This document shows, in pieces, positions 1 through 64,000 of a DNA stretch of 64,000 nucleotides. The position numbers were made by a program, and so were the translations under genes. The stretch comes from Bacteroidetes bacterium RIFCSPLOWO2_12_FULL_37_12 (lineage in GTDB: Bacteria; Bacteroidota; Bacteroidia; 2-12-FULL-37-12): assembly GCA_001769655.1 (NCBI GenBank), contig MEPC01000020.1, forward strand, positions 1 to 64,000, read 5' to 3'. Each line of letters begins with the position of its first letter. Within the stretch, counting starts at the first letter, position 1. Under the pieces are notes generated by a model. That model worked only from the letters and a program-made list of their open reading frames with translations, had not been told where the DNA came from and ran no database searches.

Positions 1-78
1 GGTTTTTGCGTACTTTCATAAAAAAAATTGCTCAAAACAATATAAAGCGTTATAGAGAATTATTAAAACCAAGGACAA

Positions 79-861
79 ATGGACTTTAATCAAGTAAAAT
101 CAGAAAGCCGACAAGGGACAAAAAATATTTTGCAAGTAGTTTTCAAATACTCCAACTTACTTGGACTATTGGGTATTATTGTCGCAATTATATTATTTCT
201 TCTTGCTGACAAAAAGAAAGAACTAACCTTATCCACTGACTCATTTATATCTCTTGTTGACAAGAATAGTTTATCTGGCTCAGGCATAAAAGTTTCTTTT
301 GACAGTGTGCCTGTTGACAATCTTTACAAAGTAAATTGCAGTTTAATTAACTCTGGTAATTCTGCCGTTACTAAAAATGACATTATTGACAATGTAAAGA
401 TTTCATTTGACCCGACAGCAAAACTTTTAAAATATGAAATTGATCAAACTCCAAAGACAATAAGGACGAATGACAAATTTGATAGGAATACAATTTTATT
501 AAACCCCGACCTATTAAATCCCAATGATAAAATTTTCCTTACAATTTATTATACTGTAAGTAAGACAGGTGTTCTTCCAATGACAGAATCAAGAATAGTT
601 GATGGAAAAATTCTTACGATTAATAAATTAAATACTTCAAGTAAAAAACCAAAATTTATAATACCTGTTTCTACTCAACTTGAAAATGCCTTCGTTTGGG
701 TAATGATTATTTGGAATTTTCTTTTTTTTATTCTAGTTGTTTGGGAGACATTCTTTCAAAAAAACAAAAGCACTTTTGCTGTAAATTTAATCGTGCTATT
801 CCTTTTGGGCTCTGGGTTTATTTTGACAATTTTATACTTGTTAGCAAACGAATGGATATAA
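79..861 (+). CDS. hypothetical membrane protein, three predicted TM segments
   Basis: I do not recognise this 260-residue protein. A hydrophobic segment at about residues 26-44 follows a short charged N-terminus. The middle (about 45-200) is a polar, probably beta-rich domain with many Asn, Asp and Lys. Two more hydrophobic segments lie at about 207-226 and 236-256. This suggests a membrane-anchored protein with one soluble domain between TM1 and TM2. The start at 79 follows AAGGACAA, a plausible weak ribosome site. It is very A+T-rich and stands alone, with hairpin sequence behind it and a transposase remnant beyond, so it may be an accessory gene. No function is proposed. Confidence 0.6.
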   Translation: MDFNQVKSESRQGTKNILQVVFKYSNLLGLLGIIVAIILFLLADKKKELTLSTDSFISLVDKNSLSGSGIKVSFDSVPVDNLYKVNCSLINSGNSAVTKNDIIDNVKISFDPTAKLLKYEIDQTPKTIRTNDKFDRNTILLNPDLLNPNDKIFLTIYYTVSKTGVLPMTESRIVDGKILTINKLNTSSKKPKFIIPVSTQLENAFVWVMIIWNFLFFILVVWETFFQKNKSTFAVNLIVLFLLGSGFILTILYLLANEWI

Positions 862-878
862 CTACGCACAACAACTAA

Positions 879-913
879 GGCTTCGTTGCGTCCATAGGAC
901 AAGCAATGAAGCC
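879..913. repeat. imperfect hairpin behind the first gene
   Basis: GGCTTCGTTGC (879-889) pairs with GCAATGAAGCC (903-913) with one G-T mismatch and a 13-base loop. It starts 17 bases after the stop codon. It resembles the long intergenic hairpins that are common in Bacteroidota; the outer flanks no longer pair, so it may be a decayed copy. Confidence 0.5.
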
Positions 914-928
914 ACTGTTGCACTGAAT

Positions 929-952
929 CTGCCTCTGGCGGAAGTTTTTTTT
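929..952 (+). terminator. candidate rho-independent terminator
   Basis: A short stem CTGCC/GGCGG (one G-T pair, 3-base loop) at 929-941 is followed by AAG and a run of eight T. It would end transcription from the gene at 79-861. Confidence 0.45.
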
Positions 953-1200
953 CCCCTTGATTGTTGAGTTTTTTTTCTCTATGGGGTTTTCGTTAAAATG
1001 GTAGAGTGGCTTTGTTGATTTTCTTGCTATTTTTTTTATAAAGGTTCTTTATCTTCATCTTTTCTAAATAATAAATTTCTTTTTTTGATTTACTTTTTGA
1101 ATAGTTCAAAAAATTTTCTCTTTTTTTTCTTTGATGAAAATAGCACCCCCACCCTGCGTATTTGCAGTTTTTTTGGAAATGTAAAAATTAAGATTTTTAT

Positions 1201-1560
1201 TCATGCACTGTTTTTTAGAAATGACACGGGAGGCCCTCGCTTAAAAAATATTTCAATCGTGAGCATCGTGTCTGTTTTGCAATAAGGGCATATACCCGGG
1301 TTAAATTCATTTAATTCTCTGGGTTCTTCCGGTGCTTTTTTAATCAGGGATTGTTCCGGTAACAAAGATTTGATTTGTGGAAGAGTCGTTTTTTTACTTG
1401 TGGCACTGAGAATTCCGTAATGGCGTATCTTCACAAATTTTGAGGGCAGTATGTGCATACAAAACCTTCTTATGAATTCCATACCTTCCACCGTCATTTC
1501 CAGTTTCTGTGCCCCTTTTCGGTAATCTTTGTATCTAAAAGTAACCTTGCCGCCAGCCAC
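1201..1560 (-). pseudogene. IS91-family (IS801/IS1294-like) transposase, C-terminal remnant
   Basis: The 119-residue reading frame matches the C-terminal part of Y2 transposases of the IS91/IS801 type as I know them: a VTFRYKDYR-like stretch, EFIRRF..HILP, a following IRHYGIL and a CPYC pair near the end. The catalytic HUH and tyrosine part is absent. Upstream the frame runs into unrelated sequence with no plausible start, and the apparent start is a GTG inside the domain. This is therefore a 5'-truncated, inactive copy. No terminal repeats were found around it. It marks this end of the window as a former insertion site. Confidence 0.7.
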
Positions 1561-1653
1561 TGTTCCACCAGATTCAGTGAATCTTTTTTTTTAAACCGCT
1601 GAAATTCATCCTTTTCACAGTATAATTAAAATCCATTTTTTTGACGAAAATCA

Positions 1654-1683
1654 TTGTTTTTCAATATATTTTACCTACCTTTC
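1654..1683 (+). promoter_or_regulatory. Bacteroidota-type promoter for the giant adhesin
   Basis: TTG (1654-1656), a 19-base spacer and TACCTTTC (1676-1683) match the TTG / TAnnTTTG promoter of this phylum at all but the last base. It lies 47 bases upstream of the ATG at 1730. Confidence 0.4.
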
Positions 1684-1729
1684 CTTTCTTTTTATCAGAA
1701 AATACCATTCTCACCCTAATTTTCACATC

Positions 1730-4700
1730 ATGAAAAAGCTACTTCTCTCCGTATTTTTTTGTTTATCCTTACTCACAGCAGGATACCAAAAAACGTTTGC
1801 ACAATATTGTACTGCAGAAAACGGTGGACAATGCGATGAAGCCCTGAATGAGATCTCTTTCGCAGGGATTTATAACGTCACAGGATGTAATGATCCTGGT
1901 GGCTATGTTGATTATACAAGTATGTCAGGAACCGTCACTCAGGGAGGCATAAATTATTTTTCTGCTAAGACAACTTTATACTATTCTACCGATGCAGTTG
2001 ATGTCTGGATTGATTGGAACAATAACCAGGATTTTATGGATGCTGGAGAATATTTTACAACAACTGATTCTTCGGGTTCAGGTATTTTTTATGCAAATAT
2101 TTTAGTGCCACTGACAGCAACAGTAGGAAATACGACCATGCGGGTTCGCATACGTTATGGGGGAAATGCTAATGAACCCTGCGGAACTGCGGGCTCCACT
2201 TATGGGGAAGTAGAGGATTATTCCTTAACCATAGTTGCCGCCGCACCTTGTTCTGCCATACCCGCACCCGGTAGTACTTTGTCTTCCAACACCTTTGTGT
2301 GTAACGGTGATTTTTTTACGTTGAGTTTTCAAAATTATCAGGCAGAATCCGGACTAACTTTTCAATGGCAGTCCTCAGCGGATGGTGCAACATGGACCAA
2401 CATAGCCAGTGCCACTTCGCCTGTCCTTGTGACAAATCAATCGAATGATACCTATTACCAATGTATTGTTAATTGCTCCGGCTTTGGATCTGCAACATCA
2501 TCGCCGGTTCTTGTAAGCCAGAATACCAATATTTTAGAATGTTACTGTATCCCGCCTGTCTCCGGTGATAATTGTCAGAACATGTATATTGAAAATGTAG
2601 CGATTGGTTCCATTAATATGGCAAGCGGATGTACCCCCGGAACTACCTATGAGGATTACACTTCTGAAAGCACTTCCATCATTCAGGGATCTACCATTCC
2701 TATTTCACTTTCTTCATTTCAATATGGTATGGCATATTCTCTATGGTTGGATATGAACGATAATGGGGTTTTTGAAACAAATGAAAATTTACTTATTATA
2801 AACAATACATCCGGTTCCTTAATGGTTACAGATAATCTTACAATACCCATTACTTCCACTGTTGGAGCGCACCGCTTGAGAATTAGTGGAGGGTATTTTC
2901 AACAAGGAGTCCCCTCTGATCCCTGCGCACAAATTGGCTATGGAGAAACAGAAGATTATACGCTCACTATATCAGCCGCACCAATGTGTTCCGCTATTCC
3001 ATCTCCCGGAAACACACTCTCTTCCGATTCGTTGGGTTGTTCAAATAAAACTATTATTTTACGACTGCAAAATTATCAGGCAGAAAACGGATTAACGTAT
3101 CAATGGCAAACTTCTTCCGATGGAGCAACATGGACCAATGCAGTCAGTGACACTTCATCCACTATGGTAACAAACCAAATAACGGATACCTATTATCAGT
3201 GCGTTGTTACTTGCGTAGGATTTGTTTCAAGCATTTCTTCTCCACTATTTGTACCTACAGGTGATTTTTCCCAATGCTATTGCACACCCAAAAGCAATGG
3301 TTCTCCCTGTATAACCAATGTTACTGTGGATGCATTGAATAACACCACCGGAGATTGTTCTGTTGGAAATTACAGCAAACAAACCGCTACCACGACCCTG
3401 ATGAAAGAAATGACTTACCCATTAAGTGTCACAACCGATGCCGATGCAATTATTTCAGCATGGATTGACTATAACCACAATGGCGCTTTTGATACCTGGG
3501 AATGGCAACAAGTGACTTTAAATTCTACTCCCGGTGTGCCATCCACTATAAATATTTTACTCCCTGATTCTGCGTTGACAGGAATTACCGGAATGCGTAT
3601 TTACTCAAGAGCATCAGGAGCTCAAAACGGAGCCGGCGATGCTTGCCGTACTAACGGTTCCGGTGAAGCCGAAGATTATTTAATTACAATCATAAATGCT
3701 ATTCCATGCTCAGCAGTACCCTCTCCCGGTAATACATTGGCTTCCGATACATTGATTTGTTCCGGAAAAAACTTTACATTAAGCGTGCAAAATGTACAAA
3801 TGGAAACAGGATTATCTTATCAGTGGCAGTCCTCTACCAATGGCACATCCTGGGCTAATAAAACCGGTGCCACTTCCTCCTCTTTAATTACAAGCCAAAC
3901 AGCAAATAGATATTACCGCTGTAAAGTTACCTGCTCAGGTTTTACTTCCGCTTATTCGACTACGGTTCTTGTAAGTATGAAAAATGTCCTGGAATGTTAT
4001 TGTGATCCCGTCAGTTTTAATCCTTGCTCACCGGCGTATATCAGTAATGTAACCATTGATTCTATAAATGTAACAAGTACCTGTTCTACCGGCTATGAGA
4101 ATAACTCTCTTACTCAAAGCACTTCTATCATGCAGGGTTCTGTAATTCCTGTTTCTTTTTCTTCTTTTGGATATGGATTTAATTATGCGCTCTGGATTGA
4201 TTTGAATGATAATGGAATTTTTGATGCAACTGAACTTTTGCTTACCATAAATAACCCTTCGGAGCTACTTACCATAACTGATAATCTTACCATTCCAATT
4301 ACTGCTCAAGCAGGACCACATCGCTTGAGAATCATGGGGGATTCTTATTGGAATACACCTCCCTCTGATCCCTGCGGTCAATTACAAAATGGAGAAACAG
4401 AAGATTATACCATAAACATTACTGCGGCTCCCACATGCTCTTCGATTCCAAACCCCGGTAACACTCTCACTTCCGATACATCTGTGTGTGCCGGGATAAA
4501 CTTTACATTAACCATTCAAAACACTCCCATTGAAACGGGCTTATCATACCAGTGGAAGACATCTCTGAATGGAACCTCCTGGACAAGTATAAGCGGTGCC
4601 ACTTCGTCTTCATTGGTCACAAGCATTATTACAGCAAGCAAATATTATAGATGCAGAGTGACCTGTTCGGGTTTTGGTTTCACCGAATCAACTCCGGTTC

Positions 4701-7700
4701 TTGTAAACCTGAATACAAATATTTTGGAATGTTATTGTATTCCTCCTGTTGCTGTCGATCCTTGTAACATGTATATTGAATATGTAAACATTGATTCCAT
4801 TATTATGACCAGTACTTGTTCAACCGTTACTACTTATGAAGATTACTCCTCTTCGCAAAGCACTTCGGTTATGCAAGGAGCCACGTTTCCTATTTCACTT
4901 TCTTCAGGAGGTTCTAACGGATTGGCATATACGATTTGGTTAGATATGAATGATGACGGGGTTTTTGATTTCAATGAAATTTTACTTTCTATAACTAACA
5001 ATTCGGGATTACAAACTTTAACCGACACTCTTATTATTCCAATTACCACTCAAGCAGGACCGCATCGTCTGAGGATCATGGGGCAATCTTTTTGGTATGG
5101 AACTCCTACAGATCCCTGCGGTCAATTACAAGGAGGAGAAACCGAAGATTATACATTGACCATTACAGCCGCACCATCGTGTTCCGCAGTTCCATCACCC
5201 GGAAACACTCTGTCCTCCGCTGTATCTGTCTGTGCAGGTATTGACTTTACGTTAAGTATCCAAAATAATCCATTAGAATCCGGCTTGACTTATCAATGGC
5301 AGAGTTCTTCAGATAATGTCAGTTACATTCCTATTGCGGGTGCAACAAATACAACTTATACTACTGCTCAAACAACGGCAACTTATTATCGTTGTGTTGT
5401 CACCTGCACTAACAGCGGATCTTCTGCCAACTCAAATCCTGTTAATGTTTTAATGAATTCAGTAATTAATTGCTACTGCACATCCATGGCAACAACAACT
5501 GGTGACGAAGAAATATTTAATGTCACTGTTGGAACTTTAAATAATACATCGGATTGTTCTACTACCGGCGGTGGCGCTTCCATTTTAAATCAATACTCGG
5601 ATTATACATCTACAGTAACCGCACCTACTCTTATGCAGGGCTTGGCTTTTTCATTTTCTATTGAAATAGGAACTTGTGGTGGAAATTACGCCAGTGGGAC
5701 TGCAATTTTTATTGATTATAATCAAAATGGTGACTTTACAGATGCAGGAGAGCAAGTATATGGAACAGCAATTACAACGGATGGTCCTCATTTCGTAACG
5801 GGTAGTTTTGATATTCCTTTAACAGCAGTAACGGGTAATACACGGATGCGTGTTGTCAACGAAGAAGGTAATCCTGGAACAAGTATTTCACCTTGTTCAA
5901 GCTATGGTTATGGTGAAACCGAAGATTATGTAGTAACAATTATGTCAGCAACACCATGCTCATCAATTCCAACTCCCGGAAACACGCTAACTTCCGCCGT
6001 AACCGTATGTTCGGGCAATAACTTTACATTAAGTTTCCAAAATAATCCAATAGAATCAGGGTTGTCTTTTCAATGGCAATCATCTCCTGATGGTGCGACA
6101 TGGAGTAATATTGATAGTGCCACTTCCTCTACCTTAACAACCAACCAAACATCAAGCACCTATTATCAGTGCATAGTTTCCTGCTCCGGCTTCGGCTCTT
6201 CAGCTTCCGTACCGGTTCTTGTTAATGTAAATACCAATGTGTTAGAATGTTTTTGCGTTCCCCCAACTTCCATAAGCCCATGTCTGTTTACACCCATAAG
6301 TAATGTAACCATTGATTCTATAAATGTAAACAGTACTTGTTCCGGAATTTCCTATCAAGATTACTCTTCTTCTCAAAACACTTCCGTTATGCAAGGTTCT
6401 ACAATACCCATTTCACTTTCTTCAAATGGAACCGGGTCCGCCTATACGATATGGTTGGATTTGAATGATAACGGAATTTTTGAAGCAACTGAAATTTTGC
6501 GTACTATTAATAACGGTTCGGGTGATACAACCATTACCGATAGTATTTCGATTCCCTTAACAGCTTCAAGTGGGATGCATCGTCTGAGAATAAGAGCAGA
6601 TTATTTTGGAAATGGAGCTCCGACGGATCCATGCAATCAATTGCAATATGGAGAAACACAGGATTTTAATTTAACTGTTTTTATTTCATGTTCAGAATTA
6701 AATCTATCTTTAACTTCTATTAATCCCAAATGCAACAGTAGTGTTGATGGTGTAATTAATAGCAATGTTAGTGGAGGAACATCCCCCTATTCCTATAGCT
6801 GGTCTGATTCACAGATTTCTGCTAATATTTCGGGTTTAACAAGCGGAACCTATTCGCTTACAATTACTGATTCCAAAGCATGTATTGATTCAGCAAGTGT
6901 CACTCTAAACGATCCGTTAGCAGTAACTGCAATCCTTTCAGGAACCAATCCAACTTGTAATGGAGCTGTCGATGGTTCCGCTACGGTAACAGCTACGGGT
7001 GGATCCGGTGTCTTTTTTTATTCATGGTTAAGTGGAGATTCTACTGCAAGCATATCCGGAATGATTTCAGGAGCGTATGTGGTTACGGTAACAGATGAAA
7101 ATTCCTGCACTACATCGGGTTCAGTTATTTTATCCGACCCACCTTTATTGACACTTTCTGTTGTTGGTAATAATCCAAGTTGTTATGGTGGAAATGATGG
7201 TGTTGCTACTGCAATAGGAGGTGGTGGAACAGGAGGATATACATATATTTGGAATGAAGGACAAACTACTTCATCCATAAGTGAATTAATTCCAGGGGAA
7301 TACTTTGTAACTTTAACAGATACCAATTCCTGCTCTGTTTCCGGTTCTGTCAATTTAAACAATCCTAAAATCATAACAATAAATATTAGTGGTACGAACC
7401 CATCTTGTAATGGAAGCGCAGATGGTTCTGCGGTTGTCACAGGGATCGGTGGCACCGGCTCTCTCTCTTATTTATGGTCCACTGGAACTACATCCGATTC
7501 GGATTCGGGTTTAACGGCTGGAACATACACAGTGACACTTACAGATGAAAATTCCTGCACCAAATCCATTTCTGTTTCTTTAACAGAGCCAGCAACATTA
7601 ACGTCTTCCATTAGTGGCACTTCCCCCGCTTGTAACGGCGAAACAAGCGGCTCGGCATCCGTAACCGCCTCCGGAGGGTTTGGCTCACTGAGTTATCTAT

Positions 7701-10700
7701 GGAGTAGTGGACAAACTTCACCGGTTGTTACTAATTTATCTATGGGGGATTATACCGTAACGATTACTGACGATAATTCATGCACTCAAACAAATGTAGT
7801 AACCATAAGTCAACCGGGTTTATTATCGGTTACTCTATCCGGTACAAGTCCTTCCTGTAATGGACTTTCAAATGGCACTGCCTCCGCACTTGCCGCCAGT
7901 GGCACAAGTCCTTATTTCTTTAACTGGTCTAATGGGGCATCCATGTCTCTCGCTACTAATTTATCAGCCGGCACATCCTACATTGTTACGGTAACGGATG
8001 TAAATTCATGCACTCAATCTGCATCCATTATACTCTCTGAACCCTCCGCAATTTCTGCTACATTAAACGGGACAGATCCTACCTGTAACAGTTATTCAGA
8101 TGGTTCGGCAACTGCTATTGCTTCCGGGGGTACCGGTGCTTTCTCCTATTCATGGTCTAATTCTACATTAACCGATATTAATACCAACCTTTTAGCAGGT
8201 AATTATACAGTGACTATTACTGATGAAAATTCATGTAAAGAAATAAAGACAATTACATTAAACGAACCTGCCGGCATAGTTATCTCTGCCTCTATTGTGA
8301 ATCCCGCCTGTGTCACTGCAGATGGTGCGGCAAATATCTCATCGGGAGGAATTGCACCTTTTTCTTATAGCTGGTCCAATGGAGTTACCGATTCAATTAA
8401 TTCAACGATAACCGCAGGAACTTATACCGTTACAGTAACCGATGCGAATTCGTGTACAGCGTCCCAATCTGTATATGTAGAGAATATAACGGCTCCGGTA
8501 CTTACTCTCAATGCCTCTTCTCCGGGTTGTAATGGTGGGAATGATGGTGTAATTATAGCTAACTTAGTGGGTGGCACACCTCCATTTGTTTATTTGTGGT
8601 CAAATGGGAAAACGACTGCATTTATTTCGGGCTTAGTTGGGGATATAGAATATCAACTAACGGTAACCGATGCAAACAATTGTTTGGGGATAGCCGGTGT
8701 AATATTAACAAACCCGGATCCGATTTCTCTATCCGTTAGTGGAATAGAACCTTTATGTAATGGAGAAAATTCCGGTTCAGCATCCGCTGTTGCTTCCGGT
8801 GGCACCGGTGCTTTCACCTATTTATGGAGTAATAGCCAATCCACTTCTACTGCCACCGGAATATCATCCGGAACTTATACAATCACAGTGACCGATGGAA
8901 ATTCATGCACACGTTCTTCTTCCATTTTGCTGACAGAACCATCTGCTCTTTCAAGTACGGTTAGTGGCACTTCTCCTGCCTGCAATGCCGGCACAAATGG
9001 TTCTTCCTCTGTGAGTGCAAGCGGGGGGACTCAACCCTACACGTATCTCTGGAGCGGAGGACAAACTTCAGCTATCATAACTGGATTAACAGCCGGTACA
9101 TTTACTGTTACTATTACAGATGCCAATTCATGCACTCAATCCAATTCCATAATCATAACAGAATTTACAGCATTATCCTTAACAGTAAGTGGCACTGATC
9201 CCTTATGCAACGGAAAACCATCCGGCTCAGCAATTGCCACTGCATCCGGAGGAAATGGGACATACTTTTATAATTGGTCTACGGGGGTAACAAATGCTAC
9301 TGCCGCTAACTTATCTGCAGGAGTACTGTATGGAGTAACGGTTACCGATGGAAAATCCTGTACACAATCCAACTCAATTTTATTGAGCGAACCTACGGCA
9401 ATTATCACTTCTACGATTAGTTCGGACCCCGCCTGTTATAATCAATCTACCGGTAATGCCACTGTAAATGCATCCGGTGGAACAGGGGCTTATTCGTATT
9501 TATGGAACGAAGGACAAACAACACAAACAGCAAGCGGATTATCAGCAGGTACTTATTTTGTAACGGTTACGGATGCGAATGTATGTACCGGCACTAATTC
9601 CGTTTCTCTTAATGAACCGGCTATACTGTCTCTGACGGTGAGTGGCACAAATCCAAATTGTAATGGAGGAACCAATGGTAGCGCAACTGCATCTGCAGGA
9701 GGCGGAACATCACCTTACGCTTTCGTCTGGAATTCAGGACAAGTAACGCAAGCCGTAAGCAGTTTGGGTAGTGGTACTTATAAAGTAACTGTCACGGATG
9801 CTAACAGTTGTACAATGTCAGGAAGTGTCACTCTTGCAAGCCCGACTGCTCTTTTTGTAAGTGTCACCGGAACCAACTCAAACTGCAACGGTGGAGCAAA
9901 CGGGACAGCCAATCTCACAGCAAGTGGTGGCACCCCCGTATATGTGTATCTATGGTCAACGGGAGAAACAACTTCTGCGATGTTGGGTTTATCTTCCGGA
10001 AACTATACGGTGACAGTGACCGATGTGAACAATTGTACTATTACCGGAAATGTAACATTAACGGATCCACCGGTGCTCACTTTTTCTGTAACAGGAAATA
10101 ACCCGGGTTGCAACGGAGGAACAAGTGGCACAGCGAACACAACACCGGGCGGAGGAACACCAGGTTATACTTATATCTGGAACGGAGGAGCAACTACTCA
10201 AAATCTTTCCAGCTTATCAGCGGGAACATATACTGCCACTGTCACAGATGCAAAAGGGTGTACTTTATCAGGAAGTGTCACTCTTTCAGACCCAACACTT
10301 GTTACTGCCAGTGTCACAGGAACCAATTTGATTTGTAGCGGAGGAACAAATGGAAGTGCAACGGTAACCGGCGGTGGAGGTACAGGAGTATTTACTTATT
10401 TGTGGTCAAATGCAACAACTACAACCACAATTTCAAATTTAATTGCAGGAACTTATACCGTTACTGTTTTTGATGGAAACAGTTGTACGGCTACGTCAAA
10501 CATAACCCTAACGGCTCCTCCTGCTTTAACAGTAAGTGTCACCGGAACCAATGTAAATTGCAATACCGGTACAAAAGGTACAGTAAGCGCTACTCCCAGC
10601 GGTGGCACATCCGGCTACACGTATAGCTGGTCAACGGGAGAAACATCATCCTCTGTTACAAATTTATCAAATGGTAGTTATACAGTTACTGTCACGGATG

Positions 10701-11926
10701 CTAAGGGTTGCACGGTTTCCGGCTCAGCATTGGTATCTGTTCCAGCAGCATTAATATTAGGAGTAACCGGAACCAATTCTAAATGTAGCAACGAGACTAA
10801 TGGCATTGCAACTTCAACACCCATAGGTGGCACACCGGGTTATACCTATTTATGGAGCGTAGGAGCAACTACTCAAACCATTTCAGGATTATCAGCTGGG
10901 ACCTATTCGGTTACTGTCACTGATACAAAAAGCTGTACGATTTCGGGAAGTGTCACTCTGACAAATCCTGCTGTCCTTTCAATAATCCTAACGGGCACAA
11001 ATCTTATTTGCAATGGAGGAACCAACGGAAGTGCAACCGCAATGGGTTCGGGGGGAACAGGAACGTTAACTTACGCATGGGCAACGGGGGAAACTATCTC
11101 CACACTTTCAAGTTTATCTGCGGGAACTTTTACCTGTACGGTAATGGATGTTAAAAATTGCATTGCTTCAGCTAACATAACATTAACCGAGCCATCAGCA
11201 ATTACCATATCTTTAAATGGAAATTACCCCAGTTGCAATGGTGGCACTGATGGATCTATCACTACAACACCGGGCGGGGGCGCAGGTTTTTATACGTATA
11301 AGTGGAATGGAGGCGCAACTTCACAAAACCGTACTGTTTTATCGGCGGGTACATACACTGTAACTGTTTCCGATGCAAAGAATTGCACCAATTCAGCTAA
11401 TACTATATTGGTGGAACAAACCTCATTAATTATTTCAATAACAAAAACGGATGCAACCGGTTCCACTGCGTCAGATGGAACAGCGAGTGTCACTCAAAGT
11501 GGTGGCACTTCTCCATATTCGTATTCATGGAGCACTAATCCCGTTCAAACCACAGCCACAGCCATTAATTTGAAAACGGGAACTTACACAGTGACACTAA
11601 CTGATTCCAAAGGATGTATTGCGATGGATACCGTCTTTATAGATTTTCCTGATATTCTAACAGAAGCAAAATTCGCAAAGAATATTTCGGTATATCCGAA
11701 TCCTACCAATGGAATTCTGAACATTGAATTTGGAAAAATGACGGATGAAAAAGTTGAAATTCAACTGATAGATTTAACGGGTCGCCTGGTGCATCGTGAG
11801 ACCTATAATATTTCAAATGCAACTAGCATACATCCTATAAATATTAATCAGGTTTCAACGGGGAGTTATTATCTTATCATAACGGGGAAAGAGGATATGT
11901 ACAGGGTGATGGTGAAGGTGGAGTGA
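1730..11926 (+). CDS. giant T9SS-secreted adhesin with GEVED, Ig-like and SprB repeats
   Basis: This 3398-residue protein has a signal peptide ending near residue 25 (TFAQ). Residues about 25-1650 hold seven GEVED modules (Trp-Ile-Asp-Trp/Asp-Asn-Asn-type core, each ending GE-x-EDY or similar) alternating with six Ig-like modules (PCSAIPxPGNTL..., FQWQSS..., YYxCxVxC). From about 1653 to 3310 follow some 22 SprB-type repeats of about 75 residues, each with a CNGxxxGS start, GTYTVTVTD and a second Cys, probably a disulfide. The last 85 residues are a T9SS type A sorting domain (YPNPTNG, GSYYLII). SprB repeats are known from mobile surface adhesins of gliding bacteria, so a cell-surface adhesion or motility role is inferred. 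The last repeat (ATGSTASDGT) has lost the first Cys. The gene has its own promoter and appears monocistronic. Confidence 0.9.
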   Translation: MKKLLLSVFFCLSLLTAGYQKTFAQYCTAENGGQCDEALNEISFAGIYNVTGCNDPGGYVDYTSMSGTVTQGGINYFSAKTTLYYSTDAVDVWIDWNNNQDFMDAGEYFTTTDSSGSGIFYANILVPLTATVGNTTMRVRIRYGGNANEPCGTAGSTYGEVEDYSLTIVAAAPCSAIPAPGSTLSSNTFVCNGDFFTLSFQNYQAESGLTFQWQSSADGATWTNIASATSPVLVTNQSNDTYYQCIVNCSGFGSATSSPVLVSQNTNILECYCIPPVSGDNCQNMYIENVAIGSINMASGCTPGTTYEDYTSESTSIIQGSTIPISLSSFQYGMAYSLWLDMNDNGVFETNENLLIINNTSGSLMVTDNLTIPITSTVGAHRLRISGGYFQQGVPSDPCAQIGYGETEDYTLTISAAPMCSAIPSPGNTLSSDSLGCSNKTIILRLQNYQAENGLTYQWQTSSDGATWTNAVSDTSSTMVTNQITDTYYQCVVTCVGFVSSISSPLFVPTGDFSQCYCTPKSNGSPCITNVTVDALNNTTGDCSVGNYSKQTATTTLMKEMTYPLSVTTDADAIISAWIDYNHNGAFDTWEWQQVTLNSTPGVPSTINILLPDSALTGITGMRIYSRASGAQNGAGDACRTNGSGEAEDYLITIINAIPCSAVPSPGNTLASDTLICSGKNFTLSVQNVQMETGLSYQWQSSTNGTSWANKTGATSSSLITSQTANRYYRCKVTCSGFTSAYSTTVLVSMKNVLECYCDPVSFNPCSPAYISNVTIDSINVTSTCSTGYENNSLTQSTSIMQGSVIPVSFSSFGYGFNYALWIDLNDNGIFDATELLLTINNPSELLTITDNLTIPITAQAGPHRLRIMGDSYWNTPPSDPCGQLQNGETEDYTINITAAPTCSSIPNPGNTLTSDTSVCAGINFTLTIQNTPIETGLSYQWKTSLNGTSWTSISGATSSSLVTSIITASKYYRCRVTCSGFGFTESTPVLVNLNTNILECYCIPPVAVDPCNMYIEYVNIDSIIMTSTCSTVTTYEDYSSSQSTSVMQGATFPISLSSGGSNGLAYTIWLDMNDDGVFDFNEILLSITNNSGLQTLTDTLIIPITTQAGPHRLRIMGQSFWYGTPTDPCGQLQGGETEDYTLTITAAPSCSAVPSPGNTLSSAVSVCAGIDFTLSIQNNPLESGLTYQWQSSSDNVSYIPIAGATNTTYTTAQTTATYYRCVVTCTNSGSSANSNPVNVLMNSVINCYCTSMATTTGDEEIFNVTVGTLNNTSDCSTTGGGASILNQYSDYTSTVTAPTLMQGLAFSFSIEIGTCGGNYASGTAIFIDYNQNGDFTDAGEQVYGTAITTDGPHFVTGSFDIPLTAVTGNTRMRVVNEEGNPGTSISPCSSYGYGETEDYVVTIMSATPCSSIPTPGNTLTSAVTVCSGNNFTLSFQNNPIESGLSFQWQSSPDGATWSNIDSATSSTLTTNQTSSTYYQCIVSCSGFGSSASVPVLVNVNTNVLECFCVPPTSISPCLFTPISNVTIDSINVNSTCSGISYQDYSSSQNTSVMQGSTIPISLSSNGTGSAYTIWLDLNDNGIFEATEILRTINNGSGDTTITDSISIPLTASSGMHRLRIRADYFGNGAPTDPCNQLQYGETQDFNLTVFISCSELNLSLTSINPKCNSSVDGVINSNVSGGTSPYSYSWSDSQISANISGLTSGTYSLTITDSKACIDSASVTLNDPLAVTAILSGTNPTCNGAVDGSATVTATGGSGVFFYSWLSGDSTASISGMISGAYVVTVTDENSCTTSGSVILSDPPLLTLSVVGNNPSCYGGNDGVATAIGGGGTGGYTYIWNEGQTTSSISELIPGEYFVTLTDTNSCSVSGSVNLNNPKIITINISGTNPSCNGSADGSAVVTGIGGTGSLSYLWSTGTTSDSDSGLTAGTYTVTLTDENSCTKSISVSLTEPATLTSSISGTSPACNGETSGSASVTASGGFGSLSYLWSSGQTSPVVTNLSMGDYTVTITDDNSCTQTNVVTISQPGLLSVTLSGTSPSCNGLSNGTASALAASGTSPYFFNWSNGASMSLATNLSAGTSYIVTVTDVNSCTQSASIILSEPSAISATLNGTDPTCNSYSDGSATAIASGGTGAFSYSWSNSTLTDINTNLLAGNYTVTITDENSCKEIKTITLNEPAGIVISASIVNPACVTADGAANISSGGIAPFSYSWSNGVTDSINSTITAGTYTVTVTDANSCTASQSVYVENITAPVLTLNASSPGCNGGNDGVIIANLVGGTPPFVYLWSNGKTTAFISGLVGDIEYQLTVTDANNCLGIAGVILTNPDPISLSVSGIEPLCNGENSGSASAVASGGTGAFTYLWSNSQSTSTATGISSGTYTITVTDGNSCTRSSSILLTEPSALSSTVSGTSPACNAGTNGSSSVSASGGTQPYTYLWSGGQTSAIITGLTAGTFTVTITDANSCTQSNSIIITEFTALSLTVSGTDPLCNGKPSGSAIATASGGNGTYFYNWSTGVTNATAANLSAGVLYGVTVTDGKSCTQSNSILLSEPTAIITSTISSDPACYNQSTGNATVNASGGTGAYSYLWNEGQTTQTASGLSAGTYFVTVTDANVCTGTNSVSLNEPAILSLTVSGTNPNCNGGTNGSATASAGGGTSPYAFVWNSGQVTQAVSSLGSGTYKVTVTDANSCTMSGSVTLASPTALFVSVTGTNSNCNGGANGTANLTASGGTPVYVYLWSTGETTSAMLGLSSGNYTVTVTDVNNCTITGNVTLTDPPVLTFSVTGNNPGCNGGTSGTANTTPGGGTPGYTYIWNGGATTQNLSSLSAGTYTATVTDAKGCTLSGSVTLSDPTLVTASVTGTNLICSGGTNGSATVTGGGGTGVFTYLWSNATTTTTISNLIAGTYTVTVFDGNSCTATSNITLTAPPALTVSVTGTNVNCNTGTKGTVSATPSGGTSGYTYSWSTGETSSSVTNLSNGSYTVTVTDAKGCTVSGSALVSVPAALILGVTGTNSKCSNETNGIATSTPIGGTPGYTYLWSVGATTQTISGLSAGTYSVTVTDTKSCTISGSVTLTNPAVLSIILTGTNLICNGGTNGSATAMGSGGTGTLTYAWATGETISTLSSLSAGTFTCTVMDVKNCIASANITLTEPSAITISLNGNYPSCNGGTDGSITTTPGGGAGFYTYKWNGGATSQNRTVLSAGTYTVTVSDAKNCTNSANTILVEQTSLIISITKTDATGSTASDGTASVTQSGGTSPYSYSWSTNPVQTTATAINLKTGTYTVTLTDSKGCIAMDTVFIDFPDILTEAKFAKNISVYPNPTNGILNIEFGKMTDEKVEIQLIDLTGRLVHRETYNISNATSIHPININQVSTGSYYLIITGKEDMYRVMVKVE

Positions 11927-11935
11927 GGTTTTTTA

Positions 11936-12553
11936 TTAATCCAACAAGGTTTTCGTTTGTTTATTTCCTTTTTTCGCCTCCATAACCGGTTTAAAACTAA
12001 AACGGTGTAAGGAACAAACCCCCGCTTTTTGTAATTGTTTCAGATGAAACTGTGTGCCATAGCCCATGTTTTTTTCCCATCCGTACTCCGGAAATTTTTC
12101 AGCAAATTTTTTCATCATTGCATCGCGATGTGTTTTGGCTAAGATAGATGCCGCGGCTATGGAAAAATAATTGGCATCGCCATCCACAACGCATTTGAAA
12201 GGAAAATTTTTATAGTGTTTAAAACGGTTTCCATCAATTATCAAAAAACCGGGTTTTAGTTTTAGTTGTTCAATGCATTTATGCATGGCTTTAAAAGTGG
12301 CATTAAGAACATTTATACGATCTATCTCCGTATTTGAAATTTCTGCTACAGACCAGGCGAGGCAATCTTTCAAAATAATTTCCCGTGCAATAGTTCGTTC
12401 TTTGGCAGTTAATACTTTCGAATCGTCTATGTGTTCGTTATAATAATCAGGAGGCAGTATGACAGCCGCGGCTACTACCGGACCCGCCAATGCGCCTCTG
12501 CCGGCTTCATCGAGCCCGGCTTCTGTTTCTTTATTTTGATATTGGGAGAACAT
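11936..12553 (-). CDS. rnhB: ribonuclease HII
   Basis: This 205-residue enzyme cleaves the RNA strand of RNA-DNA hybrids and starts ribonucleotide excision from DNA. The family signature DEAGRG is at residues 15-20, giving the metal ligands D15 and E16; LIIDGN supplies D107 and VVDGDA supplies D124. Length is normal for bacterial RNase HII. The stop lies 9 bases from the stop of the convergent adhesin gene. It is probably transcribed separately from the CHASE2 gene upstream, because a strong inverted repeat lies between them. Confidence 0.95.
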   Translation of the reverse strand: MFSQYQNKETEAGLDEAGRGALAGPVVAAAVILPPDYYNEHIDDSKVLTAKERTIAREIILKDCLAWSVAEISNTEIDRINVLNATFKAMHKCIEQLKLKPGFLIIDGNRFKHYKNFPFKCVVDGDANYFSIAAASILAKTHRDAMMKKFAEKFPEYGWEKNMGYGTQFHLKQLQKAGVCSLHRFSFKPVMEAKKGNKQTKTLLD

Positions 12554-12611
12554 GATTAGTGCCTAATATAATATATTTTCGCACTTATTGGCAAAATATT
12601 TTTCAAATATC

Positions 12612-12677
12612 GAATATTGAACAAGGAATAATGAATTTCGAAGTACTTCAACATTCGAAATTCCTTGTTCAATATTC
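12612..12677 (-). terminator. long inverted repeat between the CHASE2 gene and rnhB
   Basis: A 17-base arm GAATATTGAACAAGGAA (12612-12628) is repeated exactly in inverse at 12661-12677, with partly pairing sequence between. It follows the stop of the CHASE2 gene (12711) and may act as a terminator or mRNA-stabilising hairpin. Confidence 0.55.
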
Positions 12678-12710
12678 ATTATTTCCTTTTTATGTTGTGG
12701 AAAATCCAGA

Positions 12711-13931
12711 TTAGGGTATAATATCTGATTTCCTCTTTGAAAAAAACATCTTTGCGTTCTCCCTGATTTTTTTTATAAAATCCAACTCTAACATCCCAAA
12801 ATAAAATTCCAGCAAATCGCCAGAAAAAATAATAAACACCAGCAAAAGAGAAATATTTAATTTGACATTCAGATAATTAAAAAACAAAACTACCACAGCG
12901 AGAAGCAAAAGACATTCAATTAATTGAGTGAGTTTTGTAAAAACATCATACGATTTTTTATATTTCCTGTAGTACCATGCAAATAATGCAATATTCAAAT
13001 ATCCGATAATAAAAGCAATAATAAAAGTTCCCCAGAAGGGAAGCTCATAAATAAACTCTTCATTCAGAATCATGGAAATAATATTTGCGTGTATGACCAT
13101 TCCGTACATATCGGGAAAAGTTTTTCCGGCAAATCGTTCGTTTAACGGGGTAAACATTACGTCCTCAAATGTTCTGGATTCTTCATTTGGATTTATGTAT
13201 CCCAAAATGACAATTTTATCCTTAATAAAATCTAACCTAATGAGTGAATCCAACACCTGCTCTGCGTCGAGAAAATAAAAATGCCGGAAATTTCCTCTGT
13301 AATTGATTATTTCAGTTTCGTTTTTCCGGGAAAGAAACTTTTCTGTTTTCCCGGGATTAAAAAGTGTGGAAACCTTTACCGGAAATGAAACTTCTTGTTT
13401 CTCACTCACTTTTATGGAAGGCAAAAACCGGCGAATGGTTCTGAATGTTCCCGTTTCAGATATTAAATTAGCAAAACCGGTAGTGGCATTGCGGAGAAAC
13501 TTAGGATGAGAACCGGATAATTTTTCGAAGAAGCCGGATTTTGAATTCAATTGGCTTAATTCGCTCACCATCACCAGGTTTTTGGTATTGGCAAGCGCTT
13601 TTTCAAGGGAAGAATCCTGCCCGGAATTTTTTTCATTTCTGAAGAATGCATCCACCCCGATAACTTTTGGGTTGAAGAAATTTATCCTGTTTATCTGTTG
13701 TGCTATCTCATTCCTTGATAAATTTCCAATGTTCACTATCACTAATTGCGTATCGGGGGGCTGTTCTTTTCTTATTTTTGAAAAAACAATATCGGTAATT
13801 TCAAAATCACCGATTGCCTGACTGATGGGATTCAGAAAGTCAATGTTGGATGGAATGAGATAAAGAATCCAGATGACTGCAAAAACAAATAGGGTGGCAA
13901 AAAAGTGGTGAAGGTTTTTGAAGAGAGACAT
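12711..13931 (-). CDS. CHASE2-domain membrane protein
   Basis: The 406-residue protein starts with a hydrophobic segment (about 9-25), followed by an extracytoplasmic domain (about 30-300) with the CHASE2 pattern: QLVIVNIG, PKVIGVDAFF, a central NYRG and KIVILGY. Three hydrophobic segments follow near the C-terminus (about 300-385). CHASE2 normally senses an unknown signal outside the membrane and is fused to a kinase, cyclase or other output domain. Here only a short basic tail of about 25 residues follows the last membrane segment and no output domain is present. The start is the ATG at 13931, directly preceded by a four-unit heptamer repeat. Its partner is unknown. Confidence 0.8.
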   Translation of the reverse strand: MSLFKNLHHFFATLFVFAVIWILYLIPSNIDFLNPISQAIGDFEITDIVFSKIRKEQPPDTQLVIVNIGNLSRNEIAQQINRINFFNPKVIGVDAFFRNEKNSGQDSSLEKALANTKNLVMVSELSQLNSKSGFFEKLSGSHPKFLRNATTGFANLISETGTFRTIRRFLPSIKVSEKQEVSFPVKVSTLFNPGKTEKFLSRKNETEIINYRGNFRHFYFLDAEQVLDSLIRLDFIKDKIVILGYINPNEESRTFEDVMFTPLNERFAGKTFPDMYGMVIHANIISMILNEEFIYELPFWGTFIIAFIIGYLNIALFAWYYRKYKKSYDVFTKLTQLIECLLLLAVVVLFFNYLNVKLNISLLLVFIIFSGDLLEFYFGMLELDFIKKIRENAKMFFSKRKSDIIP

Positions 13932-13959
13932 GAAAAGTGATAAGTGAAAAATGAAAAGT
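13932..13959. repeat. heptamer tandem repeat (x4) abutting the CHASE2 gene start
   Basis: Four 7-bp units GAAAAGT, GATAAGT, GAAAAAT, GAAAAGT fill the whole gap between the adenine deaminase stop codon and the CHASE2 start codon. The first unit touches the start codon. Confidence 0.7.
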
Positions 13960-15587
13960 TATCCAACAAAAACATTCTTAAATCTAAACGTTCTCCCGTC
14001 AAACAGCCCTTTGTCACTCAGTTTCAGTTCCGGTATTACTAATAGCGCCATAAAAGACAATGTCATGTAAGGGGCTTTTAGTTTAGAGCCGAGTTTTTTA
14101 GCGGCTTGAGAAAGTTCCTGGTATTTTTTTGCAATCTCTTTGGCTGGTTTCGGCGACATGATGCCTCCTATGGGTAAACCAAGTATTATTTCCTTTTTAC
14201 CGTTTATAAGTGAAATTCCGCCTTTTTCTCTGATAATCAAGTTACAGGCACGACTGATTGAATCATCATCAGCGCCTGTTGCAATAATATTGTGACAATC
14301 GTGTGCCACCGAGGAAGCAATGGCGCCTCTTTTTAATCCAAAGTTTTTGATAAATGCAACGGATGGTGGAGAAGGTTTGTACCGGTTCAACACTGTTAGT
14401 TTCAGAATATCTCTTTTAGTGTCACTGCAAACTTCGCCATTAAGAATGAATGGTTCCATTTCCAAACAACGCGTGACAAGTTGTTCATCCAACGCTGATA
14501 TGACATTTATTTTTCCGGGCTTTGCTTTTATTTTAAAATCACGCGGCTTGGTTTTTCTGCATTTGAAATTATTCTGAATTTCCGGTTTTTGGGGAGGAAT
14601 AAAACACTTTCCTCTTTCAGCAACTAATTCTCCGTTAATATAGGTTTGTAAAACATTAAAATCCCGGAGGTCTTCTGTAATAATAAAATCAGCAGGGTCA
14701 CCTTGTCTGAGAAATCCGGTATTAATTTTATAGTGCTGTGCGGGATTCCAGGAAGCTATTCTCAAAACGTCAAATAAATTTTTTCCCATGGAAACAGAAC
14801 GTGCCACTAATTTATTTATATGTCCTTCCAGAAAATCGTCGGGATGTTTGTCATCGGAACAAAACATAAGCTTATGCGGGTGAGAATCAATCAAGGGAGC
14901 CAATGCGGAAAAATTCCTGGCGGCGGAGCCATCGCGTATGATTATTTTCATTCCATATTTCAGCTTATCCAGCGCTTCTTCCAATGTAAAACATTCATGG
15001 TCGGTGCTTATGCCGCCTTGAATATATTTTTTTGCCTGAAGCCCTTTTAATCCGGGAGCATGCCCATCCACCGGAAATCCAAATTTTTTTGCAACGGCAA
15101 TTTTTGCAAGACATTCCGGATCTTTTTGGATTACCCCGGGCCAATTCATAAATTCAGCGAGGTAGCTTAATTCCCCCTGTTGAAAAAGCGTTTCAATATT
15201 TCCGGCGGTAATTTCAGCGCCGGCTGTTTCAAAATTAGTTGCGGGCACACAGGAAGGCACGCCGAAATAAAATTTGAAATTTACTTTTCGTCCTTCTGCC
15301 AGCATGTACTTTATTCCTTTGACGCCAAGTACGTTTGCTATTTCATGAGGGTCCGATACGGTGGCGACTGTACCGTGTGACACCGCAACACGCGCAAATT
15401 CAGCAGGCGGCATCATGGAACTTTCCACATGAATATGCGCATCAATAAAACCGGGAAGAATAAAATTACGGGAGTGACACTTCTTTTTTTTGATAGAAAC
15501 AATTTTTCCGTCAGCCACAAAAATTTCACCCTGATAAATTTCGCGGGAAAAAATGTTAACAATGTTTCCGGAAATGGTAAAAGACAT
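13959..15587 (-). CDS. ade: adenine deaminase
   Basis: This 542-residue amidohydrolase is predicted to convert adenine to hypoxanthine and ammonia in purine salvage. It shows the amidohydrolase metal motif H51-x-H53 within GFIDAHIHVESS, the family stretch GTVATVSDPHEIANV, a later FGFPVDGHAPGL and CSDDKHPDD, and the conserved C-terminal domain (SSVAHDCHN, LPIGGIMS). Length is that of Ade. It lies 11 bases from the upstream MORN gene and 27 bases from the CHASE2 gene downstream, so the three may be one minus-strand transcript. Four of its five GTGNCAC sites fall in frames that give different amino acids. Confidence 0.93.
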   Translation of the reverse strand: MSFTISGNIVNIFSREIYQGEIFVADGKIVSIKKKKCHSRNFILPGFIDAHIHVESSMMPPAEFARVAVSHGTVATVSDPHEIANVLGVKGIKYMLAEGRKVNFKFYFGVPSCVPATNFETAGAEITAGNIETLFQQGELSYLAEFMNWPGVIQKDPECLAKIAVAKKFGFPVDGHAPGLKGLQAKKYIQGGISTDHECFTLEEALDKLKYGMKIIIRDGSAARNFSALAPLIDSHPHKLMFCSDDKHPDDFLEGHINKLVARSVSMGKNLFDVLRIASWNPAQHYKINTGFLRQGDPADFIITEDLRDFNVLQTYINGELVAERGKCFIPPQKPEIQNNFKCRKTKPRDFKIKAKPGKINVISALDEQLVTRCLEMEPFILNGEVCSDTKRDILKLTVLNRYKPSPPSVAFIKNFGLKRGAIASSVAHDCHNIIATGADDDSISRACNLIIREKGGISLINGKKEIILGLPIGGIMSPKPAKEIAKKYQELSQAAKKLGSKLKAPYMTLSFMALLVIPELKLSDKGLFDGRTFRFKNVFVG

Positions 15588-15598
15588 GAGGGAGAAAT

Positions 15599-16681
15599 TT
15601 AATAATTTGCTTCTGTAATCCTCTTTCCATAGTTATATTTCACAGTAGCTACTTTTTTCCCATCTATTGAAAAAAAATCAACATCTCCATGTTTGTAACC
15701 GTTCACATAAAAACCTGCCTCCATGACGCTTTCTACATTCTTATGATAAATTTTATAAGGTCCGTTCTCTACATCGTTTTCAAAAGTTGTCTCGGAAACA
15801 GGAAATCCGCCTGGTAGAAATTTTTTTTCAATTCCATTCTTTTTACCTCTGATAAAATTCATCACATATTCTTCTTTTTCGTTAGTATAATAATAAATAT
15901 AGGTTCCCTGCAATTGCCCGAAGGAATAATTAAACTTTTCTTTTATTTTTCCATTTTTGTGGAATTTGAATCCTTCACCATTTAGCACACTGTCTTTAAA
16001 ATTCAAAACGGAATCGGGTGTGCCATCGGGGAAAAAGTATTTATATAATCCATCCAACACTCCGGAGGTATAATTTTTTTCACATTTGAGAGTGCCATCG
16101 GGATAATATTCATACGCGGGACCCGAAAGAAATTTTCCGGTTTTATCATATTGAAAAACACTTTCCTTAGTTCCGTTTTTGTAAAATGTGCAAGTGTAAC
16201 CGTTTGGCAACGGTGTTCTTTCAAGCAATAACCTTCCACCCCAATCCCATTCTTTTCCTTCAACGGTGTCACCATAAAAAACAGTGTATTCACGGGCTTT
16301 TATGCCATTTTGATGAAAAAATTGCTGAGCACCTTTTAGACGACCGTACTCAAAATTTTTAACGGATTTTATGATAGAACCTGAAGGATAGAAACTCTTT
16401 TGTTCCCCATGCAGAAGCTCAATGTTTTTCAATTTTTTCTTACCTTGCAATACGGAAGCAATGGAGTCCTTTAAAAATATTTTTTTAGGTTGAGTCCCAA
16501 CTAAATTTTCAATTTGTTGTTTGAGCATATCATCGGGTTGCCCGGCAGGAATGGATAGCCACTTTACTATCAAACTCTCCGCTACTTTGTTTTTGTCCTG
16601 GGCAAAGAGAATGTTTGAACAGAATAGGCAAAAGGAAATGCAAAAAGAAAGCAGTAACTTTATGGTTGTTTTCAAAAACAT
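15599..16681 (-). CDS. exported MORN/YwqK-like repeat protein
   Basis: The 360-residue protein has a signal peptide (about 1-27, ending LFAQ). From about residue 80 onward there are tandem 20-25-residue repeats of the form YYPDGTLKxExNYxxGxLxGxYKYF, the MORN-2 or YwqK pattern. Such proteins are often labelled toxin-antitoxin YwqK antitoxins; the exported form here is more likely an envelope protein of unknown role. The start codon (16679-16681, reverse) overlaps the start codon of the divergent lipoprotein gene at 16680. Confidence 0.75.
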   Translation of the reverse strand: MFLKTTIKLLLSFCISFCLFCSNILFAQDKNKVAESLIVKWLSIPAGQPDDMLKQQIENLVGTQPKKIFLKDSIASVLQGKKKLKNIELLHGEQKSFYPSGSIIKSVKNFEYGRLKGAQQFFHQNGIKAREYTVFYGDTVEGKEWDWGGRLLLERTPLPNGYTCTFYKNGTKESVFQYDKTGKFLSGPAYEYYPDGTLKCEKNYTSGVLDGLYKYFFPDGTPDSVLNFKDSVLNGEGFKFHKNGKIKEKFNYSFGQLQGTYIYYYTNEKEEYVMNFIRGKKNGIEKKFLPGGFPVSETTFENDVENGPYKIYHKNVESVMEAGFYVNGYKHGDVDFFSIDGKKVATVKYNYGKRITEANY

Positions 16682-16847
16682 GAAATCTAAATGGCTTTAT
16701 TTTTTTAGAAAGATTAAAAGGAGATTTCCGGTTATCCTTTTGTTTATACTGGTTTTTTCTATTGCAGAAAGTTGTTATTCACCCAAGAGAAATCTCTATA
16801 AACAACGAAAAAAATATAAACCGCTACCTTGTATTTGTGATAAATAA
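16680..16847 (+). CDS. small predicted lipoprotein
   Basis: A 55-residue protein begins at an internal ATG: basic N-terminus (KSKWLYFFRKIKRR), a hydrophobic stretch and a lipobox ending IAESC at residue 32, then a short basic tail (SPKRNLYKQRKKYKP). The composition is typical of tiny Bacteroidota lipoproteins. The sequence CATG at 16679-16682 carries both this start and the start of the divergent MORN gene, so each must be transcribed from inside the other. It ends 8 bases from the convergent secDF stop. Confidence 0.6.
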   Translation: MKSKWLYFFRKIKRRFPVILLFILVFSIAESCYSPKRNLYKQRKKYKPLPCICDK

Positions 16848-16854
16848 AAAAATA

Positions 16855-19854
16855 TTATTGTCCCTGTTTCATCAATTTATTCTTAGTAGTTTCCAACAAC
16901 AACGGTGTGGCAATAAAGAGGGAGGAATACGTTCCAAAGACAACGCCTATGATAAGCGCAAAGCTGAATCCCTTCAAGACCTCACCACCCATTAAATAAA
17001 GAATTACTACTACAATCAAAGTTGTTAATGCTGTGTTAATGGTTCTGCTGAATGTACGATTTACCGCTTCATTTATCGTATCGGCGAGATTTGCACGCGG
17101 ATGTTCCTGAAGATGTTCCCTGATCCGGTCAAAGATGATAACCGTGTCATTAATGGAATACCCGATTACGGTTAAAACGGCGGCTACAAATGCCTGGTCC
17201 ACTTCGTAAAAAGTACCAAAGAGTCCTACAATGCCAAAACAGGCAAATACCATTAATACATCATGGAAAAGTGCGATCGTTGCCCCAAAACCAAACTGCC
17301 ATTTATGAAAACGAATCAGAATATAAATGAAAATTACCAATAAAGAAAGTACGGTGGCATATTTAGAACTGGAAGAAATATCATCTGCAATAGTGGAACC
17401 CACTTTCTGGGTTTCCAGAATTTGAGGATTAAACCCGGCGTATTGCCCCAAGCCATTCATCAGAGCTGTCTCCACTTTTTTATCTGCTGATTCCGAGTTA
17501 TCATCCACAAGATAGGTCGTAATTATTTTTAATTGTTTGTTATTGTTATAGGTTTTTACTTCACAGCCGGTACCCTGAAACGCCGCTCTCAACGGTTGAC
17601 GAATTTCAGCCGCAGAAACATCTTTATCAAAAGCAACCAGATAAGATCTTCCACCCAGAAAATCAACTCCGGATTTTAATCCACCTTCCATCCAAACGGC
17701 AGTCAGACCAAACAGAATTAATGAGCCGGAAAAGATGTATGCCCATTTTCTTTTTCCAATCACATCAAATTTTGTGTTTAACATCAAATTTTTTGAAATA
17801 AATGTATCAAATTGCAAAATTTTATTATTTTCAAATTTCAAAAACCATTCAATAAAAAACCGGGAAACGAAAATAGCTGTAAAAAGTGAAGTGAGAATTC
17901 CTATCATCAATGTAACGGCAAAACCTTTGATTGGTCCTGAGCCGGTTGCATACAAAATAATTCCGATTAAAAAGGTAGTAGCGTTTCCGTCAATAATGGC
18001 TGAATACGCTCTTGAAAAGCCATCCCGTACCGAGCTTGCCATGTTTTTCCCATGTCGCATTTCTTCGCGGATACGTTCATAAATGATAACGTTTGCGTCC
18101 ACAGCCATCCCAAGAGTCAAAACGATTCCTGCAATACCCGGAAGTGTGAGCGCGGCGCCAAATTGAGAAAGAACTCCCAGAATCATAAAAACGTTTAGCA
18201 GTAATGAAAAATCAGCAAACCCACCTGATATATTATAATATAGGATCATATAAATAATGATCAGGAAAAATGCTAAAAGAAATGACCATAACCCAGCGCT
18301 GATGGATTCAGAACCAAGTGTAGGACCTACCACTGCTTCTTCGATGATATGAGTAGGAGCCGGGAGTTTACCGGCTTTAAGCACGTTGGCAAGGTCTTGT
18401 GCCTCCTCAATCGTGAAATTACCGGAGATTTGAGACCTTCCGTTAGGTATAGGTGACTGAACACGGGGAGCTGAATAGATATAGCCATCTAAAATAATAG
18501 CAATTTTTCTTCCCACATTGTCTTCGGTAAGACGCTTCCATTTTTTTGCACCCACTTTATTCATCTGCATGGATACAATGGGTTTAGCGGCATCAATGTC
18601 CTGGGTGGCATCGGTTATGACTTCTCCGGTAAGCGGCGCTTTTTTCTCACGGGTGGTTTTAAGAAAATGGATATTCAGAAATTCCGCTTTGTTGGTTCCT
18701 TCCACCGGCTTCACCTCGTATGCAAACTTCATATTAGGAGGAAATATATTTTTGGCATCGTCACCGGTTAGCATTTTATTCAACTTAGCCGTATCATTTA
18801 CCGCTACAAAACTTCCGTTTTCAGTGACACCCAACACCATAAACAAAGGATTGTTTTTCGACTGAGTTAACGAGTCGGTAGCGGTGGTATCTTTCACTGT
18901 ATCGGATGACTGTGATAGTTGTTTTTCAAAATTTTTAAGCCCTGCGGAATCTTTTTCTGCTTTGGAAATAGTATCTTTTTGGTTACTAACACTCAAGTCC
19001 TTTTCGGTAGTATCTTTTTTAACCAAGGAATTGAATAACGTGTCTTCCGTTGTTTTTTCCGTCAATTTATTTTTCTCGGCGATGGATGTATTTAATTGCT
19101 TTAATACAGGCACGAACTCTTTTGGCTCCCACACTTCAAAAAATTCCAATTTGGCAGTTCCCTGTAAAAGTTTTCTAACCCGTTCAGGATTATCAACGCC
19201 GGGCAATTCAATATAAATCCGGCTGGTGCCCTCAATTTTCTGAATGTTCGGTTGAGAAACGCCAAATTTATCTATACGGGTTTTGATAACTTCAAAAGCA
19301 ATGTCTATGGAACTTTGGATTTCTTTCATAAGGTACTTTATTACCTGAGCATTTGTGGAATTATAATTTATGTATTCTTTGTTGGAAGCATTCTGAAAAA
19401 TGATGCTCAGACGCGCCTGGGGGTCTAATTGCTCAAAACTTTTTTCGAAAAGCACTAAGTAATCTTCTGTGCTGTTTTTCTGGGCATTCAACGCTTCGGT
19501 TAACGCTTTTTGAAAGGTGGGGTCCGGGTTGTTGCCCGAGAGGATTTTAAGTAATTCTACGGTGGACACTTCTAACATTACACTCATGCCGCCCTGAAGG
19601 TCCAACCCAAGATTTAATTCTGTTTCCTTCACTTCCTTATAGGTAAATTCCATACCAACCAGGTTAAAAACCGGTTTTTTCCAAACGGAGTCAAGGTATG
19701 CCTGTTTTTTGGAATTATCAATAACGCCATTTACAGTGGCGTGCTCATTTGCATCTTTAACCACTCCGCGGGAAACAAATGTAAATGAAAGGTAGTACGC
19801 GCTCATAAGTATAAGGATGAGCGAAACGACAATGACGGTGGTTTTATTTTGCAT
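16855..19854 (-). CDS. secDF: protein translocase subunit SecDF (fused)
   Basis: The 999-residue membrane protein joins SecD and SecF, the proton-driven Sec accessory that pulls exported proteins out on the far side of the membrane. SecD features: an N-terminal TM, GLDLQGGMSVMLEV at about 80-93, a large periplasmic domain with an inserted Ser/Thr/Lys-rich stretch (about 245-330), a P1-like part and the TM block with GIAGIVLTLGMAVDANVIIYERIREE. SecF begins at about 700 (GVDFLGG, VIGYSINDTVIIFDRIRE). Fusion is usual in Bacteroidota. It has its own promoter facing nuoA. Export through Sec precedes T9SS, which the neighbouring cargo genes need. Confidence 0.95.
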   Translation of the reverse strand: MQNKTTVIVVSLILILMSAYYLSFTFVSRGVVKDANEHATVNGVIDNSKKQAYLDSVWKKPVFNLVGMEFTYKEVKETELNLGLDLQGGMSVMLEVSTVELLKILSGNNPDPTFQKALTEALNAQKNSTEDYLVLFEKSFEQLDPQARLSIIFQNASNKEYINYNSTNAQVIKYLMKEIQSSIDIAFEVIKTRIDKFGVSQPNIQKIEGTSRIYIELPGVDNPERVRKLLQGTAKLEFFEVWEPKEFVPVLKQLNTSIAEKNKLTEKTTEDTLFNSLVKKDTTEKDLSVSNQKDTISKAEKDSAGLKNFEKQLSQSSDTVKDTTATDSLTQSKNNPLFMVLGVTENGSFVAVNDTAKLNKMLTGDDAKNIFPPNMKFAYEVKPVEGTNKAEFLNIHFLKTTREKKAPLTGEVITDATQDIDAAKPIVSMQMNKVGAKKWKRLTEDNVGRKIAIILDGYIYSAPRVQSPIPNGRSQISGNFTIEEAQDLANVLKAGKLPAPTHIIEEAVVGPTLGSESISAGLWSFLLAFFLIIIYMILYYNISGGFADFSLLLNVFMILGVLSQFGAALTLPGIAGIVLTLGMAVDANVIIYERIREEMRHGKNMASSVRDGFSRAYSAIIDGNATTFLIGIILYATGSGPIKGFAVTLMIGILTSLFTAIFVSRFFIEWFLKFENNKILQFDTFISKNLMLNTKFDVIGKRKWAYIFSGSLILFGLTAVWMEGGLKSGVDFLGGRSYLVAFDKDVSAAEIRQPLRAAFQGTGCEVKTYNNNKQLKIITTYLVDDNSESADKKVETALMNGLGQYAGFNPQILETQKVGSTIADDISSSSKYATVLSLLVIFIYILIRFHKWQFGFGATIALFHDVLMVFACFGIVGLFGTFYEVDQAFVAAVLTVIGYSINDTVIIFDRIREHLQEHPRANLADTINEAVNRTFSRTINTALTTLIVVVILYLMGGEVLKGFSFALIIGVVFGTYSSLFIATPLLLETTKNKLMKQGQ

Positions 19855-19889
19855 GGCTGGCTGAAGTAAGGGGCTTTTTTAAAAGGTGG

Positions 19890-19919
19890 CAAATTTAGGT
19901 TTTATTTGTCAATTATCAA
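19890..19919 (-). promoter_or_regulatory. Bacteroidota-type promoter of secDF
   Basis: Read on the minus strand: TTG (19919-19917), 19-base spacer, TAAATTTG (19897-19890), an exact fit to TTG-N19-TAnnTTTG. It lies 36 bases upstream of the secDF ATG. Confidence 0.65.
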
Positions 19920-19980
19920 TGTGTTACTTTGGAATGTATGGTTCATTCCTTATTTCCTTTTTTCTTACCCCTTTTTTTCG

Positions 19981-19988
19981 TACCTTTG
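19981..19988 (+). promoter_or_regulatory. -7 element for the nuo cluster
   Basis: TACCTTTG matches TAnnTTTG exactly and lies 25 bases before the nuoA start codon. No TTG is present at the expected upstream distance, so the -33 part is weak. Confidence 0.45.
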
Positions 19989-20013
19989 GGATTTGATATA
20001 AATACATTCCAAT

Positions 20014-20373
20014 ATGCGCGATTCTTACATACCTATTCTGATTCAATTCATCGTGGTAATCGGCTTTGTGGTTGTGACGATGGTGGCAACCCACTTGCTC
20101 GGACCTAAAAGAAACTCCATAAAAAAGCTCAAGAACTTTGAATGTGGAATTGAATCGCAGGGAAATGCAAGGAAACCATTTTCCGTAAAATTTTTTCTGG
20201 TTGCCATCTTATTTGTTTTATTTGATGTGGAAATCATTTTTTTCTATCCCTGGGCAATTAATTTTAAAGAACTTGGCATGAAAGGATTTGTAGAAATGCT
20301 TGTATTTGTAGTTTTTGTGCTATTCGGATTATTTTATGTGATTAAGAAGAAGGCGTTGAAGTGGGATGAGTGA
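20014..20373 (+). CDS. nuoA: NADH-quinone oxidoreductase subunit A
   Basis: A 119-residue membrane subunit of complex I with three TM helices (about 7-27, 64-84, 90-110). It carries the family stretch FECGIESQGNARKPFSVKF and the acidic membrane motif FDVEIIFFYPWA. First gene of the cluster nuoABCDEF, just downstream of a promoter element and divergent from secDF. Quinone is probably menaquinone, given mqnE nearby. Confidence 0.95.
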   Translation: MRDSYIPILIQFIVVIGFVVVTMVATHLLGPKRNSIKKLKNFECGIESQGNARKPFSVKFFLVAILFVLFDVEIIFFYPWAINFKELGMKGFVEMLVFVVFVLFGLFYVIKKKALKWDE

Positions 20374-20500
20374 GGATTTTTGATTTTTAATTGAATGTGT
20401 CTTGGAAACACTTAGTAATTTTTTATTATATGTTATATGTTAATTATTTTTTAATTTAGAATTTTATAATAGAACTGAAAAGTAAAAATTTTCAAATAAG

Positions 20501-21043
20501 ATGAACATCAGCGTCGTAAAATCCCCGGAAGGAATAGAGGGTTCCGGCTTTTTTGCTACCTCTCTTGCAAAAGTAATTGGACTTGCAAGGAAGAACTCCA
20601 TCTGGCCCCTTCCGTTTGCAACTTCCTGTTGTGGAATTGAGTTTATGGCTACTATGGCATCGCATTATGACATGGCGCGATTTGGCGCAGAAAGAAATAG
20701 TTTTTCACCCCGGCAAGCCGATTTACTGATGGTGATGGGAACCATTGCAAAAAAAATGGCAATTCCTCTACGTCAGGTTTACGAACAGATGGCTGAACCC
20801 AAATGGGTAATAGCAGTGGGTGCTTGTGCATCCAGCGGTGGAATTTTTGACACATACAGCGTACTTCAGGGAATTGACGAAATCATACCGGTGGATGTTT
20901 ACGTTCCGGGTTGTCCTCCAAGACCGGAACAAATCCTTGACGGTTTTATGAAAATACAGGAGTTGGTTGGAAAAGAATCGCTGAGAAGGAGAAATTCGGA
21001 GGAATATGCGAAGATTCAGGAGAGGTATCATATTGAGGGGTGA
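20501..21043 (+). CDS. nuoB: NADH-quinone oxidoreductase subunit B
   Basis: The 180-residue subunit holds the terminal iron-sulfur cluster N2 next to the quinone. The four ligands are visible: the tandem C43-C44 in [11 protein letters not shown]109 in GACASSGG and C138 in [10 protein letters not shown]. The 127-base gap before it is A+T-rich without clear promoter elements, so it is probably read from the nuoA promoter. Confidence 0.96.
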
Positions 21044-21064
21044 GGGGTAGAAAAAAGTTAAAAG

Positions 21065-21105
21065 TTTTAAGTTAAAAGATATTGGCTTTATTTTTTAACT
21101 TAAAA
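21065..21105. repeat. inverted repeat and heptamer-like leader before nuoC
   Basis: TTTTAAGTTAAAA (21065-21077) and TTTTAACTTAAAA (21093-21105) are inverse copies with a 15-base loop. The bases from here to the nuoC start (21132) can be read as loose 7-bp units of the ACTT/AAGTT type. Confidence 0.5.
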
Positions 21106-21131
21106 GTTAAAACTTTTCACTTATAACTTTC

Positions 21132-21635
21132 ATGCCCGCAATTCCCACCGAAATAATTGAAGAAAAACTAAAAGCCCGTTTTCCGGAGTCAATCCTTCAA
21201 AGTGTAATGCATGACATACATACCTTAGTGGTTGATAAAAATAAAATTCTGGAAATCATAAAATATCTGTACGAAGAAGAAACCCTTGGTTTCCGTTTTC
21301 TTACTACGCTTTGCGGACTGCACTTTCCGAAGCAAACCGGAGCTGAAATAGGAGCGATGTACCAACTTCATAATCTGGAAACAAACACCCGGATTCGCCT
21401 GAAAGCATTTATGCCGGTAGAAAAACCTGAAATTGATTCAGTGACACCGGTTTTTTCTTCCGCCAACTGGCAGGAAAGGGAAACCTACGATTTTTTTGGA
21501 ATTATTTTTAAAGGTCATCCTAATCTAAAAAGAATTTTAAACCTTGACACGATGGAAGTATTTCCATTGCGTAAAGAGTACCCATTGCAGGAAAATACAC
21601 GGAAGGATAAGGATGACAAGTGGTTTGGGAGGTGA
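21132..21635 (+). CDS. nuoC: NADH-quinone oxidoreductase subunit C
   Basis: A 167-residue 30-kDa-type subunit of the peripheral arm. It shows the conserved ending of the family: SANWQERETYDFFGIIFKGHPNLKRIL followed by FPLRKEYPL. It is a separate protein, not fused to NuoD. The spacing to nuoD is 41 bases of A+T-rich sequence. Confidence 0.95.
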   Translation: MPAIPTEIIEEKLKARFPESILQSVMHDIHTLVVDKNKILEIIKYLYEEETLGFRFLTTLCGLHFPKQTGAEIGAMYQLHNLETNTRIRLKAFMPVEKPEIDSVTPVFSSANWQERETYDFFGIIFKGHPNLKRILNLDTMEVFPLRKEYPLQENTRKDKDDKWFGR

Positions 21636-21676
21636 GAGAGTGTAATTTCTAATATTTTAAATTTTCTGATATTTAC

Positions 21677-22870
21677 ATGGAATCCCCAATCGAAACCGAA
21701 AAACCTAAAAATACTACTATCATCAATCTGGGTCCCACTCACCCGGCTACACATGGTATTTTTCAAAATATCATAGAGCTTGATGGAGAAAAGATAGTGC
21801 ACGCAGAACCCACGGTAGGATACATTCACCGGGCATTCGAAAAATTAGCCGAACATCGCCCGTTTTACCAGATTACTCCCATTACAGACCGCTTAAATTA
21901 TTGTTCTGCTCCTATCAATAATATCGGTTGGCATCTTACTGTTGAAAAACTTCTCGGATTAAAAACTCCCAAACGTGTGGACTACATGAGAGTGATAATC
22001 ATGGAACTCGCCAGAATCGCTGACCATATTATTTGTAACAGTATTATCGGCGTAGATACAGGAGCATTCACCGGATTTTTATATGTGTTTCAGTGGAGAG
22101 AGCATATTTATGAAATTTATGAGGAAATATGCGGGGGTCGGCTCACTACCAATATCGGCAGAATTGGTGGTTTTGAGAGGGACTTTACCGAAGTAGCCAT
22201 TCAGAAAATCCATAAATTGTTAAAAGAGTTTCCAAAAACGTTGGATGAATTTGAAAAACTTTTTAACCGGAACCGTATTTTTATGGATAGAACCATTGGA
22301 GCAGGAAGCATCTCAGCCGAACGGGCATTGAATTATGGGTTTACCGGTCCCAATCTTCGAGCCGCAGGCGTTGATTACGATGTGCGCGCCATGAATCCCT
22401 ATTCATCCTATCAGGATTTTAATTTTGAGATTCCTATAGGAACTAACGGCGATTGTTACGATAGGTTTATGGTAAGAAATGAAGAGATGAAACAAAGCTT
22501 GCGAATCATTCAACAGGCAATGGATAATTTGCCGGAAGGTTCTTATCATGTGGATGTACCGGATATTTATTTACCGCCAAAAGAGGAGGTTTACAACAAT
22601 ATGGAAGCGCTGATTTACCATTTTAAAATTATCATGGGCGAAATTCCGGTTCCTGTAGGAGAGGTATATCAATGTGTAGAAGGTGGCAATGGGGAAGTGG
22701 GATATTATTTAATCAGTGACGGGGGGCGCACTCCGTATCGCTTGCATTTTCGAAGACCATGTTTCATCTATTATCAGGCGTATCCGGAAATGGTGAAAGG
22801 CGCTTTATTGTCGGATGCAGTAGTAACGATGAGTAGTATGAATTTGATTGCGGGGGAGATGGATGCGTGA
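21677..22870 (+). CDS. nuoD: NADH-quinone oxidoreductase subunit D
   Basis: The 397-residue 49-kDa-type subunit forms the quinone pocket with NuoB. Conserved parts are LGPTHPATHG near residue 17, GYIHRAFEKLAEHRPFYQ, the YCSAPINN stretch, GAFTGFLYVFQWRE and the C-terminal SMNLIAGEMDA. Length is typical. It is followed by a 180-base spacer made mainly of an 11-bp tandem repeat before nuoE. Confidence 0.96.
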   Translation: MESPIETEKPKNTTIINLGPTHPATHGIFQNIIELDGEKIVHAEPTVGYIHRAFEKLAEHRPFYQITPITDRLNYCSAPINNIGWHLTVEKLLGLKTPKRVDYMRVIIMELARIADHIICNSIIGVDTGAFTGFLYVFQWREHIYEIYEEICGGRLTTNIGRIGGFERDFTEVAIQKIHKLLKEFPKTLDEFEKLFNRNRIFMDRTIGAGSISAERALNYGFTGPNLRAAGVDYDVRAMNPYSSYQDFNFEIPIGTNGDCYDRFMVRNEEMKQSLRIIQQAMDNLPEGSYHVDVPDIYLPPKEEVYNNMEALIYHFKIIMGEIPVPVGEVYQCVEGGNGEVGYYLISDGGRTPYRLHFRRPCFIYYQAYPEMVKGALLSDAVVTMSSMNLIAGEMDA

Positions 22871-22916
22871 GTTAGTCATTAGTAATTGGTCATTGGACAT
22901 TAGGCATTGATCATTA

Positions 22917-23049
22917 AATAGTAATACAAATGGTAAAACAATGGTAAAACAATGGTAATACAATCGTGTTACAACCGTATTACAATTGTATTACAACCGT
23001 ATTACAAAAGTATTACGACCGTATTACAACCGTATTTCAACTGAATAAC
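22917..23049. repeat. 11-bp tandem repeat (about 12 units) ending at the nuoE start
   Basis: Units of the type AACCGTATTAC or AATGGTAAAAC run from 22917 to 23049 with one 1-base slip. Only one base separates the array from the nuoE ATG at 23051, and the nuoE start context ATGGTAAC itself resembles a unit. The 46 bases before it hold another word-like repeat (TCATT, AGTAATTGG, CATTGGACATTAGG). Confidence 0.8.
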
Positions 23050-23050
23050 T

Positions 23051-23551
23051 ATGGTAACAAATCCCCCCATCATTTTTTCTACAGACACAAGTGAATTAGT
23101 AAAAAAAATTATCACCCGTTATCCGGAAGGAAGGCAAAAATCTGCATTGCTTCCGATTTTACATCTCGCTCAAGCAGAGTTTGGCGGATGGCTGAGTGTT
23201 CCCGTCATGGATTATGTGGCTGACATCCTGAATTTAAAACCCATTGAGGTTTATGAAGTGGCATCGTTTTATTCTATGTACAATCTGAAACCGGTTGGCA
23301 ACTATGTGCTTGAAGTTTGCCGGACAGGACCATGCTGTTTGATGGGCGGAGAAGAAATTCTTCAATACATAGAAAAAAAATTAGGAATAAAAGCCGGGGA
23401 GACAACGCAAGACGGTAAGTTCACTATTAAGACCGTTGAATGTCTTGCTTCCTGTGGCACCGCTCCTATGATGCAGGTGGGAGATGATTATCATGAAAAT
23501 CTTACGCATCAGCGGGTGGATGAATTGATAGAAGAATTTAAGAATTGTTGA
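23051..23551 (+). CDS. nuoE: NADH-quinone oxidoreductase subunit E
   Basis: The 166-residue 24-kDa-type subunit binds a [2Fe-2S] cluster. The ligands are C90 and C95 in EVCRTGPCC and C131 and C135 in VECLASCGTAP. It has the helical N-terminal domain ending YSMYNLKPVG. Its 5' leader is the 11-bp tandem repeat, with no Shine-Dalgarno sequence. Its partner nuoF does not follow directly: an MntA/HepT-type pair lies between. Confidence 0.95.
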   Translation: MVTNPPIIFSTDTSELVKKIITRYPEGRQKSALLPILHLAQAEFGGWLSVPVMDYVADILNLKPIEVYEVASFYSMYNLKPVGNYVLEVCRTGPCCLMGGEEILQYIEKKLGIKAGETTQDGKFTIKTVECLASCGTAPMMQVGDDYHENLTHQRVDELIEEFKNC

Positions 23552-23606
23552 ATTGTATCAAAAATCGGGAATGGGAAAAAATTAAAAGTTTCGCATCTGT
23601 TATAAA

Positions 23607-23906
23607 ATGCAGGTAATAGAAAAACATATTTCAGAATTAAAAAAATTATGTAAAAAACATTATGTCGGAGAATTGTATGTATTTGGTTCAGCGGTTACCG
23701 ATAAATTTTCAACTAATAGCGATATTGATTTATTGGTTAGATTCGCAGGTGTAGAATTATTGGAATATTTTGATAATTATATGGATTTTAAAGAATCTAT
23801 AGAAAAATTGTACAAGCGAAAAATTGATTTATTAGAAATTCAAACAATTAAAAACCCCATACTTAAATATTCTATTGATAGAAGCAAACAAAGAATTTAT
23901 GGATGA
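23607..23906 (+). CDS. MntA-like minimal nucleotidyltransferase
   Basis: A 99-residue protein of the MNT family. It has the nucleotidyltransferase motif GS-x10-D-x-D: G27-S28 and D39-I40-D41 in YVFGSAVTDKFSTNSDIDLLV. In characterised MntA/HepT systems the MNT protein is the antitoxin and adds AMP to a tyrosine of the HEPN ribonuclease HepT. The stop overlaps the start of the hepT-like gene by 8 bases, as is usual for the pair. Its place inside the nuo cluster suggests later insertion; its codon use is more A+T-rich than that of the nuo genes. Confidence 0.85.
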   Translation: MQVIEKHISELKKLCKKHYVGELYVFGSAVTDKFSTNSDIDLLVRFAGVELLEYFDNYMDFKESIEKLYKRKIDLLEIQTIKNPILKYSIDRSKQRIYG

Positions 23907-24252
23907 AAGAATTCTAAAATGGCTGTATGATATTCAATATTCCGTTGTTGAAATAGAAGGATTTTTTGAAAATCAACCGAAAGATTTCTTTCTATACAAG
24001 TCAAACTAGCTTTTAAAAAGAGCCGTTGAAAGAAATTTGGAGATAATTGGAGAAGCAGTTAATAGAATTTTACATAAACAACCTGATATTCCAATCAAAA
24101 ACGCAAAAAGTATTGTTGGGTTAAGAAACCAGATTATTCATTCTTACGATAATATATCTGATGAAAATATATGGGCGATTATTAATAAACATATTCCATT
24201 ATTGAAAATTGAAATTAATAAATTGATTGGTAATCCGGATGAGCCAAAATAA
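23899..24252 (+). pseudogene. HepT-like HEPN (DUF86) toxin gene with an in-frame TAG
   Basis: The frame begins MDERILKWLYDI at 23899 and reads through to 24252 as a 117-codon DUF86/HepT-like protein, except for a TAG at 24007-24009 (codon 37). The rest is well conserved: LKRAVERNLEIIGEA and the HEPN nuclease motif R-x4-H-x-Y as R76, H81, Y83 in GLRNQIIHSYD. One base change would restore AAG or CAG at the TAG. So it is either a recent pseudogene, a sequencing error, or a product restarted downstream. With the toxin broken, the intact MNT gene would be an orphan antitoxin. Confidence 0.8.
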
Positions 24253-24279
24253 GTTTTACTAAAAGTTTTATAATAAAAT

Positions 24280-25620
24280 ATGCCAACTAAAATCTTATTA
24301 AAAGACCTCCATCAACCCGGAATTTTTTCCTACGATGGCTATAGAAAAGCCGGTGGATACACGTCGGTAGAGAAAGCATTGAAATCCATGTCGCCCGATA
24401 GTGTCATGGAAGAAGTAAAGACAGCCGGATTGCGCGGCAGAGGCGGCGCTGGTTTTCCTGCAGGGTTGAAATGGAGCTTCCTTGACAGAAAATCGGGTAA
24501 GCCACGTTATTTAATCTGCAACGCAGACGAAAGCGAACCGGGCACTTTCAAAGACCGCTTTCTGATGGAAAAAATCCCCCATTTACTAATAGAAGGAATT
24601 ATCGTTTCCAGTTTCGCCCTTGGAGCTAACGTAGCGTATATTTACGTCAGAGGAGAATTTAAAAAAATCATTAAAATTCTTGAAAATACAATAGAAGAAG
24701 CCCGCACAAATAATCTTGTAGGAAAAAATATTCTCGGAACCGGCTACTCGCTTGAAATTTATGTTCAAACAGGCGCCGGAGCTTATATTTGCGGTGAAGA
24801 AACCGGTTTAATTGAATCGCTGGAAGGAAAGAGAGGTAACCCGAGATTAAAACCACCTTTCCCGGCAGTGGTGGGATTGTATGGATGCCCTACAGTCGTA
24901 AATAACGTAGAAACATTGGCGGCTGTGCCCTGGATTATAAATAACGGAGGTAGTGCTTACGCAGGTATTGGAATTGGGAGAAGCACCGGCACAAAATTGA
25001 TTTCTGCATGCGGTCATATCAATAAACCCGGTGTATATGAAATTGAAATGGGCTTGCCCGTTGAAGAATTTATTTATTCAGATGAATATTGCGGTGGCAT
25101 CCGGAATGAAAAAAAATTAAAGGCGGTAGTAGCAGGTGGCTCATCCGTTCCCATACTTCCTTCCCATCTTATTTTAAAAACAGCAAAGGGCGAACCACGA
25201 TTGATGAGCTATGAATCGTTATCCGATGGCGGATTTGTAAGTGGCACAATGCTGGGTTCCGGCGGGTTTATCGTAATGGATGAAGATACTTGCATTGTCA
25301 GAAACCTCTGGACTTTTACCCGATTCTATCATCACGAATCCTGCGGTCAATGCAGTCCTTGCCGTGAAGGCACCGGCTGGATGGAGAAAATCCTGCATAG
25401 GATTGAGCATGGTCACGGTAAGATGCATGACATTGATTTATTGGTTGATATTTCCAAAAAAATTGAAGGAACCACCATCTGCCCCTTAGGGGACGCGGCG
25501 GCATGGCCCGTTGCCAGCGCCATTCGTCATTTCCGTGATGAATTTGAGTGGCATGTGCTCGAGCCTAAGGAATGTCTGATTAGAAATTATGGAATGGGAA
25601 AAGAGGCGGTTGTGATTTGA
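24280..25620 (+). CDS. nuoF: NADH-quinone oxidoreductase subunit F
   Basis: The 446-residue 51-kDa-type subunit binds NADH and FMN and passes electrons to a [4Fe-4S] cluster. The FMN/NADH stretch GLRGRGGAGFPAGLKW and GAGAYICGEETGLIESLEGKRG are present. The cluster ligands are C355, C358 and C361 in ESCGQCSPCREG and C401 in TTICPLGD. It is the last nuo gene here. nuoG to nuoN do not follow; the next gene is mqnE on the other strand, so the complex must be completed elsewhere in the genome. Confidence 0.96.
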   Translation: MPTKILLKDLHQPGIFSYDGYRKAGGYTSVEKALKSMSPDSVMEEVKTAGLRGRGGAGFPAGLKWSFLDRKSGKPRYLICNADESEPGTFKDRFLMEKIPHLLIEGIIVSSFALGANVAYIYVRGEFKKIIKILENTIEEARTNNLVGKNILGTGYSLEIYVQTGAGAYICGEETGLIESLEGKRGNPRLKPPFPAVVGLYGCPTVVNNVETLAAVPWIINNGGSAYAGIGIGRSTGTKLISACGHINKPGVYEIEMGLPVEEFIYSDEYCGGIRNEKKLKAVVAGGSSVPILPSHLILKTAKGEPRLMSYESLSDGGFVSGTMLGSGGFIVMDEDTCIVRNLWTFTRFYHHESCGQCSPCREGTGWMEKILHRIEHGHGKMHDIDLLVDISKKIEGTTICPLGDAAAWPVASAIRHFRDEFEWHVLEPKECLIRNYGMGKEAVVI

Positions 25621-25654
25621 AATGTAAAGACACGGTGCACCGAATCTTTACATT
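25621..25654. terminator. hairpin between the convergent nuoF and mqnE
   Basis: Perfect 10-base arms AATGTAAAGA (25621-25630) and TCTTTACATT (25645-25654) enclose the palindrome GGTGCACC. It begins right after the nuoF stop and 12 bases before the mqnE stop, so it probably ends both transcripts. The inner GACACGGTGCACCG also occurs in similar form at 58182-58199. Confidence 0.65.
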
Positions 25655-25666
25655 TGCTACCCTCCC

Positions 25667-26794
25667 TCAAAACACCCTCAACTCCTCATACAGCGAACTC
25701 CTCTCCACAGGAATTTTACCAGCTCTTTGTATTAACTCAACAATTTCTGATGTAGTCATCACCGGGTGTTGGTCTTCGGCGCCTGCCATAGAATAGATTT
25801 TAGTGGAGTCATCCACTGTGCCATCAATGTCATCTACCCCAAAAGATAAACTCAATGCAGTAGTTTGTTTTCCAATCATGGGCCAATATGCTTTGATGTG
25901 CTTGAAATTATCAAGATAAATTCTGCTCACCGCATAATTCCTTAAGTCCTCGAGCAGTGTCACTTCAGAAAGATGCGACATGGCATTGTCTTGATTTCTG
26001 AATTTCAACGGAATAAATGCATTGAACCCATGCGTTTTATCCTGGAGATTCCGGAGGCGTTCGAGATGGTCAATACGATGTTGATATTCTTCAATATGAC
26101 CATATAACATAGTGGCATTGGAAGGAATTCCTGATTGATGGGCAGTTTCATGAATTTCCAGCCAACCTTGGGATGATACTTTATCGGCGCATATTTTTTC
26201 GCGTATCGTTTCATCAAAAATTTCCGCTCCGCCACCGGGAATTGAATCTAATCCATAGTTGCGTAATATTTCCAAGCCCTCTTTGATTCCTACTTTTGCT
26301 TTACGAAAAATATATTCAAGTTCTACGGCAGTATATGCCTTCACATGAATTTCCGGTCTTATTTTTTTGATGCGTTGAATTAATTCTCCGTAATACTGCA
26401 AGCCCCTTTTCGGATGCACCCCGCCTACAATGTGCACTTCGGTAACATGCTTTCCGGAATAAGATTTTACAATATTTTCAATTTCCTCAGGTGATTTTTC
26501 CCAGCCATCTTCTTTTGGCAGACGTGAATACGAGCAGAAATCGCAGGTAAATACACAAACATTGGTTGGCTCTATATGAAAATTCGTGTTGAAGAAAGTT
26601 TTTTTTCCATGCAGTTTCTCTCTTACAAAGTTTGCAAGCACGGCAAGAAAACCAATTTCAGCTTTTTGGTATAACAAAATTCCTTCTTCCGGAGAAATTC
26701 GTTGAGAATTGAAAATTTTTGCACCAATGGATTTTAATTCAGCGTTTGCAACTGATTTTATTAGATTGGAATCTATAAATGTTTCTGAAAGCAT
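25667..26794 (-). CDS. mqnE: aminofutalosine synthase MqnE (radical SAM)
   Basis: The 375-residue radical SAM enzyme of the futalosine menaquinone pathway joins the MqnA product to adenosine to give aminofutalosine. The cluster motif is C80-x3-C84-x2-C87 in PTNVCVFTCDFCSYSR. The MqnE-specific regions KAYTAVELEYIFRKA, GLDSIPGGGAEIFDE, SNATMLYGHIEE and the late YWPMIGKQ are present. The related MqnC is the main alternative; the AYTAVE and SIPGGGAE region fits MqnE better. It starts 4 bases after the stop of the TPR lipoprotein gene, so the two are co-transcribed. Confidence 0.88.
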   Translation of the reverse strand: MLSETFIDSNLIKSVANAELKSIGAKIFNSQRISPEEGILLYQKAEIGFLAVLANFVREKLHGKKTFFNTNFHIEPTNVCVFTCDFCSYSRLPKEDGWEKSPEEIENIVKSYSGKHVTEVHIVGGVHPKRGLQYYGELIQRIKKIRPEIHVKAYTAVELEYIFRKAKVGIKEGLEILRNYGLDSIPGGGAEIFDETIREKICADKVSSQGWLEIHETAHQSGIPSNATMLYGHIEEYQHRIDHLERLRNLQDKTHGFNAFIPLKFRNQDNAMSHLSEVTLLEDLRNYAVSRIYLDNFKHIKAYWPMIGKQTTALSLSFGVDDIDGTVDDSTKIYSMAGAEDQHPVMTTSEIVELIQRAGKIPVERSSLYEELRVF

Positions 26795-26798
26795 AGTT

Positions 26799-29492
26799 TT
26801 ATTTATTACCCAACTCTGGATACAATCTTTTGAAAAATTGCTCGTAAGCCGGAAGGTCTTTGGTCTTATATAATACAGGAAAGTTTTCCTGACTGATTAA
26901 AAAAACGCTAGCAGGAGCCGCTGTTAGGTTCTGGTTTAATTCCGCATCACTTTTCACGCGGAGAATATATTCAGTGCCTTTTGCTTTATTCGGGAATGAC
27001 TTGACAATAAGCATGGACTGGGTTAAATTCAGCACAGCCGTTTGAGTATTCAGTGAATCCATTCCAAATGATTTGTTATTAAAATTATCAAAAAATTCTT
27101 TAAATGCAGAGGTCACCGGATTGGAAGTGGGTGACACTACAAGCACAAAATGCGGACTTTCGGGTGAAAAGCGAAAGACAGGAGCATTGGGTTCTCCGCC
27201 TGTCACCAAATCAAAAGGTACATTCGGGTCAAAATTATTTGCCCGTTGTAGGAGTTCCTGCGCATGAGGTGTCAATTCACTTTTTGGATATTTTTCAATA
27301 AATTCCTCCAGCGCGGTTTTATATTTTTCTTTTTCCTGGGTTCGTCCGATGATCAAGGGTTTTAAAAAAGCAAAGTGGTCAATGAGCGGATGTTCGGAAT
27401 TCCCTTTGAGAATGGTTTTAACATCCGACTTAGCTAAATCATATTCCTCATTCTGATAGCTGGTATAAGCCCTTTTATAAACGGAATATAATTCCATTTC
27501 TTTTTTCTTTTCATCAGCCAGATAAGAAGGGTTCAGCACTAATTTTGCGTAGATGGTTTCTGGGAAATTTTCCAGCAACAACTTTTCGTACTTTTTATAA
27601 TTGTCATCTTTAACTTCCTTGTATAAAATATAAAGATTGTAATAAATTTCTTCTTTGTTTTCCGTTTCCGGAAATCTGCTTAGCAACTCTTCAAATAATT
27701 GGATTGCTTTGTTGGGATTTGCCAGCCGGGTTTTATATATGGTAGCAACTTTGTATTGTGCGATTTGTATTTTCTCATTGGATGTTTTCAATTCATTGGG
27801 AGTAAGAGGAATATCTTTCATCAACTCGGTTTTAGAATATACTTTTGCCGATTTATTTTTATTTTCTTTTTCTTTTTCATCTTTAGCCCCTTTCTGGTCT
27901 GCGCTTTTTACTTCATTTTCTTCTTCCGATTCTTTATTGCCTCTTCTCCAACCATCTTCATTTTTCCGGTTTCCCCATTTTTTTATAAACTCAGACCTTC
28001 CGATTCCAATTACGGAAGGATTATAAAAATACCAGTCACCGCCGGCTTTCATATCACGGTTTAATTGTTGGTTAAATTCACCGGGATTGTAAACCTGGGA
28101 GGTGGGCATTTCCTGTTCTTCTGCCCTCTTTTCATTTTCTTCCTCTATCATTTTATTGATGAGTTTATCCAACTCCTCTTTAGGCATTTTTGCCAATCGT
28201 TGCAAGCTGTCTTCCCTTGCCATGATTTCAAGATTTTCTACCAATTCAGAGAGAACCATTTTCTTGCTTTTCAAACGTTCATATTCAGGATGATCTTTAG
28301 GAAGGTATGTAAGGGTGCTGTCGTAATACTTATTTGCATTAGAATAATTTTTATAAGTATCGAAATATAAATCGCCAAGTGCCTTGCACGATAATGCTTT
28401 TTGCTTTGTATTAGTGGTAGAACTCTCTATAGATTTTTCAAGATTTTTTACCGCTTCCGGATAATCTCCTTTTTTATAGGAATACTGCGCCATTTGGAAA
28501 TAAATTTTATCGCGGAAGTCCAGATTTCTTCCGTCATTCAGAAGTTTCTTAAAAAATCTGCGGACTTCCCGGTCGCTTTGATCGTTGGATTTACCAAACA
28601 CCTGAATCAATGAAATTTTAGCATTGAAACTCATCTCATAGCTTTTATTTCCTTTGAGCGACTTTTGAAAATGATAGTATGCTTTTTCGTCATTCATTTC
28701 ACTCGCATAGAGCTGTGCCACTATGAAATGAACCCGTGTCTTTAACGCTTTTTTCCGAATCAGCGGCAATGCATCTTCGAGGGATTTACGTGCAGAAGGA
28801 TATTGCTCATGGAACAGTTCAAATTCACCGCGTGCCAGCAGGAAATCTCTTTTGTTTTTTTTGGTCAATGTATCCTTGGAGATAAAATCAATGGTAGTCA
28901 ACGCATCTCTTGTATTACTCATGGCTGTATAGGATCGCAAAGTCAGAATCATCGCATCCACGCGGGTGGGTTTATGCTTGCTGGTGCCATTCACATATTG
29001 GAACGATTCGAGAGCAGATAAATAATCCTGTTTGTAAAACCGGCTTTTTCCAACGAGAATGTAACAATCATCCACCCACTTGCTGTTCTTATGGCGTTGA
29101 ATTGCCATGGAAGATTTCTTTATTACGTCATCTAATTGCGCGCTGATTTCATTTACGGTAGAAAGTTCAACCGTAGGATATACTTTCAGGATTTTTTCAT
29201 AATTATCCACATTTTTTTCATGGACGGTTTTTTCGGATGCTTTCAGATTTTCCCTGGCAAGAAAATAACAGTTATAATGGGCAGTGGTGTTATGGTATGA
29301 TTTGCTGAAGATGTTATTTCGTTCCGCAGAGCAGGAGAGGAGAAGGCAGTAAACAGTTGCTATAATGCAACAGGTAAAACCTTTCAGGTTTTGCCAGGAA
29401 TTTCGGCGAAGGACAACCTGAAAGGGTTTATTCAAGCGGCGAAGGATAACCTGAAAGGTTTTACTTTTATTAATAAATTTAGAATTTGCCAT
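26799..29492 (-). CDS. TPR-repeat lipoprotein, PorW/SprE-like (T9SS)
   Basis: This 897-residue protein has a lipobox LLSC at residue 54 and long stretches of tetratricopeptide-like helical pairs (about 130-440 and 590-790), split by a Lys/Glu-rich low-complexity part (about 455-575). The C-terminus (about 800-890) is a beta-rich domain. Architecture, length and the conserved GEFNQQLN / GGDWYFYNP stretch fit the PorW/SprE lipoprotein of the type IX secretion system, known to be needed for secretion and gliding. The region before the signal peptide is odd: two copies of an 11-residue unit (FQVxLRR) encoded by a 33-bp repeat. A promoter -7 element 24 bases upstream supports the ATG at 29492. Confidence 0.75.
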   Translation of the reverse strand: MANSKFINKSKTFQVILRRLNKPFQVVLRRNSWQNLKGFTCCIIATVYCLLLSCSAERNNIFSKSYHNTTAHYNCYFLARENLKASEKTVHEKNVDNYEKILKVYPTVELSTVNEISAQLDDVIKKSSMAIQRHKNSKWVDDCYILVGKSRFYKQDYLSALESFQYVNGTSKHKPTRVDAMILTLRSYTAMSNTRDALTTIDFISKDTLTKKNKRDFLLARGEFELFHEQYPSARKSLEDALPLIRKKALKTRVHFIVAQLYASEMNDEKAYYHFQKSLKGNKSYEMSFNAKISLIQVFGKSNDQSDREVRRFFKKLLNDGRNLDFRDKIYFQMAQYSYKKGDYPEAVKNLEKSIESSTTNTKQKALSCKALGDLYFDTYKNYSNANKYYDSTLTYLPKDHPEYERLKSKKMVLSELVENLEIMAREDSLQRLAKMPKEELDKLINKMIEEENEKRAEEQEMPTSQVYNPGEFNQQLNRDMKAGGDWYFYNPSVIGIGRSEFIKKWGNRKNEDGWRRGNKESEEENEVKSADQKGAKDEKEKENKNKSAKVYSKTELMKDIPLTPNELKTSNEKIQIAQYKVATIYKTRLANPNKAIQLFEELLSRFPETENKEEIYYNLYILYKEVKDDNYKKYEKLLLENFPETIYAKLVLNPSYLADEKKKEMELYSVYKRAYTSYQNEEYDLAKSDVKTILKGNSEHPLIDHFAFLKPLIIGRTQEKEKYKTALEEFIEKYPKSELTPHAQELLQRANNFDPNVPFDLVTGGEPNAPVFRFSPESPHFVLVVSPTSNPVTSAFKEFFDNFNNKSFGMDSLNTQTAVLNLTQSMLIVKSFPNKAKGTEYILRVKSDAELNQNLTAAPASVFLISQENFPVLYKTKDLPAYEQFFKRLYPELGNK
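29374..29464. repeat. CCTGAAAGG repeat cluster inside the lipoprotein 5' end
   Basis: GTAAAACCTTTCAGGTT (29374-29390) is repeated exactly in inverse at 29448-29464. In between, a 33-bp unit beginning CGGCGAAGGA is present twice (from 29404 and 29437). The element lies inside the coding region, before the signal peptide of the PorW/SprE-like protein, and adds whole codons. Confidence 0.7.
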
Positions 29493-29515
29493 TCGCTATA
29501 CGTCAATAATCTTGT

Positions 29516-29523
29516 CAAAAATA
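29516..29523 (-). promoter_or_regulatory. -7 element for the PorW/SprE-like gene
   Basis: Minus-strand TATTTTTG matches TAnnTTTG exactly, 24 bases upstream of the ATG at 29492. No TTG is found at a suitable distance, so the call is tentative. Confidence 0.3.
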
Positions 29524-29595
29524 AGAAAAATTTTTGAAAGTGAAATATTTATTAGTAACTACTCGGACTGGTATAATTTCCTGCAAAAAATTATG

Positions 29596-29680
29596 TCACG
29601 CTAAGGCGCAAAGTACGCAAAGTATTAAGTACGCAAATTAAAAAAATCACAAATGATTTTTTCTTTGCGCCTTTGCGTGA
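29596..29680. repeat. long hairpin with GCGCAAAG arms
   Basis: TCACGCTAAGGCGCAAAG (29596-29613) pairs with CTTTGCGCCTTTGCGTGA (29663-29680) at 17 of 18 bases. Further ACGCAAA copies fill the loop. It occupies most of the 337-base gap between the divergent lipoprotein and VOC genes. Hairpins with this word are widespread in Bacteroidota intergenic DNA. No gene was seen in this gap. Confidence 0.65.
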
Positions 29681-29829
29681 GAACTTTTTTTTGCAGAATA
29701 GAAACATTTATTATGAATAGAAAATTATTTTTACCCCCTTTTTCGTGAAAATGAAAATTTTAACGATATTTGTACGAAAAAGATTGTAATTCAATATTTA
29801 TTTTATTAAAAAACTAAATCAACAACCCC

Positions 29830-30207
29830 ATGGACTCGCTCTCCCCCAACCTGTTTGTAAAAGACATCAACCAAACCATTGACTTTTACAAAAAACTCGG
29901 ATTCAACGTAGTAATCACCGTACCCGATAAAGGTGAATTGGACTGGGCAATGATGTCCTGCGGCAACGTAACCATGATGTTTCAAACTTTTAAAAGTTTA
30001 GCGAATGAACTTCCGGCTATTTCAAGGCAGGAGGGAGGTTCTTTATTATTTTATATTAAAATAAAAGGAATAAGAAAGTTTTTTGATTCTCTAAAAAAAG
30101 AAGGTGTAATTATTATCAAAGGATTGGAAAAAGCATTCTACGGTGCCACTGAATTTTCTATTCATGACAATAATGGGTATGTGCTAACATTTGCGGAGGA
30201 TGAATAA
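29830..30207 (+). CDS. VOC-superfamily (glyoxalase/bleomycin-resistance-like) protein
   Basis: A 125-residue protein with two beta-alpha-beta-beta-beta halves typical of the vicinal oxygen chelate fold: LFVKDINQTIDFYKKLGF at the start and ATEFSIHDNNGYVLTFAE at the end. The substrate cannot be told. An 8-base element GATATTTG (7 of 8 to TAnnTTTG) lies about 55 bases upstream. Confidence 0.85.
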   Translation: MDSLSPNLFVKDINQTIDFYKKLGFNVVITVPDKGELDWAMMSCGNVTMMFQTFKSLANELPAISRQEGGSLLFYIKIKGIRKFFDSLKKEGVIIIKGLEKAFYGATEFSIHDNNGYVLTFAEDE

Positions 30208-30235
30208 AAAAGTGTTTTTTCCCTTTCCTGATTAT

Positions 30236-30304
30236 CTAAAACAACTTCTTAAACTCAATGCCACCCATTGATTTAATCTTGATAAAATAACTTCCCTGTC
30301 CAAT
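30236..30304 (-). pseudogene. remnant of a T9SS C-terminal sorting domain
   Basis: On the minus strand, 30304-30236 reads IGQGSYFIKIKSMGGIEFKK-LF followed by TAG. This matches the end of the sorting domains at 32845, 37191 and 40079 (GSYFVKIKSTDGREWKRL). Only about 22 codons are left, with a stop codon directly upstream. The remnant ends 5 bases before the start of the next gene. Confidence 0.7.
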
Positions 30305-30309
30305 TCATT

Positions 30310-32814
30310 ATGCGGAAATTTATAGTATATATTGAAAGAATTAAATTTTCAGGACTCATTTTAATGATTTCCTTAAAGAGTTCCCTTTCATTCTCACAAG
30401 ATTCTATCAGAATAATGTATTACAATATTCTGAATTTCCCTGGAAATACTTCTTTTCGAGTTTACAATCTCCGTACTATACTGCTTCATACAAAACCTGA
30501 TGTTTTAGTTGTAACAGAGTTGCAATCCGATGAAGGTGCAAATCTTATACTTCAGGAAGCAATTCATAATAGTAATCTGGGACCCACCTATCAAAAAGCT
30601 GATTTTACCAATGGACCGGACTCCGATAACATGATTTTTTATAACAACGAAAAATTAGTTTTCCGAAAGCAGGATACCATTGAAACTGAATTGAGATTAA
30701 TTAATCATTACAAATTATTTGTGAATGACCCTGATTTATTTAACACCAATGACACTCTATTTCTTGACTTTTTCATTGCACACTTGCGTTCCGGCTCAAG
30801 CTCAACGCAAGAAAGGTATAATGAATGTCTAAAAATGATGAATTATATTGATGCTGACACTTCTTTAAAAAATATTTTTGTTGGTGGTGATTTCAACTTC
30901 TATACGTATCTGGAACCGGCTTATGAATTGTTAACCAACGGCGGTATTGTGAAATTAATGGATCCAATCAGTAAACCAGGTGACTGGAGCGATAATTCCC
31001 TTTTTGCACCCTATCATACTCAAAGTCCGAGAAACAGGGCTTTTAACGGGGGTAGCGTTGGCGGTTTGGATGACAGGTTTGATTTTATTTTTGTAAATGA
31101 TAACGTAATAAATGGAACCAAAAGGATTAAATATTTATCGGACACCTACCAGGCATTTGGAAACGACGGGCAACACTTTAATGATTCCATCACTGCCCCG
31201 CCTTCTAATCCCTTAATTCCTGACTCCGTTATTCAGGCGTTACACACTATGTCCGATCACTTACCTGTCATTATGGATGTTTGGGTTGATCTTCAACGTC
31301 CGGATTCCAATTTGGTAAATGTTAAATGTAAAGAATTAATAATTTCTGAATACATTGAGGGTTCATCATTCAATAAAGCAATAGAATTATATAATCTGTC
31401 AAACAGTGACACGATTGACCTGTCTAATTATAAAATAGGAATATATGCTAATGGCAGTCAAGTACCCACACAACAAATTCAGCTTTCAGGGATTATACCC
31501 GCAACCGGTTTTTACATTCTGGCTAACAACAATTCAACCTTAAGTAATATTATCGCTTATGCAGATACATTAACTTCTAAACTCAACTATAATGGTAATG
31601 ATGCTGTGGCATTGTTAAAAAATGACACGGTAATTGATGTAATTGGTGAAATAGGGAATGATCCCGGTGTTGGTTGGACTGTGGGAAGCGGTTCTACCAA
31701 AGATTTTACACTTATACGACATCCACGGGTTAAAAAGCCGGTGCAAGATTGGCAAACTTCTCTTCCCGATTGGATTGTGAAATCCCTGGATGATGATTCT
31801 GATATTCATAACCACTTGAACTCGTGCAATGGTTGTTTTCTGAAAGCAAATGTAAGTACCTTTCCGTGCCGGTGCGGAAGTGCTACCAATGGAACTATTC
31901 AATTGGATTCTATAGAAGGCGCTTATCCGCCTTATACTTTTTTATGGTCTAACGGTGACACTACTAAAGATATTTATAATCTGCTTCCGGGGAGATATTA
32001 CTTTACTATGACTGATGTTATCGGGTGTGAAATAATGGATTATTCCGATGTTATTTCTATACCGGAACCCATTGCATCTGCTATAAATATAACTTCGGCG
32101 GGTTGCCCTTCGGATTGTAATGGATCTGCTGAAATTTTTGTATTGAACGAATCCAACTACCAAACTCCCTTTAGTTACTTATGGAGCGATCCATTTGCTC
32201 AAAGCGATTCAATGGCTATTGGTTTATGTACAGGTACTTATTTTTTTACATTCACCGATTATTTTAATTGCATGGATACGGGTACTGTAACGATTCCCGG
32301 AGAAGTTAATCCAACAGCCGATTTTTCTTTTAGCATTAATCAAAATAATGTAAGTTTTCTAAACGCTTCAACCAATGCCAGCGATTATGTTTGGGATTTT
32401 GGAGATGGTGCATCTTCTACGGAAATCAATCCGTTGCATCTGTATGGTTCAGCTGGAAATTACACTGTATTATTAACTGCTTCCAATGGTTGCGGTACTG
32501 TTAAAATGAGCAAGAATATATCTATTTTTTTTACCGGAATGACAGAAGAAGTTAGACCGGAAATATATTTCTCAATTCATAATGGGTCAATGCAGATGAA
32601 TTTGCCCAAAGAACTTATTAACCATGGTGCGTTATTATCTGTTTATGATTTAGCAGGGAAGAAAATTTATGAAACACAACTTAATACAACACCTGTTGAC
32701 GTCTTTTCAGATAAATATAATTTAGCACAAGGGACCTATCTTGTTGAAATAAATACGAAAAATAAAGTGAGTGTAGTTAAAAAAATTGTAGTATTGGATA
32801 GGAATAAATTGTAA
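30310..32814 (+). CDS. secreted endonuclease/exonuclease/phosphatase-family protein with lamin-tail, SprB-like and PKD domains
   Basis: The 834-residue protein has a signal peptide (about 1-31). Residues about 34-335 are an exonuclease/endonuclease/phosphatase fold: IMYYNILNF, VVTELQSDEG (Glu), FVGGDFNFYTY (Asp/Asn) and the final SDHLPVIMDV (Asp-His). A lamin-tail domain follows (about 345-490, ELIISEYIEGSSFNKAIELYN ... GNDAVALLKND). Then come two SprB-like units (about 520-675), a PKD domain (about 675-740, YVWDFGDG) and a C-terminal beta domain with the form of a T9SS sorting domain. It is probably a secreted nuclease or phosphoesterase. Confidence 0.85.
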   Translation: MRKFIVYIERIKFSGLILMISLKSSLSFSQDSIRIMYYNILNFPGNTSFRVYNLRTILLHTKPDVLVVTELQSDEGANLILQEAIHNSNLGPTYQKADFTNGPDSDNMIFYNNEKLVFRKQDTIETELRLINHYKLFVNDPDLFNTNDTLFLDFFIAHLRSGSSSTQERYNECLKMMNYIDADTSLKNIFVGGDFNFYTYLEPAYELLTNGGIVKLMDPISKPGDWSDNSLFAPYHTQSPRNRAFNGGSVGGLDDRFDFIFVNDNVINGTKRIKYLSDTYQAFGNDGQHFNDSITAPPSNPLIPDSVIQALHTMSDHLPVIMDVWVDLQRPDSNLVNVKCKELIISEYIEGSSFNKAIELYNLSNSDTIDLSNYKIGIYANGSQVPTQQIQLSGIIPATGFYILANNNSTLSNIIAYADTLTSKLNYNGNDAVALLKNDTVIDVIGEIGNDPGVGWTVGSGSTKDFTLIRHPRVKKPVQDWQTSLPDWIVKSLDDDSDIHNHLNSCNGCFLKANVSTFPCRCGSATNGTIQLDSIEGAYPPYTFLWSNGDTTKDIYNLLPGRYYFTMTDVIGCEIMDYSDVISIPEPIASAINITSAGCPSDCNGSAEIFVLNESNYQTPFSYLWSDPFAQSDSMAIGLCTGTYFFTFTDYFNCMDTGTVTIPGEVNPTADFSFSINQNNVSFLNASTNASDYVWDFGDGASSTEINPLHLYGSAGNYTVLLTASNGCGTVKMSKNISIFFTGMTEEVRPEIYFSIHNGSMQMNLPKELINHGALLSVYDLAGKKIYETQLNTTPVDVFSDKYNLAQGTYLVEINTKNKVSVVKKIVVLDRNKL

Positions 32815-32844
32815 TATACTACATCTGAAAAAAACTAGCTCCCC

Positions 32845-35800
32845 TCACCTGACAACCGCTACCAACCTCTTCCACTCACTCCCATCCTTTGATTTAATCC
32901 TGATAATGTAACTCCCCGCCGGTATTCCTGTTAGTGACACTTCAATATTTTTTCTGCTGTTATTATTTACCAAAGAATTCACCCTCACCGTTTTTTCTTT
33001 CTTCCCATGAATATTGAACAGTGTTATTTCCTCTATCGTCTCCGGTTTCTCTGATTGAATAATAAGTTTGTCAGAAGCAGGTACGGGATATAAAACAAAT
33101 CCATCATTTCCTTGCTTGAGGAGATTTTCTGTTTTAGTGGATTTAACCGTAACCAATTTAAGCACACTGTCACTACCACAATCATTGCTAACTTCAAGTC
33201 CGACTGTATATTCTCCTTCTGCAGAATAAGTATAAACCGGCGATGGCACCGAGTCGGTTCCACCATCTCCAAATGACCATAGATAATTTGTTGCTCCTGT
33301 AGATGAATCCATAAAGGTAACTGTGAGTTCAGAGCTTGAGAAGTTGAAAGCGGCGAGTGGTAATGACTTAACGGTGACAGTTAGCCCGCTAGTAGTAACA
33401 GGCGCACATCCAGGAGCGGTTGCTGTAACTTTATACTGATGAGTGACACCTGCTATTAATAATAAATTATCCAATTGACTGGAAGGACCCAGTGAAGTGT
33501 TATCCTCAAAAAACTGATAGTAAGCACCACCGGTTGCTTTCAATTTAAAACTATCTCCTTCACAAACAGAAAGGGATGGTGTGACAGTTAAGGTAGGAGT
33601 AAGTGACATAAGAGTTACTGTCACTGTATCAGTAGAATTACATCCGTTCCCATTGGTTGATTGAAATACGAATAAGGAAGGGTTCGTACTTAACGAAGGT
33701 GTCACTAAAGGATTTAATGGATTAGTTTGATTTTTCACCGATGCACCCGGCGTAATGGAATACCATGAATTGGTGACATACCCTTGCAATACAGATAATT
33801 GTACATCGCCTCCGCAAGTTGTTTTATCAGTGCCACCATTTGGTTTTGCGTATTGATAGAAAGTGACTACGATTCTGTCTGTGTCATTGGTACATCCGGG
33901 CGAACTTCCAATCAATGTAAAATTGTAAAAGGGAGGATTATTTTTATCAGGAACCTGAAGAAAAACAGGAGCCGTTGAGGAGGCAACATCCATCAATGGA
34001 TTACCTGAAACCCATCGGAGCGTTTGTGCTGTGGATGCTGTTCCATCCAAAGTATAATTTATACTGGGAGCACCCTCTTCAATGCAAAGCCGCACTGTAT
34101 CGGCACCGGCTTCAGCAATAATTGAACTAGTTCTGCATATTTCAAAAGTGTCCACACCGGTACATCCGTTGATTTTATCTATTACCGTAATCTGATATTG
34201 ATAGCAATCATTAAGGGCGGGAACGGGGTTTATAGTAGGATTTGCGCAAACTGTACAAGATAAACTAGTACCCGGTGACCAGGTTATAGAATTAAAATTA
34301 GAAGCATCAAAATTGGGCGTGTATGGAGTGTCATCGCAAACGGCTACGGAATCCTGATTAGTGAATTTGTTTGCTTTTATAACCGTTACAATTGTTGAAT
34401 CCATCACTGTGGGACAGCCCAGTTGCGAAGTGTCAGTTACAGTTATAAAATATGTTTTTGTAACAGGAGTATTAACTGTAAACGGTCCCGGTTTATTATC
34501 AATTAAAGCAGGGTCACCACTCCATGTCCAAATAAATTTACCCATCCCATCCGGTCTTGTTATGCTGAACAACCCAACAGTTGCATTTGCACCCGGACAT
34601 ACTGTTACATCCGGTAATAAGCCAATTGTAATGGGTTTACATCCTGTTGGCTCACATTCAACCGGAGTTGAAGCAGGACCAACTTCCGGGCACGTACCGG
34701 TTCTTACAGCACGTACCTGAATGGACATTTTATCTCCAGGATTTTTACCAACTTCTGTATGAGTTAATAAACCGGAAGCAGGTGACCATCCAAATCCAAA
34801 ATTAACTTCATAACTTGTGGCACCTGTTACTGCTGTCCACGTCCAAGTAATTGAGATGGTTGTTGAAATTCCGCAGGAAACTATGGGAGTACCCAATGCA
34901 GGAGTATAATTCACAATTATTTGGTCTGGACAACCCGTGTGAGTATAAGTATAAGTTATAGGACCGCTCAATCCGGTTGGATCAACTTGTCCTGTAACGG
35001 CATTTGTTATTCCAGGTCCTGACCAAGTTCCTCCCGCTGGTGACGCAAGCGGTAATGTAAATATTCCTGAACTTAAACAATAATCTATATCGCTACCTGC
35101 CACTGCGCCTGTTACAATTAAATTAGCAGTATCCGAGCAAGCACCTACAGTATAAATCAGATTGTGTGGAATACCGGAAATGACAGTCCATGGTGTATTT
35201 ACAACATCCAATGTATCACCAGGCAATAAAACAACTCCAGCCGATCCCGTCCACGTTCCTCCAAATGGTGAACCGGTGAGCTTCACTTTAAATACTTGTG
35301 TTTTGCAGAAATCCCTGTCGCTACCAGCATCTACTACTGCCGGTGAGGTAATCGTTATCACTTTCTGCGGAGCTGTGCAAGCATTTGCGTCCTTCATATC
35401 AATGGTGTATGAATTTGCATTTAATCCTGTAAACGAAAGTTCACTCTGGAACGAGCCACCATTTATACTTACCATGAACGGTGACACTCCGCCCGCACCA
35501 ACGGTATCTATAGTAATTGAACCGTCAGTACTATTATTGCAGGAAGCATCTATTTTACTGAAATTAATAGTTATCGCCGGACAAAGTGCAGTAGCACAGG
35601 AATCCACCTGATGATTTCCCAAGCCGGAATAATCATCCCATGCAAATGCCTGCCACTGGGAAGATGGGTCAAAAGAAGAAGGATTAGAAATAATTCCTGT
35701 TTGTACCGACTGCAACCTGCGAAGCGTCATGTTTGCAGTTGATATAGAAGTGTCCGTATTTGTCCATTCCGAGCCGGGATCCTGACCGATTCTTCCGATT

Positions 35801-37098
35801 ATGTCAAGCGTGTCACTGCCTTTCATCAGCAGTAACGCATCATCTCCGTTAAAAGTAAGAAAGCTGCTTTGCATATTGGAAATTGACAATACAGTAGAAT
35901 CTGCAAGTGAATGTGCAATTATAAAAGTATTTCCGGATTGTAAATTTCCTGAGAGCGTTAAAGTAGTGGATGTAAGAGCGCCGTTTGTAAATTTATGTAA
36001 AACATATTCACTTAAATCAATAGTAAACCCTGTAGGATTATAAATCTCCAGTACTTTTGTGCTTCCGCTGACAGGGTCAATATATTCAGAGAAAAACGGG
36101 TAAGAACAACTAATTCCTGGTGTTGAATATACATTTACAAACCGTGTCACTTCTGCGATGTTTCCTGAATTGTCAGATACAGTATAAACAATCTGATAAT
36201 TTCCAGTGACACCCGAATTTACAGTACCGCTTATATTTATTAATGATGAAAGATCTCCATCCATATTATCCGTTGCCGATGCACCGGGTTCAATATAATT
36301 GCCTCCCACAGTAATATTTAAAGGATTTGCTCCACTCAAAGTTATGACAGGCGCTAAGGTGTCACTATCAATTACGTTTACAATTCTGGAAACTTCAGAT
36401 GCTTTATTTCCAGTGCTATCAGCTACGTTATAAAATAAAGAATATGTTCCAGCACTGTCGGAATTCACCAAACCCGTTGTCACTATATTGCCGGAAATAT
36501 CTCCATCCACATTATCAGTGGCAGTGGCACCCGGGTCATTGAAAATTGTGCCTGTAAAAATTGTTATTTCAGATTGTCCTAAAAGAGTAATAACCGGTGG
36601 AGTAAAATCAACGGAACTTGTGGTAGTGACACTAAAATCATCAAACGCAACATTTCCGGCTGATTTGAAATAAGTAAACCGTATCATGCTTATTCCAGAA
36701 TATAGAGGCAATCGGTATATTTTACCGGATGATATTATGGGTTGGATAATTGTCAATGTATCGTAAGTGAGATTTGTTTTATTATATTGTTCTATCAAAA
36801 AACTACTTAGAGAATCTGTGGAAGATCCTCTTAACCAAAAAATAAGAGAGTCGGCAATATCGGGAAATTCAGGAGTGATAACTTCAGCATTAGTAACACT
36901 AAATTTATATGCATTGGGACCACTTGGACCAGAATAGCCGGTTGAAGTATAAATTGCATGATTAGAAAAAGTCCAACCGGCAGGGGTTGTTCCCGCTGTA
37001 CCATCATAGGTAGAAAAGTTTTCCGTCAGGAGGACATTTTGCGCAATGAGGTTTACGGAAAATAGTAAATAGGCAATAATTGGTATGAAATTCTTCAT
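32845..37098 (-). CDS. T9SS-secreted lamin-tail/Ig/PKD multidomain protein
   Basis: I place the start at the internal ATG at 37098 (1417-1418 residues), because it opens a clear signal peptide (MKNFIPIIAYLLFSVNLIAQ); the longer frame to 37221 adds 41 unlikely residues. A promoter -7 element lies 54 bases upstream. Domains in order: a jelly-roll-like N-terminal domain, two Ig-like domains of the DUF5011 kind (ITLxGxxxIxIFxGxxFxDPGA), a lamin-tail domain (SEYIDPVSGSTKVLEIYNP), SprB-like and fibronectin-like units, further Ig-like parts, a PKD domain (YLWSFGDGG) and a type A sorting domain (YPVPASDKLIIQ, GSYIIRIKS). Function unknown; cell-surface or released. Confidence 0.85.
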   Translation of the reverse strand: MKNFIPIIAYLLFSVNLIAQNVLLTENFSTYDGTAGTTPAGWTFSNHAIYTSTGYSGPSGPNAYKFSVTNAEVITPEFPDIADSLIFWLRGSSTDSLSSFLIEQYNKTNLTYDTLTIIQPIISSGKIYRLPLYSGISMIRFTYFKSAGNVAFDDFSVTTTSSVDFTPPVITLLGQSEITIFTGTIFNDPGATATDNVDGDISGNIVTTGLVNSDSAGTYSLFYNVADSTGNKASEVSRIVNVIDSDTLAPVITLSGANPLNITVGGNYIEPGASATDNMDGDLSSLINISGTVNSGVTGNYQIVYTVSDNSGNIAEVTRFVNVYSTPGISCSYPFFSEYIDPVSGSTKVLEIYNPTGFTIDLSEYVLHKFTNGALTSTTLTLSGNLQSGNTFIIAHSLADSTVLSISNMQSSFLTFNGDDALLLMKGSDTLDIIGRIGQDPGSEWTNTDTSISTANMTLRRLQSVQTGIISNPSSFDPSSQWQAFAWDDYSGLGNHQVDSCATALCPAITINFSKIDASCNNSTDGSITIDTVGAGGVSPFMVSINGGSFQSELSFTGLNANSYTIDMKDANACTAPQKVITITSPAVVDAGSDRDFCKTQVFKVKLTGSPFGGTWTGSAGVVLLPGDTLDVVNTPWTVISGIPHNLIYTVGACSDTANLIVTGAVAGSDIDYCLSSGIFTLPLASPAGGTWSGPGITNAVTGQVDPTGLSGPITYTYTHTGCPDQIIVNYTPALGTPIVSCGISTTISITWTWTAVTGATSYEVNFGFGWSPASGLLTHTEVGKNPGDKMSIQVRAVRTGTCPEVGPASTPVECEPTGCKPITIGLLPDVTVCPGANATVGLFSITRPDGMGKFIWTWSGDPALIDNKPGPFTVNTPVTKTYFITVTDTSQLGCPTVMDSTIVTVIKANKFTNQDSVAVCDDTPYTPNFDASNFNSITWSPGTSLSCTVCANPTINPVPALNDCYQYQITVIDKINGCTGVDTFEICRTSSIIAEAGADTVRLCIEEGAPSINYTLDGTASTAQTLRWVSGNPLMDVASSTAPVFLQVPDKNNPPFYNFTLIGSSPGCTNDTDRIVVTFYQYAKPNGGTDKTTCGGDVQLSVLQGYVTNSWYSITPGASVKNQTNPLNPLVTPSLSTNPSLFVFQSTNGNGCNSTDTVTVTLMSLTPTLTVTPSLSVCEGDSFKLKATGGAYYQFFEDNTSLGPSSQLDNLLLIAGVTHQYKVTATAPGCAPVTTSGLTVTVKSLPLAAFNFSSSELTVTFMDSSTGATNYLWSFGDGGTDSVPSPVYTYSAEGEYTVGLEVSNDCGSDSVLKLVTVKSTKTENLLKQGNDGFVLYPVPASDKLIIQSEKPETIEEITLFNIHGKKEKTVRVNSLVNNNSRKNIEVSLTGIPAGSYIIRIKSKDGSEWKRLVAVVR

Positions 37099-37151
37099 GG
37101 TTTTAAGGAAGTTAATAAATTGAGATATTGCAGGATTGTGAATTGGATTGG

Positions 37152-37176
37152 CAAAGGTAGAAAATTTATGAATCAA
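37152..37176 (-). promoter_or_regulatory. promoter for the lamin-tail protein
   Basis: Minus-strand TACCTTTG (37159-37152) is an exact TAnnTTTG. The nearest TTG (37176-37174) is only 14 bases away, shorter than the usual 17-23, so the -33 part is doubtful. Confidence 0.4.
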
Positions 37177-37190
37177 GTGTTTGTTCGCCC

Positions 37191-37484
37191 TCACCGGATA
37201 ACTGCAATCAACCTCTTCCACTCCCTCCCATCCGTTGATTTTATCTTAACAAAATAACTCCCCGCCGGTATTCCAGTTAGTGACACTTCCATTTTTTTCC
37301 TGCTGTTATTATTTATCAAAGAATTCACCCTCACTGTTTTTTCTTTCTTACCGTGAATATTGAAAAGTGTTATTTCCTCTATCATCTCCGGTTTTTCTGA
37401 TTGAATAATAAGTTTGTCGGAAGCAGGTACTGGATATAAAACAAATCCATCATTACCTTGCTTAAGTATATTTTCTACTGACAT
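37191..37484 (-). pseudogene. orphan T9SS sorting domain without a passenger
   Basis: The 97-residue frame starts MSVENILKQGNDGFVLYPVPAS and is a whole type A sorting domain, nearly identical to those ending the proteins at 32845 and 40079. It has no signal peptide, so it could not reach the T9SS. Similarity to the 40079 copy continues past the stop codon (GTGTTTGTTC...CACC). It is probably the tail of a deleted gene or a duplicated segment. Confidence 0.75.
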
Positions 37485-37580
37485 TAGAGGGTAGAAAAAG
37501 TTGACGAAAAGCCGTTTTGGCTATCACTTCTGAAAAAAACAAAATAGATGAATTATTTTTTGATTTAAAAATAATAAAAC

Positions 37581-37607
37581 TTGTTTGACAATATTTTTAT
37601 ACATTTG
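37581..37607 (+). promoter_or_regulatory. promoter of the 37629 gene
   Basis: TTG (37581-37583), 16-base spacer and TACATTTG (37600-37607), an exact -7 element. It lies 21 bases before the ATG at 37629. Confidence 0.5.
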
Positions 37608-37628
37608 TACCTTAATAAAAAAAATTAT

Positions 37629-38135
37629 ATGCAACACAAAAAATTTACATTAAGCGTAGTTCTCTTGTTCGGACTTGGACTAACAGGACTACATGCACAA
37701 ACCCTGTACGTAAAGGAAAACAGCGGAACGCAAACCGCCTACCCCTTAAACAACATTAAAAAAATGAGTTTTCCATCAGGCAATCTCATTGTGAGTAATA
37801 CAGGAAGTTCAGGAACTTACCCATTAAGTAGTGTACGCTATGTAAATTTTGTTGATTTATCCACTGGTATTCCTTCCGCTGAAAAACCAAATGGAACAAT
37901 GCGGTTATATCCTAACCCGGTAGATGAAATATATACTGTTGAACTTGCAACAGCCGGAAGCAAAAACGGTATCATAGCAATACTTTCTTTAGATGGAAAA
38001 GTATTACACACTCAAACGCTCAAACTCAAAACCAATATTGAACAGGTTAATGTATCAAACTTACCGCAAGGGTTTTACCTGTGCAGAGTAAACACAGGAA
38101 AAACGATTGAAACAACTAAATTTTTTAAACGATAA
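37629..38135 (+). CDS. small T9SS-sorted secreted protein
   Basis: A 168-residue protein. The internal ATG at 37629 is chosen because it begins a signal peptide (MQHKKFTLSVVLLFGLGLTG, ending LHAQ) and because the promoter lies inside the longer frame. A short N-terminal domain (about 22-75) has two YPL-type repeats (TAYPLNNIKKMSF and TYPLSSVRYVNF). Residues about 85-168 are a T9SS sorting domain (RLYPNPVDEIY, LPQGFYLCRV). It lies 13 bases from the formylglycine-enzyme-like gene and shares its promoter. Its role is unknown. Confidence 0.8.
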   Translation: MQHKKFTLSVVLLFGLGLTGLHAQTLYVKENSGTQTAYPLNNIKKMSFPSGNLIVSNTGSSGTYPLSSVRYVNFVDLSTGIPSAEKPNGTMRLYPNPVDEIYTVELATAGSKNGIIAILSLDGKVLHTQTLKLKTNIEQVNVSNLPQGFYLCRVNTGKTIETTKFFKR

Positions 38136-38148
38136 ATCAATAAAAACA

Positions 38149-39252
38149 ATGTTGAACAAAGAGAAATCCCGCAGTATTGCGGAAAAAAAATTATTTTTAT
38201 CATTAGTAGGATTATTTGTGTCTATCGGCTTATTGCAAGCCCAAAACGACACCATGTATATTATGAAAGCTGGAAGTGTAATATACAAGCAAAAGATAAC
38301 CAATATTGACAGTGTTATTTTTTACAATTTATTGCAAGTCCAGACCGACACCCTGTATATTATGAAAGCGGGAAGCGTAATATACCAGCAAAAGGTTACC
38401 AATATTGACAGTGTTATTTTTTACAATCCCGGAACCAACCCCGGTATTAACATTACCACCGTTCAAATCCCCGGCGGCACATTTACTATGGGTAGCCCTG
38501 TCAGCGAAGTAAATCATGAATCTAATGAAACTCAATATCAGGTAACGCTTACTGCATTTAAAATGAGCAAGTACGAGATTACCAATGCTCAATATGCGGC
38601 TTTTCTTAATACCAAAAGCATAGGTAGCAATGGGCTTTATACCGGAGGAACATACCCTTTCAAGACATTGATTTATGCCACTTCGGGAAGTTATGACTGG
38701 GGTTTACATTATACCGGTGGGCAGTGGCTCCCGGTAACCGGTTACGAAAATAACCCTGTAATTAAAGTAACTTGGTATGGAGCAGCGGAATTTGCAACCT
38801 ACGCAGGTGGACGTTTGCCCACGGAAGCCGAATGGGAATATGCTTGCCGCGGCAATACCACTACTCCATTTAATACCGGTAATTGTTTAAGCGATGTTCA
38901 AGCCAATTACCTTTGGGTTTATCCTTATAACACTTGCACAAATACCAATACTACTTATCCGTTCAAAACCCAGCCGGTAGGTACATACACAGCAAATAGT
39001 TATGGTTTGCATGATATGCATGGCAATGTTTTGGAATGGTGCAACGATTTGTTGGGAACCTATCCTACCACCGCACAAACCAACCCTACAGGCGCTGTTA
39101 CGGGTTCGGAACGCGTGTTTCGTGGCGGTAGTTGGTACAGCAATGCTCAGGCATGCCGTTCTGCTTATCGCAACGGTATGCTCCCTGGCAGCAACGACAG
39201 GATAGGGTTTCGTGTGGTCGGTCCCGTAGTTCACTGTTTAGCTTTGAGCTAA
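38149..39252 (+). CDS. formylglycine-generating-enzyme-fold secreted protein, DGR-target-like
   Basis: A 367-residue protein; the ATG at 38149 is chosen because it precedes a signal peptide (residues about 1-32, ending LLQAQ). Two near-identical 33-residue repeats follow (DTMYIMKAGSVIYKQK and DTLYIMKAGSVIYQQK). Residues about 105-358 are an FGE/SUMF1 C-type-lectin fold (IPGGTFTMGSP, MSKYEITNAQYAAFL, RLPTEAEWEYACRG, GLHDMHGNVLEWC). The C-terminal R325-GGSW ... GFRVV segment has the layout of a variable region of diversity-generating retroelements, with codons TAC, AGC, CTC, GGC and GAC where AAC is usual. No reverse transcriptase or template repeat is in the window. True FGE catalytic function is not implied. 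Confidence 0.85.
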   Translation: MLNKEKSRSIAEKKLFLSLVGLFVSIGLLQAQNDTMYIMKAGSVIYKQKITNIDSVIFYNLLQVQTDTLYIMKAGSVIYQQKVTNIDSVIFYNPGTNPGINITTVQIPGGTFTMGSPVSEVNHESNETQYQVTLTAFKMSKYEITNAQYAAFLNTKSIGSNGLYTGGTYPFKTLIYATSGSYDWGLHYTGGQWLPVTGYENNPVIKVTWYGAAEFATYAGGRLPTEAEWEYACRGNTTTPFNTGNCLSDVQANYLWVYPYNTCTNTNTTYPFKTQPVGTYTANSYGLHDMHGNVLEWCNDLLGTYPTTAQTNPTGAVTGSERVFRGGSWYSNAQACRSAYRNGMLPGSNDRIGFRVVGPVVHCLALS

Positions 39253-39264
39253 AAAGGTAAAGAA

Positions 39265-39320
39265 TACGAGGTTTGGCAAAGAGGGAAGGAGGGAGGATTG
39301 ACCGAAAGCCAAACCTCGTA
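39265..39320. repeat. stem-loop just behind the FGE-like gene
   Basis: TACGAGGTTTGGC (39265-39277) is inverted exactly at 39308-39320, with a 30-base purine-rich loop. It starts 13 bases after the stop codon. Hairpins downstream of the variable region are part of target sites in studied diversity-generating retroelements; here that link is only inferred. Confidence 0.6.
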
Positions 39321-39332
39321 AAACTGTTTAGA

Positions 39333-39359
39333 ACCGCCGTAGGCGGTAGATTTTTTTTT
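39333..39359 (+). terminator. rho-independent terminator
   Basis: ACCGCC, a 3-base loop and GGCGGT form a tight stem (39333-39347), followed by AGA and nine T. It ends the transcript of the 37629-39252 gene pair. Confidence 0.8.
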
Positions 39360-39393
39360 GGATATAAATTAATTTCTATTTACTTTAAAAAGG

Positions 39394-39687
39394 ATGGGGA
39401 AACTAATTAGATTTTTGTATTATCAAATTTCATTTGTTGTTTTTTCGGCAGACATTAATGAAAAAAGAAGGCATATTCATGCAGTGTGTGGGACTAAAAA
39501 TGCAAAACTTTGTAAGTTTTGGATTGAAAAAAATGGGAAGAACGATACAGAATTAGTTTATAACTATGGATTTTCTCAAAAGGAACTGACAACTATTGAA
39601 AAATTAATAAATGAAAATTATGAAACAATCAATAAACAATTAGATATTTTTTATAATGGTAAACAAGTTAAATCCATAAAAATATGA
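39394..39687 (+). CDS. DUF4160-family protein
   Basis: A 97-residue protein starting MGKLIRFLYYQISFVVFSADINEKRRHIHAVCG, the DUF4160 pattern with a conserved His-rich strand (HIHAV). It is preceded by AAAAAGG, a fair ribosome site. The stop overlaps the start of the DUF2442 gene in an ATGA. The two families are usually found as neighbours and are suspected of forming a toxin-antitoxin-like pair, which is unproven. Confidence 0.8.
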   Translation: MGKLIRFLYYQISFVVFSADINEKRRHIHAVCGTKNAKLCKFWIEKNGKNDTELVYNYGFSQKELTTIEKLINENYETINKQLDIFYNGKQVKSIKI

Positions 39688-39941
39688 AAACAACAGGTTT
39701 TTTAAACGGCAATCCGAAAATTGAAAAAATGAAATTTTCAAAAGGACAGATTCAAATAGTAATGAATGACAGGAGAGTAATTTTTTGCCCTTTGGACAGC
39801 TTCCCAGGCATAAAAAAATTATCCTTAAAAGAAAGAAAAAAATACAGCAATTTAGCAGGTTTTGGAATTATGTTTGAAAATTCTGATGAGGTGTATCACC
39901 TCTCAGATTTTTTGGGATTGCATAACACCCAAGGATTGTAA
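39684..39941 (+). CDS. DUF2442-family protein
   Basis: An 85-residue protein with the DUF2442 layout: IQIVMNDRRVIFCPLDSFPGIKKLS followed by an Arg/Lys-rich helix and an acidic end. It overlaps the DUF4160 gene by 4 bases, so translation is probably coupled. Role unknown; possibly the antitoxin-like or DNA-binding partner. Confidence 0.8.
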   Translation: MKTTGFLNGNPKIEKMKFSKGQIQIVMNDRRVIFCPLDSFPGIKKLSLKERKKYSNLAGFGIMFENSDEVYHLSDFLGLHNTQGL

Positions 39942-39963
39942 TTATTGAAGTATTATTTTTTAA

Positions 39964-40086
39964 ATGGATGTAATTTTTACTTCTGAAGAACTGAAGAACT
40001 ATTTTACTGATAATTATCATGGGAAACAACCGTTTTCCGAACAAAAAGAAAATTTTTTACATCAGGTGTTTGTTCCCTTCACCTGA
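39964..40086 (+). CDS. small hypothetical ORF, possibly a gene fragment
   Basis: A 40-residue frame beginning MDVIFTSEELKNYF follows the DUF2442 gene by 22 bases. Its last codons run into the 3' end of the convergent giant adhesin (stop at 40079) and encode the same GTGTTTGTTC flank that occurs beside the orphan sorting domain. It may be the start of a gene cut off by arrival of the adhesin 3' end. Weak evidence. Confidence 0.3.
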   Translation: MDVIFTSEELKNYFTDNYHGKQPFSEQKENFLHQVFVPFT

Positions 40087-43000
40087 TTATCGTAATCAAT
40101 TTCTTCCACTCCCTCCCACCTATAGATTTAATCCTAACAATATAACTCCCCGCCGGTATTTCAGTTAGTGACACTTCCATATTTTTCCTGCTGTTATTAT
40201 TTACCAAAGTATTCACCCTCACCGTTTTTTCTTTCTTCCCATGAATATTGAAAAGTGTTATTTCCTCTATTGTCTCAGGGTTCTCTGATTGAATAATAAG
40301 TTTGTCAGAAGCAGGTACGGGATATAAAACAAATCCATCATTTCCGGCTTTATTCAGATTTTCAACTTTGGTTGTCTTAACAGTTATAATTTTGGTTTCA
40401 ACATCCGTTCCGCAAGCATTGGTGACATTCATGCTTACCGAATAATCACCTTCTGCTGAATATGTATGAACAGGAGCACTATCAATAGATGTATCCCCAT
40501 CTCCGAAATTCCATAGATAATTTATGGCTCCTGAGGAGGAATCTATAAATGTAACCGTGAGTTCATCGCTTGTATATCCAAATATAGCGACCGGTGGCAC
40601 TTCCGAAAATGCTACACTGATATTATTAGTTTCCAATGTACATCCATTGCTGTCAGTTATAGTAACGGAATAATTTCCGACACCGAGGTTGGAATTTATT
40701 TCGGTTGTGGCACTATTAGACCAGTTAAATGAATAAGGCGTTGTGCCACCTGAAGTACTTAATGCAATGTTGCCGTCTTGTGAATTATCGCAAGAAGCGT
40801 TGCTTACGGTGACATTTGACTGCAAAAGCGCCGGCTCTGTAATTACCACACTCGCAGGGGCATCGCAACCCACAGCATCAGTGACAGTAACATTAAAAAT
40901 ACCAGCAGTTAAATTAGAAACGACAGCAGTGGTTGCACCGGTTGACCATAGGTAAGTATATGGACTTGTGCCACCGGAAGCGGTTACGTTTGCAGAACCA
41001 TCAGCGCCACCGTTGCAACTTACATCGGTAGTTGAAGTGGATGCGGTAGGTGCACCAATATTTAATACAGTGGCGATTGCAGAAGAAGTACATCCATTGG
41101 AATCGGTTACAGTGACATTATAATTACCGGAAGTAAGACCTGTAGCAGTTGCTGTAGTTTGCCCATCATTCCAAATAAATGTGAAACCAGGTGTTCCTCC
41201 TGAAACAATGGATACCGTTGCAGTACCATCAGAATTTCCGCAAGTGGCATCAGTGACACTCGTGGAAAGTACCATTAGTGCTGGCTCACTTAATATAACT
41301 GAGGCATTTGCATTACATCCAAGTGCATCTGAAACAGTACATGTATAAGTTCCCGCAGAAAGTCCGACAGCAATGGTTGCCGTTGAAGCGTTTGACCAAA
41401 GATAAGTATAAGGAGTTGTTCCACCTGCGGCAGTAACCGTAGCACTTCCGTTGGCGCCACTGTTGCAATCGGGATTTGTTCCGGTGAGTGTTACAGTGGG
41501 TGCACCCTGATCATTAAGCGCTATGTTATTAGTGGCACTGCACGTATTTGCATCTGTAACAGTGACACTATAAGTTCCTGAGACCAATCCGGTTATTGAA
41601 AGTGTTGTTTCTGTTGTATTCCAAACTCGTGAATATGGAGATGTTCCTCCCGAAATTGATACTGTGGCACTGCCGTCCGCATTACCGCACGTTGGATCTG
41701 TTTTGGTCATGGAAAGTGTTATAGCTGGACATGCGGTTGTGGTGCAGGTAATATTTGTTGAACCGGTAGGACTACAGGAAGCAACCAGCGCACGGACAAA
41801 AAGAGTGACGGAAACACTTACACCTAAACCGGCAGTATCGTGTGTTAATCCCATATTACCACTGCTGGGAGTGTACCAACTCATTCCATCCAAACTAACC
41901 TGATAACCACCAGCACCCGAAACGTTATTCCATGTCCATTGTAAATTTGAAATAGTGGAAACTCCGCAAGCTATGGTGGGAATTACTACTGCAATGGGGT
42001 CGCTGATAGTGACACTGGCAGAAGCAGTACATCCTTTTGTATCTGTAGCGGTAACAGTATAAGTTCCTGCACTCAAAGATGAAATTGTGGAAGTGGTTTG
42101 TGAACCGCTCCATAAGAACGTATAACCGGGTGTGCCGCCACTCACAGACGCAGTCGCACTTCCCGTACTTCCGCCATTACAAACAGGGTCAGTTCCTGTT
42201 GCTGTTACAATAACTGCAGAAGGCGCTGTTAAAGTTATAGAAGAAGATGCCGTGCAGGACATAACATCTGTAACAGTTACGAAATATGTACCAGCTCCAA
42301 GATTTACTGCAGAAGCAGTTACTTGTACGTTACTCCATTGGAAAATGTATGGACTGGCACCTCCCGAAGGCGTTGCCGTTGCACTTCCATTACTTGAAGA
42401 GTTACAATTTGGATTAGTGCCACTTGTGGAAGCAGAAAGCGCTGTTGGATCGCTAAGTGTCACTGAAGTATTAAAATTACACAAATTAGCATCCGTTACA
42501 GTAACATTATAAGTTCCGGCAGATAACCCGGTAGCAATAGAAGCTGTTTGTCCTCCAGTCCAAAGGTAAGTATAGGGTGATAGTCCGCCTGAAGGTGAAA
42601 CCGTTGCAGAACCGTTGCTAGAACCGTTACAAGAAGGTTCAGTACTTGTAATAGTAGCAGTAGGACCGCCTGCATCGCTTACGTTTGCATTTGCAGAAGC
42701 CGTACAATTATTATTATCTGTGACGGTAACGGTATAGGTACTTGCAAAAAGTGTAGCAGTAGTGGTTTGTGTAGCATTTCCATCAGACCACATATACGTA
42801 TATGGAGAAACTCCGCCAGTGACAACAACACTTGCTGAACCATCTGCATTTCCACAAGTTGAAGAAACCGTTGAAGGAGTTAGTGTCATCCCTGCAGGGT
42901 TGCTTAATGAAACGCTTGTAGTAGCTGAACAACCATTATTATCAGTGCCAGTAACATTATAGGTGCCGGCGGGTAATCCTGTAGCAATTTGTGTTGTCTG

Positions 43001-46000
43001 GACAGGAGCTGAACCCCAAGCATAAGTATAAGGAGATGTACCTCCGGAACCTGACGCAGTGGCACTACCATTTGCTCCTCCATTACAATCCGGATTTGTT
43101 CCAGTGGCACTGACTGTCACTACCGCCGGATTAGTGAGTGTTCCCTCCATTGAATTTGTACAGGATTTTGAGTCGGTTACGGTTACAGTGAAAGTGCCCG
43201 CTCCTAAACCGGAAGCCGTAGCGTTTGTTTGCCCATCAGACCATGCAAAACTGTAAGGAGATGTGCCATTGGTTGGTGATGCCACAAGTGAGCCGGTACT
43301 TGCTCCGTTACACAATGGATCTTGCGAGGTAAATGAAATATTTATGGAATATCCATCATTAATTATATATTCTTCAATGGTTTGACAACCGTTATTATCG
43401 GTAAGGGTAACGAAATAACTTCCTGCCGATAATCCTGTAACCAAATTTGTATTGCCACCCGTTGACCATAAATAAGTATAGGGGGAAGTGCCACCTGTTG
43501 CTGAAACTTCTATGGAACCATTTGAGCCACCTGAACAATCCGGGTTAGTAGAATCTACAATTGCTAATGAAGGTCCACCATTATTACTTACCGAAGAAGA
43601 AGCTGTTGCGGTGCATCCGTTGGTGTCTGTTATCGTCACAGTATAAGTTCCAGCAGATACTCCTGCATTATTTGCTGTTGTTACTCCATCACTCCATATA
43701 TAAGTGTAAGGTGCCACTCCTCCGGAATCAACAGTGACACTCAGAGAACCATCCGCTTGACCACAATTGGAATTGGTGGATGAAGAAGATAAATAAATTG
43801 CTGATGGTTCTGTTAAACTGGCATCCATGGTAACGGTGCATCCCTTGGAATCAGTCACTGTCACTATGTATGTTCCCGAACCGAGATTAGTTGCGGTAAC
43901 CGTGCTTTGTCCGGGAGTTGTATTCCATGAATACGAATAAGGGGTTGTTCCTCCAGAGGGGTTTGAAGTTATGGAGCCATCAGACATCTGGTAACATGTA
44001 GGAGGTGTTGAGAATATTCCCGTCACAAGCTGGGCTGGCTCTGTTAAATTAACCTCGCTTGAAATAGTGCAGGAATTTAAGTCAGTAACTGTCACCTGAT
44101 ACGTACCGGCGATCAAATTATTGAGCAAACTTGTTGTCTGGACCGGCAAGGTGTTCCATGAATAGGAATAAGCAAGTGTTCCTCCTGTAACTGTTGCAGA
44201 TGCGGAACCATCCGATGCACCAAAACAATATGGTGACACTGGAGCCAGTGACACTGCAAGAATTTCAGGTTCCGCTATCATAACCGAATCCACCAAAGTG
44301 GTTGCATTAAAGTCAGTAACGGTGACGTAATAAGTTCCTTTTGTCAGATTGCTCAACGTATCCAAAAATGAACCGGTTGACCATGAGTAAGTGTATGGAA
44401 ACACTCCACCGTCTGCAAGTATTTTTACTACTCCGTTGTTATTCCCAAAACAATCAATATCTTTTTTGTCAAAAAAGGCGGTAAAAGAACAAGGGCTGAA
44501 ATTCCAGTTGGTATTATTTCCAAGGTCATTACTATTCGTTCCTGCATAAAATCCTGCGCCCCCAGTGCCACTCATATCTTTTAGTTCAATATAATCAAGA
44601 CAAACCAATCCAGATGGCTTTGAAAGGGTGGAAATATTTCCGGAGACCGATGATTGAAGGGAGATCATGCTTCCGGGATTTCCAGTAGCAGAAAGAAAAT
44701 TATTGATGGTTTGAGTACTACCTGGATTAAAATAATAATCCATTCCAGGATTTAATAGTAACGTATCGGATAGTGTGCTGGAAACAAATAAACCGTCTCT
44801 GAGCAGTTTGAGAATATGAAAAGTTGGAATGCCGGAAATCCTAATCCATTCATACGCTGAAACGTTATTAAAATTATTAGTTCCGGAAATATCTGACATA
44901 CCGAAGAAATTTACATTATGATAATTGGAGTTACCATTCAGGTAAGTAGTGTACTTTCCATTCTCAAAATCAATGTTATAATAATTCAATCCCTGTCCGT
45001 TAAAACAGTGGTCTATGTTATAAGTGAAATGAAGTGTGGAAGATCCTGGCTGGAATGAGAATCCCGCAGGATTTATATTCCACGGAGAAGAAAGGCAACT
45101 TCCGCCGGAATAATCGGATGCACCGGTAATAAAAACCTGAGAGGTGCCAAGAACTAATCCTCGTGCAGAAACAGAATTGCTTATAAAAGCAGTTGTCTTT
45201 AAGTCATTATTATTTGTATTTAGAATTCCGCTGATTAACTGAATATTCGCTAAGGTTGAAAACGGGTCTGTTAATTTCCATGAGCCACCCATTCCATCAA
45301 ATAGGACCGTTTCCCTGAAATACTGTCCGGATGAAGTAATGGTATTTCCTGTATCAGAGGCGGAAAAAATAAAATTACTTTCCAGATTATTTTTGACATA
45401 ATCATTAAAGAGCAGATTACCTGAAATATTCATGTTATTATTCCCAAGAATACTGGTTAAATAATCTGAGCCGCTCCATGTCATATTATGGCAACCTCCA
45501 TCTTCGTCAATAATCACACTATTTACGCCAGGAATAAAAGAATTATCATCAAAAAACACATTGTCTTTAGGACCGGGATGACATTCACCACCAGCACCAC
45601 CGCTCGTGGTCGCCCAGTGCATAGTGTCACTCCAAAAACCGGTGTTTCCTACCCAATAAAGATTCCTACCGGGATTTGAAACACCAAAATCCCAATTGAG
45701 ATTGTTTCCGAAATCAACGGAATAATCGGCATTAAAATTTGCTGAACCCGAAGCAATGATTCCTTTTATGTTGCAATAAGAAACAGAAAGTGTTCCTCCG
45801 GGTTTTGACAACGTGGCTTGCATACCGGAAGAATCTGTTGTGAGAGTTACGTATTGTTTGCAGTCCCCATTTGCACCCAAATAACTTGTTACAGTTTGAA
45901 TTTTATTATACCCCAATTTGTACGTTTTTCCTTTGGATAATAAAAGAGAATCCATGGTATTTACAGAGTTGAAAGTTCCGTTTCCTTTTATATCAAAGAT

Positions 46001-49000
46001 GTTGAAACTATTGGTGCCACTATTCATAGTAATATCTGCATCTGCATTTACATTGTTGAAATTGTTGTTTCCCTGTGACACTGCATTTTTAGAAAATATA
46101 ACATCGTGAAAAGTATTGTTTCCGGTAATATTACCGATGCCAAAATAATTCACATCGTAAAAAGTATTGATGTTGAAAATCGTTCCGTTTCCGTTGGAGT
46201 TTGAGAAATTCACATTTTTATAGGTTTGATTTCCTCCATAAAAATTTACATCTCCGGTGGAGGAGAGGGTAATGGTTGATTGATTACCGGAAAATGAAAT
46301 ACCGGATGACTCTAACCACCATGCATAATCAGTGGCATTGTAATTCGAAGTGCCTGTAATGGTTACCTGCGAAGTTCCCAAGGTTAATGCTCTTGGTTGT
46401 GTTCCTGCAGATAGAAAAGTATAACACGTAAAATTTTTACTGTTTACATTCAGGTTTCCTTTTCTGAGTTCAAAAATATTAGAAAGTGAAAATGCATCGG
46501 TAAGTGTCCATGAACCGTCCCCATCTATTACAAACATATCTTCCATACCGGTAAAGCCAATTGTTTTTCCATTAGAAGTAATAACATTCCCTGCATTCGG
46601 AGAATTAAGATATACGTTTTCACTGAGTGAAAAACCCATGTTTGCATTTAGAATCAAAGAGCCGTAAATATGAAGTTCAGCGGTTCCCTGTAACATGGGT
46701 GAATATTGAGCGCCTGTCCAGTCCATGCTTTTGCAGTAGGCATTCTTATCGTATATTACCCACTGACCGGCGCCATTAAAAGAACTTGTATCAAAAAATA
46801 CGTTATCATCAGGAGTAGGAATACAAACACCACCTGCTCCTCCGCTGGTAGCCGACCAATGCGTAGAATCGCTCCAATAGCCCGTGCCATTCACCCAATA
46901 TAAATTGCGTGAACCCGCTGAGGGGAAACTCCATCCGGTATTATTTCCTCCATTGATGGAATTTTCAGCAAGGAAAACAGCACCACCACCGGCAGTGACA
47001 TCACTCATACTTACATTTTTAATAAATAAAGTGTCTGTTGTTTTGAGAAAATTTGTCTGCATACCGGAAACAGATGATTGAATTAATGTCTGTTTACTGC
47101 AAGATCCGGTAGTGATAATGTCACCAGTAAAGGTGAATGTATTTGTGGCACCAAATTGAAATTTTTTCTGTTCGGCAAGTATTAAAGTATCCATCGTGCA
47201 GTTCCCTGAAATAGTTCCTTCATCCTTCAAATCCAGTATATTGAATGAATTATCTCCACTGATAGTTGCCTTCTTATAAAAAGTTACATTGTGGGATGAA
47301 TTATTTCCAATCAAAAGACCTTCTCCTTCAAAATTAATATCATGAAATGTATTATTATCATATAGAATCCCATAATTACTTCCACCTTTAAAATCCAAAT
47401 CATAATAATTTGCGCTACCGCCGTTAAAACTGGAGACCCATGGATAGGTTAGTTTTATCAGAGAAGTTCCCGGGGTGCAAGAGAAACCTGATCCGGTTAC
47501 ATACCATGAAATCCAAGTGCCATTGTAAGAAGTATAATTATTAATGGTAAAAACGGTTGAATCAAGAATCAAACTTCTTGGTTCCATTCCTTCGCTGATA
47601 AATCCACGCGCCTGCACCACTTTCCCGTTCGTATTCAAAGTGGCATTTTTCAGTTGAATGTAACCTGTAATGATCATATCATCGGTAAGAAGCCACTGCC
47701 CACCGCCACATTCAAAAAATATTGTCTTGTCACTAAAGGGAATAATATTGCGTCCGTTGGTAGTAATTACGTTTGTTGTATTGCTTCCGATAAAATGCAG
47801 GTTTGCATTTAAGACCCATGATAATGTGCTGTTGAGTTTTAGCGAACCGCTTAAATGCAGATCCTTATTGCCGTCCAATGAATTACTTGCGGTGCCATTA
47901 CTCCAGTCCATGTCTTTGCAAAAAGCATTTTCATCAATAGTTACTGAAGAAAAACCTCCCGGTAAGGAGTTAGCATCAAAAAACACATTATCATTTATAT
48001 CCGGAACACAATTGCAGGTTGCGCTTCCACTGGACAGGGACCAGTGCGAACCATCATACCAGTTTCCGGAACTTCCTATCCAATAAAGATTTCTTGCGCC
48101 GTTATCAATGAAATTCAAGCCGGTACTATTTTGAAGATTTAATGAATTATACGCTTTGAACTGTGCAGTGCCTGTAAATGAAATATCCAGAATACGGGCA
48201 AATTCCAGATGCAAGCTATCCCCGTTTTTAGTAATGGTGGCAGGAGTGCATGGCGCGGATGACATTAAAGTTATATAGTTGTTAGATGCACCTATAGCGT
48301 TTAAGTAACCGGAGATAGATTGAGTACTTCCGGTTGAAAAAGTATATTTTTTTCCGGGAGATAAAGTGAGTGTGTCAAATTGATTGTCACCGGAGATAGT
48401 GCCATCAGTTCCGAATGTACAGAGATTAATGTTATTACTTCCGGAGATACTACCATCGTTGGTAAAATTTACATTACCGGTTACTGAATTATTTCCATCA
48501 ATATTTCCCTTAAAGGAAAACTCAATGGATGATGCAGTATTATTTCCATGCACATAACCAATACCGGAACTATTGGAAAAAGTCAGTGCTTTGTATAATT
48601 GGTCGCTCCCGTAAAAGTGAATGTCGCCGTTGTAATTAAATGTAATGTTAGAAGAATCGCCATCAAATGTAAAATTGGAACCGGATAATTTCCAGCTACT
48701 TGTTTCAACGCCATCATTGTAATTACTTAACAGCGTGATGGCTGAGCTTCCCAGAGAAATATTCCTGTCATTAATACCTGAACTAATGAATGAACCGAAA
48801 GTTGCGTTTTGATTATTTGTATTCAATGTTCCGGTTTTCACCTCTACATTAGCGCTTGTGTAAAAATCATCCATGAATTTCCATGACACATTTTTTCCAT
48901 CAAAAGAAATTTTCTTATTGGACATTAATTGTATTTTATACCCGTTACTTGTGAGCATATTGGTTGAGTCGTTTTCTCCACTGAAATTAATATTTCCGCT

Positions 49001-51790
49001 ATAGGGTGCGAGGTCATAATTTAAAGTAAGAGAACCGGAAATATTTAAATCACCGGAACCGGAAAGAGAAGAAGAAAAACCGGAGCCCGTCCAGTCCATG
49101 TTATTGCAAAATACAGGAGAATTGATAGTAACAAAATAGTTTGCAGTAAAGGAGTTTGCATCAAAAAATACATTATCGTATTTGGTTGGAATGCAATTTC
49201 CTCCTGCACTACCGCTGGAAGTAGCCCAGTGCGTAGAATCATGCCAGCTTCCTGCATCGCCAACCCAGTAAAGATTTCTGGATGCATTGTTAGAAATATT
49301 CCAACCGGAATTGTTACCAAGGTCGGACATGTTGTTTACTGTAAACATTGCACCACCGGAAGCATTCATATCTTTCATAATAATATTATTCAGTGTAGCA
49401 TTGTCGGATGTTTTTATGAAATTTGCCTGTACCCCATTGGTACCGGATAAAAGAGTAATGTTTTGATTACAAGTACCATCGGCTGATAATAAATTATTTA
49501 TAATTTGTGTTGAACCGGCTCCGAAGGTATATGTTTTTCCTTTTGACAAGAGCAGTGTATCAAACCGGTTGTTGGTAGAAATAGTTGCAGACCCGTTCAA
49601 AACAAATTTCTCAATGGTATTGCTTCCGCTGTTTATATTTGTAGTGCCATTAACAGTTACGGTTTTAAAAACATTATCAGCATACAGGTAAGCGTCTTGC
49701 TGAAAGGATATATTTTTTGCAAAGTTGCGACCGTAAATAGTTGTGCTACCGGAGAAGATAGCATTGTTAAAAATATTATTGCCATTCAAAATAGCATTTC
49801 CGGCTACTGAAATATTGTTGTAAGTATTATTTCCATAGAGCATTGCAGGGGAAGTGGCACCGGTATAGGAAACATTATAATAAGCGAGATTACCCCCTGA
49901 AAAATCTAAAGGATTAGCTGAATTAGCAGTGAATACAATGCTTGAAGTGCCGGCTGTCAATGAAAAGTTCGTTGAATTAACTTCCCATTCATAAGTGAAG
50001 GGTTGACTGCCGGTGACACTTACTATGGAAGAACCAAGATTTAAACTTCTTTTATTTGTTGTTGTACTTCCAAAATAAGCACAAGTAATGGAATAATTAT
50101 TGGTAATCAGATTTCCATTATCAAATTTCAAAGTACCGCAACTGAAATCGTCTGCAAGATTCCAGGTACCCGTTCCGTTAAAATTTGTAATAGCAAGTGT
50201 TTTTCCTGCAAGAGAAATAGTATTGGTTTGATTGCCTGAAAAATACCACCAACCGAAGTGTGAAAAGTTCATGGATGATGAAAATGCAAGGGAGCCGTAT
50301 GTGTGCAAATCAGAAAATCCGCTCAAGTCGGGAGTATTGGTAACTCCGGTCCAGGTCATGTTGCGGAAATAAGCAGCTGTATTTATAGTGACTGCCTGTG
50401 AAGCAGATGAAAAAGAATTGGCATCAAAAATAACATTATCGGTGGGACCAGGGATGCAAGCGCCTCCTGCTCCACCACTGGTTAATGACCAATGAGAAAC
50501 ATCACTCCAGTTTCCGCTATTTCCAACCCAATATAAATCCTGTACCGGAGGATTATTAATTATAAAACCTGTAGTGTTCCCAACGTCAATAGAATTATTT
50601 GCAGTTAGTGTGGCACCGCCGGTTAAATTCAAATCTTGAAACCAAACATAATTAATATCGGAAGTGGCACCGGTACTGTTGATAGTTGCCACTATCCCAT
50701 CTGAGAATGAACTTAATTTAACCGGTGCAATACAGGTTCCCTGCGCCTTTATGTGATTATTCAATACATTCAAAACCCCTGAATTAAAATAATACTGATA
50801 ACCGGAATAGAGGACCAAAGAATCCATATCAGTGCCACTATTAAAATAAGCGTTGTTATTCAGGTTTCCTTTTTCAAAAGTTAAATTACCATAAGAAGTA
50901 AGTATTCCATCGGTTGTGATATTCCGGAAAGTGTTATTATCATAAATCTGAACATCCCCTGATGATACGCTTAAATCATTAAATGTATTATTGTTATTAA
51001 TTCTTAGTGTGCCATTAGTTACACCAATGTCATTATACGTAAACCCACCGCCATCAAATGTGAAAGTAGTATTTGCGGTAATCAGTGAGGTGCCTGCATT
51101 GATAGTCATGTTTACCGGATTCATCCACCAGCGAGGGGAAGCGTTTCCTGTTTTCAGTGTGAAGATGGATGAACCCAGATTTAAAGTACGATTATCACCT
51201 GTAGTGGAATAAAAAATATTTGAAGTGACATTTATTCCATTGGTGTTTAATGTCCCTTTGTTCAGATACATGTATCCGTTACAGTTCACATCCGATAATA
51301 AGGTCCATTCCCCGTTGCCATTAAAAGTAAAATATTGCCCTAAATAAGTATGCCCGGCAAAGTCCACTGTATTACCCATAGAGTCAGATTTAAAATCAAT
51401 GGAGCCAGTCCATGTTACAGTCATGTTGGAGTCAAATTTCAGAGAGCCGTAAACATAGATATTCCATCCGCCTGCAAGTGTAGGATTATTTAAAACACCC
51501 GTCCAATCCATATTTTTGCAATAGGCATTGGCATTATTTATATATACAAATTGGTTTGTGGTCGTGAAAGAATTGGCATCAAAAAAAACATTATCGTCTT
51601 GGGTTGGGGCGCAGTCGCAGGAAGTATCGCCGCTGGAATAGGACCAGTTTCCAACGAGATGAAAATCACTGGTGCCACCAATCCAATACAAATCAGCGGC
51701 TTGGTTTGCATTAAAGAATGCAAGGACAAAACTAAAAGCGATAGTGAGCGTGGTTTTTTTGAACCAGGCGCAGGAGAGTGGATTTCTCAT
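40079..51790 (-). CDS. giant T9SS-secreted adhesin with six ~400-residue modules and SprB repeats
   Basis: The 3903-residue protein has a signal peptide (about 1-31, ending ANQA). Residues about 33-2430 are six tandem modules of about 400 residues, each starting LYWVGxxGxWxDxxHW and CIPxPxDNVFFDANSF, then strands rich in Asn and Gly (GNNTFHDV, LLLSKGKTY) that suggest a beta-solenoid. Module starts are near residues 33, 415, 835, 1232, 1625 and 2042. About 16 SprB-type repeats follow (2440-3720), interrupted by a fibronectin-III-like unit (LQWTWNNVSGAGGYQVSLD). A PKD domain (YLWNFGDGD) and a type A sorting domain end the protein. A surface adhesion role is inferred. The module family is not one I can name with confidence. 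Confidence 0.88.
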   Translation of the reverse strand: MRNPLSCAWFKKTTLTIAFSFVLAFFNANQAADLYWIGGTSDFHLVGNWSYSSGDTSCDCAPTQDDNVFFDANSFTTTNQFVYINNANAYCKNMDWTGVLNNPTLAGGWNIYVYGSLKFDSNMTVTWTGSIDFKSDSMGNTVDFAGHTYLGQYFTFNGNGEWTLLSDVNCNGYMYLNKGTLNTNGINVTSNIFYSTTGDNRTLNLGSSIFTLKTGNASPRWWMNPVNMTINAGTSLITANTTFTFDGGGFTYNDIGVTNGTLRINNNNTFNDLSVSSGDVQIYDNNTFRNITTDGILTSYGNLTFEKGNLNNNAYFNSGTDMDSLVLYSGYQYYFNSGVLNVLNNHIKAQGTCIAPVKLSSFSDGIVATINSTGATSDINYVWFQDLNLTGGATLTANNSIDVGNTTGFIINNPPVQDLYWVGNSGNWSDVSHWSLTSGGAGGACIPGPTDNVIFDANSFSSASQAVTINTAAYFRNMTWTGVTNTPDLSGFSDLHTYGSLAFSSSMNFSHFGWWYFSGNQTNTISLAGKTLAITNFNGTGTWNLADDFSCGTLKFDNGNLITNNYSITCAYFGSTTTNKRSLNLGSSIVSVTGSQPFTYEWEVNSTNFSLTAGTSSIVFTANSANPLDFSGGNLAYYNVSYTGATSPAMLYGNNTYNNISVAGNAILNGNNIFNNAIFSGSTTIYGRNFAKNISFQQDAYLYADNVFKTVTVNGTTNINSGSNTIEKFVLNGSATISTNNRFDTLLLSKGKTYTFGAGSTQIINNLLSADGTCNQNITLLSGTNGVQANFIKTSDNATLNNIIMKDMNASGGAMFTVNNMSDLGNNSGWNISNNASRNLYWVGDAGSWHDSTHWATSSGSAGGNCIPTKYDNVFFDANSFTANYFVTINSPVFCNNMDWTGSGFSSSLSGSGDLNISGSLTLNYDLAPYSGNINFSGENDSTNMLTSNGYKIQLMSNKKISFDGKNVSWKFMDDFYTSANVEVKTGTLNTNNQNATFGSFISSGINDRNISLGSSAITLLSNYNDGVETSSWKLSGSNFTFDGDSSNITFNYNGDIHFYGSDQLYKALTFSNSSGIGYVHGNNTASSIEFSFKGNIDGNNSVTGNVNFTNDGSISGSNNINLCTFGTDGTISGDNQFDTLTLSPGKKYTFSTGSTQSISGYLNAIGASNNYITLMSSAPCTPATITKNGDSLHLEFARILDISFTGTAQFKAYNSLNLQNSTGLNFIDNGARNLYWIGSSGNWYDGSHWSLSSGSATCNCVPDINDNVFFDANSLPGGFSSVTIDENAFCKDMDWSNGTASNSLDGNKDLHLSGSLKLNSTLSWVLNANLHFIGSNTTNVITTNGRNIIPFSDKTIFFECGGGQWLLTDDMIITGYIQLKNATLNTNGKVVQARGFISEGMEPRSLILDSTVFTINNYTSYNGTWISWYVTGSGFSCTPGTSLIKLTYPWVSSFNGGSANYYDLDFKGGSNYGILYDNNTFHDINFEGEGLLIGNNSSHNVTFYKKATISGDNSFNILDLKDEGTISGNCTMDTLILAEQKKFQFGATNTFTFTGDIITTGSCSKQTLIQSSVSGMQTNFLKTTDTLFIKNVSMSDVTAGGGAVFLAENSINGGNNTGWSFPSAGSRNLYWVNGTGYWSDSTHWSATSGGAGGVCIPTPDDNVFFDTSSFNGAGQWVIYDKNAYCKSMDWTGAQYSPMLQGTAELHIYGSLILNANMGFSLSENVYLNSPNAGNVITSNGKTIGFTGMEDMFVIDGDGSWTLTDAFSLSNIFELRKGNLNVNSKNFTCYTFLSAGTQPRALTLGTSQVTITGTSNYNATDYAWWLESSGISFSGNQSTITLSSTGDVNFYGGNQTYKNVNFSNSNGNGTIFNINTFYDVNYFGIGNITGNNTFHDVIFSKNAVSQGNNNFNNVNADADITMNSGTNSFNIFDIKGNGTFNSVNTMDSLLLSKGKTYKLGYNKIQTVTSYLGANGDCKQYVTLTTDSSGMQATLSKPGGTLSVSYCNIKGIIASGSANFNADYSVDFGNNLNWDFGVSNPGRNLYWVGNTGFWSDTMHWATTSGGAGGECHPGPKDNVFFDDNSFIPGVNSVIIDEDGGCHNMTWSGSDYLTSILGNNNMNISGNLLFNDYVKNNLESNFIFSASDTGNTITSSGQYFRETVLFDGMGGSWKLTDPFSTLANIQLISGILNTNNNDLKTTAFISNSVSARGLVLGTSQVFITGASDYSGGSCLSSPWNINPAGFSFQPGSSTLHFTYNIDHCFNGQGLNYYNIDFENGKYTTYLNGNSNYHNVNFFGMSDISGTNNFNNVSAYEWIRISGIPTFHILKLLRDGLFVSSTLSDTLLLNPGMDYYFNPGSTQTINNFLSATGNPGSMISLQSSVSGNISTLSKPSGLVCLDYIELKDMSGTGGAGFYAGTNSNDLGNNTNWNFSPCSFTAFFDKKDIDCFGNNNGVVKILADGGVFPYTYSWSTGSFLDTLSNLTKGTYYVTVTDFNATTLVDSVMIAEPEILAVSLAPVSPYCFGASDGSASATVTGGTLAYSYSWNTLPVQTTSLLNNLIAGTYQVTVTDLNSCTISSEVNLTEPAQLVTGIFSTPPTCYQMSDGSITSNPSGGTTPYSYSWNTTPGQSTVTATNLGSGTYIVTVTDSKGCTVTMDASLTEPSAIYLSSSSTNSNCGQADGSLSVTVDSGGVAPYTYIWSDGVTTANNAGVSAGTYTVTITDTNGCTATASSSVSNNGGPSLAIVDSTNPDCSGGSNGSIEVSATGGTSPYTYLWSTGGNTNLVTGLSAGSYFVTLTDNNGCQTIEEYIINDGYSINISFTSQDPLCNGASTGSLVASPTNGTSPYSFAWSDGQTNATASGLGAGTFTVTVTDSKSCTNSMEGTLTNPAVVTVSATGTNPDCNGGANGSATASGSGGTSPYTYAWGSAPVQTTQIATGLPAGTYNVTGTDNNGCSATTSVSLSNPAGMTLTPSTVSSTCGNADGSASVVVTGGVSPYTYMWSDGNATQTTTATLFASTYTVTVTDNNNCTASANANVSDAGGPTATITSTEPSCNGSSNGSATVSPSGGLSPYTYLWTGGQTASIATGLSAGTYNVTVTDANLCNFNTSVTLSDPTALSASTSGTNPNCNSSSNGSATATPSGGASPYIFQWSNVQVTASAVNLGAGTYFVTVTDVMSCTASSSITLTAPSAVIVTATGTDPVCNGGSTGSATASVSGGTPGYTFLWSGSQTTSTISSLSAGTYTVTATDTKGCTASASVTISDPIAVVIPTIACGVSTISNLQWTWNNVSGAGGYQVSLDGMSWYTPSSGNMGLTHDTAGLGVSVSVTLFVRALVASCSPTGSTNITCTTTACPAITLSMTKTDPTCGNADGSATVSISGGTSPYSRVWNTTETTLSITGLVSGTYSVTVTDANTCSATNNIALNDQGAPTVTLTGTNPDCNSGANGSATVTAAGGTTPYTYLWSNASTATIAVGLSAGTYTCTVSDALGCNANASVILSEPALMVLSTSVTDATCGNSDGTATVSIVSGGTPGFTFIWNDGQTTATATGLTSGNYNVTVTDSNGCTSSAIATVLNIGAPTASTSTTDVSCNGGADGSANVTASGGTSPYTYLWSTGATTAVVSNLTAGIFNVTVTDAVGCDAPASVVITEPALLQSNVTVSNASCDNSQDGNIALSTSGGTTPYSFNWSNSATTEINSNLGVGNYSVTITDSNGCTLETNNISVAFSEVPPVAIFGYTSDELTVTFIDSSSGAINYLWNFGDGDTSIDSAPVHTYSAEGDYSVSMNVTNACGTDVETKIITVKTTKVENLNKAGNDGFVLYPVPASDKLIIQSENPETIEEITLFNIHGKKEKTVRVNTLVNNNSRKNMEVSLTEIPAGSYIVRIKSIGGREWKKLITIIR

Positions 51791-51829
51791 GGAATTTAGG
51801 GTTAAGGGTTTGAAAAAGGAAGGGCAAGG

Positions 51830-51854
51830 TATGAAATAAAATTGAAAAAAACAA
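51830..51854 (-). promoter_or_regulatory. possible promoter for the giant adhesin
   Basis: Minus strand: TTG (51854-51852), 20-base spacer, then TACCTTGC starting at 51831, a 6-of-8 match to TAnnTTTG. It lies between the strong hairpin at 51858-51908 and the start codon at 51790. Confidence 0.3.
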
Positions 51855-51857
51855 GGG

Positions 51858-51908
51858 GGGTTCTGTATGTAGAGACGACCAAATTGGGCGTCTCTACATA
51901 CAGAACCC
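51858..51908. terminator. perfect 20-bp inverted repeat, GTAGAGACG type
   Basis: Arms of 20 bases (51858-51877 and 51889-51908) containing GTAGAGACG and CGTCTCTAC pair without mismatch around an 11-base loop. The right arm touches the stop codon of the small lipoprotein gene, so it may end the LysM-lipoprotein transcript before the adhesin promoter. This word is known to recur in small dispersed hairpin elements in several phyla. Confidence 0.75.
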
Positions 51909-52096
51909 TATACCCTCTTTCCCCTAAACACCCGCTTCAATACTTCATTACCCACATATGGGTTGGTTCTTATATCTGACTCTTTAAATATACTTATCCC
52001 AAGCATTTCAGGTTCACAACATCCTGAAAAGAAAATTGTCAGAGAATAAATAAAGAAGGAAAATATGTGTTTGGGATAGAAATTCAAAATGCTCAT
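51908..52096 (-). CDS. small predicted lipoprotein, translationally coupled
   Basis: A 62-residue protein: a basic N-terminus (MSILNFYPKH), a hydrophobic stretch and a lipobox FFSGC at about residue 26, then a short tail. Its ATG overlaps the TGA of the LysM protein gene in an ATGA, which supports it being real and co-translated. Function unknown. Confidence 0.55.
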   Translation of the reverse strand: MSILNFYPKHIFSFFIYSLTIFFSGCCEPEMLGISIFKESDIRTNPYVGNEVLKRVFRGKRV

Positions 52097-54597
52097 TTTT
52101 TTATCTTCAACTTCTCCCCCGCATTTACATCCAGCGTACTTCTCCCGTTCCAGGTAAGTATTTCAGATACCTTGTATCCATATTTCATGGCAATTGCTAC
52201 CAGTGTTTCGCCGGATGACACTGTGTGAAGCTGAAAATTATCTTCGGCAGAAGCGTTGTCCTTTATTGCAAGTTTTTGTCCTGTTTTAATATCATACGTA
52301 TCAAAACCATTCATCTGCATTAAATCATTTACCGACATTTTATATTTGTTGGCTATTCCGAAAATAGTTTCTTTATCGCTTACTATGTGAAAACTTTTAT
52401 TTCCTTCACGTACAGGTTTGACTTCGGGTATAGAAGATGTGAGCACCTCTGGCTTAGAATCCGATACTTCTGGTTTGTTTTTTTCCTCCTGATTCTTACT
52501 TGTAGTTACGGTTGCTTGTGCGGGTTCATTTTTTGAAGAAACTGCAACCGTTTTTTCCGTTTGTTTCTCTTTTGAAGTAGAGGGTTTCGATGAAGGTTGA
52601 GCCGGAAGGTTCTTCCTGGTTTGTTCTTCTTTGGCAACCGGTTCAGAAGAAGTTCGCGACCCGTTAGTTATTGTTTTTGCTTCTGAAATTTCATTAGCTA
52701 CTACAAACGCCTTATCATCTTTATAAATTTTAATCACTTGCCCAACCGAAACAGAATTTGAACTCAGATTATTCCATTCTTTTATCTTTTGAATGGAAAC
52801 ATTATACTGCAACGATACTCTGAATAAATTTTGGTTTGGCAGTACCGTATGATACAATACTCCTGGCTCTCCACCTGAAAGTTTTGTATTACTGTTTTTG
52901 GTTTCTTCCGAAGTGGTTACAGGCGCAGAAACAACAGAAGTATTTTGTTCTTTTGACAAATTAACAGGTGGCGCTGGTTCTTTGTCTTTTGGCTCCGGAT
53001 TGGGTAATGCTTTTTCTTTTTGGGGCTCAGGCGCAAATGCATTGACAGGTGCTGAAACCGGAGCCGATAAAGATTCTCTAATGCCGGAATTTGAATTACG
53101 CGACATTCCGGAATCTTCGGAAGAAGAAGAGGATGTCTCAGTATTTTTATTTGATAAAAGAACCTCAACCGGCTCAGGTTTCAGGTTATTAGGAACAGGG
53201 TTATTCTCACTTTTTTCCGGCTTAGTGTCTTCATCATAAGCTTCCCATCCGTCAGGTTCTCCCATTTTTTCAGAATTAGCCAAGGCAGTTTCGCTGAACT
53301 CCGGTTCTTGTATATCCAGTACAATTTCCACTCCGGTTTCCTTCGGTCGTTTTTGTTGAAGCCAGAGCTTTTGACCGATCTTCGGTTCCTCCGCGGGTTT
53401 TAATTCATCCCCGGGATACAACCAGTTAAAATCTCTAATCAAAGAAGAAAACATCCCGTAATGCTGACTGATGCTCCATATTGTCTCACCATATTTTACT
53501 ATGTGAAATGGAGGAGTTTCTTTAGAGGGTTTTTTATTTTTCTTCTCAACATAACAAACCTGCCCGTGAGCTAATTGGTTAAAAGGACCAATTTCATTAT
53601 ATTCTTTTATAAGTTCTACAGTGATGCCTGTTGCTTGTGCCAATCGTTCATACGTGTCACCAAATTTTGCCTGCACAGCGCGCAAACCGTTTTTCATTAA
53701 GAATATCGGAGGAGGCATGTTGCTGTATAATTCTCTGGGGAGACCTTGTTTGACACCCATTTCTGCATGCAAAGGGATAAATACTGTATATTTCTTATTA
53801 TCAGGAGGTAACTTAATGCCAAAGAACCATGGGTTAAAATCTTTTACATCGGCAGTACCTATTTGATTGGCGTCTGCTATTTCAGAAAGGGTTTGTTCCG
53901 GCGCTCCCTCATATTCAAAAAATAATAAGCTTGGATTAGGATTTTTTTCTAAATAGTTTTCAAAAGCAAGTTTATAGGAAATTGCCTTTATGATAAACCA
54001 GTGTGTTTTGGAATCAAGTGACATTTTTCTTGCGCTGTAAAACTTGTAATCGGCTAACGTGATGGCGGTTTCCTGTCCTACATGATAGGCGAGCATGCTG
54101 TATATCCAGTTATTAAATATAGAATTGCTTTTAAGTAAAATTCCGCATACTGCCTTGGTTGACTGCCCCAGATGCATTCGTTCATCCATCTGATCATTGA
54201 TGATGAGAGATGCTTCTTTGGCAATCAAAGATTTTAATTTCCAAATACCAGCTTCATCCTCCGATGGCTTGGATGGCTCGTTGACAAGACCGCTTTCAAG
54301 AATGGCTATGTAACACAAGTCCTTGTGAATGCCCGTTTGAGCAAATATTTTATTGATGACAGGAAAATACAAGTCAGTTTTTTCAATAATTTCCTCAAAA
54401 AACTTCTGATTGGCATAAATGGCATTTACATTGGATGCGATTTCCTGTTTCAACTGAGTGGAGGGCACCAATTGAATTCCTGCGAAATCAATGTTTTCAG
54501 GAACAATATATTGCTGTCCATAAGTTTGTGTGCCACTAAGAAAAGTGAAAAAAATTCCTAAGGTAAGTGTGGATATATAGGATAGCTTGTTAATCAT
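52093..54597 (-). CDS. lytic transglycosylase-like LysM protein (shorter paralogue)
   Basis: The 834-residue protein has a signal peptide (about 1-27). A SLT/MltD-like lytic transglycosylase domain follows (about 60-200), with the likely catalytic Glu in CYIAILESGL; the usual Gly-rich part is changed to PSEDEAGIWKLK. Four LysM modules are visible, at about 365-400, 575-620, 720-765 and 785-830, the last three separated by Ser/Thr/Pro/Glu-rich linkers. LysM binds peptidoglycan; the enzyme would cleave the glycan strand. It is a paralogue of the gene at 54780, which lies upstream in the same direction. Confidence 0.8.
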   Translation of the reverse strand: MINKLSYISTLTLGIFFTFLSGTQTYGQQYIVPENIDFAGIQLVPSTQLKQEIASNVNAIYANQKFFEEIIEKTDLYFPVINKIFAQTGIHKDLCYIAILESGLVNEPSKPSEDEAGIWKLKSLIAKEASLIINDQMDERMHLGQSTKAVCGILLKSNSIFNNWIYSMLAYHVGQETAITLADYKFYSARKMSLDSKTHWFIIKAISYKLAFENYLEKNPNPSLLFFEYEGAPEQTLSEIADANQIGTADVKDFNPWFFGIKLPPDNKKYTVFIPLHAEMGVKQGLPRELYSNMPPPIFLMKNGLRAVQAKFGDTYERLAQATGITVELIKEYNEIGPFNQLAHGQVCYVEKKNKKPSKETPPFHIVKYGETIWSISQHYGMFSSLIRDFNWLYPGDELKPAEEPKIGQKLWLQQKRPKETGVEIVLDIQEPEFSETALANSEKMGEPDGWEAYDEDTKPEKSENNPVPNNLKPEPVEVLLSNKNTETSSSSSEDSGMSRNSNSGIRESLSAPVSAPVNAFAPEPQKEKALPNPEPKDKEPAPPVNLSKEQNTSVVSAPVTTSEETKNSNTKLSGGEPGVLYHTVLPNQNLFRVSLQYNVSIQKIKEWNNLSSNSVSVGQVIKIYKDDKAFVVANEISEAKTITNGSRTSSEPVAKEEQTRKNLPAQPSSKPSTSKEKQTEKTVAVSSKNEPAQATVTTSKNQEEKNKPEVSDSKPEVLTSSIPEVKPVREGNKSFHIVSDKETIFGIANKYKMSVNDLMQMNGFDTYDIKTGQKLAIKDNASAEDNFQLHTVSSGETLVAIAMKYGYKVSEILTWNGRSTLDVNAGEKLKIKK

Positions 54598-54669
54598 AAA
54601 TTTCAGAAATGAGGGATGGTTTCTCCCAATTTTGTGTTTTGAAGCTTGCCGGTTATTGCCCTAACCCGC

Positions 54670-54700
54670 CCAATATACGATATATTTATTTAAAATCCAA
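54670..54700 (-). promoter_or_regulatory. promoter for the shorter LysM gene
   Basis: Minus strand: TTG (54700-54698), 20-base spacer, TATATTGG (54677-54670), a 7-of-8 match to TAnnTTTG. It lies about 73 bases before the ATG at 54597. Confidence 0.4.
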
Positions 54701-54718
54701 ATTTATTTTTCACAGGTA

Positions 54719-54761
54719 GGTTTAAGTACCTGCCGCACAATCTGAGCGACATACTTAAACC
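54719..54761 (-). terminator. hairpin behind the longer LysM gene
   Basis: GGTTTAAGTA (54719-54728) pairs exactly with TACTTAAACC (54752-54761). The word CCGCACAATC occurs twice, inside the loop and beyond the stem. It lies 18 bases after the stop of the longer LysM gene. Confidence 0.5.
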
Positions 54762-54779
54762 AGGTACCGCACAATCCGT

Positions 54780-57700
54780 TTACTTTATCTTTCTGATTTT
54801 CAGCGCTTCCCCAATCTGAATGCTCATTTCCGGTTTTTCATTCCAGTCGAGAATTTCTGAAACCTTGCAGTTGTATTGTCTGGCAATAGAGTAGAGCGTT
54901 TCTCCCTGGCTTACGGTATGATTTATAATATCAAACTTTGATTGATCGGCAAAGGCAATGGTAAGACGTTGTCCGGGTTCGATGGTGTATGAACTCAGCC
55001 GGTTAATTCTCATAATTTCATTTACTGTTGTATGATATTTATTGGCAATCTGAAAAATTGTCTCCCCATCCTTTACTGAATACAAGGTAATTTTCATACC
55101 CGGGTCAGGAAGATAATTTCCGGTATCCGGTAAATTGTAATTAGTTTTTTCAGGAGGAATATTTGTGTTTGTAAATGAAACAGCAGAGGGTTCGGGAGTT
55201 TTTGTTGATGAAACAGCAGGGGATTCGGGTGTTTTTTCGACTTTAGCAATTTCCGGATTAGTAACCCAAATAATCTGTCCGGGTTTTAATGCAGATGTTT
55301 TCAGGTTATTCCATGTTTTAATTTGATCGGGAGTTACGTTATATTTTTTTGCAAGTACAGGCAACACATCTCCTGGTTTTACTTTATGTTTGCCGGGTTC
55401 CGCTGTGGGATCGCTGATTTTTAAAACCTGCCCTTTAACAACTGCCATTGTTTTCAAGTTATTCCATGTTTTCAATTCTACAGGAGTGACACTGTATTTT
55501 TTGGCTATGGTCATTAGATTTTCACCTTGCATTGCCGTATGCTCGGCTGGTTTTGATGATGATGAGATAGGATTATTTGTTTGTGTAACCACGGGTGGTT
55601 GGGTAGCCGCAAGAGATGCGCCAGCGGGTTTACGGGAAACAGCAGGCATTTCTCCAACAATTAATTGTTCCCCAACGGTGATATCGTTTCCGGTAATATT
55701 ATTCCATTGCCTGATTTTATCAATGGAAACATTATATTTTTTTGAAATTCCAAATAACGTTTCCTTGATTTCTACAATATGGAATTTTTTGTCGTTATCC
55801 GTTTGTTGTTGTGAAACCGTTTGTTGTGCAACCGTTTGTTTTTGGACAACCGCGGGTTTTTGTATAGCCGCCGGTTTTTGTGTAACCGCAGGTGTTGTCC
55901 CGGCGGATGTTGATTGAATACGGATTTTTTGTCCTACAAAAACATGATTATTGGGTAAATTATTAATGCGCATTAACTCATCCACCGGAACACTATATTT
56001 CTGTGAAATGCGGAATAAATTATCGCCGGGAATAACAACGTAAAATCCTGATTTTTCAATTTTACCATTATCTGATTCACTCACTGTTTCAGTATTTACC
56101 AATGAAATATCCTGCTCTTCACCTCCTGAAACCCTTAACATTTGCCCAACAGAAAGATCGGGATTTCCCAACTTATTCCATGCCATCAATTGATTGATGG
56201 AACTTTTATAGAGCACGGATATTCTCCATAACGTTTCTCCTTTCATAACCTTATGAAAAACAGGTTTTGCTCCCATGTTTTCTTTTGGGTCACGGATTAA
56301 TAATTTCATTCCAACCTCTTTGGCATTGGCTGAAAGATTATTCCAAAGTAAAATTTGTTTAATGGTGCATTTGTATTTTGATGCAATGATAAACAATGAT
56401 TCCCCTTGTTTCCATTCATGATACCTGACTCCATCCGGAACAGAGGGAACGGTTTTGGTTGATTTCTTTGTGTTTGTCTTCGGCTCTGGTTTCTGGATGG
56501 TTGTATTTTTTTGTACAACAGGTTCCTTTTTTTTAATCTCTTCTTTCTTAGCTTCAGCAATGGGTTTGTCAGGAATTGTTTTTTCCGGCTTTATAGGATT
56601 ATCCGGTTTTATTTCTGTTTTTTCGGATAGATCCTTCTCTACGGTGTTAGTCGTTTTATAATTTGCGATGGCGGAATCTATGGATGGGAAAGAATCCGGT
56701 TTTGAATCTAACGAATAAACATAAACTTTTTCGTTCGGCGCAGGAGTGTCACTACTTGCAGGGGTTTCTGCTTTTATATCCGTGTCACTCAGAGCGACTG
56801 CGTTGGTATCGGATTCATCGTGCAGGGATATTTCGTCAAAACGGTTTTCTCTGATATTAATCAACATTTCAATTCCAACGGAATCCGGGCGTTGTTCCTT
56901 TAACCATAATTTCTGACCCATTTTAGGTTCTTCAGCCAGAGAAATCTCTGTGGCTTCTTTTAATTTGTTGTATTTTCTGATTAAGGAACTTTCTACGCCG
57001 AAGTTTTGAGAAATCCTCCAGAGGTTTTCGCCCAGTTTAACAATATGAAACCTAGGCAAATAAGTATGTGGTTTTTTATGCTTTCGTTCCAAGTAACAAA
57101 TCTGACCATGGTACATGGGATTCAAGGGTCCTAATTCATTGTATTCTTTTAGTTTTTCCGTAGTAATTTTCCCATCAACTGCCAGTTTTTCGTAGGTATC
57201 TCCTATTTTTGCCTGAATGGCACTAAGTCCGTTTTTAGTCATTAAAACAGGGTTCGGATTATTGGAATATAGTTCCCTCGGAATGTAATTAGTTACTCCT
57301 GGAACAGAAACGAGTGGAATAAAAACAGTGTAAGGTTTTCCTCCAGGGATTTTTACTGTTTTTAACCATTTATTGTAAGCAAAAACGGAGTCAAGATCCA
57401 CTTGGTTATTCAACGCAATTTCCTGGATAGTTTGACCCTTAACCGCTTTATATTCGAAAAGAATTACTCTAGGGTCGGCTGTGGTTCCGACTCTTTTCTG
57501 AAGAGCTATTTTACAGGATATTGCCTTTATGATATACCAATGCGTCTTGGAATTAATAATCATTTTATTGGCACTATAAAATTTATAATCAGCTACCCCT
57601 ACGGCGCCTTGTAAACCGAGGTTATAAGAAAGCAAAGCGTAAATCCAATTATTAAAAGTTGCATTATTTTTTTTTAGATACTGCGATGCCGCATGGGTTG

Positions 57701-58103
57701 ATGCAATGATATGCCTTCTTTCATCCACTTCAAGACCTGCTTCAATTCCCATTTCGTTAGCTGTCTCCTTTTTCATCTGCCAGAATCCTTCTGCGCCGGA
57801 AGAAGAAACAGCATCCGAAATCAGTTTGCTTTCCATGACTGCCAGGTATTTAAAATCATCTGGAACCTTTTCTTCTTTCAAAATCTTAGAAATAATAGGA
57901 AAGTAAGTATCGGTTCTGTCAATCAATATTTTTAAATATTTTTCGTTTTGAAGATAGGTATAAGCGTTTTTTTCAATCTCGCTCGTTACATCCTGTTCAA
58001 TGACGAGCTTCACCCCGGCAAAGTCCATTTTATCCTGTGTTGTTTGAGCAGACAAGAGAATGGTGAATGATAAAAGGAAAAGTATGGCTATGGGTTTGAC
58101 CAT
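54780..58103 (-). CDS. lytic transglycosylase with nine LysM modules
   Basis: I take the ATG at 58103 (1107 residues), since it opens the signal peptide MVKPIAILFLLSF...LLSAQ; the longer frame only translates the octamer repeat upstream. The SLT/MltD-like domain (about 55-165) is better conserved than in the paralogue: AVMESKL with the catalytic Glu, then SSGAEGFWQMK and NNWIYALLSYNLG. Nine LysM modules follow, first at about 365 and the rest from about 590 to the C-terminus (for example VFHKVMKGETLWRIS). Linkers are rich in Pro, Thr, Val and Lys. It is predicted to be exported and to cleave peptidoglycan. Its 5' leader is an eight-unit octamer repeat. Confidence 0.83.
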   Translation of the reverse strand: MVKPIAILFLLSFTILLSAQTTQDKMDFAGVKLVIEQDVTSEIEKNAYTYLQNEKYLKILIDRTDTYFPIISKILKEEKVPDDFKYLAVMESKLISDAVSSSGAEGFWQMKKETANEMGIEAGLEVDERRHIIASTHAASQYLKKNNATFNNWIYALLSYNLGLQGAVGVADYKFYSANKMIINSKTHWYIIKAISCKIALQKRVGTTADPRVILFEYKAVKGQTIQEIALNNQVDLDSVFAYNKWLKTVKIPGGKPYTVFIPLVSVPGVTNYIPRELYSNNPNPVLMTKNGLSAIQAKIGDTYEKLAVDGKITTEKLKEYNELGPLNPMYHGQICYLERKHKKPHTYLPRFHIVKLGENLWRISQNFGVESSLIRKYNKLKEATEISLAEEPKMGQKLWLKEQRPDSVGIEMLINIRENRFDEISLHDESDTNAVALSDTDIKAETPASSDTPAPNEKVYVYSLDSKPDSFPSIDSAIANYKTTNTVEKDLSEKTEIKPDNPIKPEKTIPDKPIAEAKKEEIKKKEPVVQKNTTIQKPEPKTNTKKSTKTVPSVPDGVRYHEWKQGESLFIIASKYKCTIKQILLWNNLSANAKEVGMKLLIRDPKENMGAKPVFHKVMKGETLWRISVLYKSSINQLMAWNKLGNPDLSVGQMLRVSGGEEQDISLVNTETVSESDNGKIEKSGFYVVIPGDNLFRISQKYSVPVDELMRINNLPNNHVFVGQKIRIQSTSAGTTPAVTQKPAAIQKPAVVQKQTVAQQTVSQQQTDNDKKFHIVEIKETLFGISKKYNVSIDKIRQWNNITGNDITVGEQLIVGEMPAVSRKPAGASLAATQPPVVTQTNNPISSSSKPAEHTAMQGENLMTIAKKYSVTPVELKTWNNLKTMAVVKGQVLKISDPTAEPGKHKVKPGDVLPVLAKKYNVTPDQIKTWNNLKTSALKPGQIIWVTNPEIAKVEKTPESPAVSSTKTPEPSAVSFTNTNIPPEKTNYNLPDTGNYLPDPGMKITLYSVKDGETIFQIANKYHTTVNEIMRINRLSSYTIEPGQRLTIAFADQSKFDIINHTVSQGETLYSIARQYNCKVSEILDWNEKPEMSIQIGEALKIRKIK

Positions 58104-58104
58104 T

Positions 58105-58168
58105 AGGGGTATAGAGGTATAGGGGTATAGGGGTATAAGGGTATAAGGGTATAAGGGTATAAGGGTAT
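58105..58168. repeat. octamer tandem repeat (x8) abutting the LysM gene start
   Basis: Eight 8-bp units ARGGGTAT (variants AGGGGTAT, AGAGGTAT, AAGGGTAT) run without a break. One base separates the array from the start codon of the minus-strand LysM gene, so it replaces the usual ribosome-site region. Three to four copies of the same unit stand in the same place before the glycosyltransferase gene (61823). Confidence 0.85.
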
Positions 58169-58181
58169 AAATAATTGAAAT

Positions 58182-58199
58182 GACACTGTGCACCGTGTC
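58182..58199. promoter_or_regulatory. near-perfect palindrome GACAC/GTGCAC/GTGTC
   Basis: GACACTGTGCACCGTGTC is a palindrome except for one base pair. It lies in the predicted leader of the LysM gene, just upstream of the octamer array. A related GACACGGTGCACCG is in the nuoF-mqnE hairpin, so it may be a hairpin-element remnant rather than an operator. Confidence 0.4.
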
Positions 58200-58223
58200 C
58201 TTACCTGTTTTTTTGAATATCCA

Positions 58224-58231
58224 CAAAAGTA
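58224..58231 (-). promoter_or_regulatory. -7 element for the longer LysM gene
   Basis: Minus-strand TACTTTTG matches TAnnTTTG exactly. It predicts a leader of about 115 bases that includes the palindrome and the whole octamer array. No clear TTG at the expected distance. Confidence 0.4.
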
Positions 58232-58245
58232 AGGAATATATTTTT

Positions 58246-58271
58246 TTGTTTCGTAGAAATTAATATATTTG
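58246..58271 (+). promoter_or_regulatory. promoter of yifB
   Basis: TTG (58246-58248), 15-base spacer and TATATTTG (58264-58271), an exact -7 element. It overlaps the divergent LysM promoter region. It predicts a leader of about 85 bases ending in the heptamer array. Confidence 0.5.
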
Positions 58272-58312
58272 TACCGATTTTCTACTTTTTTCACCTATCG
58301 GTTCTTAATTTA

Positions 58313-58361
58313 CCAATTTCTAATAACCAATTACTAATTACTAATTTCTAATCTCTCTATC
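58313..58361. repeat. heptamer tandem repeat (x7) ending at the yifB start
   Basis: Seven 7-bp units of the type CTAATTA (CCAATTT, CTAATAA, CCAATTA, CTAATTA, CTAATTT, CTAATCT, CTCTATC) run in unbroken phase to the base before the ATG at 58362. The last unit is degenerate. Confidence 0.75.
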
Positions 58362-59963
58362 ATGAAAAACTTCTTCCAACAGTTGGAGTCAGAAGACGAG
58401 GGTCCTGTACTCACAGCCAATCTTGTAAAAACGTATGCTTCAACCGTCTATGGAGTAAATGCAATTCCCATCACCATTGAAGTAGCGGCAAGCAATGGTT
58501 TCAGAACCTACATTGTGGGACTTCCCGATGTGGCAGTGCGCGAAAGTGTTCACCGGATAAAAACTGCATTAATATCTGCAGGATTAACTTGGCCTAAACA
58601 AAGAATTGTAGTAAACATGGCGCCTGCAGATTTACGGAAAGAGGGATCAGCTTACGACCTGACACTTGCCTTAGCCATATTAGCCGCCGCTGGAAGCATA
58701 TCTGCAGAATTAATGGAACAGTATGTGATAATGGGAGAACTTTCATTAGACGGAAATGTTCAACCCATAAAAGGTTGCTTGCCTATTGCCATTCAGGCAA
58801 AAAAAGAAGGACTCAAAGGAATAATTGTACCGGCGTCAAATGCCCGGGAAGCGGCGGTTGTTGATGGAATAGATGTGTATGGAGTTGAGTCATTAAAAGA
58901 AGCCGTTGACATTATCAATAAAGAATCATCCAAATCACCAATCAAAGTAAACAGCGTTGAGCAATTTGTAAACACCTGTGATAAATACGAGGCAGATTTT
59001 TCGGATGTCCAGGGACAGGAAAACATAAAACGGGCGTTGGAAATTTCAGCCGCAGGGGGTCATAACGTAATTTTAATAGGACCTCCGGGTTCCGGTAAAA
59101 CCATGCTAGCAAAACGTCTTCCCTCTATACTTCCCCCAATGACACTGCAGGAAGCGTTGGAAACCACTAAAATTCATTCGGTAGCTGGCAGAATTTCAAA
59201 GCACGGATCTTTGATTACACGCCGCCCGTTTCGTTCGCCCCATCATACCATAAGTGATGTGGCGTTGGTGGGCGGTGGTGGCATTCCTCAGCCAGGAGAA
59301 ATATCGCTGGCACATAACGGAGTTTTATTTTTAGATGAATTACCTGAATTTAAACGGACAGTGCTGGAGGTAATGAGACAACCCCTCGAGGAGAGAAAAG
59401 TTACGATTAGCCGTGCCAGGGTTTCAGTGGATTTTCCTGCTAATTTCATGTTGGTGGCATCCATGAATCCCTGTCCGTGCGGGTTTTATAACCATCCTGA
59501 AAAAAGATGCGTCTGTCGTCAGGGAATGGTGCAACAATATTTGAACCGGATCAGCGGTCCTTTGCTCGACCGCATAGACATTCATGTAGAAGTGACACCG
59601 GTTTCATTTAACGAAATGACTTCCCAGAGGAAAAATGAGAGAAGCGTTGACGTACGCCAACGGGTGCAAAAAGCAAGGGAAATTCAAAAGAAAAGATTTT
59701 ATGAACTTAAACTTCCGCAGGTTTATTCCAATGCGATGATGAGTCCATCCTTAGTTCAGGAAATTTGTCAGACGGATGAATCCGGTAAGAAAATGTTGAA
59801 GAATGCGATGGAAAAAATGAATTTATCGGCAAGGGCATTTGACCGCATACTGAAAGTTTCGAGAACGATTGCAGATCTTTCCTGTTGCGAAAATATCCAT
59901 CCTGAACATTTAGCGGAAGCCATCCATTACAGGAATTTAGACAGGGATAATTGGGCGGGGTGA
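58362..59963 (+). CDS. YifB/ComM-family Mg-chelatase-like AAA+ ATPase
   Basis: The 533-residue protein has an N-terminal Lon-protease-like fold domain (about 20-190), the Mg-chelatase ChlI-type AAA+ core with Walker A GPPGSGKTM at about 240 and Walker B VLFLDELPEF at about 320, a Cys-rich stretch (MNPCPCGFYNHPEKRCVC) and the C-terminal helical domain. In naturally transformable bacteria the ComM relative is a helicase for branch migration of incoming DNA; the role in this phylum is less clear. It has its own promoter and a heptamer-repeat leader. Confidence 0.92.
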   Translation: MKNFFQQLESEDEGPVLTANLVKTYASTVYGVNAIPITIEVAASNGFRTYIVGLPDVAVRESVHRIKTALISAGLTWPKQRIVVNMAPADLRKEGSAYDLTLALAILAAAGSISAELMEQYVIMGELSLDGNVQPIKGCLPIAIQAKKEGLKGIIVPASNAREAAVVDGIDVYGVESLKEAVDIINKESSKSPIKVNSVEQFVNTCDKYEADFSDVQGQENIKRALEISAAGGHNVILIGPPGSGKTMLAKRLPSILPPMTLQEALETTKIHSVAGRISKHGSLITRRPFRSPHHTISDVALVGGGGIPQPGEISLAHNGVLFLDELPEFKRTVLEVMRQPLEERKVTISRARVSVDFPANFMLVASMNPCPCGFYNHPEKRCVCRQGMVQQYLNRISGPLLDRIDIHVEVTPVSFNEMTSQRKNERSVDVRQRVQKAREIQKKRFYELKLPQVYSNAMMSPSLVQEICQTDESGKKMLKNAMEKMNLSARAFDRILKVSRTIADLSCCENIHPEHLAEAIHYRNLDRDNWAG

Positions 59964-59990
59964 TGGTGGGGGGGAAGGGAGCCCTGAGTA

Positions 59991-60438
59991 AAACCTAATC
60001 CGTAAACCTAAACCTAATCCGTAAACCTAAACCTAATCCGTAAACCTAAACCTAATCCGTAAACCTAATCCGTAAACCTAATCCGTAAACCTAATTCGTA
60101 AACTTAAACCTAAACCTAATCCTAATCCGTAAACCTAATCCTAATCCGTAAACCTAATCCTAATCCGTAAACCTAATCCGTAAACCTAAACCTAATCCTA
60201 ATCCGTAATCCTAATCCGTAAACCTAATCCGTAAACCTAATCCGTAAACCTAATCCTAATCCTAATCCGTAAACCTAATCCTAATCCGTAATCCTAATCC
60301 GTAATCCTAATCCGTAATCCTAATCCGTAAACCTAATCCGTAAACCTAATCCTAATCCTTAAACCTAATCCTAATCCGTAATCCTAATCCGTAATCCTAA
60401 TCCGTAAACCTAAACCTAATCCTTAAACCTAATCCTAA
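59991..60438. repeat. AATCCGT/AAACCT mosaic repeat array (about 450 bp)
   Basis: The entire gap between yifB and the four-helix-bundle gene is built of three short words, AATCCGT (7 bp), AAACCT and AATCCT (6 bp), most often paired as the 13-bp unit AATCCGTAAACCT, in irregular higher-order order. It stops 7 bases before the ATG at 60446. The same 13-bp unit occurs in inverse orientation behind the gene (60811-60978). Confidence 0.9.
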
Positions 60439-60445
60439 TTTTAAT

Positions 60446-60805
60446 ATGAAAAAACCAAGATTTAATCACGAAAAACTTGAAGTTTATCAGAGATCCCTGA
60501 AATTTATTACATGGTTGACTGAGGTCATTGATGCCTTAAGCAGAGGGAACGGAAATATAATTGATCAAATTGATCGTGCATCAATATCTGTTGTGCTCAA
60601 CATTGCAGAAGGAAATGGAAAACATTCAAGCAAAGAACATAAAAGATATATTGAAACTGCTAAAAGTTCTGCTCTTGAATGCGCTGCTGCTCTTGACATA
60701 ATGTTCGCTAAAAAATTAATTGATGAGCAAAAATCAGAAGAAGGAAAAGAAATGACAGAGGTGATGGTAAAGATGCTTTACAAGTTAGGCGAAAGTTTGT
60801 TGTAA
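60446..60805 (+). CDS. four-helix-bundle protein (23S rRNA intervening-sequence / Avd-like family)
   Basis: A 119-residue, all-helical protein with the family hallmarks: KLEVYQRSLKFITWLTEVI, QIDRASISVVLNIAEGNGK and the later IETAKSSALECAAALDI. Members of this family are encoded in insertions in 23S rRNA genes and, as the Avd branch, assist reverse transcriptases of diversity-generating retroelements. Here it is a free-standing gene lying between two inverted arrays of the same 13-bp repeat. No rRNA or reverse transcriptase is nearby. Its role is unknown. Confidence 0.85.
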   Translation: MKKPRFNHEKLEVYQRSLKFITWLTEVIDALSRGNGNIIDQIDRASISVVLNIAEGNGKHSSKEHKRYIETAKSSALECAAALDIMFAKKLIDEQKSEEGKEMTEVMVKMLYKLGESLL

Positions 60806-60810
60806 TGTTA

Positions 60811-60978
60811 GAAGGAAAACAGAATAGGATTACGGATTAGGTTTACGGATTAGGTTTACGGATTAGGAAAACAAATTAGGAAAACAGATTAGGAAAACAG
60901 ATTAGGAAAACAGATTAGGAAAACAGATTAGGAAAACAGATTAGGAAAACAGATTAGGAAAACAGATAAAGAAAACAG
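60811..60978. repeat. 13-bp tandem repeat (x13), inverse of the left array at its start
   Basis: Thirteen units of 13 bp: a few ATTAGGTTTACGG (exact reverse complement of the left array unit) followed by ATTAGGAAAACAG copies. It begins 6 bases after the stop of the four-helix-bundle gene. The remaining 47 bases to the glycosyltransferase stop show nothing further. Confidence 0.9.
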
Positions 60979-61025
60979 AACACCCTATACCCCAATTGCG
61001 CCACCTCCTCAAGCAATACGTAACT

Positions 61026-61823
61026 TTACCCAATAATTTCTATTCCTCTTAAGCAACGGATGTTGTGCTCTTTTTGTTTTTTATGGAGTAATTCAAAATT
61101 GTATCTGACCATTTCTTCCGAATAACTTTTGGGATGATATAAATGATAAACAATTGATTTATTTTTCATTGATTTAGTTTTAATACCATTCTCTTTAAGC
61201 CGCCATTCTATATCAACATCTTCACCCACACCGGCAAAAATATAATCCATATCAAATCCATTTACATCCATCAATGACTTTTTACCTATTCCCCAATTTC
61301 TCCCAACTAATCCTCTTCCGTCCTTTTTAATACTAAGCGAAAACAAGGGGGAATAAATTCCGTCCTTGATCATTTTAGAATCAGAAAAAAGTAAAGAAAA
61401 AAAATTCAACTTTTTCAACGATTGTTTTTGTATTATCCATTCCGAAATATTCTTACCAAGCAGAACAGCCCTTCCCTCATAAATATAACCTTCCTGGATA
61501 TTTTTAAGATAGTTATTTACAAAATGTTTGTGAGGCAGACAATCGCCATCAATAAAAACCATCTTATTGGTTTTTGAATGGATGATAGATTTATTTAACA
61601 TTTCATTTTTTCTAAATCCCTTATCTTCCTTTTGATAAATGTGCGTAATGGGAAAATTAAATAACATTCTATTCTTTGAAAGAAATTCAAAGGTCTCTTC
61701 ATTATAATCATCTTCGGATAATATGACTTCAAAATTTTTATTGCTTTGCCGGGCTAATGCCCTTAAAATCAATCTCAACTTATCTAATGCCTTGTAATAG
61801 GATATTATTACGGATAATTCCAT
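61026..61823 (-). CDS. family 2 (GT-A) glycosyltransferase
   Basis: The start is set at the ATG at 61823 (265 residues): it gives the expected MELSVIISYY beginning, while the longer frame to 61880 only translates repeat sequence. GT-A features: the N-terminal nucleotide-sugar strand, SEDDYNE, the metal-binding FIDGDCLPH at about 95 and the later GVGEDVDIEWRL with its Glu-Asp acidic pair. No membrane segment, so it is cytoplasmic. Sugar and acceptor are unknown; probably cell-surface polysaccharide. Octamer repeat units stand directly before the start codon, as at the longer LysM gene. Confidence 0.88.
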   Translation of the reverse strand: MELSVIISYYKALDKLRLILRALARQSNKNFEVILSEDDYNEETFEFLSKNRMLFNFPITHIYQKEDKGFRKNEMLNKSIIHSKTNKMVFIDGDCLPHKHFVNNYLKNIQEGYIYEGRAVLLGKNISEWIIQKQSLKKLNFFSLLFSDSKMIKDGIYSPLFSLSIKKDGRGLVGRNWGIGKKSLMDVNGFDMDYIFAGVGEDVDIEWRLKENGIKTKSMKNKSIVYHLYHPKSYSEEMVRYNFELLHKKQKEHNIRCLRGIEIIG

Positions 61824-61853
61824 GGGTATAGGGGTATAAGGATATAAGGTTAT
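61824..61853. repeat. octamer repeat (x3-4) abutting the glycosyltransferase start
   Basis: Units GGGTAT (partial, sharing bases with the start codon), AGGGGTAT, AAGGATAT and AAGGTTAT have the same 8-bp consensus as the array at 58105-58168. Confidence 0.75.
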
Positions 61854-61876
61854 AAATTTAGTTCTAATTCTCAATA

Positions 61877-61974
61877 CCAAATGCTCAATACCAAATGCTC
61901 AATGCCAAATGCCCAATGCCAAATGCTCAATGTCAAATGCTCAATGTCAAATGCTCAATGCCAAATGCTCAATG
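61877..61974. repeat. 14-bp tandem repeat (x7) between mutase and glycosyltransferase
   Basis: Seven 14-bp units CCAAATGCTCAATG with few changes; each can be split in two related 7-bp halves (CCAAATG, CTCAATG). Related words (CAATGTCC, CAATGCCTAATTA) continue to the mutase stop and also occur at 22880-22915. Confidence 0.85.
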
Positions 61975-62000
61975 TCCAATGACTAATTCTCAATGCCTAA

Positions 62001-63575
62001 TTACCCCCTATACTCCCCCCACACTTTTCTGAACGTATCGCTGATTTCTCCCAACGTCACGTAGTTTTCTACCGCCTTTAAAATGTGCGGCAGAACATTT
62101 CTGTTTTCACGGGCTGAGGATTCCAGTTCAGTGACACAGGATTCCACCATTGCTTTTTCCCGGGTTGATTTCAAATGTTTTAGCTTTTCCATTTGCATTG
62201 TTCGCGCTGATTCATCAATTCTCATCCGGTTTGGGATAATAGATTCATGCTCGGAAAATTTATTGATTCCTACTACAATTTTTTCACCGCCCTCTATTTC
62301 CTTCTGGTACCGGAACGCGGATTGGGCAATTTGATTCTGAATGTAATGTTGTTCTATCGCTTTTACAGAGCCACCCATCCCATCAATCTTTTTTATTTCT
62401 GCAAGCGCTTTTTCTTCCATCTGGTCTGTAAGGGTTTCTATAAAATAAGAACCCGCCAACGGATCTACTGTATCAGTGACACCCGATTCGTGTGCTATGA
62501 TTTGCTGAGTTCGTAATGCAATTTTCACAGCTTTCTCCCCGGGCAATGAAAGTGCTTCATCAAAACTGTTGGTATGAAGTGATTGAGTGCCACCCAACAC
62601 AGCGCTTAGCGCCTGTAGCGTGACACGAACAATATTATTTTCCGGTTGTTGTGCAGTGAGTGTGGAACCACCGGTTTGTGTATGAAAACGAAGCATCAAA
62701 GATGCCGGTTCTTTAGCACCAAGTTCTTTCATCATCTTCGCCCAGATTCGCCTTGCAGAGCGGAATTTCGCTATTTCTTCAAATAAATTATTATGTGCAT
62801 TGAAAAAAAATGACATTCGTTTGGCGAATGAATCAATCGAAAGACCTTTCTCCAATGCCGCCAGCACATAAGCTTTTCCGTTTGACAATGTAAAAGCGAG
62901 TTCCTGCACAGCGGTGGCGCCTGCTTCACGTATATGATACCCTGAAATGGAAATGGTGTTCCAGCGGGGTATTTCTTTTTCACAGTATTCAAAAACATCC
63001 GTAATTAGTTTCATAGAAGGCGTTGGAGGAAAAATATACGTTCCCCTTGCGGCATATTCTTTTAAAATATCGTTCTGAACAGTGCCATTTAACTTTTTAA
63101 GGTCTGCCCCCTGTTTCTTAGCCAATGCAATATAAAATGCAAGAAGCGTGGAGGCAGTGGCATTAATCGTCATGGAAGTGGATATTGTAGCAAGTTGAAT
63201 ATCGTCAAACAAAATTTCAATGTCTTTTAAGGAATCAATTGCTACTCCGACTTTCCCGACTTCCCCTTCTGCCAACGGGTGGTCGGAATCGTACCCGATT
63301 TGAGTAGGAAGGTCAAAAGCCACCGACAATCCGGTAGTTCCTTGCTGTAATAAATATTTATAGCGCTTGTTGGATTCTTCTGCGGTGGAAAAACCTGCAT
63401 ATTGCCGCATCGTCCATAATTTTCCGCGATACATGGTAGGATGAATGCCGCGGGTATAAGGATATTCGCCGGGAATTTCTTTTTCCTTTTGAACGGGTTC
63501 GTAATACTGCTTGATTTCTATTCCGGAATCGGTATGGAAATTTTGCTTGGGGTCAGGATTTTTTTTGTGGGACAT
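62001..63575 (-). CDS. methylmalonyl-CoA mutase, large (catalytic) subunit
   Basis: The 524-residue protein is the TIM-barrel catalytic part of the B12-dependent mutases that interconvert methylmalonyl-CoA and succinyl-CoA. It has [57 protein letters not shown] and [19 protein letters not shown], close to methylmalonyl-CoA mutases. The C-terminal B12-binding domain is missing, so a small B12-binding subunit must be encoded elsewhere, as in two-subunit mutases of this type. Relatives acting on other acyl-CoAs cannot be excluded. A five-unit heptamer repeat lies 6 bases before its start. Confidence 0.9.
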
Positions 63576-63581
63576 TTATGA

Positions 63582-63616
63582 GATTTACGCTTTACGAATT
63601 ACGATTTACGCCTTAC
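63582..63616. repeat. heptamer tandem repeat (x5) before the mutase start
   Basis: Units GATTTAC, GCTTTAC, GAATTAC, GATTTAC, GCCTTAC (GNNTTAC) fill the gap between the upstream gene stop (63620) and the mutase start (63575). Confidence 0.75.
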
Positions 63617-63619
63617 CAA

Positions 63620-64000
63620 TTAAAAGTATTCCGCCACTTCTTTTTTAATATAATTAAGTGCAATGAGCGTGGGAACCTCTTTCATCTTAATCACCCTGTC
63701 GGTAATTGCTTTAATCAAGTCCATATTGGAATGATTGCTGTTCAACCCTTGTGCGCTTAAAATAATAATTTTAGTGATTTCTTCTTTTGCCTGTGACACT
63801 AAATTCCACGCTTCTGGAGATAAATAAACCTGTTGGGATAAATTATGCTCAAATTCAAAACGTATATCCTGAAGTAGCGCCCGCTGAAGTTCGACAGCAT
63901 GATACGTGGAATTATTAACTCTGTGAAGAAGGACATTGGGAGATATTCTCTCGAGAAAAAGACAAACTCTTTCATACGCTTGAAGGCGCAAAGGTAAAAT
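63620..64000 (-). CDS. conserved hypothetical protein, 5' part beyond the window
   Basis: The frame is open to the window edge, so the start is missing; at least 127 residues are visible. It begins LRLQAYERVCLFLERISPNVLLHRV and continues with QRALLQDIRFEFEHNLSQQVYLS, a pattern I associate with a conserved Bacteroidota protein of unknown function that has an N-terminal membrane segment; that segment would lie outside. It is probably co-transcribed with the mutase gene 45 bases downstream. Confidence 0.65.
   Translation of the reverse strand: MLPLRLQAYERVCLFLERISPNVLLHRVNNSTYHAVELQRALLQDIRFEFEHNLSQQVYLSPEAWNLVSQAKEEITKIIILSAQGLNSNHSNMDLIKAITDRVIKMKEVPTLIALNYIKKEVAEYF

Follow-up and report, generated by a model that had tools for sequence, protein, structure and literature searches.

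Strand-polar intergenic heptad arrays of a Bacteroidetes genome pair into hairpins, some of which enclose a PF05635 gene

The window analysed here is a 64,000-nt stretch (positions 1 to 64,000 of contig MEPC01000020.1) from Bacteroidetes bacterium RIFCSPLOWO2_12_FULL_37_12, the source genome, a 3.94-Mb draft in 43 contigs that is 98% complete. Short tandem arrays lie in many of its gaps between genes (Table 1). Pfam identifies the genes concerned as CHASE2, NuoE, LysM/SLT, a YifB-like Mg-chelatase, 23S_rRNA_IVP, a glycosyltransferase and methylmalonyl-CoA mutase; the 23S_rRNA_IVP gene is the one that an earlier note on this DNA had called a four-helix-bundle gene. The arrays which that note had described at these genes are real, each being recovered by TRF (the two that precede nuoE as a joint span, 22875-23041), and they do adjoin the ATGs, ending 0-10 nt from the called starts. 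A repeat of another kind, a 99-bp unit present twice at 90% (38230-38427), runs in frame (99 = 33 codons) within the gene at 38149-39252 and is probably a protein repeat. Rfam found no rRNA in the window.

Table 1. Tandem arrays, inverted array pairs and the PF05635 gene of the window
Feature	Position	Strand	Remarks
7-bp array	13932..13958 (TRF 13931-13959)	-	fills the whole gap from the adenine deaminase stop to the CHASE2 start
7-periodic hairpin of the GAACAAGGAATNNNGAA family	gap 12554..12710	.	score 90; arms ~40 nt
nuoB-nuoC gap, 7-periodic inverted pair AAAAGTTAAAAGTTTTAAG // CTTAAAAGTTAAAACTTTT	21044..21131	+	score 65
7-bp G-richer array	22875..22915	+	begins 4 nt past the nuoD stop; TRF
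11-bp array GTAATACAAT / GTATTACAACC	22917..23041	+	C-richer towards nuoE, ends 9 nt before the ATG; TRF
8-bp array GGGTATAA x8	58107..58170	-	G-rich strand points into the divergent gap, away from the start of the LysM gene; TRF
7/14-bp array ACCAATTTCTAATA	58310..58352	+	C-richer, 9 nt before yifB; TRF
Left array, TAAACCTAATCCG / TAATCC mosaic, 446 bp	59994..60439	+	yifB/PF05635 gap; C-rich on the + strand; TRF
PF05635 gene, 119 aa	60446..60805	+	between two inverted arrays; Pfam E=5e-22; PDB 2gsc XCC0516 E=1.4e-5
Right array, GGATTACGGATTAGGTTTACGGATTAGG then AGGAAAACAGATT units, 167 bp	60813..60979	+	convergent stops on both sides, no start nearby; TRF
GGGTATAA x4	61824..61855	-	at the glycosyltransferase start; TRF
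14-bp (2x7) array AATGCTCAATGCCA	61862..61996	-	gap from the mutase stop to the glycosyltransferase start; TRF
7/21-bp array GATTTACGCCTTACCAATTAC	63582..63622	-	fills the gap upstream of the mutase gene; TRF

Genome-scale counts come from 1.6 Mb of stretches of the source genome, with genes called by a simple codon-model caller and arrays by TRF. Intergenic DNA shows autocorrelation peaks at lag 7 (0.331) and lag 8 (0.327) over a base of 0.298, peaks that are absent from coding DNA at these lags; noncoding DNA holds 60% of the exact tandems of period 7 and 81% of those of period 8, and the latter period is about as common as the former in this genome. The units had been thought unrelated to one another, but they draw on a lexicon of 7- and 8-mers that recurs across unlinked gaps: GGGGTATA, AACCATTT, AAAATAG, AACATCC and others are repeated at unlinked loci in both orientations. 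The word GGGGTATA, which is related to the 8-bp unit GGGTATAA of the LysM gene array, occurs 74 times as 2.5 tandem copies in the source genome and not once in 197 other genomes of the class. The GAACAAGGAATNNNGAA hairpin family has 30 matches in the source genome, and 22 of 119 class genomes carry it, the source included; neighbouring copies that face each other come in + then - order, i.e. with the G-richer arm first (G-first). Members of this family lie in the window at 12554-12710 and in L014, L165 and L188. Several gaps (L170:6543-6808, L124:15586-15880) carry a different dispersed repeat of period 9, with words such as TTTGCGCC and AAAGTGCGC.

The earlier note had regarded the arrays as belonging to start codons, where one process would create or keep them, perhaps tuning leader length, and where they would take the place of a ribosome site. 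Placement gives little ground for this. When the 326 arrays of the 1.6 Mb were re-placed at random inside their own gaps, the number within 10 nt of a start was modestly exceeded in the real data (62 observed, 47.3 expected, z 2.9) and the number within 30 nt was that of chance (102 against 102.3), the larger gain being at stops, with 97 arrays within 10 nt where 54.8 were expected (z 8.4). Arrays occupy 7.3% of the noncoding sequence (coding, 1.3%), and they cover co-directional (7.8%), divergent (6.6%) and convergent (6.4%) gaps much alike. Those of the window that adjoin a start also abut the upstream stop, e.g. at 13932-13958 and 22875-22915. Nor is a ribosome site replaced, because this genome uses almost no Shine-Dalgarno sites: an SD-like word stands in 1.2% of 1148 leaders, versus 3.2% in a control window. 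The permutation and the coverage by gap type thus go against a process specific to leaders or start codons and lend no support to a tuning of leader length, while the idea of one common process at many gaps survives, as the 7/8-nt length class and, as described below, strand rule and inverted pairing hold genome-wide and in other genera. On a hairpin reading, contact with a start codon is a side effect of arms that extend to the gap edge, and the start-adjacent repeats need no leader function.

Four properties that the earlier note did not contain lead to that reading: inverted pairing, G-first polarity, the common lexicon and the enclosed PF05635 gene. Polarity follows a rule. Read 5'→3', the G-richer strand leads into the gap from whichever gene edge is nearest, whatever the direction of the gene (160/228, p=1e-9; G on the sense strand 70/91, on the antisense strand 51/82), the median distance to the gene edge under the rule being 17 nt versus 75 nt. 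Put differently, along the + strand of any gap the G-richer array tends to come first and the C-richer one second (OR 4.3, p=7e-10). Nearly every array of the window conforms, as do 54 of 65 at the nuo loci of other genomes. The rule is clearest in convergent gaps (26/34, or 20/23 for periods 7 and 8 only), so a constraint on leaders is out as its sole source. It is hardly probable, then, that the arrays are leader elements regulating translation, as has also been proposed for the TAACTGA repeats. The slight excess within 10 nt of starts and the C-richer sense orientation near them would suit such a role, but the excess vanishes within 30 nt and is stronger at stops, arrays between convergent genes keep the same polarity, and there are next to no SD sites whose place they could take.

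Inverted pairs with 7/8-periodic arms were seen in about 60 of the sampled gaps of the source genome, with a G-first ratio of 47:10. Elsewhere the periodic inverted repeats are likewise G-first (nuo loci 17:0, Spirosoma 4:0), and non-periodic ones have little or no such bias. The relatives compared all lie outside the source genome's own order; the best named matches to its NuoD (80%) come from uncultured and Cytophagaceae MAGs. In Hymenobacter, Spirosoma, Adhaeribacter and others, gaps of the nuo operon are laid out as in the source genome, with G-rich heptads following the stop, then a loop, and C-rich heptads leading up to the start. In the nuoC-nuoD gap the position of the hairpin is kept between genomes while its words differ. 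The loop is usually ~13 nt.

These hairpins might be selected at the RNA level, to terminate transcription, offer RNase III sites or couple translation, with tandem arrays as the cheapest way to obtain a stem. Many genera have hairpins from stop to start within operons, nuo for one, with position kept but words changed; this is what such selection would give, and the excess of arrays at stops fits it too. However, mismatches within the stems show no wobble signature (G-U against A-C, 53:56), a T5 run directly follows the stem in just 2/48 and 0/18 cases, which is not the form of intrinsic terminators, periodic hairpins are present in divergent gaps too, and an RNA stem does not require G-first polarity. 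Because neither a G-U preference nor a T-tract is seen, RNA-level selection and termination are not indicated, and we consider them unlikely.

The PF05635 gene of the window encodes a 23S rRNA intervening-sequence protein (S23p/IVP), a four-helix bundle. It is flanked by the window's largest array and an inverted partner, with a flank score of 112 that ranks third among 1042 genes. Each of the six PF05635 genes in the source genome lies between matched inverted arrays, in effect within the loop of a hairpin, and each has a different word; their scores are 27-112, whereas for the 1042 genes the median is 14 and the 95th percentile 23. The polarity of their hairpins is mixed: three are G-first, two C-first and one neutral.

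The same enclosure is found in other genomes. Among 30 PF05635 loci of other Bacteroidia, taken as the best-scoring matches with one per genome, 19 score at least 30, versus 0/117 shifted windows and 7/580 genes (~1%); at a threshold of 25, 23 of 27 usable loci are enclosed, G-first 21:2, a polarity that is invariant under reverse complement, these loci not being oriented to the gene strand. On plasmids, where loci were picked from the hit list to avoid duplicates and are thus a non-random set, 15/21 are enclosed (G-first 15:0) versus 3/84 windows; the plasmids are mostly from Cyanobacteria, and also from Gemmatirosa, Azospirillum and Riemerella. Outside the source genome the polarity is G-first in 36/38, and block shuffling that keeps composition gives p<=0.01 at 42/54 loci, with the statistics of all these locus counts ignoring kinship. 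The window locus and those plasmid loci that have annotated neighbours are flanked by protein genes and do not lie in a 23S rRNA helix; no PF05635 gene was found in phages. On cyanobacterial plasmids such genes split conserved operons (L284, L286, L287, L292), the sites being cas6/cas4 of a type I-D CRISPR system, nrdB/nrdA (with the gene on the opposite strand) and cas10/cmr3.

Protein and word were considered as a unit of inheritance and this was rejected: co-inheritance is seen only at >55% identity and is broken within the source genome, where two copies 69% identical (L228 and L230) have different words. Genomes with more PF05635 copies tend to have a higher array density at an unlinked locus of 20 kb (rho 0.50, p=1e-5, kinship ignored), density across genomes being measured at the named nuo loci; arrays also exist in some genomes that have no PF05635 (L104). 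A literature search found no account that links PF05635 ORFs to heptad hairpins, and we regard their enclosure by such hairpins, in several phyla, as a new finding.

Could slippage alone, with no function for its products, produce all this? Intergenic DNA would simply tolerate 7/8-nt products, and PF05635 genes would be small neutral genes that sit in repeat-rich gaps. All gap types are covered alike, arrays show no gradient of homogeneity that might be a trace of directional growth, and an excess of 7-nt repeats in bacteria has been attributed to the contact length of the polymerase (in work cited in PMC4692102). Yet neutral slippage predicts neither the polarity nor the inverted pairing of the same word, and PF05635 genes are enclosed in 63-100% of cases over several phyla versus ~1% of genes. 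As a sufficient explanation we find it improbable.

The reading that we prefer, with moderate confidence, is that each array is an arm, alone or with its partner, of an intergenic hairpin element whose construction resembles that of the intervening sequence (IVS) of 23S rRNA. What is observed is that the arrays have their period, lie between genes, draw on a dispersed lexicon, are polar and pair as inverted copies, and that in several phyla they enclose PF05635 genes; how the arrays expand and what the protein does we infer. An element would consist of a G-richer, degenerate 7/8-nt tandem array, a loop and an inverted copy of the array, and would span its gap from gene edge to gene edge. Arms may grow by strand slippage, and one arm may be copied into the opposite one by fold-back (template-switch) synthesis; together these steps would produce inverted pairs and would allow a position to be kept as its words change. 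Selection would purge arrays that extend into genes. Where they are transcribed, long stems are probably RNase III substrates, by analogy with the rRNA IVS. PF05635 either promotes or recognises the hairpins, or else colonises their loops.

Among known systems the rRNA IVS is the closest in architecture. REP-like palindromes mobilised by a RAYT (Y1 transposase) are a very unlikely source. There are 2-3 Y1_Tnp genes in the source genome, but these have no directly flanking heptad arrays, the arms do not form one conserved palindrome, and a GTAG foot, the tag of REPs, is seen at 1/48 and 0/18 stems. One such gene, L206:7437-7889 (C20:127437-127889), is flanked by the G+C-rich inverted repeats CAGGGCAACGCCCTG and CCTGAAAGGG, which are unlike the heptad arrays. 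Least of all would we expect a telomerase-like or DRT10-like reverse transcriptase that adds GT-rich repeats to DNA ends, later joined head to head. The G-first head-to-head geometry does resemble fused telomeres, and a bacterial reverse transcriptase that makes tandem-repeat DNA exists (DRT10; PMC12632851), but no PF00078 match was found in this 98%-complete genome.

The TAACTGA repeats of Beggiatoaceae and some Bacteroidetes are one word, in forward orientation upstream of starts (PMC4679880). They resemble the present arrays in being tandem heptamers near start codons in genomes with few SD sites, and differ in their word, of which the 1.6 Mb sampled has no tandem doublet. In Nostoc, the P6b stem of the tRNA-Leu(UAA) intron is built of the heptanucleotide repeats TDNGATT or NNTGAGT (PMC4476775); it likewise has arms of degenerate heptads, with the class of repeat exchanged at one position, but it is a single site within a group I intron.

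The strand rule has also been published for the G-rich heptamer arrays GGGAATC and GGGGA(C/T)T of Xanthomonas and Nostoc. According to Rehm et al. (2015; PMC4692102), there are 70-75 convergent inverted pairs per Xanthomonas genome, the G-strand lies nearer the 5' neighbouring ORF irrespective of ORF direction, and the role of these polar arrays is still to be elucidated. They share with ours the period of 7, a mostly intergenic and dispersed location, inverted pairs and the strand rule (here 160/228); they are of one G4-forming word type, whereas here there are many words, some without a G-run, periods of 8 and 11 as well, and a host in the Bacteroidota, in 1.6 Mb of which neither word has a tandem doublet. 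No link to PF05635 is noted in the passages of that paper drawn on here.

In Coxiella burnetii the 23S rRNA IVS forms a stem of 28 bp that RNase III cuts, and it carries an S23p ORF with variable GACAGAT heptads beside it (PMC4990558); the role of S23p/IVP is, according to the same paper, likewise to be elucidated. The inverted-repeat stem, the S23p/PF05635 ORF in the loop and the tandem heptads adjoining it are common to both; the present hairpins differ in being intergenic or within protein operons, in having tandem arrays as arms and in mostly lacking an ORF. A bolder and rather doubtful extension would make the rRNA IVS, the Xanthomonas/Nostoc G-rich heptamers and the present arrays one system, with PF05635 proteins as trans-acting factors of widespread hairpin elements whose heptad arms vary freely in sequence but keep a set period and polarity, and with ORF-less hairpins as the non-autonomous members. 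The occurrence of the PF05635 gene within hairpins in Bacteroidota, Cyanobacteria, Gemmatimonadota and Alphaproteobacteria offers a common, testable frame for the arrays and for S23p/IVP.

What the first reader, a model, noticed from the sequence alone, without database searches (positions are those of the whole stretch)
59991..60978. Four-helix-bundle gene between inverted arrays of one 13-bp repeat
The gene (60446-60805) is flanked on the left by about 450 bp of AATCCGTAAACCT-type repeats and on the right by units starting with the exact reverse complement. The arrangement could fold into a large cruciform or hairpin and looks like a unit of array-gene-array. The protein family is linked to rRNA insertions and to Avd of diversity-generating retroelements, so a mobile or RNA-binding element is conceivable. 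I know of no described system with this layout.
Basis: partly seen in the sequence, partly recalled or inferred. Interest (0 to 1): 0.7.

Follow-up and report, generated by a model that had tools for sequence, protein, structure and literature searches.

The report
Mobile gene between matched repeat arrays
The window holds one copy of a widespread, apparently undescribed kind of small mobile DNA element: a single gene for a four-helix protein enclosed by two mirror-image arrays of a short repeat that travel with it and whose core sequence is specific to the protein's lineage.

Summary
In detail: ORF 60446-60805 (PF05635/TIGR02436, the rRNA-IVS "S23" family) lies between inverted arrays 59994-60439 and 60825-60979. 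It is not a one-off. Of 98 PF05635 genes from same-class genomes, 61% exceed the 95th percentile of mismatched arm pairs. All six copies in this genome have such arms, each with a different unit. Two protein clades (77 and 69 loci) show a rule: a 7-bp unit with a clade-specific ~4-nt core (CA[AG]T or [AG]TTA) plus ~3 nt that vary between loci but match between the two arms. Strand is fixed relative to the gene. Arms follow the protein to unrelated sites (0/5000 permutations). In complete cyanobacterial plasmids, arm-gene-arm is present or absent at otherwise near-identical sites; empty sites lack arms, and two insertions carry 5-bp direct repeats. The gene is under purifying selection and never antisense to both neighbours. 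No reverse transcriptase was found in this genome. Best reading: an IVS-like mobile stem-loop element whose protein recognises its own arms; recognition is inferred and catalysis unknown. GxxExxY genes may use a similar design, and cyanobacterial STRR-type heptamers fit the same picture.

The parts
59994..60439 (+). left (5') arm: array of CCTAAT / CCGTAAA / CCTAAA units (13-mer AATCCGTAAACCT and 19-mers)
   Evidence: TRF score 503; exact 13-mer x17; unit decomposition
60446..60805 (+). four-helix-bundle gene, 119 aa, IVS/S23/Avd fold
   Evidence: PF05635 5e-22; TIGR02436 1e-19; AlphaFold pLDDT 92.5, four helices; best fold matches 2gsc and 2rld, then Avd 4dwl TM 0.78
60825..60867 (-). proximal right (3') arm: TAGGATTACGGATTAGGTTTACGGATTAGGTTTACGGATTAGG, reverse complement of the left unit
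   Evidence: exact reverse complements at 60839-60851 and 60852-60864
60868..60979 (-). distal right arm: units drifted to AGGAAAACAGATT, amplified only on this side
   Evidence: TRF period 13, 12.8 copies over 60813-60979, 91% match
58362..59963 (+). upstream neighbour (YifB/ComM-like Mg-chelatase ATPase; name from own knowledge); its 3' side is the insertion site
   Evidence: ORF; 29 other comM-like loci show no four-helix gene just downstream; relative L293 carries a distant four-helix relative at the same site with different arms

Best explanation
It is a small mobile stem-loop element related to the intervening sequences (IVSs) of rRNA genes: one four-helix-bundle gene enclosed by two inverted arrays. 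Shown by comparison of relatives: arms and gene form one unit that is gained and lost in intergenic gaps; the arm unit is specific to the protein clade; its strand is fixed relative to the gene; variable unit positions agree between the arms; the gene is kept by purifying selection and is not found antisense to both neighbours. Inferred: the protein, a pentameric ring like 2gsc/2rld/Avd, binds the core of successive repeats, perhaps one per subunit as TRAP does on RNA, and so marks the element's ends in single-stranded or hairpin form. Inferred: insertion by a staggered cut leaving about 5 bp, made by a host or trans-acting enzyme, spreads it. Inferred: in transcripts the arms pair, so an RNase III-type cut could remove the element from the host mRNA, as it does for rRNA IVSs, which would make it tolerable inside operons. 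New repeats probably arise by slippage, and the two arms are kept alike by copying from one another or by selection for pairing.
For: Six of six own-genome copies have inverted arms, each with a different unit. Class-wide shared inverted 8-mers: 7.27 vs 0.52 for mismatched pairs, direct 1.49. Clade 1 (77 loci, mostly Bacteroidota, single members in Calditrichaceae/Caldithrix and Cloacimonadota): CA[AG]T-N3, spacing 7, 1.84 per locus on the upstream strand vs 0.18 on the other; N3 agrees between arms 0.51 vs 0.16 shuffled. Clade 2 (69 loci): [AG]TTA-N3; N3 agreement 0.83 vs 0.18. Arms follow protein, not genome or site: pairs with >=60% protein identity at unrelated sites share 0.174 of arm 6-mers vs 0.011 null (0/5000), 0.000 in the opposite orientation; same-genome pairs under 50% identity 0.009. 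Filled vs empty sites: Trichormus plasmid C vs Nostoc linckia plasmid2 (flanks 98.7%) = 423-bp insertion plus 5-bp GTAAT repeat; Nostoc pNsp_a vs pNsp_c with TTCTA, read by eye. sufB|sufC gap: element in some genomes, 15-55 bp gap in others, including G036 congeners. Orientation 78 (+,+), 0 (-,-) of 97; background (-,-) 8.8%. dN/dS 0.056. Fold matches 2gsc, 2rld and Avd.
Against: No nuclease, transposase or reverse transcriptase motif in the element, so the insertion chemistry is unknown. Target duplications are clean at one site and near-clean at another (by eye); elsewhere the gap is remodelled or shows only a 3-bp overlap. About 40% of class loci do not exceed the mismatched-pair threshold, and one cyanobacterial copy (L397) has direct arms. 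Core specificity could reflect joint inheritance of arms and gene rather than binding. The window copy has no close homologue (best 37%) and no near-identical empty site, so its mobility is inferred from relatives. No transcript or binding data.
Confidence: 0.68

Rival explanations
1. The arrays are pre-existing intergenic hairpins of these genomes, made by slippage and template switching, and the four-helix gene merely inserts at their apex, as IVSs do at rRNA tetraloops.
For: Gene-free inverted-array hairpins are common in the same genome; rRNA IVSs replace helix tetraloops (PMC4990558); paralogous copies align only from ATG to stop.
Against: Empty sites in near-identical plasmids and at sufB|sufC have no arms; the arm unit follows the protein clade across sites and genomes with fixed strand.
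Confidence: 0.1
2. The arms are a regulatory RNA device, not mobility ends: the ring protein binds heptads in its own mRNA, TRAP-like, and controls its own and neighbouring expression; spread is by ordinary horizontal transfer and recombination.
For: Sense orientation within operons, 78 (+,+) and 0 (-,-); core-plus-spacer register with strict 7-nt period; toroidal homologues.
Against: Exact insertion with a 5-bp direct repeat and many unrelated sites; copy numbers from 0 to 23 per genome. The two readings are compatible in part.
Confidence: 0.15
3. An Avd-type accessory of a diversity-generating retroelement or another reverse-transcriptase system.
For: Fold similarity to Avd, TM 0.78, and to the DGR ribonucleoprotein; PF05635 resembles Avd (PMC10053308).
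Against: No PF00078 reverse transcriptase in this genome; sequence and fold closer to 2gsc/2rld than to Avd.
Confidence: 0.03
4. Chance low-complexity sequence or an assembly artefact of a draft genome.
For: The window's assembly is an unnamed 43-contig draft; short intergenic arrays are abundant.
Against: First of 339 genes; the same anatomy in isolates and complete plasmids of several phyla.
Confidence: 0.01

Closest known systems
Intervening sequences (IVSs) of 23S rRNA genes with S23/IVP ORF (Leptospira, Coxiella)
   Same: Same protein family; one ORF in the loop of a stem made by flanking complementary sequence; about 0.4 kb (Coxiella 428 nt; plasmid insertion here 423 bp); within a transcribed region
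   Different: Sits between protein genes, not inside rRNA; arms are tandem arrays with a clade-specific core; presence and absence at plasmid sites is seen directly
STRR heptanucleotide repeats of cyanobacteria (heptanucleotides in Calothrix PCC 7601 noted in PMC4692102; the name STRR from own knowledge)
   Same: Heptamers such as GGGAGTA, GGGTGTA and GGGAACA flank S23 genes as inverted arrays in Nostoc, Calothrix and relatives
   Different: The papers looked at do not link them to a gene; that STRRs in general are arms or remnants of these elements is my proposal, not tested genome-wide
REP/BIME with RAYT (IS200-like) transposase; MITEs
   Same: A coding element with its own inverted ends, plus gene-free hairpins of the same type
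   Different: No HUH/Y1 transposase; arms are arrays with variable positions; the protein is a helical bundle
Avd of diversity-generating retroelements
   Same: Four-helix-bundle fold (Avd is a pentamer)
   Different: No reverse transcriptase in this genome; template/variable repeats not searched for
TRAP (trp RNA-binding attenuation protein; analogy from own knowledge)
   Same: Proposed likeness only: ring protein on evenly spaced short cores with variable spacers
   Different: Unrelated fold; binding not shown here

Membership tests
PF05635 / TIGR02436 four-helix-bundle (S23/IVP) family | Profile match above curated cut-off | tested here: met
   78.5 bits vs 33.8 and 70.8 vs 24
PF05635 / TIGR02436 four-helix-bundle (S23/IVP) family | Four-helix-bundle fold | tested here: met
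   Model pLDDT 92.5, four helices; 2gsc TM 0.84-0.89 normalised to the query
PF05635 / TIGR02436 four-helix-bundle (S23/IVP) family | Pentameric assembly | not tested
   2gsc and 2rld have five chains each; no complex predicted for this protein
rRNA intervening sequence (IVS) | Located inside a 23S or 16S rRNA helix | tested here: not met
   Lies between comM-like and glycosyltransferase genes; no Rfam match in 59900-61050
rRNA intervening sequence (IVS) | ORF in the loop of a long stem formed by flanking inverted sequence | tested here: met
   -151 kcal/mol arm duplex
rRNA intervening sequence (IVS) | Excision from RNA by RNase III | not testable with these tools
   needs transcript data
Diversity-generating retroelement (Avd) | Partner reverse transcriptase | tested here: not met
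   0 PF00078 matches in G000
Diversity-generating retroelement (Avd) | Template/variable repeat pair | not tested
   no reverse transcriptase present to anchor a search
Transposable element (generic) | Presence/absence at otherwise identical sites | tested here: met
   Shown for relatives in cyanobacterial plasmids and at sufB|sufC, not for the window copy
Transposable element (generic) | Target-site duplication | tested here: inconclusive
   GTAAT exact and TTCTA near-exact at two sites; 3-bp overlap or remodelled gap elsewhere
Transposable element (generic) | Encoded strand-transfer enzyme | tested here: not met
   The only ORF of the element is PF05635

The most novel reading that the evidence does not exclude
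A distinct class of mobile element that moves without a known transposase, integrase or reverse transcriptase of its own: a helical ring protein reads a short core in arrays at both ends, the remaining unit positions evolve freely but in concert between the arms, and both rRNA IVSs and the heptamer repeats of cyanobacteria are members or remnants of it.
Probability: 0.4. Interest if true: 0.95.

Novelty: new variant of a known kind. Interest (0 to 1): 0.85.

Why it matters
S23/IVP genes and short heptamer repeats have each been on record for a long time without a known role. The rule found here (clade-specific core, matched variable positions, fixed strand, joint insertion) links them and makes testable predictions: which protein should bind which heptad, and that arms should be needed in cis for movement. 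It opens the same question for rRNA IVSs, whose mode of insertion was not given in the papers looked at. It also suggests that many gene-free intergenic hairpins of Bacteroidota and cyanobacteria are remnants of such elements, and it accounts for four-helix genes found inside operons such as suf, nrd and cas6-cas4.

Tried and rejected
Landing-pad model (arms first, gene later): rejected by arm-free empty sites. DGR: no RT in this genome. Known RNA family: no Rfam hit at E up to 1. Genome-wide unit shared by all copies: rejected, same-genome divergent copies share 0.009 of 6-mers. Within the suf orthologues alone, arm-pair covariation was only partial (own arm best in 5 of 8 rows). The pair of Calothrix NIES-22 plasmids (L398/L405) proved to be related plasmid backbones, not a new jump. 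L420 vs L423 and L401 vs L409 gave no clean junction. Anabaena L402 vs L421 (flanks 99.2%): the gap between cas6 and cas4 holds unrelated sequence in the relative, so no junction could be read. A viral-contig scan with a consensus query written by hand gave one locus, not followed. Literature: no paper found that describes the arrangement; the search covers open-access text only.

Full report
Observation. The window carries a 119-aa ORF (60446-60805, +) between two inverted arrays. The left array, 59994-60439, is built from CCTAAT hexamers and CCGTAAA heptamers. The right array begins at 60825 with exact reverse-complement units and continues with drifted AGGAAAACAGATT units to 60979. The 13-mer is found nowhere else in the genome. 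Among 339 ORFs in 464 kb of the genome this gene has the highest inverted-flank score, 44 against a mean of 0.98.

Protein. Pfam PF05635 (23S_rRNA_IVP, 5e-22) and NCBIfam TIGR02436. The AlphaFold model is a confident four-helix bundle (pLDDT 92.5); best fold matches are Xcc0516 (2gsc) and BT_0352 (2rld), followed by Avd of a diversity-generating retroelement, 4dwl, TM 0.78. The genome has no PF00078 reverse transcriptase.

Generality. The genome has six PF05635 genes, all with inverted arms of different sequence: AGAAGGGG|CTCCCCTT, CATTGTTT|AACAATGA, ATGGTTAA|TAACCATC and others. In 98 genes from same-class genomes, shared inverted 8-mers within 150 nt average 7.27 against 0.52 for mismatched flank pairs and 1.49 in direct orientation; 61% of loci exceed the 95th percentile of mismatched pairs. 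Contigs shared with named records indicate that the class is Bacteroidia: L211 and L087 both come from a contig of 161,410 bases, L215 and L038 from one of 18,367.

The heptad rule. A profile of one clade (A1) brought 80 named loci, mostly Bacteroidota (including Ignavibacterium and Chlorobiaceae), with single members from Calditrichaceae, Caldithrix and Cloacimonadota. Their upstream arms carry CA[AG]T followed by three free bases, at spacing 7 (142 core pairs at distance 7, 3 at 6 and 6 at 8), 1.84 pairs per locus on the upstream strand against 0.18 on the other, mirrored downstream; 69 of 77 loci show it and other clades almost never do. The three free bases differ between loci but agree between the arms (0.513 vs 0.163 shuffled). 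A second clade (69 loci) uses [AG]TTA plus three free bases, agreement 0.833 vs 0.179; here 44 of 69 loci show the motif. The period-7 signal is present in the whole class set.

Arms travel with the gene. For pairs with at least 60% protein identity and no homology in the flanking genes, arms share 0.174 of their 6-mers in the same orientation and none in the opposite one; label permutation gives 0.011 (0 of 5000 as high). Divergent copies in one genome share 0.009. The 36 pairs are not independent, since a few clades contribute several each.

Insertion and loss. At sufB|sufC some genomes hold the element, others a 15-55 bp gap, and a few a gene-free hairpin of another type; filled and empty states occur within one genus. 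The comM-like site of the window is without a four-helix gene in 29 other loci examined, while L293 holds a distant relative there with different arms. Cyanobacterial plasmids gave near-identical pairs. Trichormus variabilis plasmid C against Nostoc linckia plasmid2 (flanks 98.7% identical) differs by 423 bp of arm-gene-arm plus a 5-bp repeat GTAAT. Nostoc ATCC 53789 pNsp_a has a related element between TTCTA repeats where pNsp_c is empty; this junction was read by eye, the script found no anchor. Another site shows a 3-bp overlap, and others are remodelled. L418 is a gene-free hairpin with the arms of the element found there in a relative, and L408 a truncated copy.

Selection and orientation. 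Orthologues L021/L049 have dN/dS 0.056. In 97 genes with two scored neighbours, none is antisense to both; 29 of 328 background genes are (p about 2e-5 for the codirectional/antisense split). Matched arms form stronger RNA duplexes than mismatched ones (median -49.6 vs -33.6 kcal/mol).

A second family. GxxExxY (PF13366) genes in the same genomes carry CACAGAG/CGCAGAG-type units, 1.63 per locus upstream on one strand against 0.43, about tenfold above four-helix loci; their inverted score (mean 5.5) is no higher than the direct score, so this is a lead rather than a result.

Cyanobacteria. Ten S23/four-helix loci on named plasmids were read; eight have clear inverted heptamer arrays (for example GGGAGTA, GGGTGTA, GGGAACA), one has direct arrays (L397) and one has none that is clear (L399).

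Interpretation. Arms and gene are one mobile unit; this rests on comparison of relatives, not on the window copy. That the protein binds the core of the repeats is inferred from the clade-specific core, the strict spacing and the ring-forming homologues; joint inheritance could also give the specificity. That the stem is cut by RNase III is inferred from rRNA IVSs (PMC4990558). How the element is inserted is unknown.

Known and new. The protein family, rRNA IVSs and cyanobacterial heptamers are known; the array-gene-array element, its heptad rule and its joint insertion were not found in the open-access papers searched. I file it as a new variant of the IVS kind on what it looks like, while it fails the location test for an rRNA IVS.

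Noticed in passing
window 58107-58170 and 58312-58352: GGGTATAA x8 and a TTACTAA-type array lie 3-9 bases upstream of start codons of two divergent genes; similar start-proximal arrays are common in this genome.
   Followed up: partly
window 61862-61996: AATGCTCAATGCCA array (8 copies) between the glycosyltransferase and the methylmalonyl-CoA-mutase-like gene, without a four-helix gene.
   Followed up: no
G000 contig C24 103483-103695 (L121), C20 130248-130412 (L109), C20 222171-222400 (L113): Gene-free inverted-array hairpins (ATTGTTTC|AACAATGA; GGGTATAA; CGCAAAG|CTTTGCG); the first shares its unit with the four-helix element L010 of the same genome.
   Followed up: partly
G000 contig C20 127437-127889 (L109): IS200-like transposase gene flanked by REP-like hairpins, joint second-highest inverted-flank score among the genes scored.
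   Followed up: no
L126-L155: GxxExxY (PDDEXK_3) genes flanked by CACAGAG/CGCAGAG/CACATAG repeats, strand-biased; possible second cargo family.
   Followed up: partly
L397 and L402: Four-helix genes sit between cas6 and cas4 in Pseudanabaena and Anabaena plasmids; L397 has direct, not inverted, arrays. May account for the CRISPR association of this family listed in PMC10910872.
   Followed up: partly
L057 (G009) and L055 (G028): Several four-helix genes within a few kb of each other, in L055 around the suf operon.
   Followed up: no
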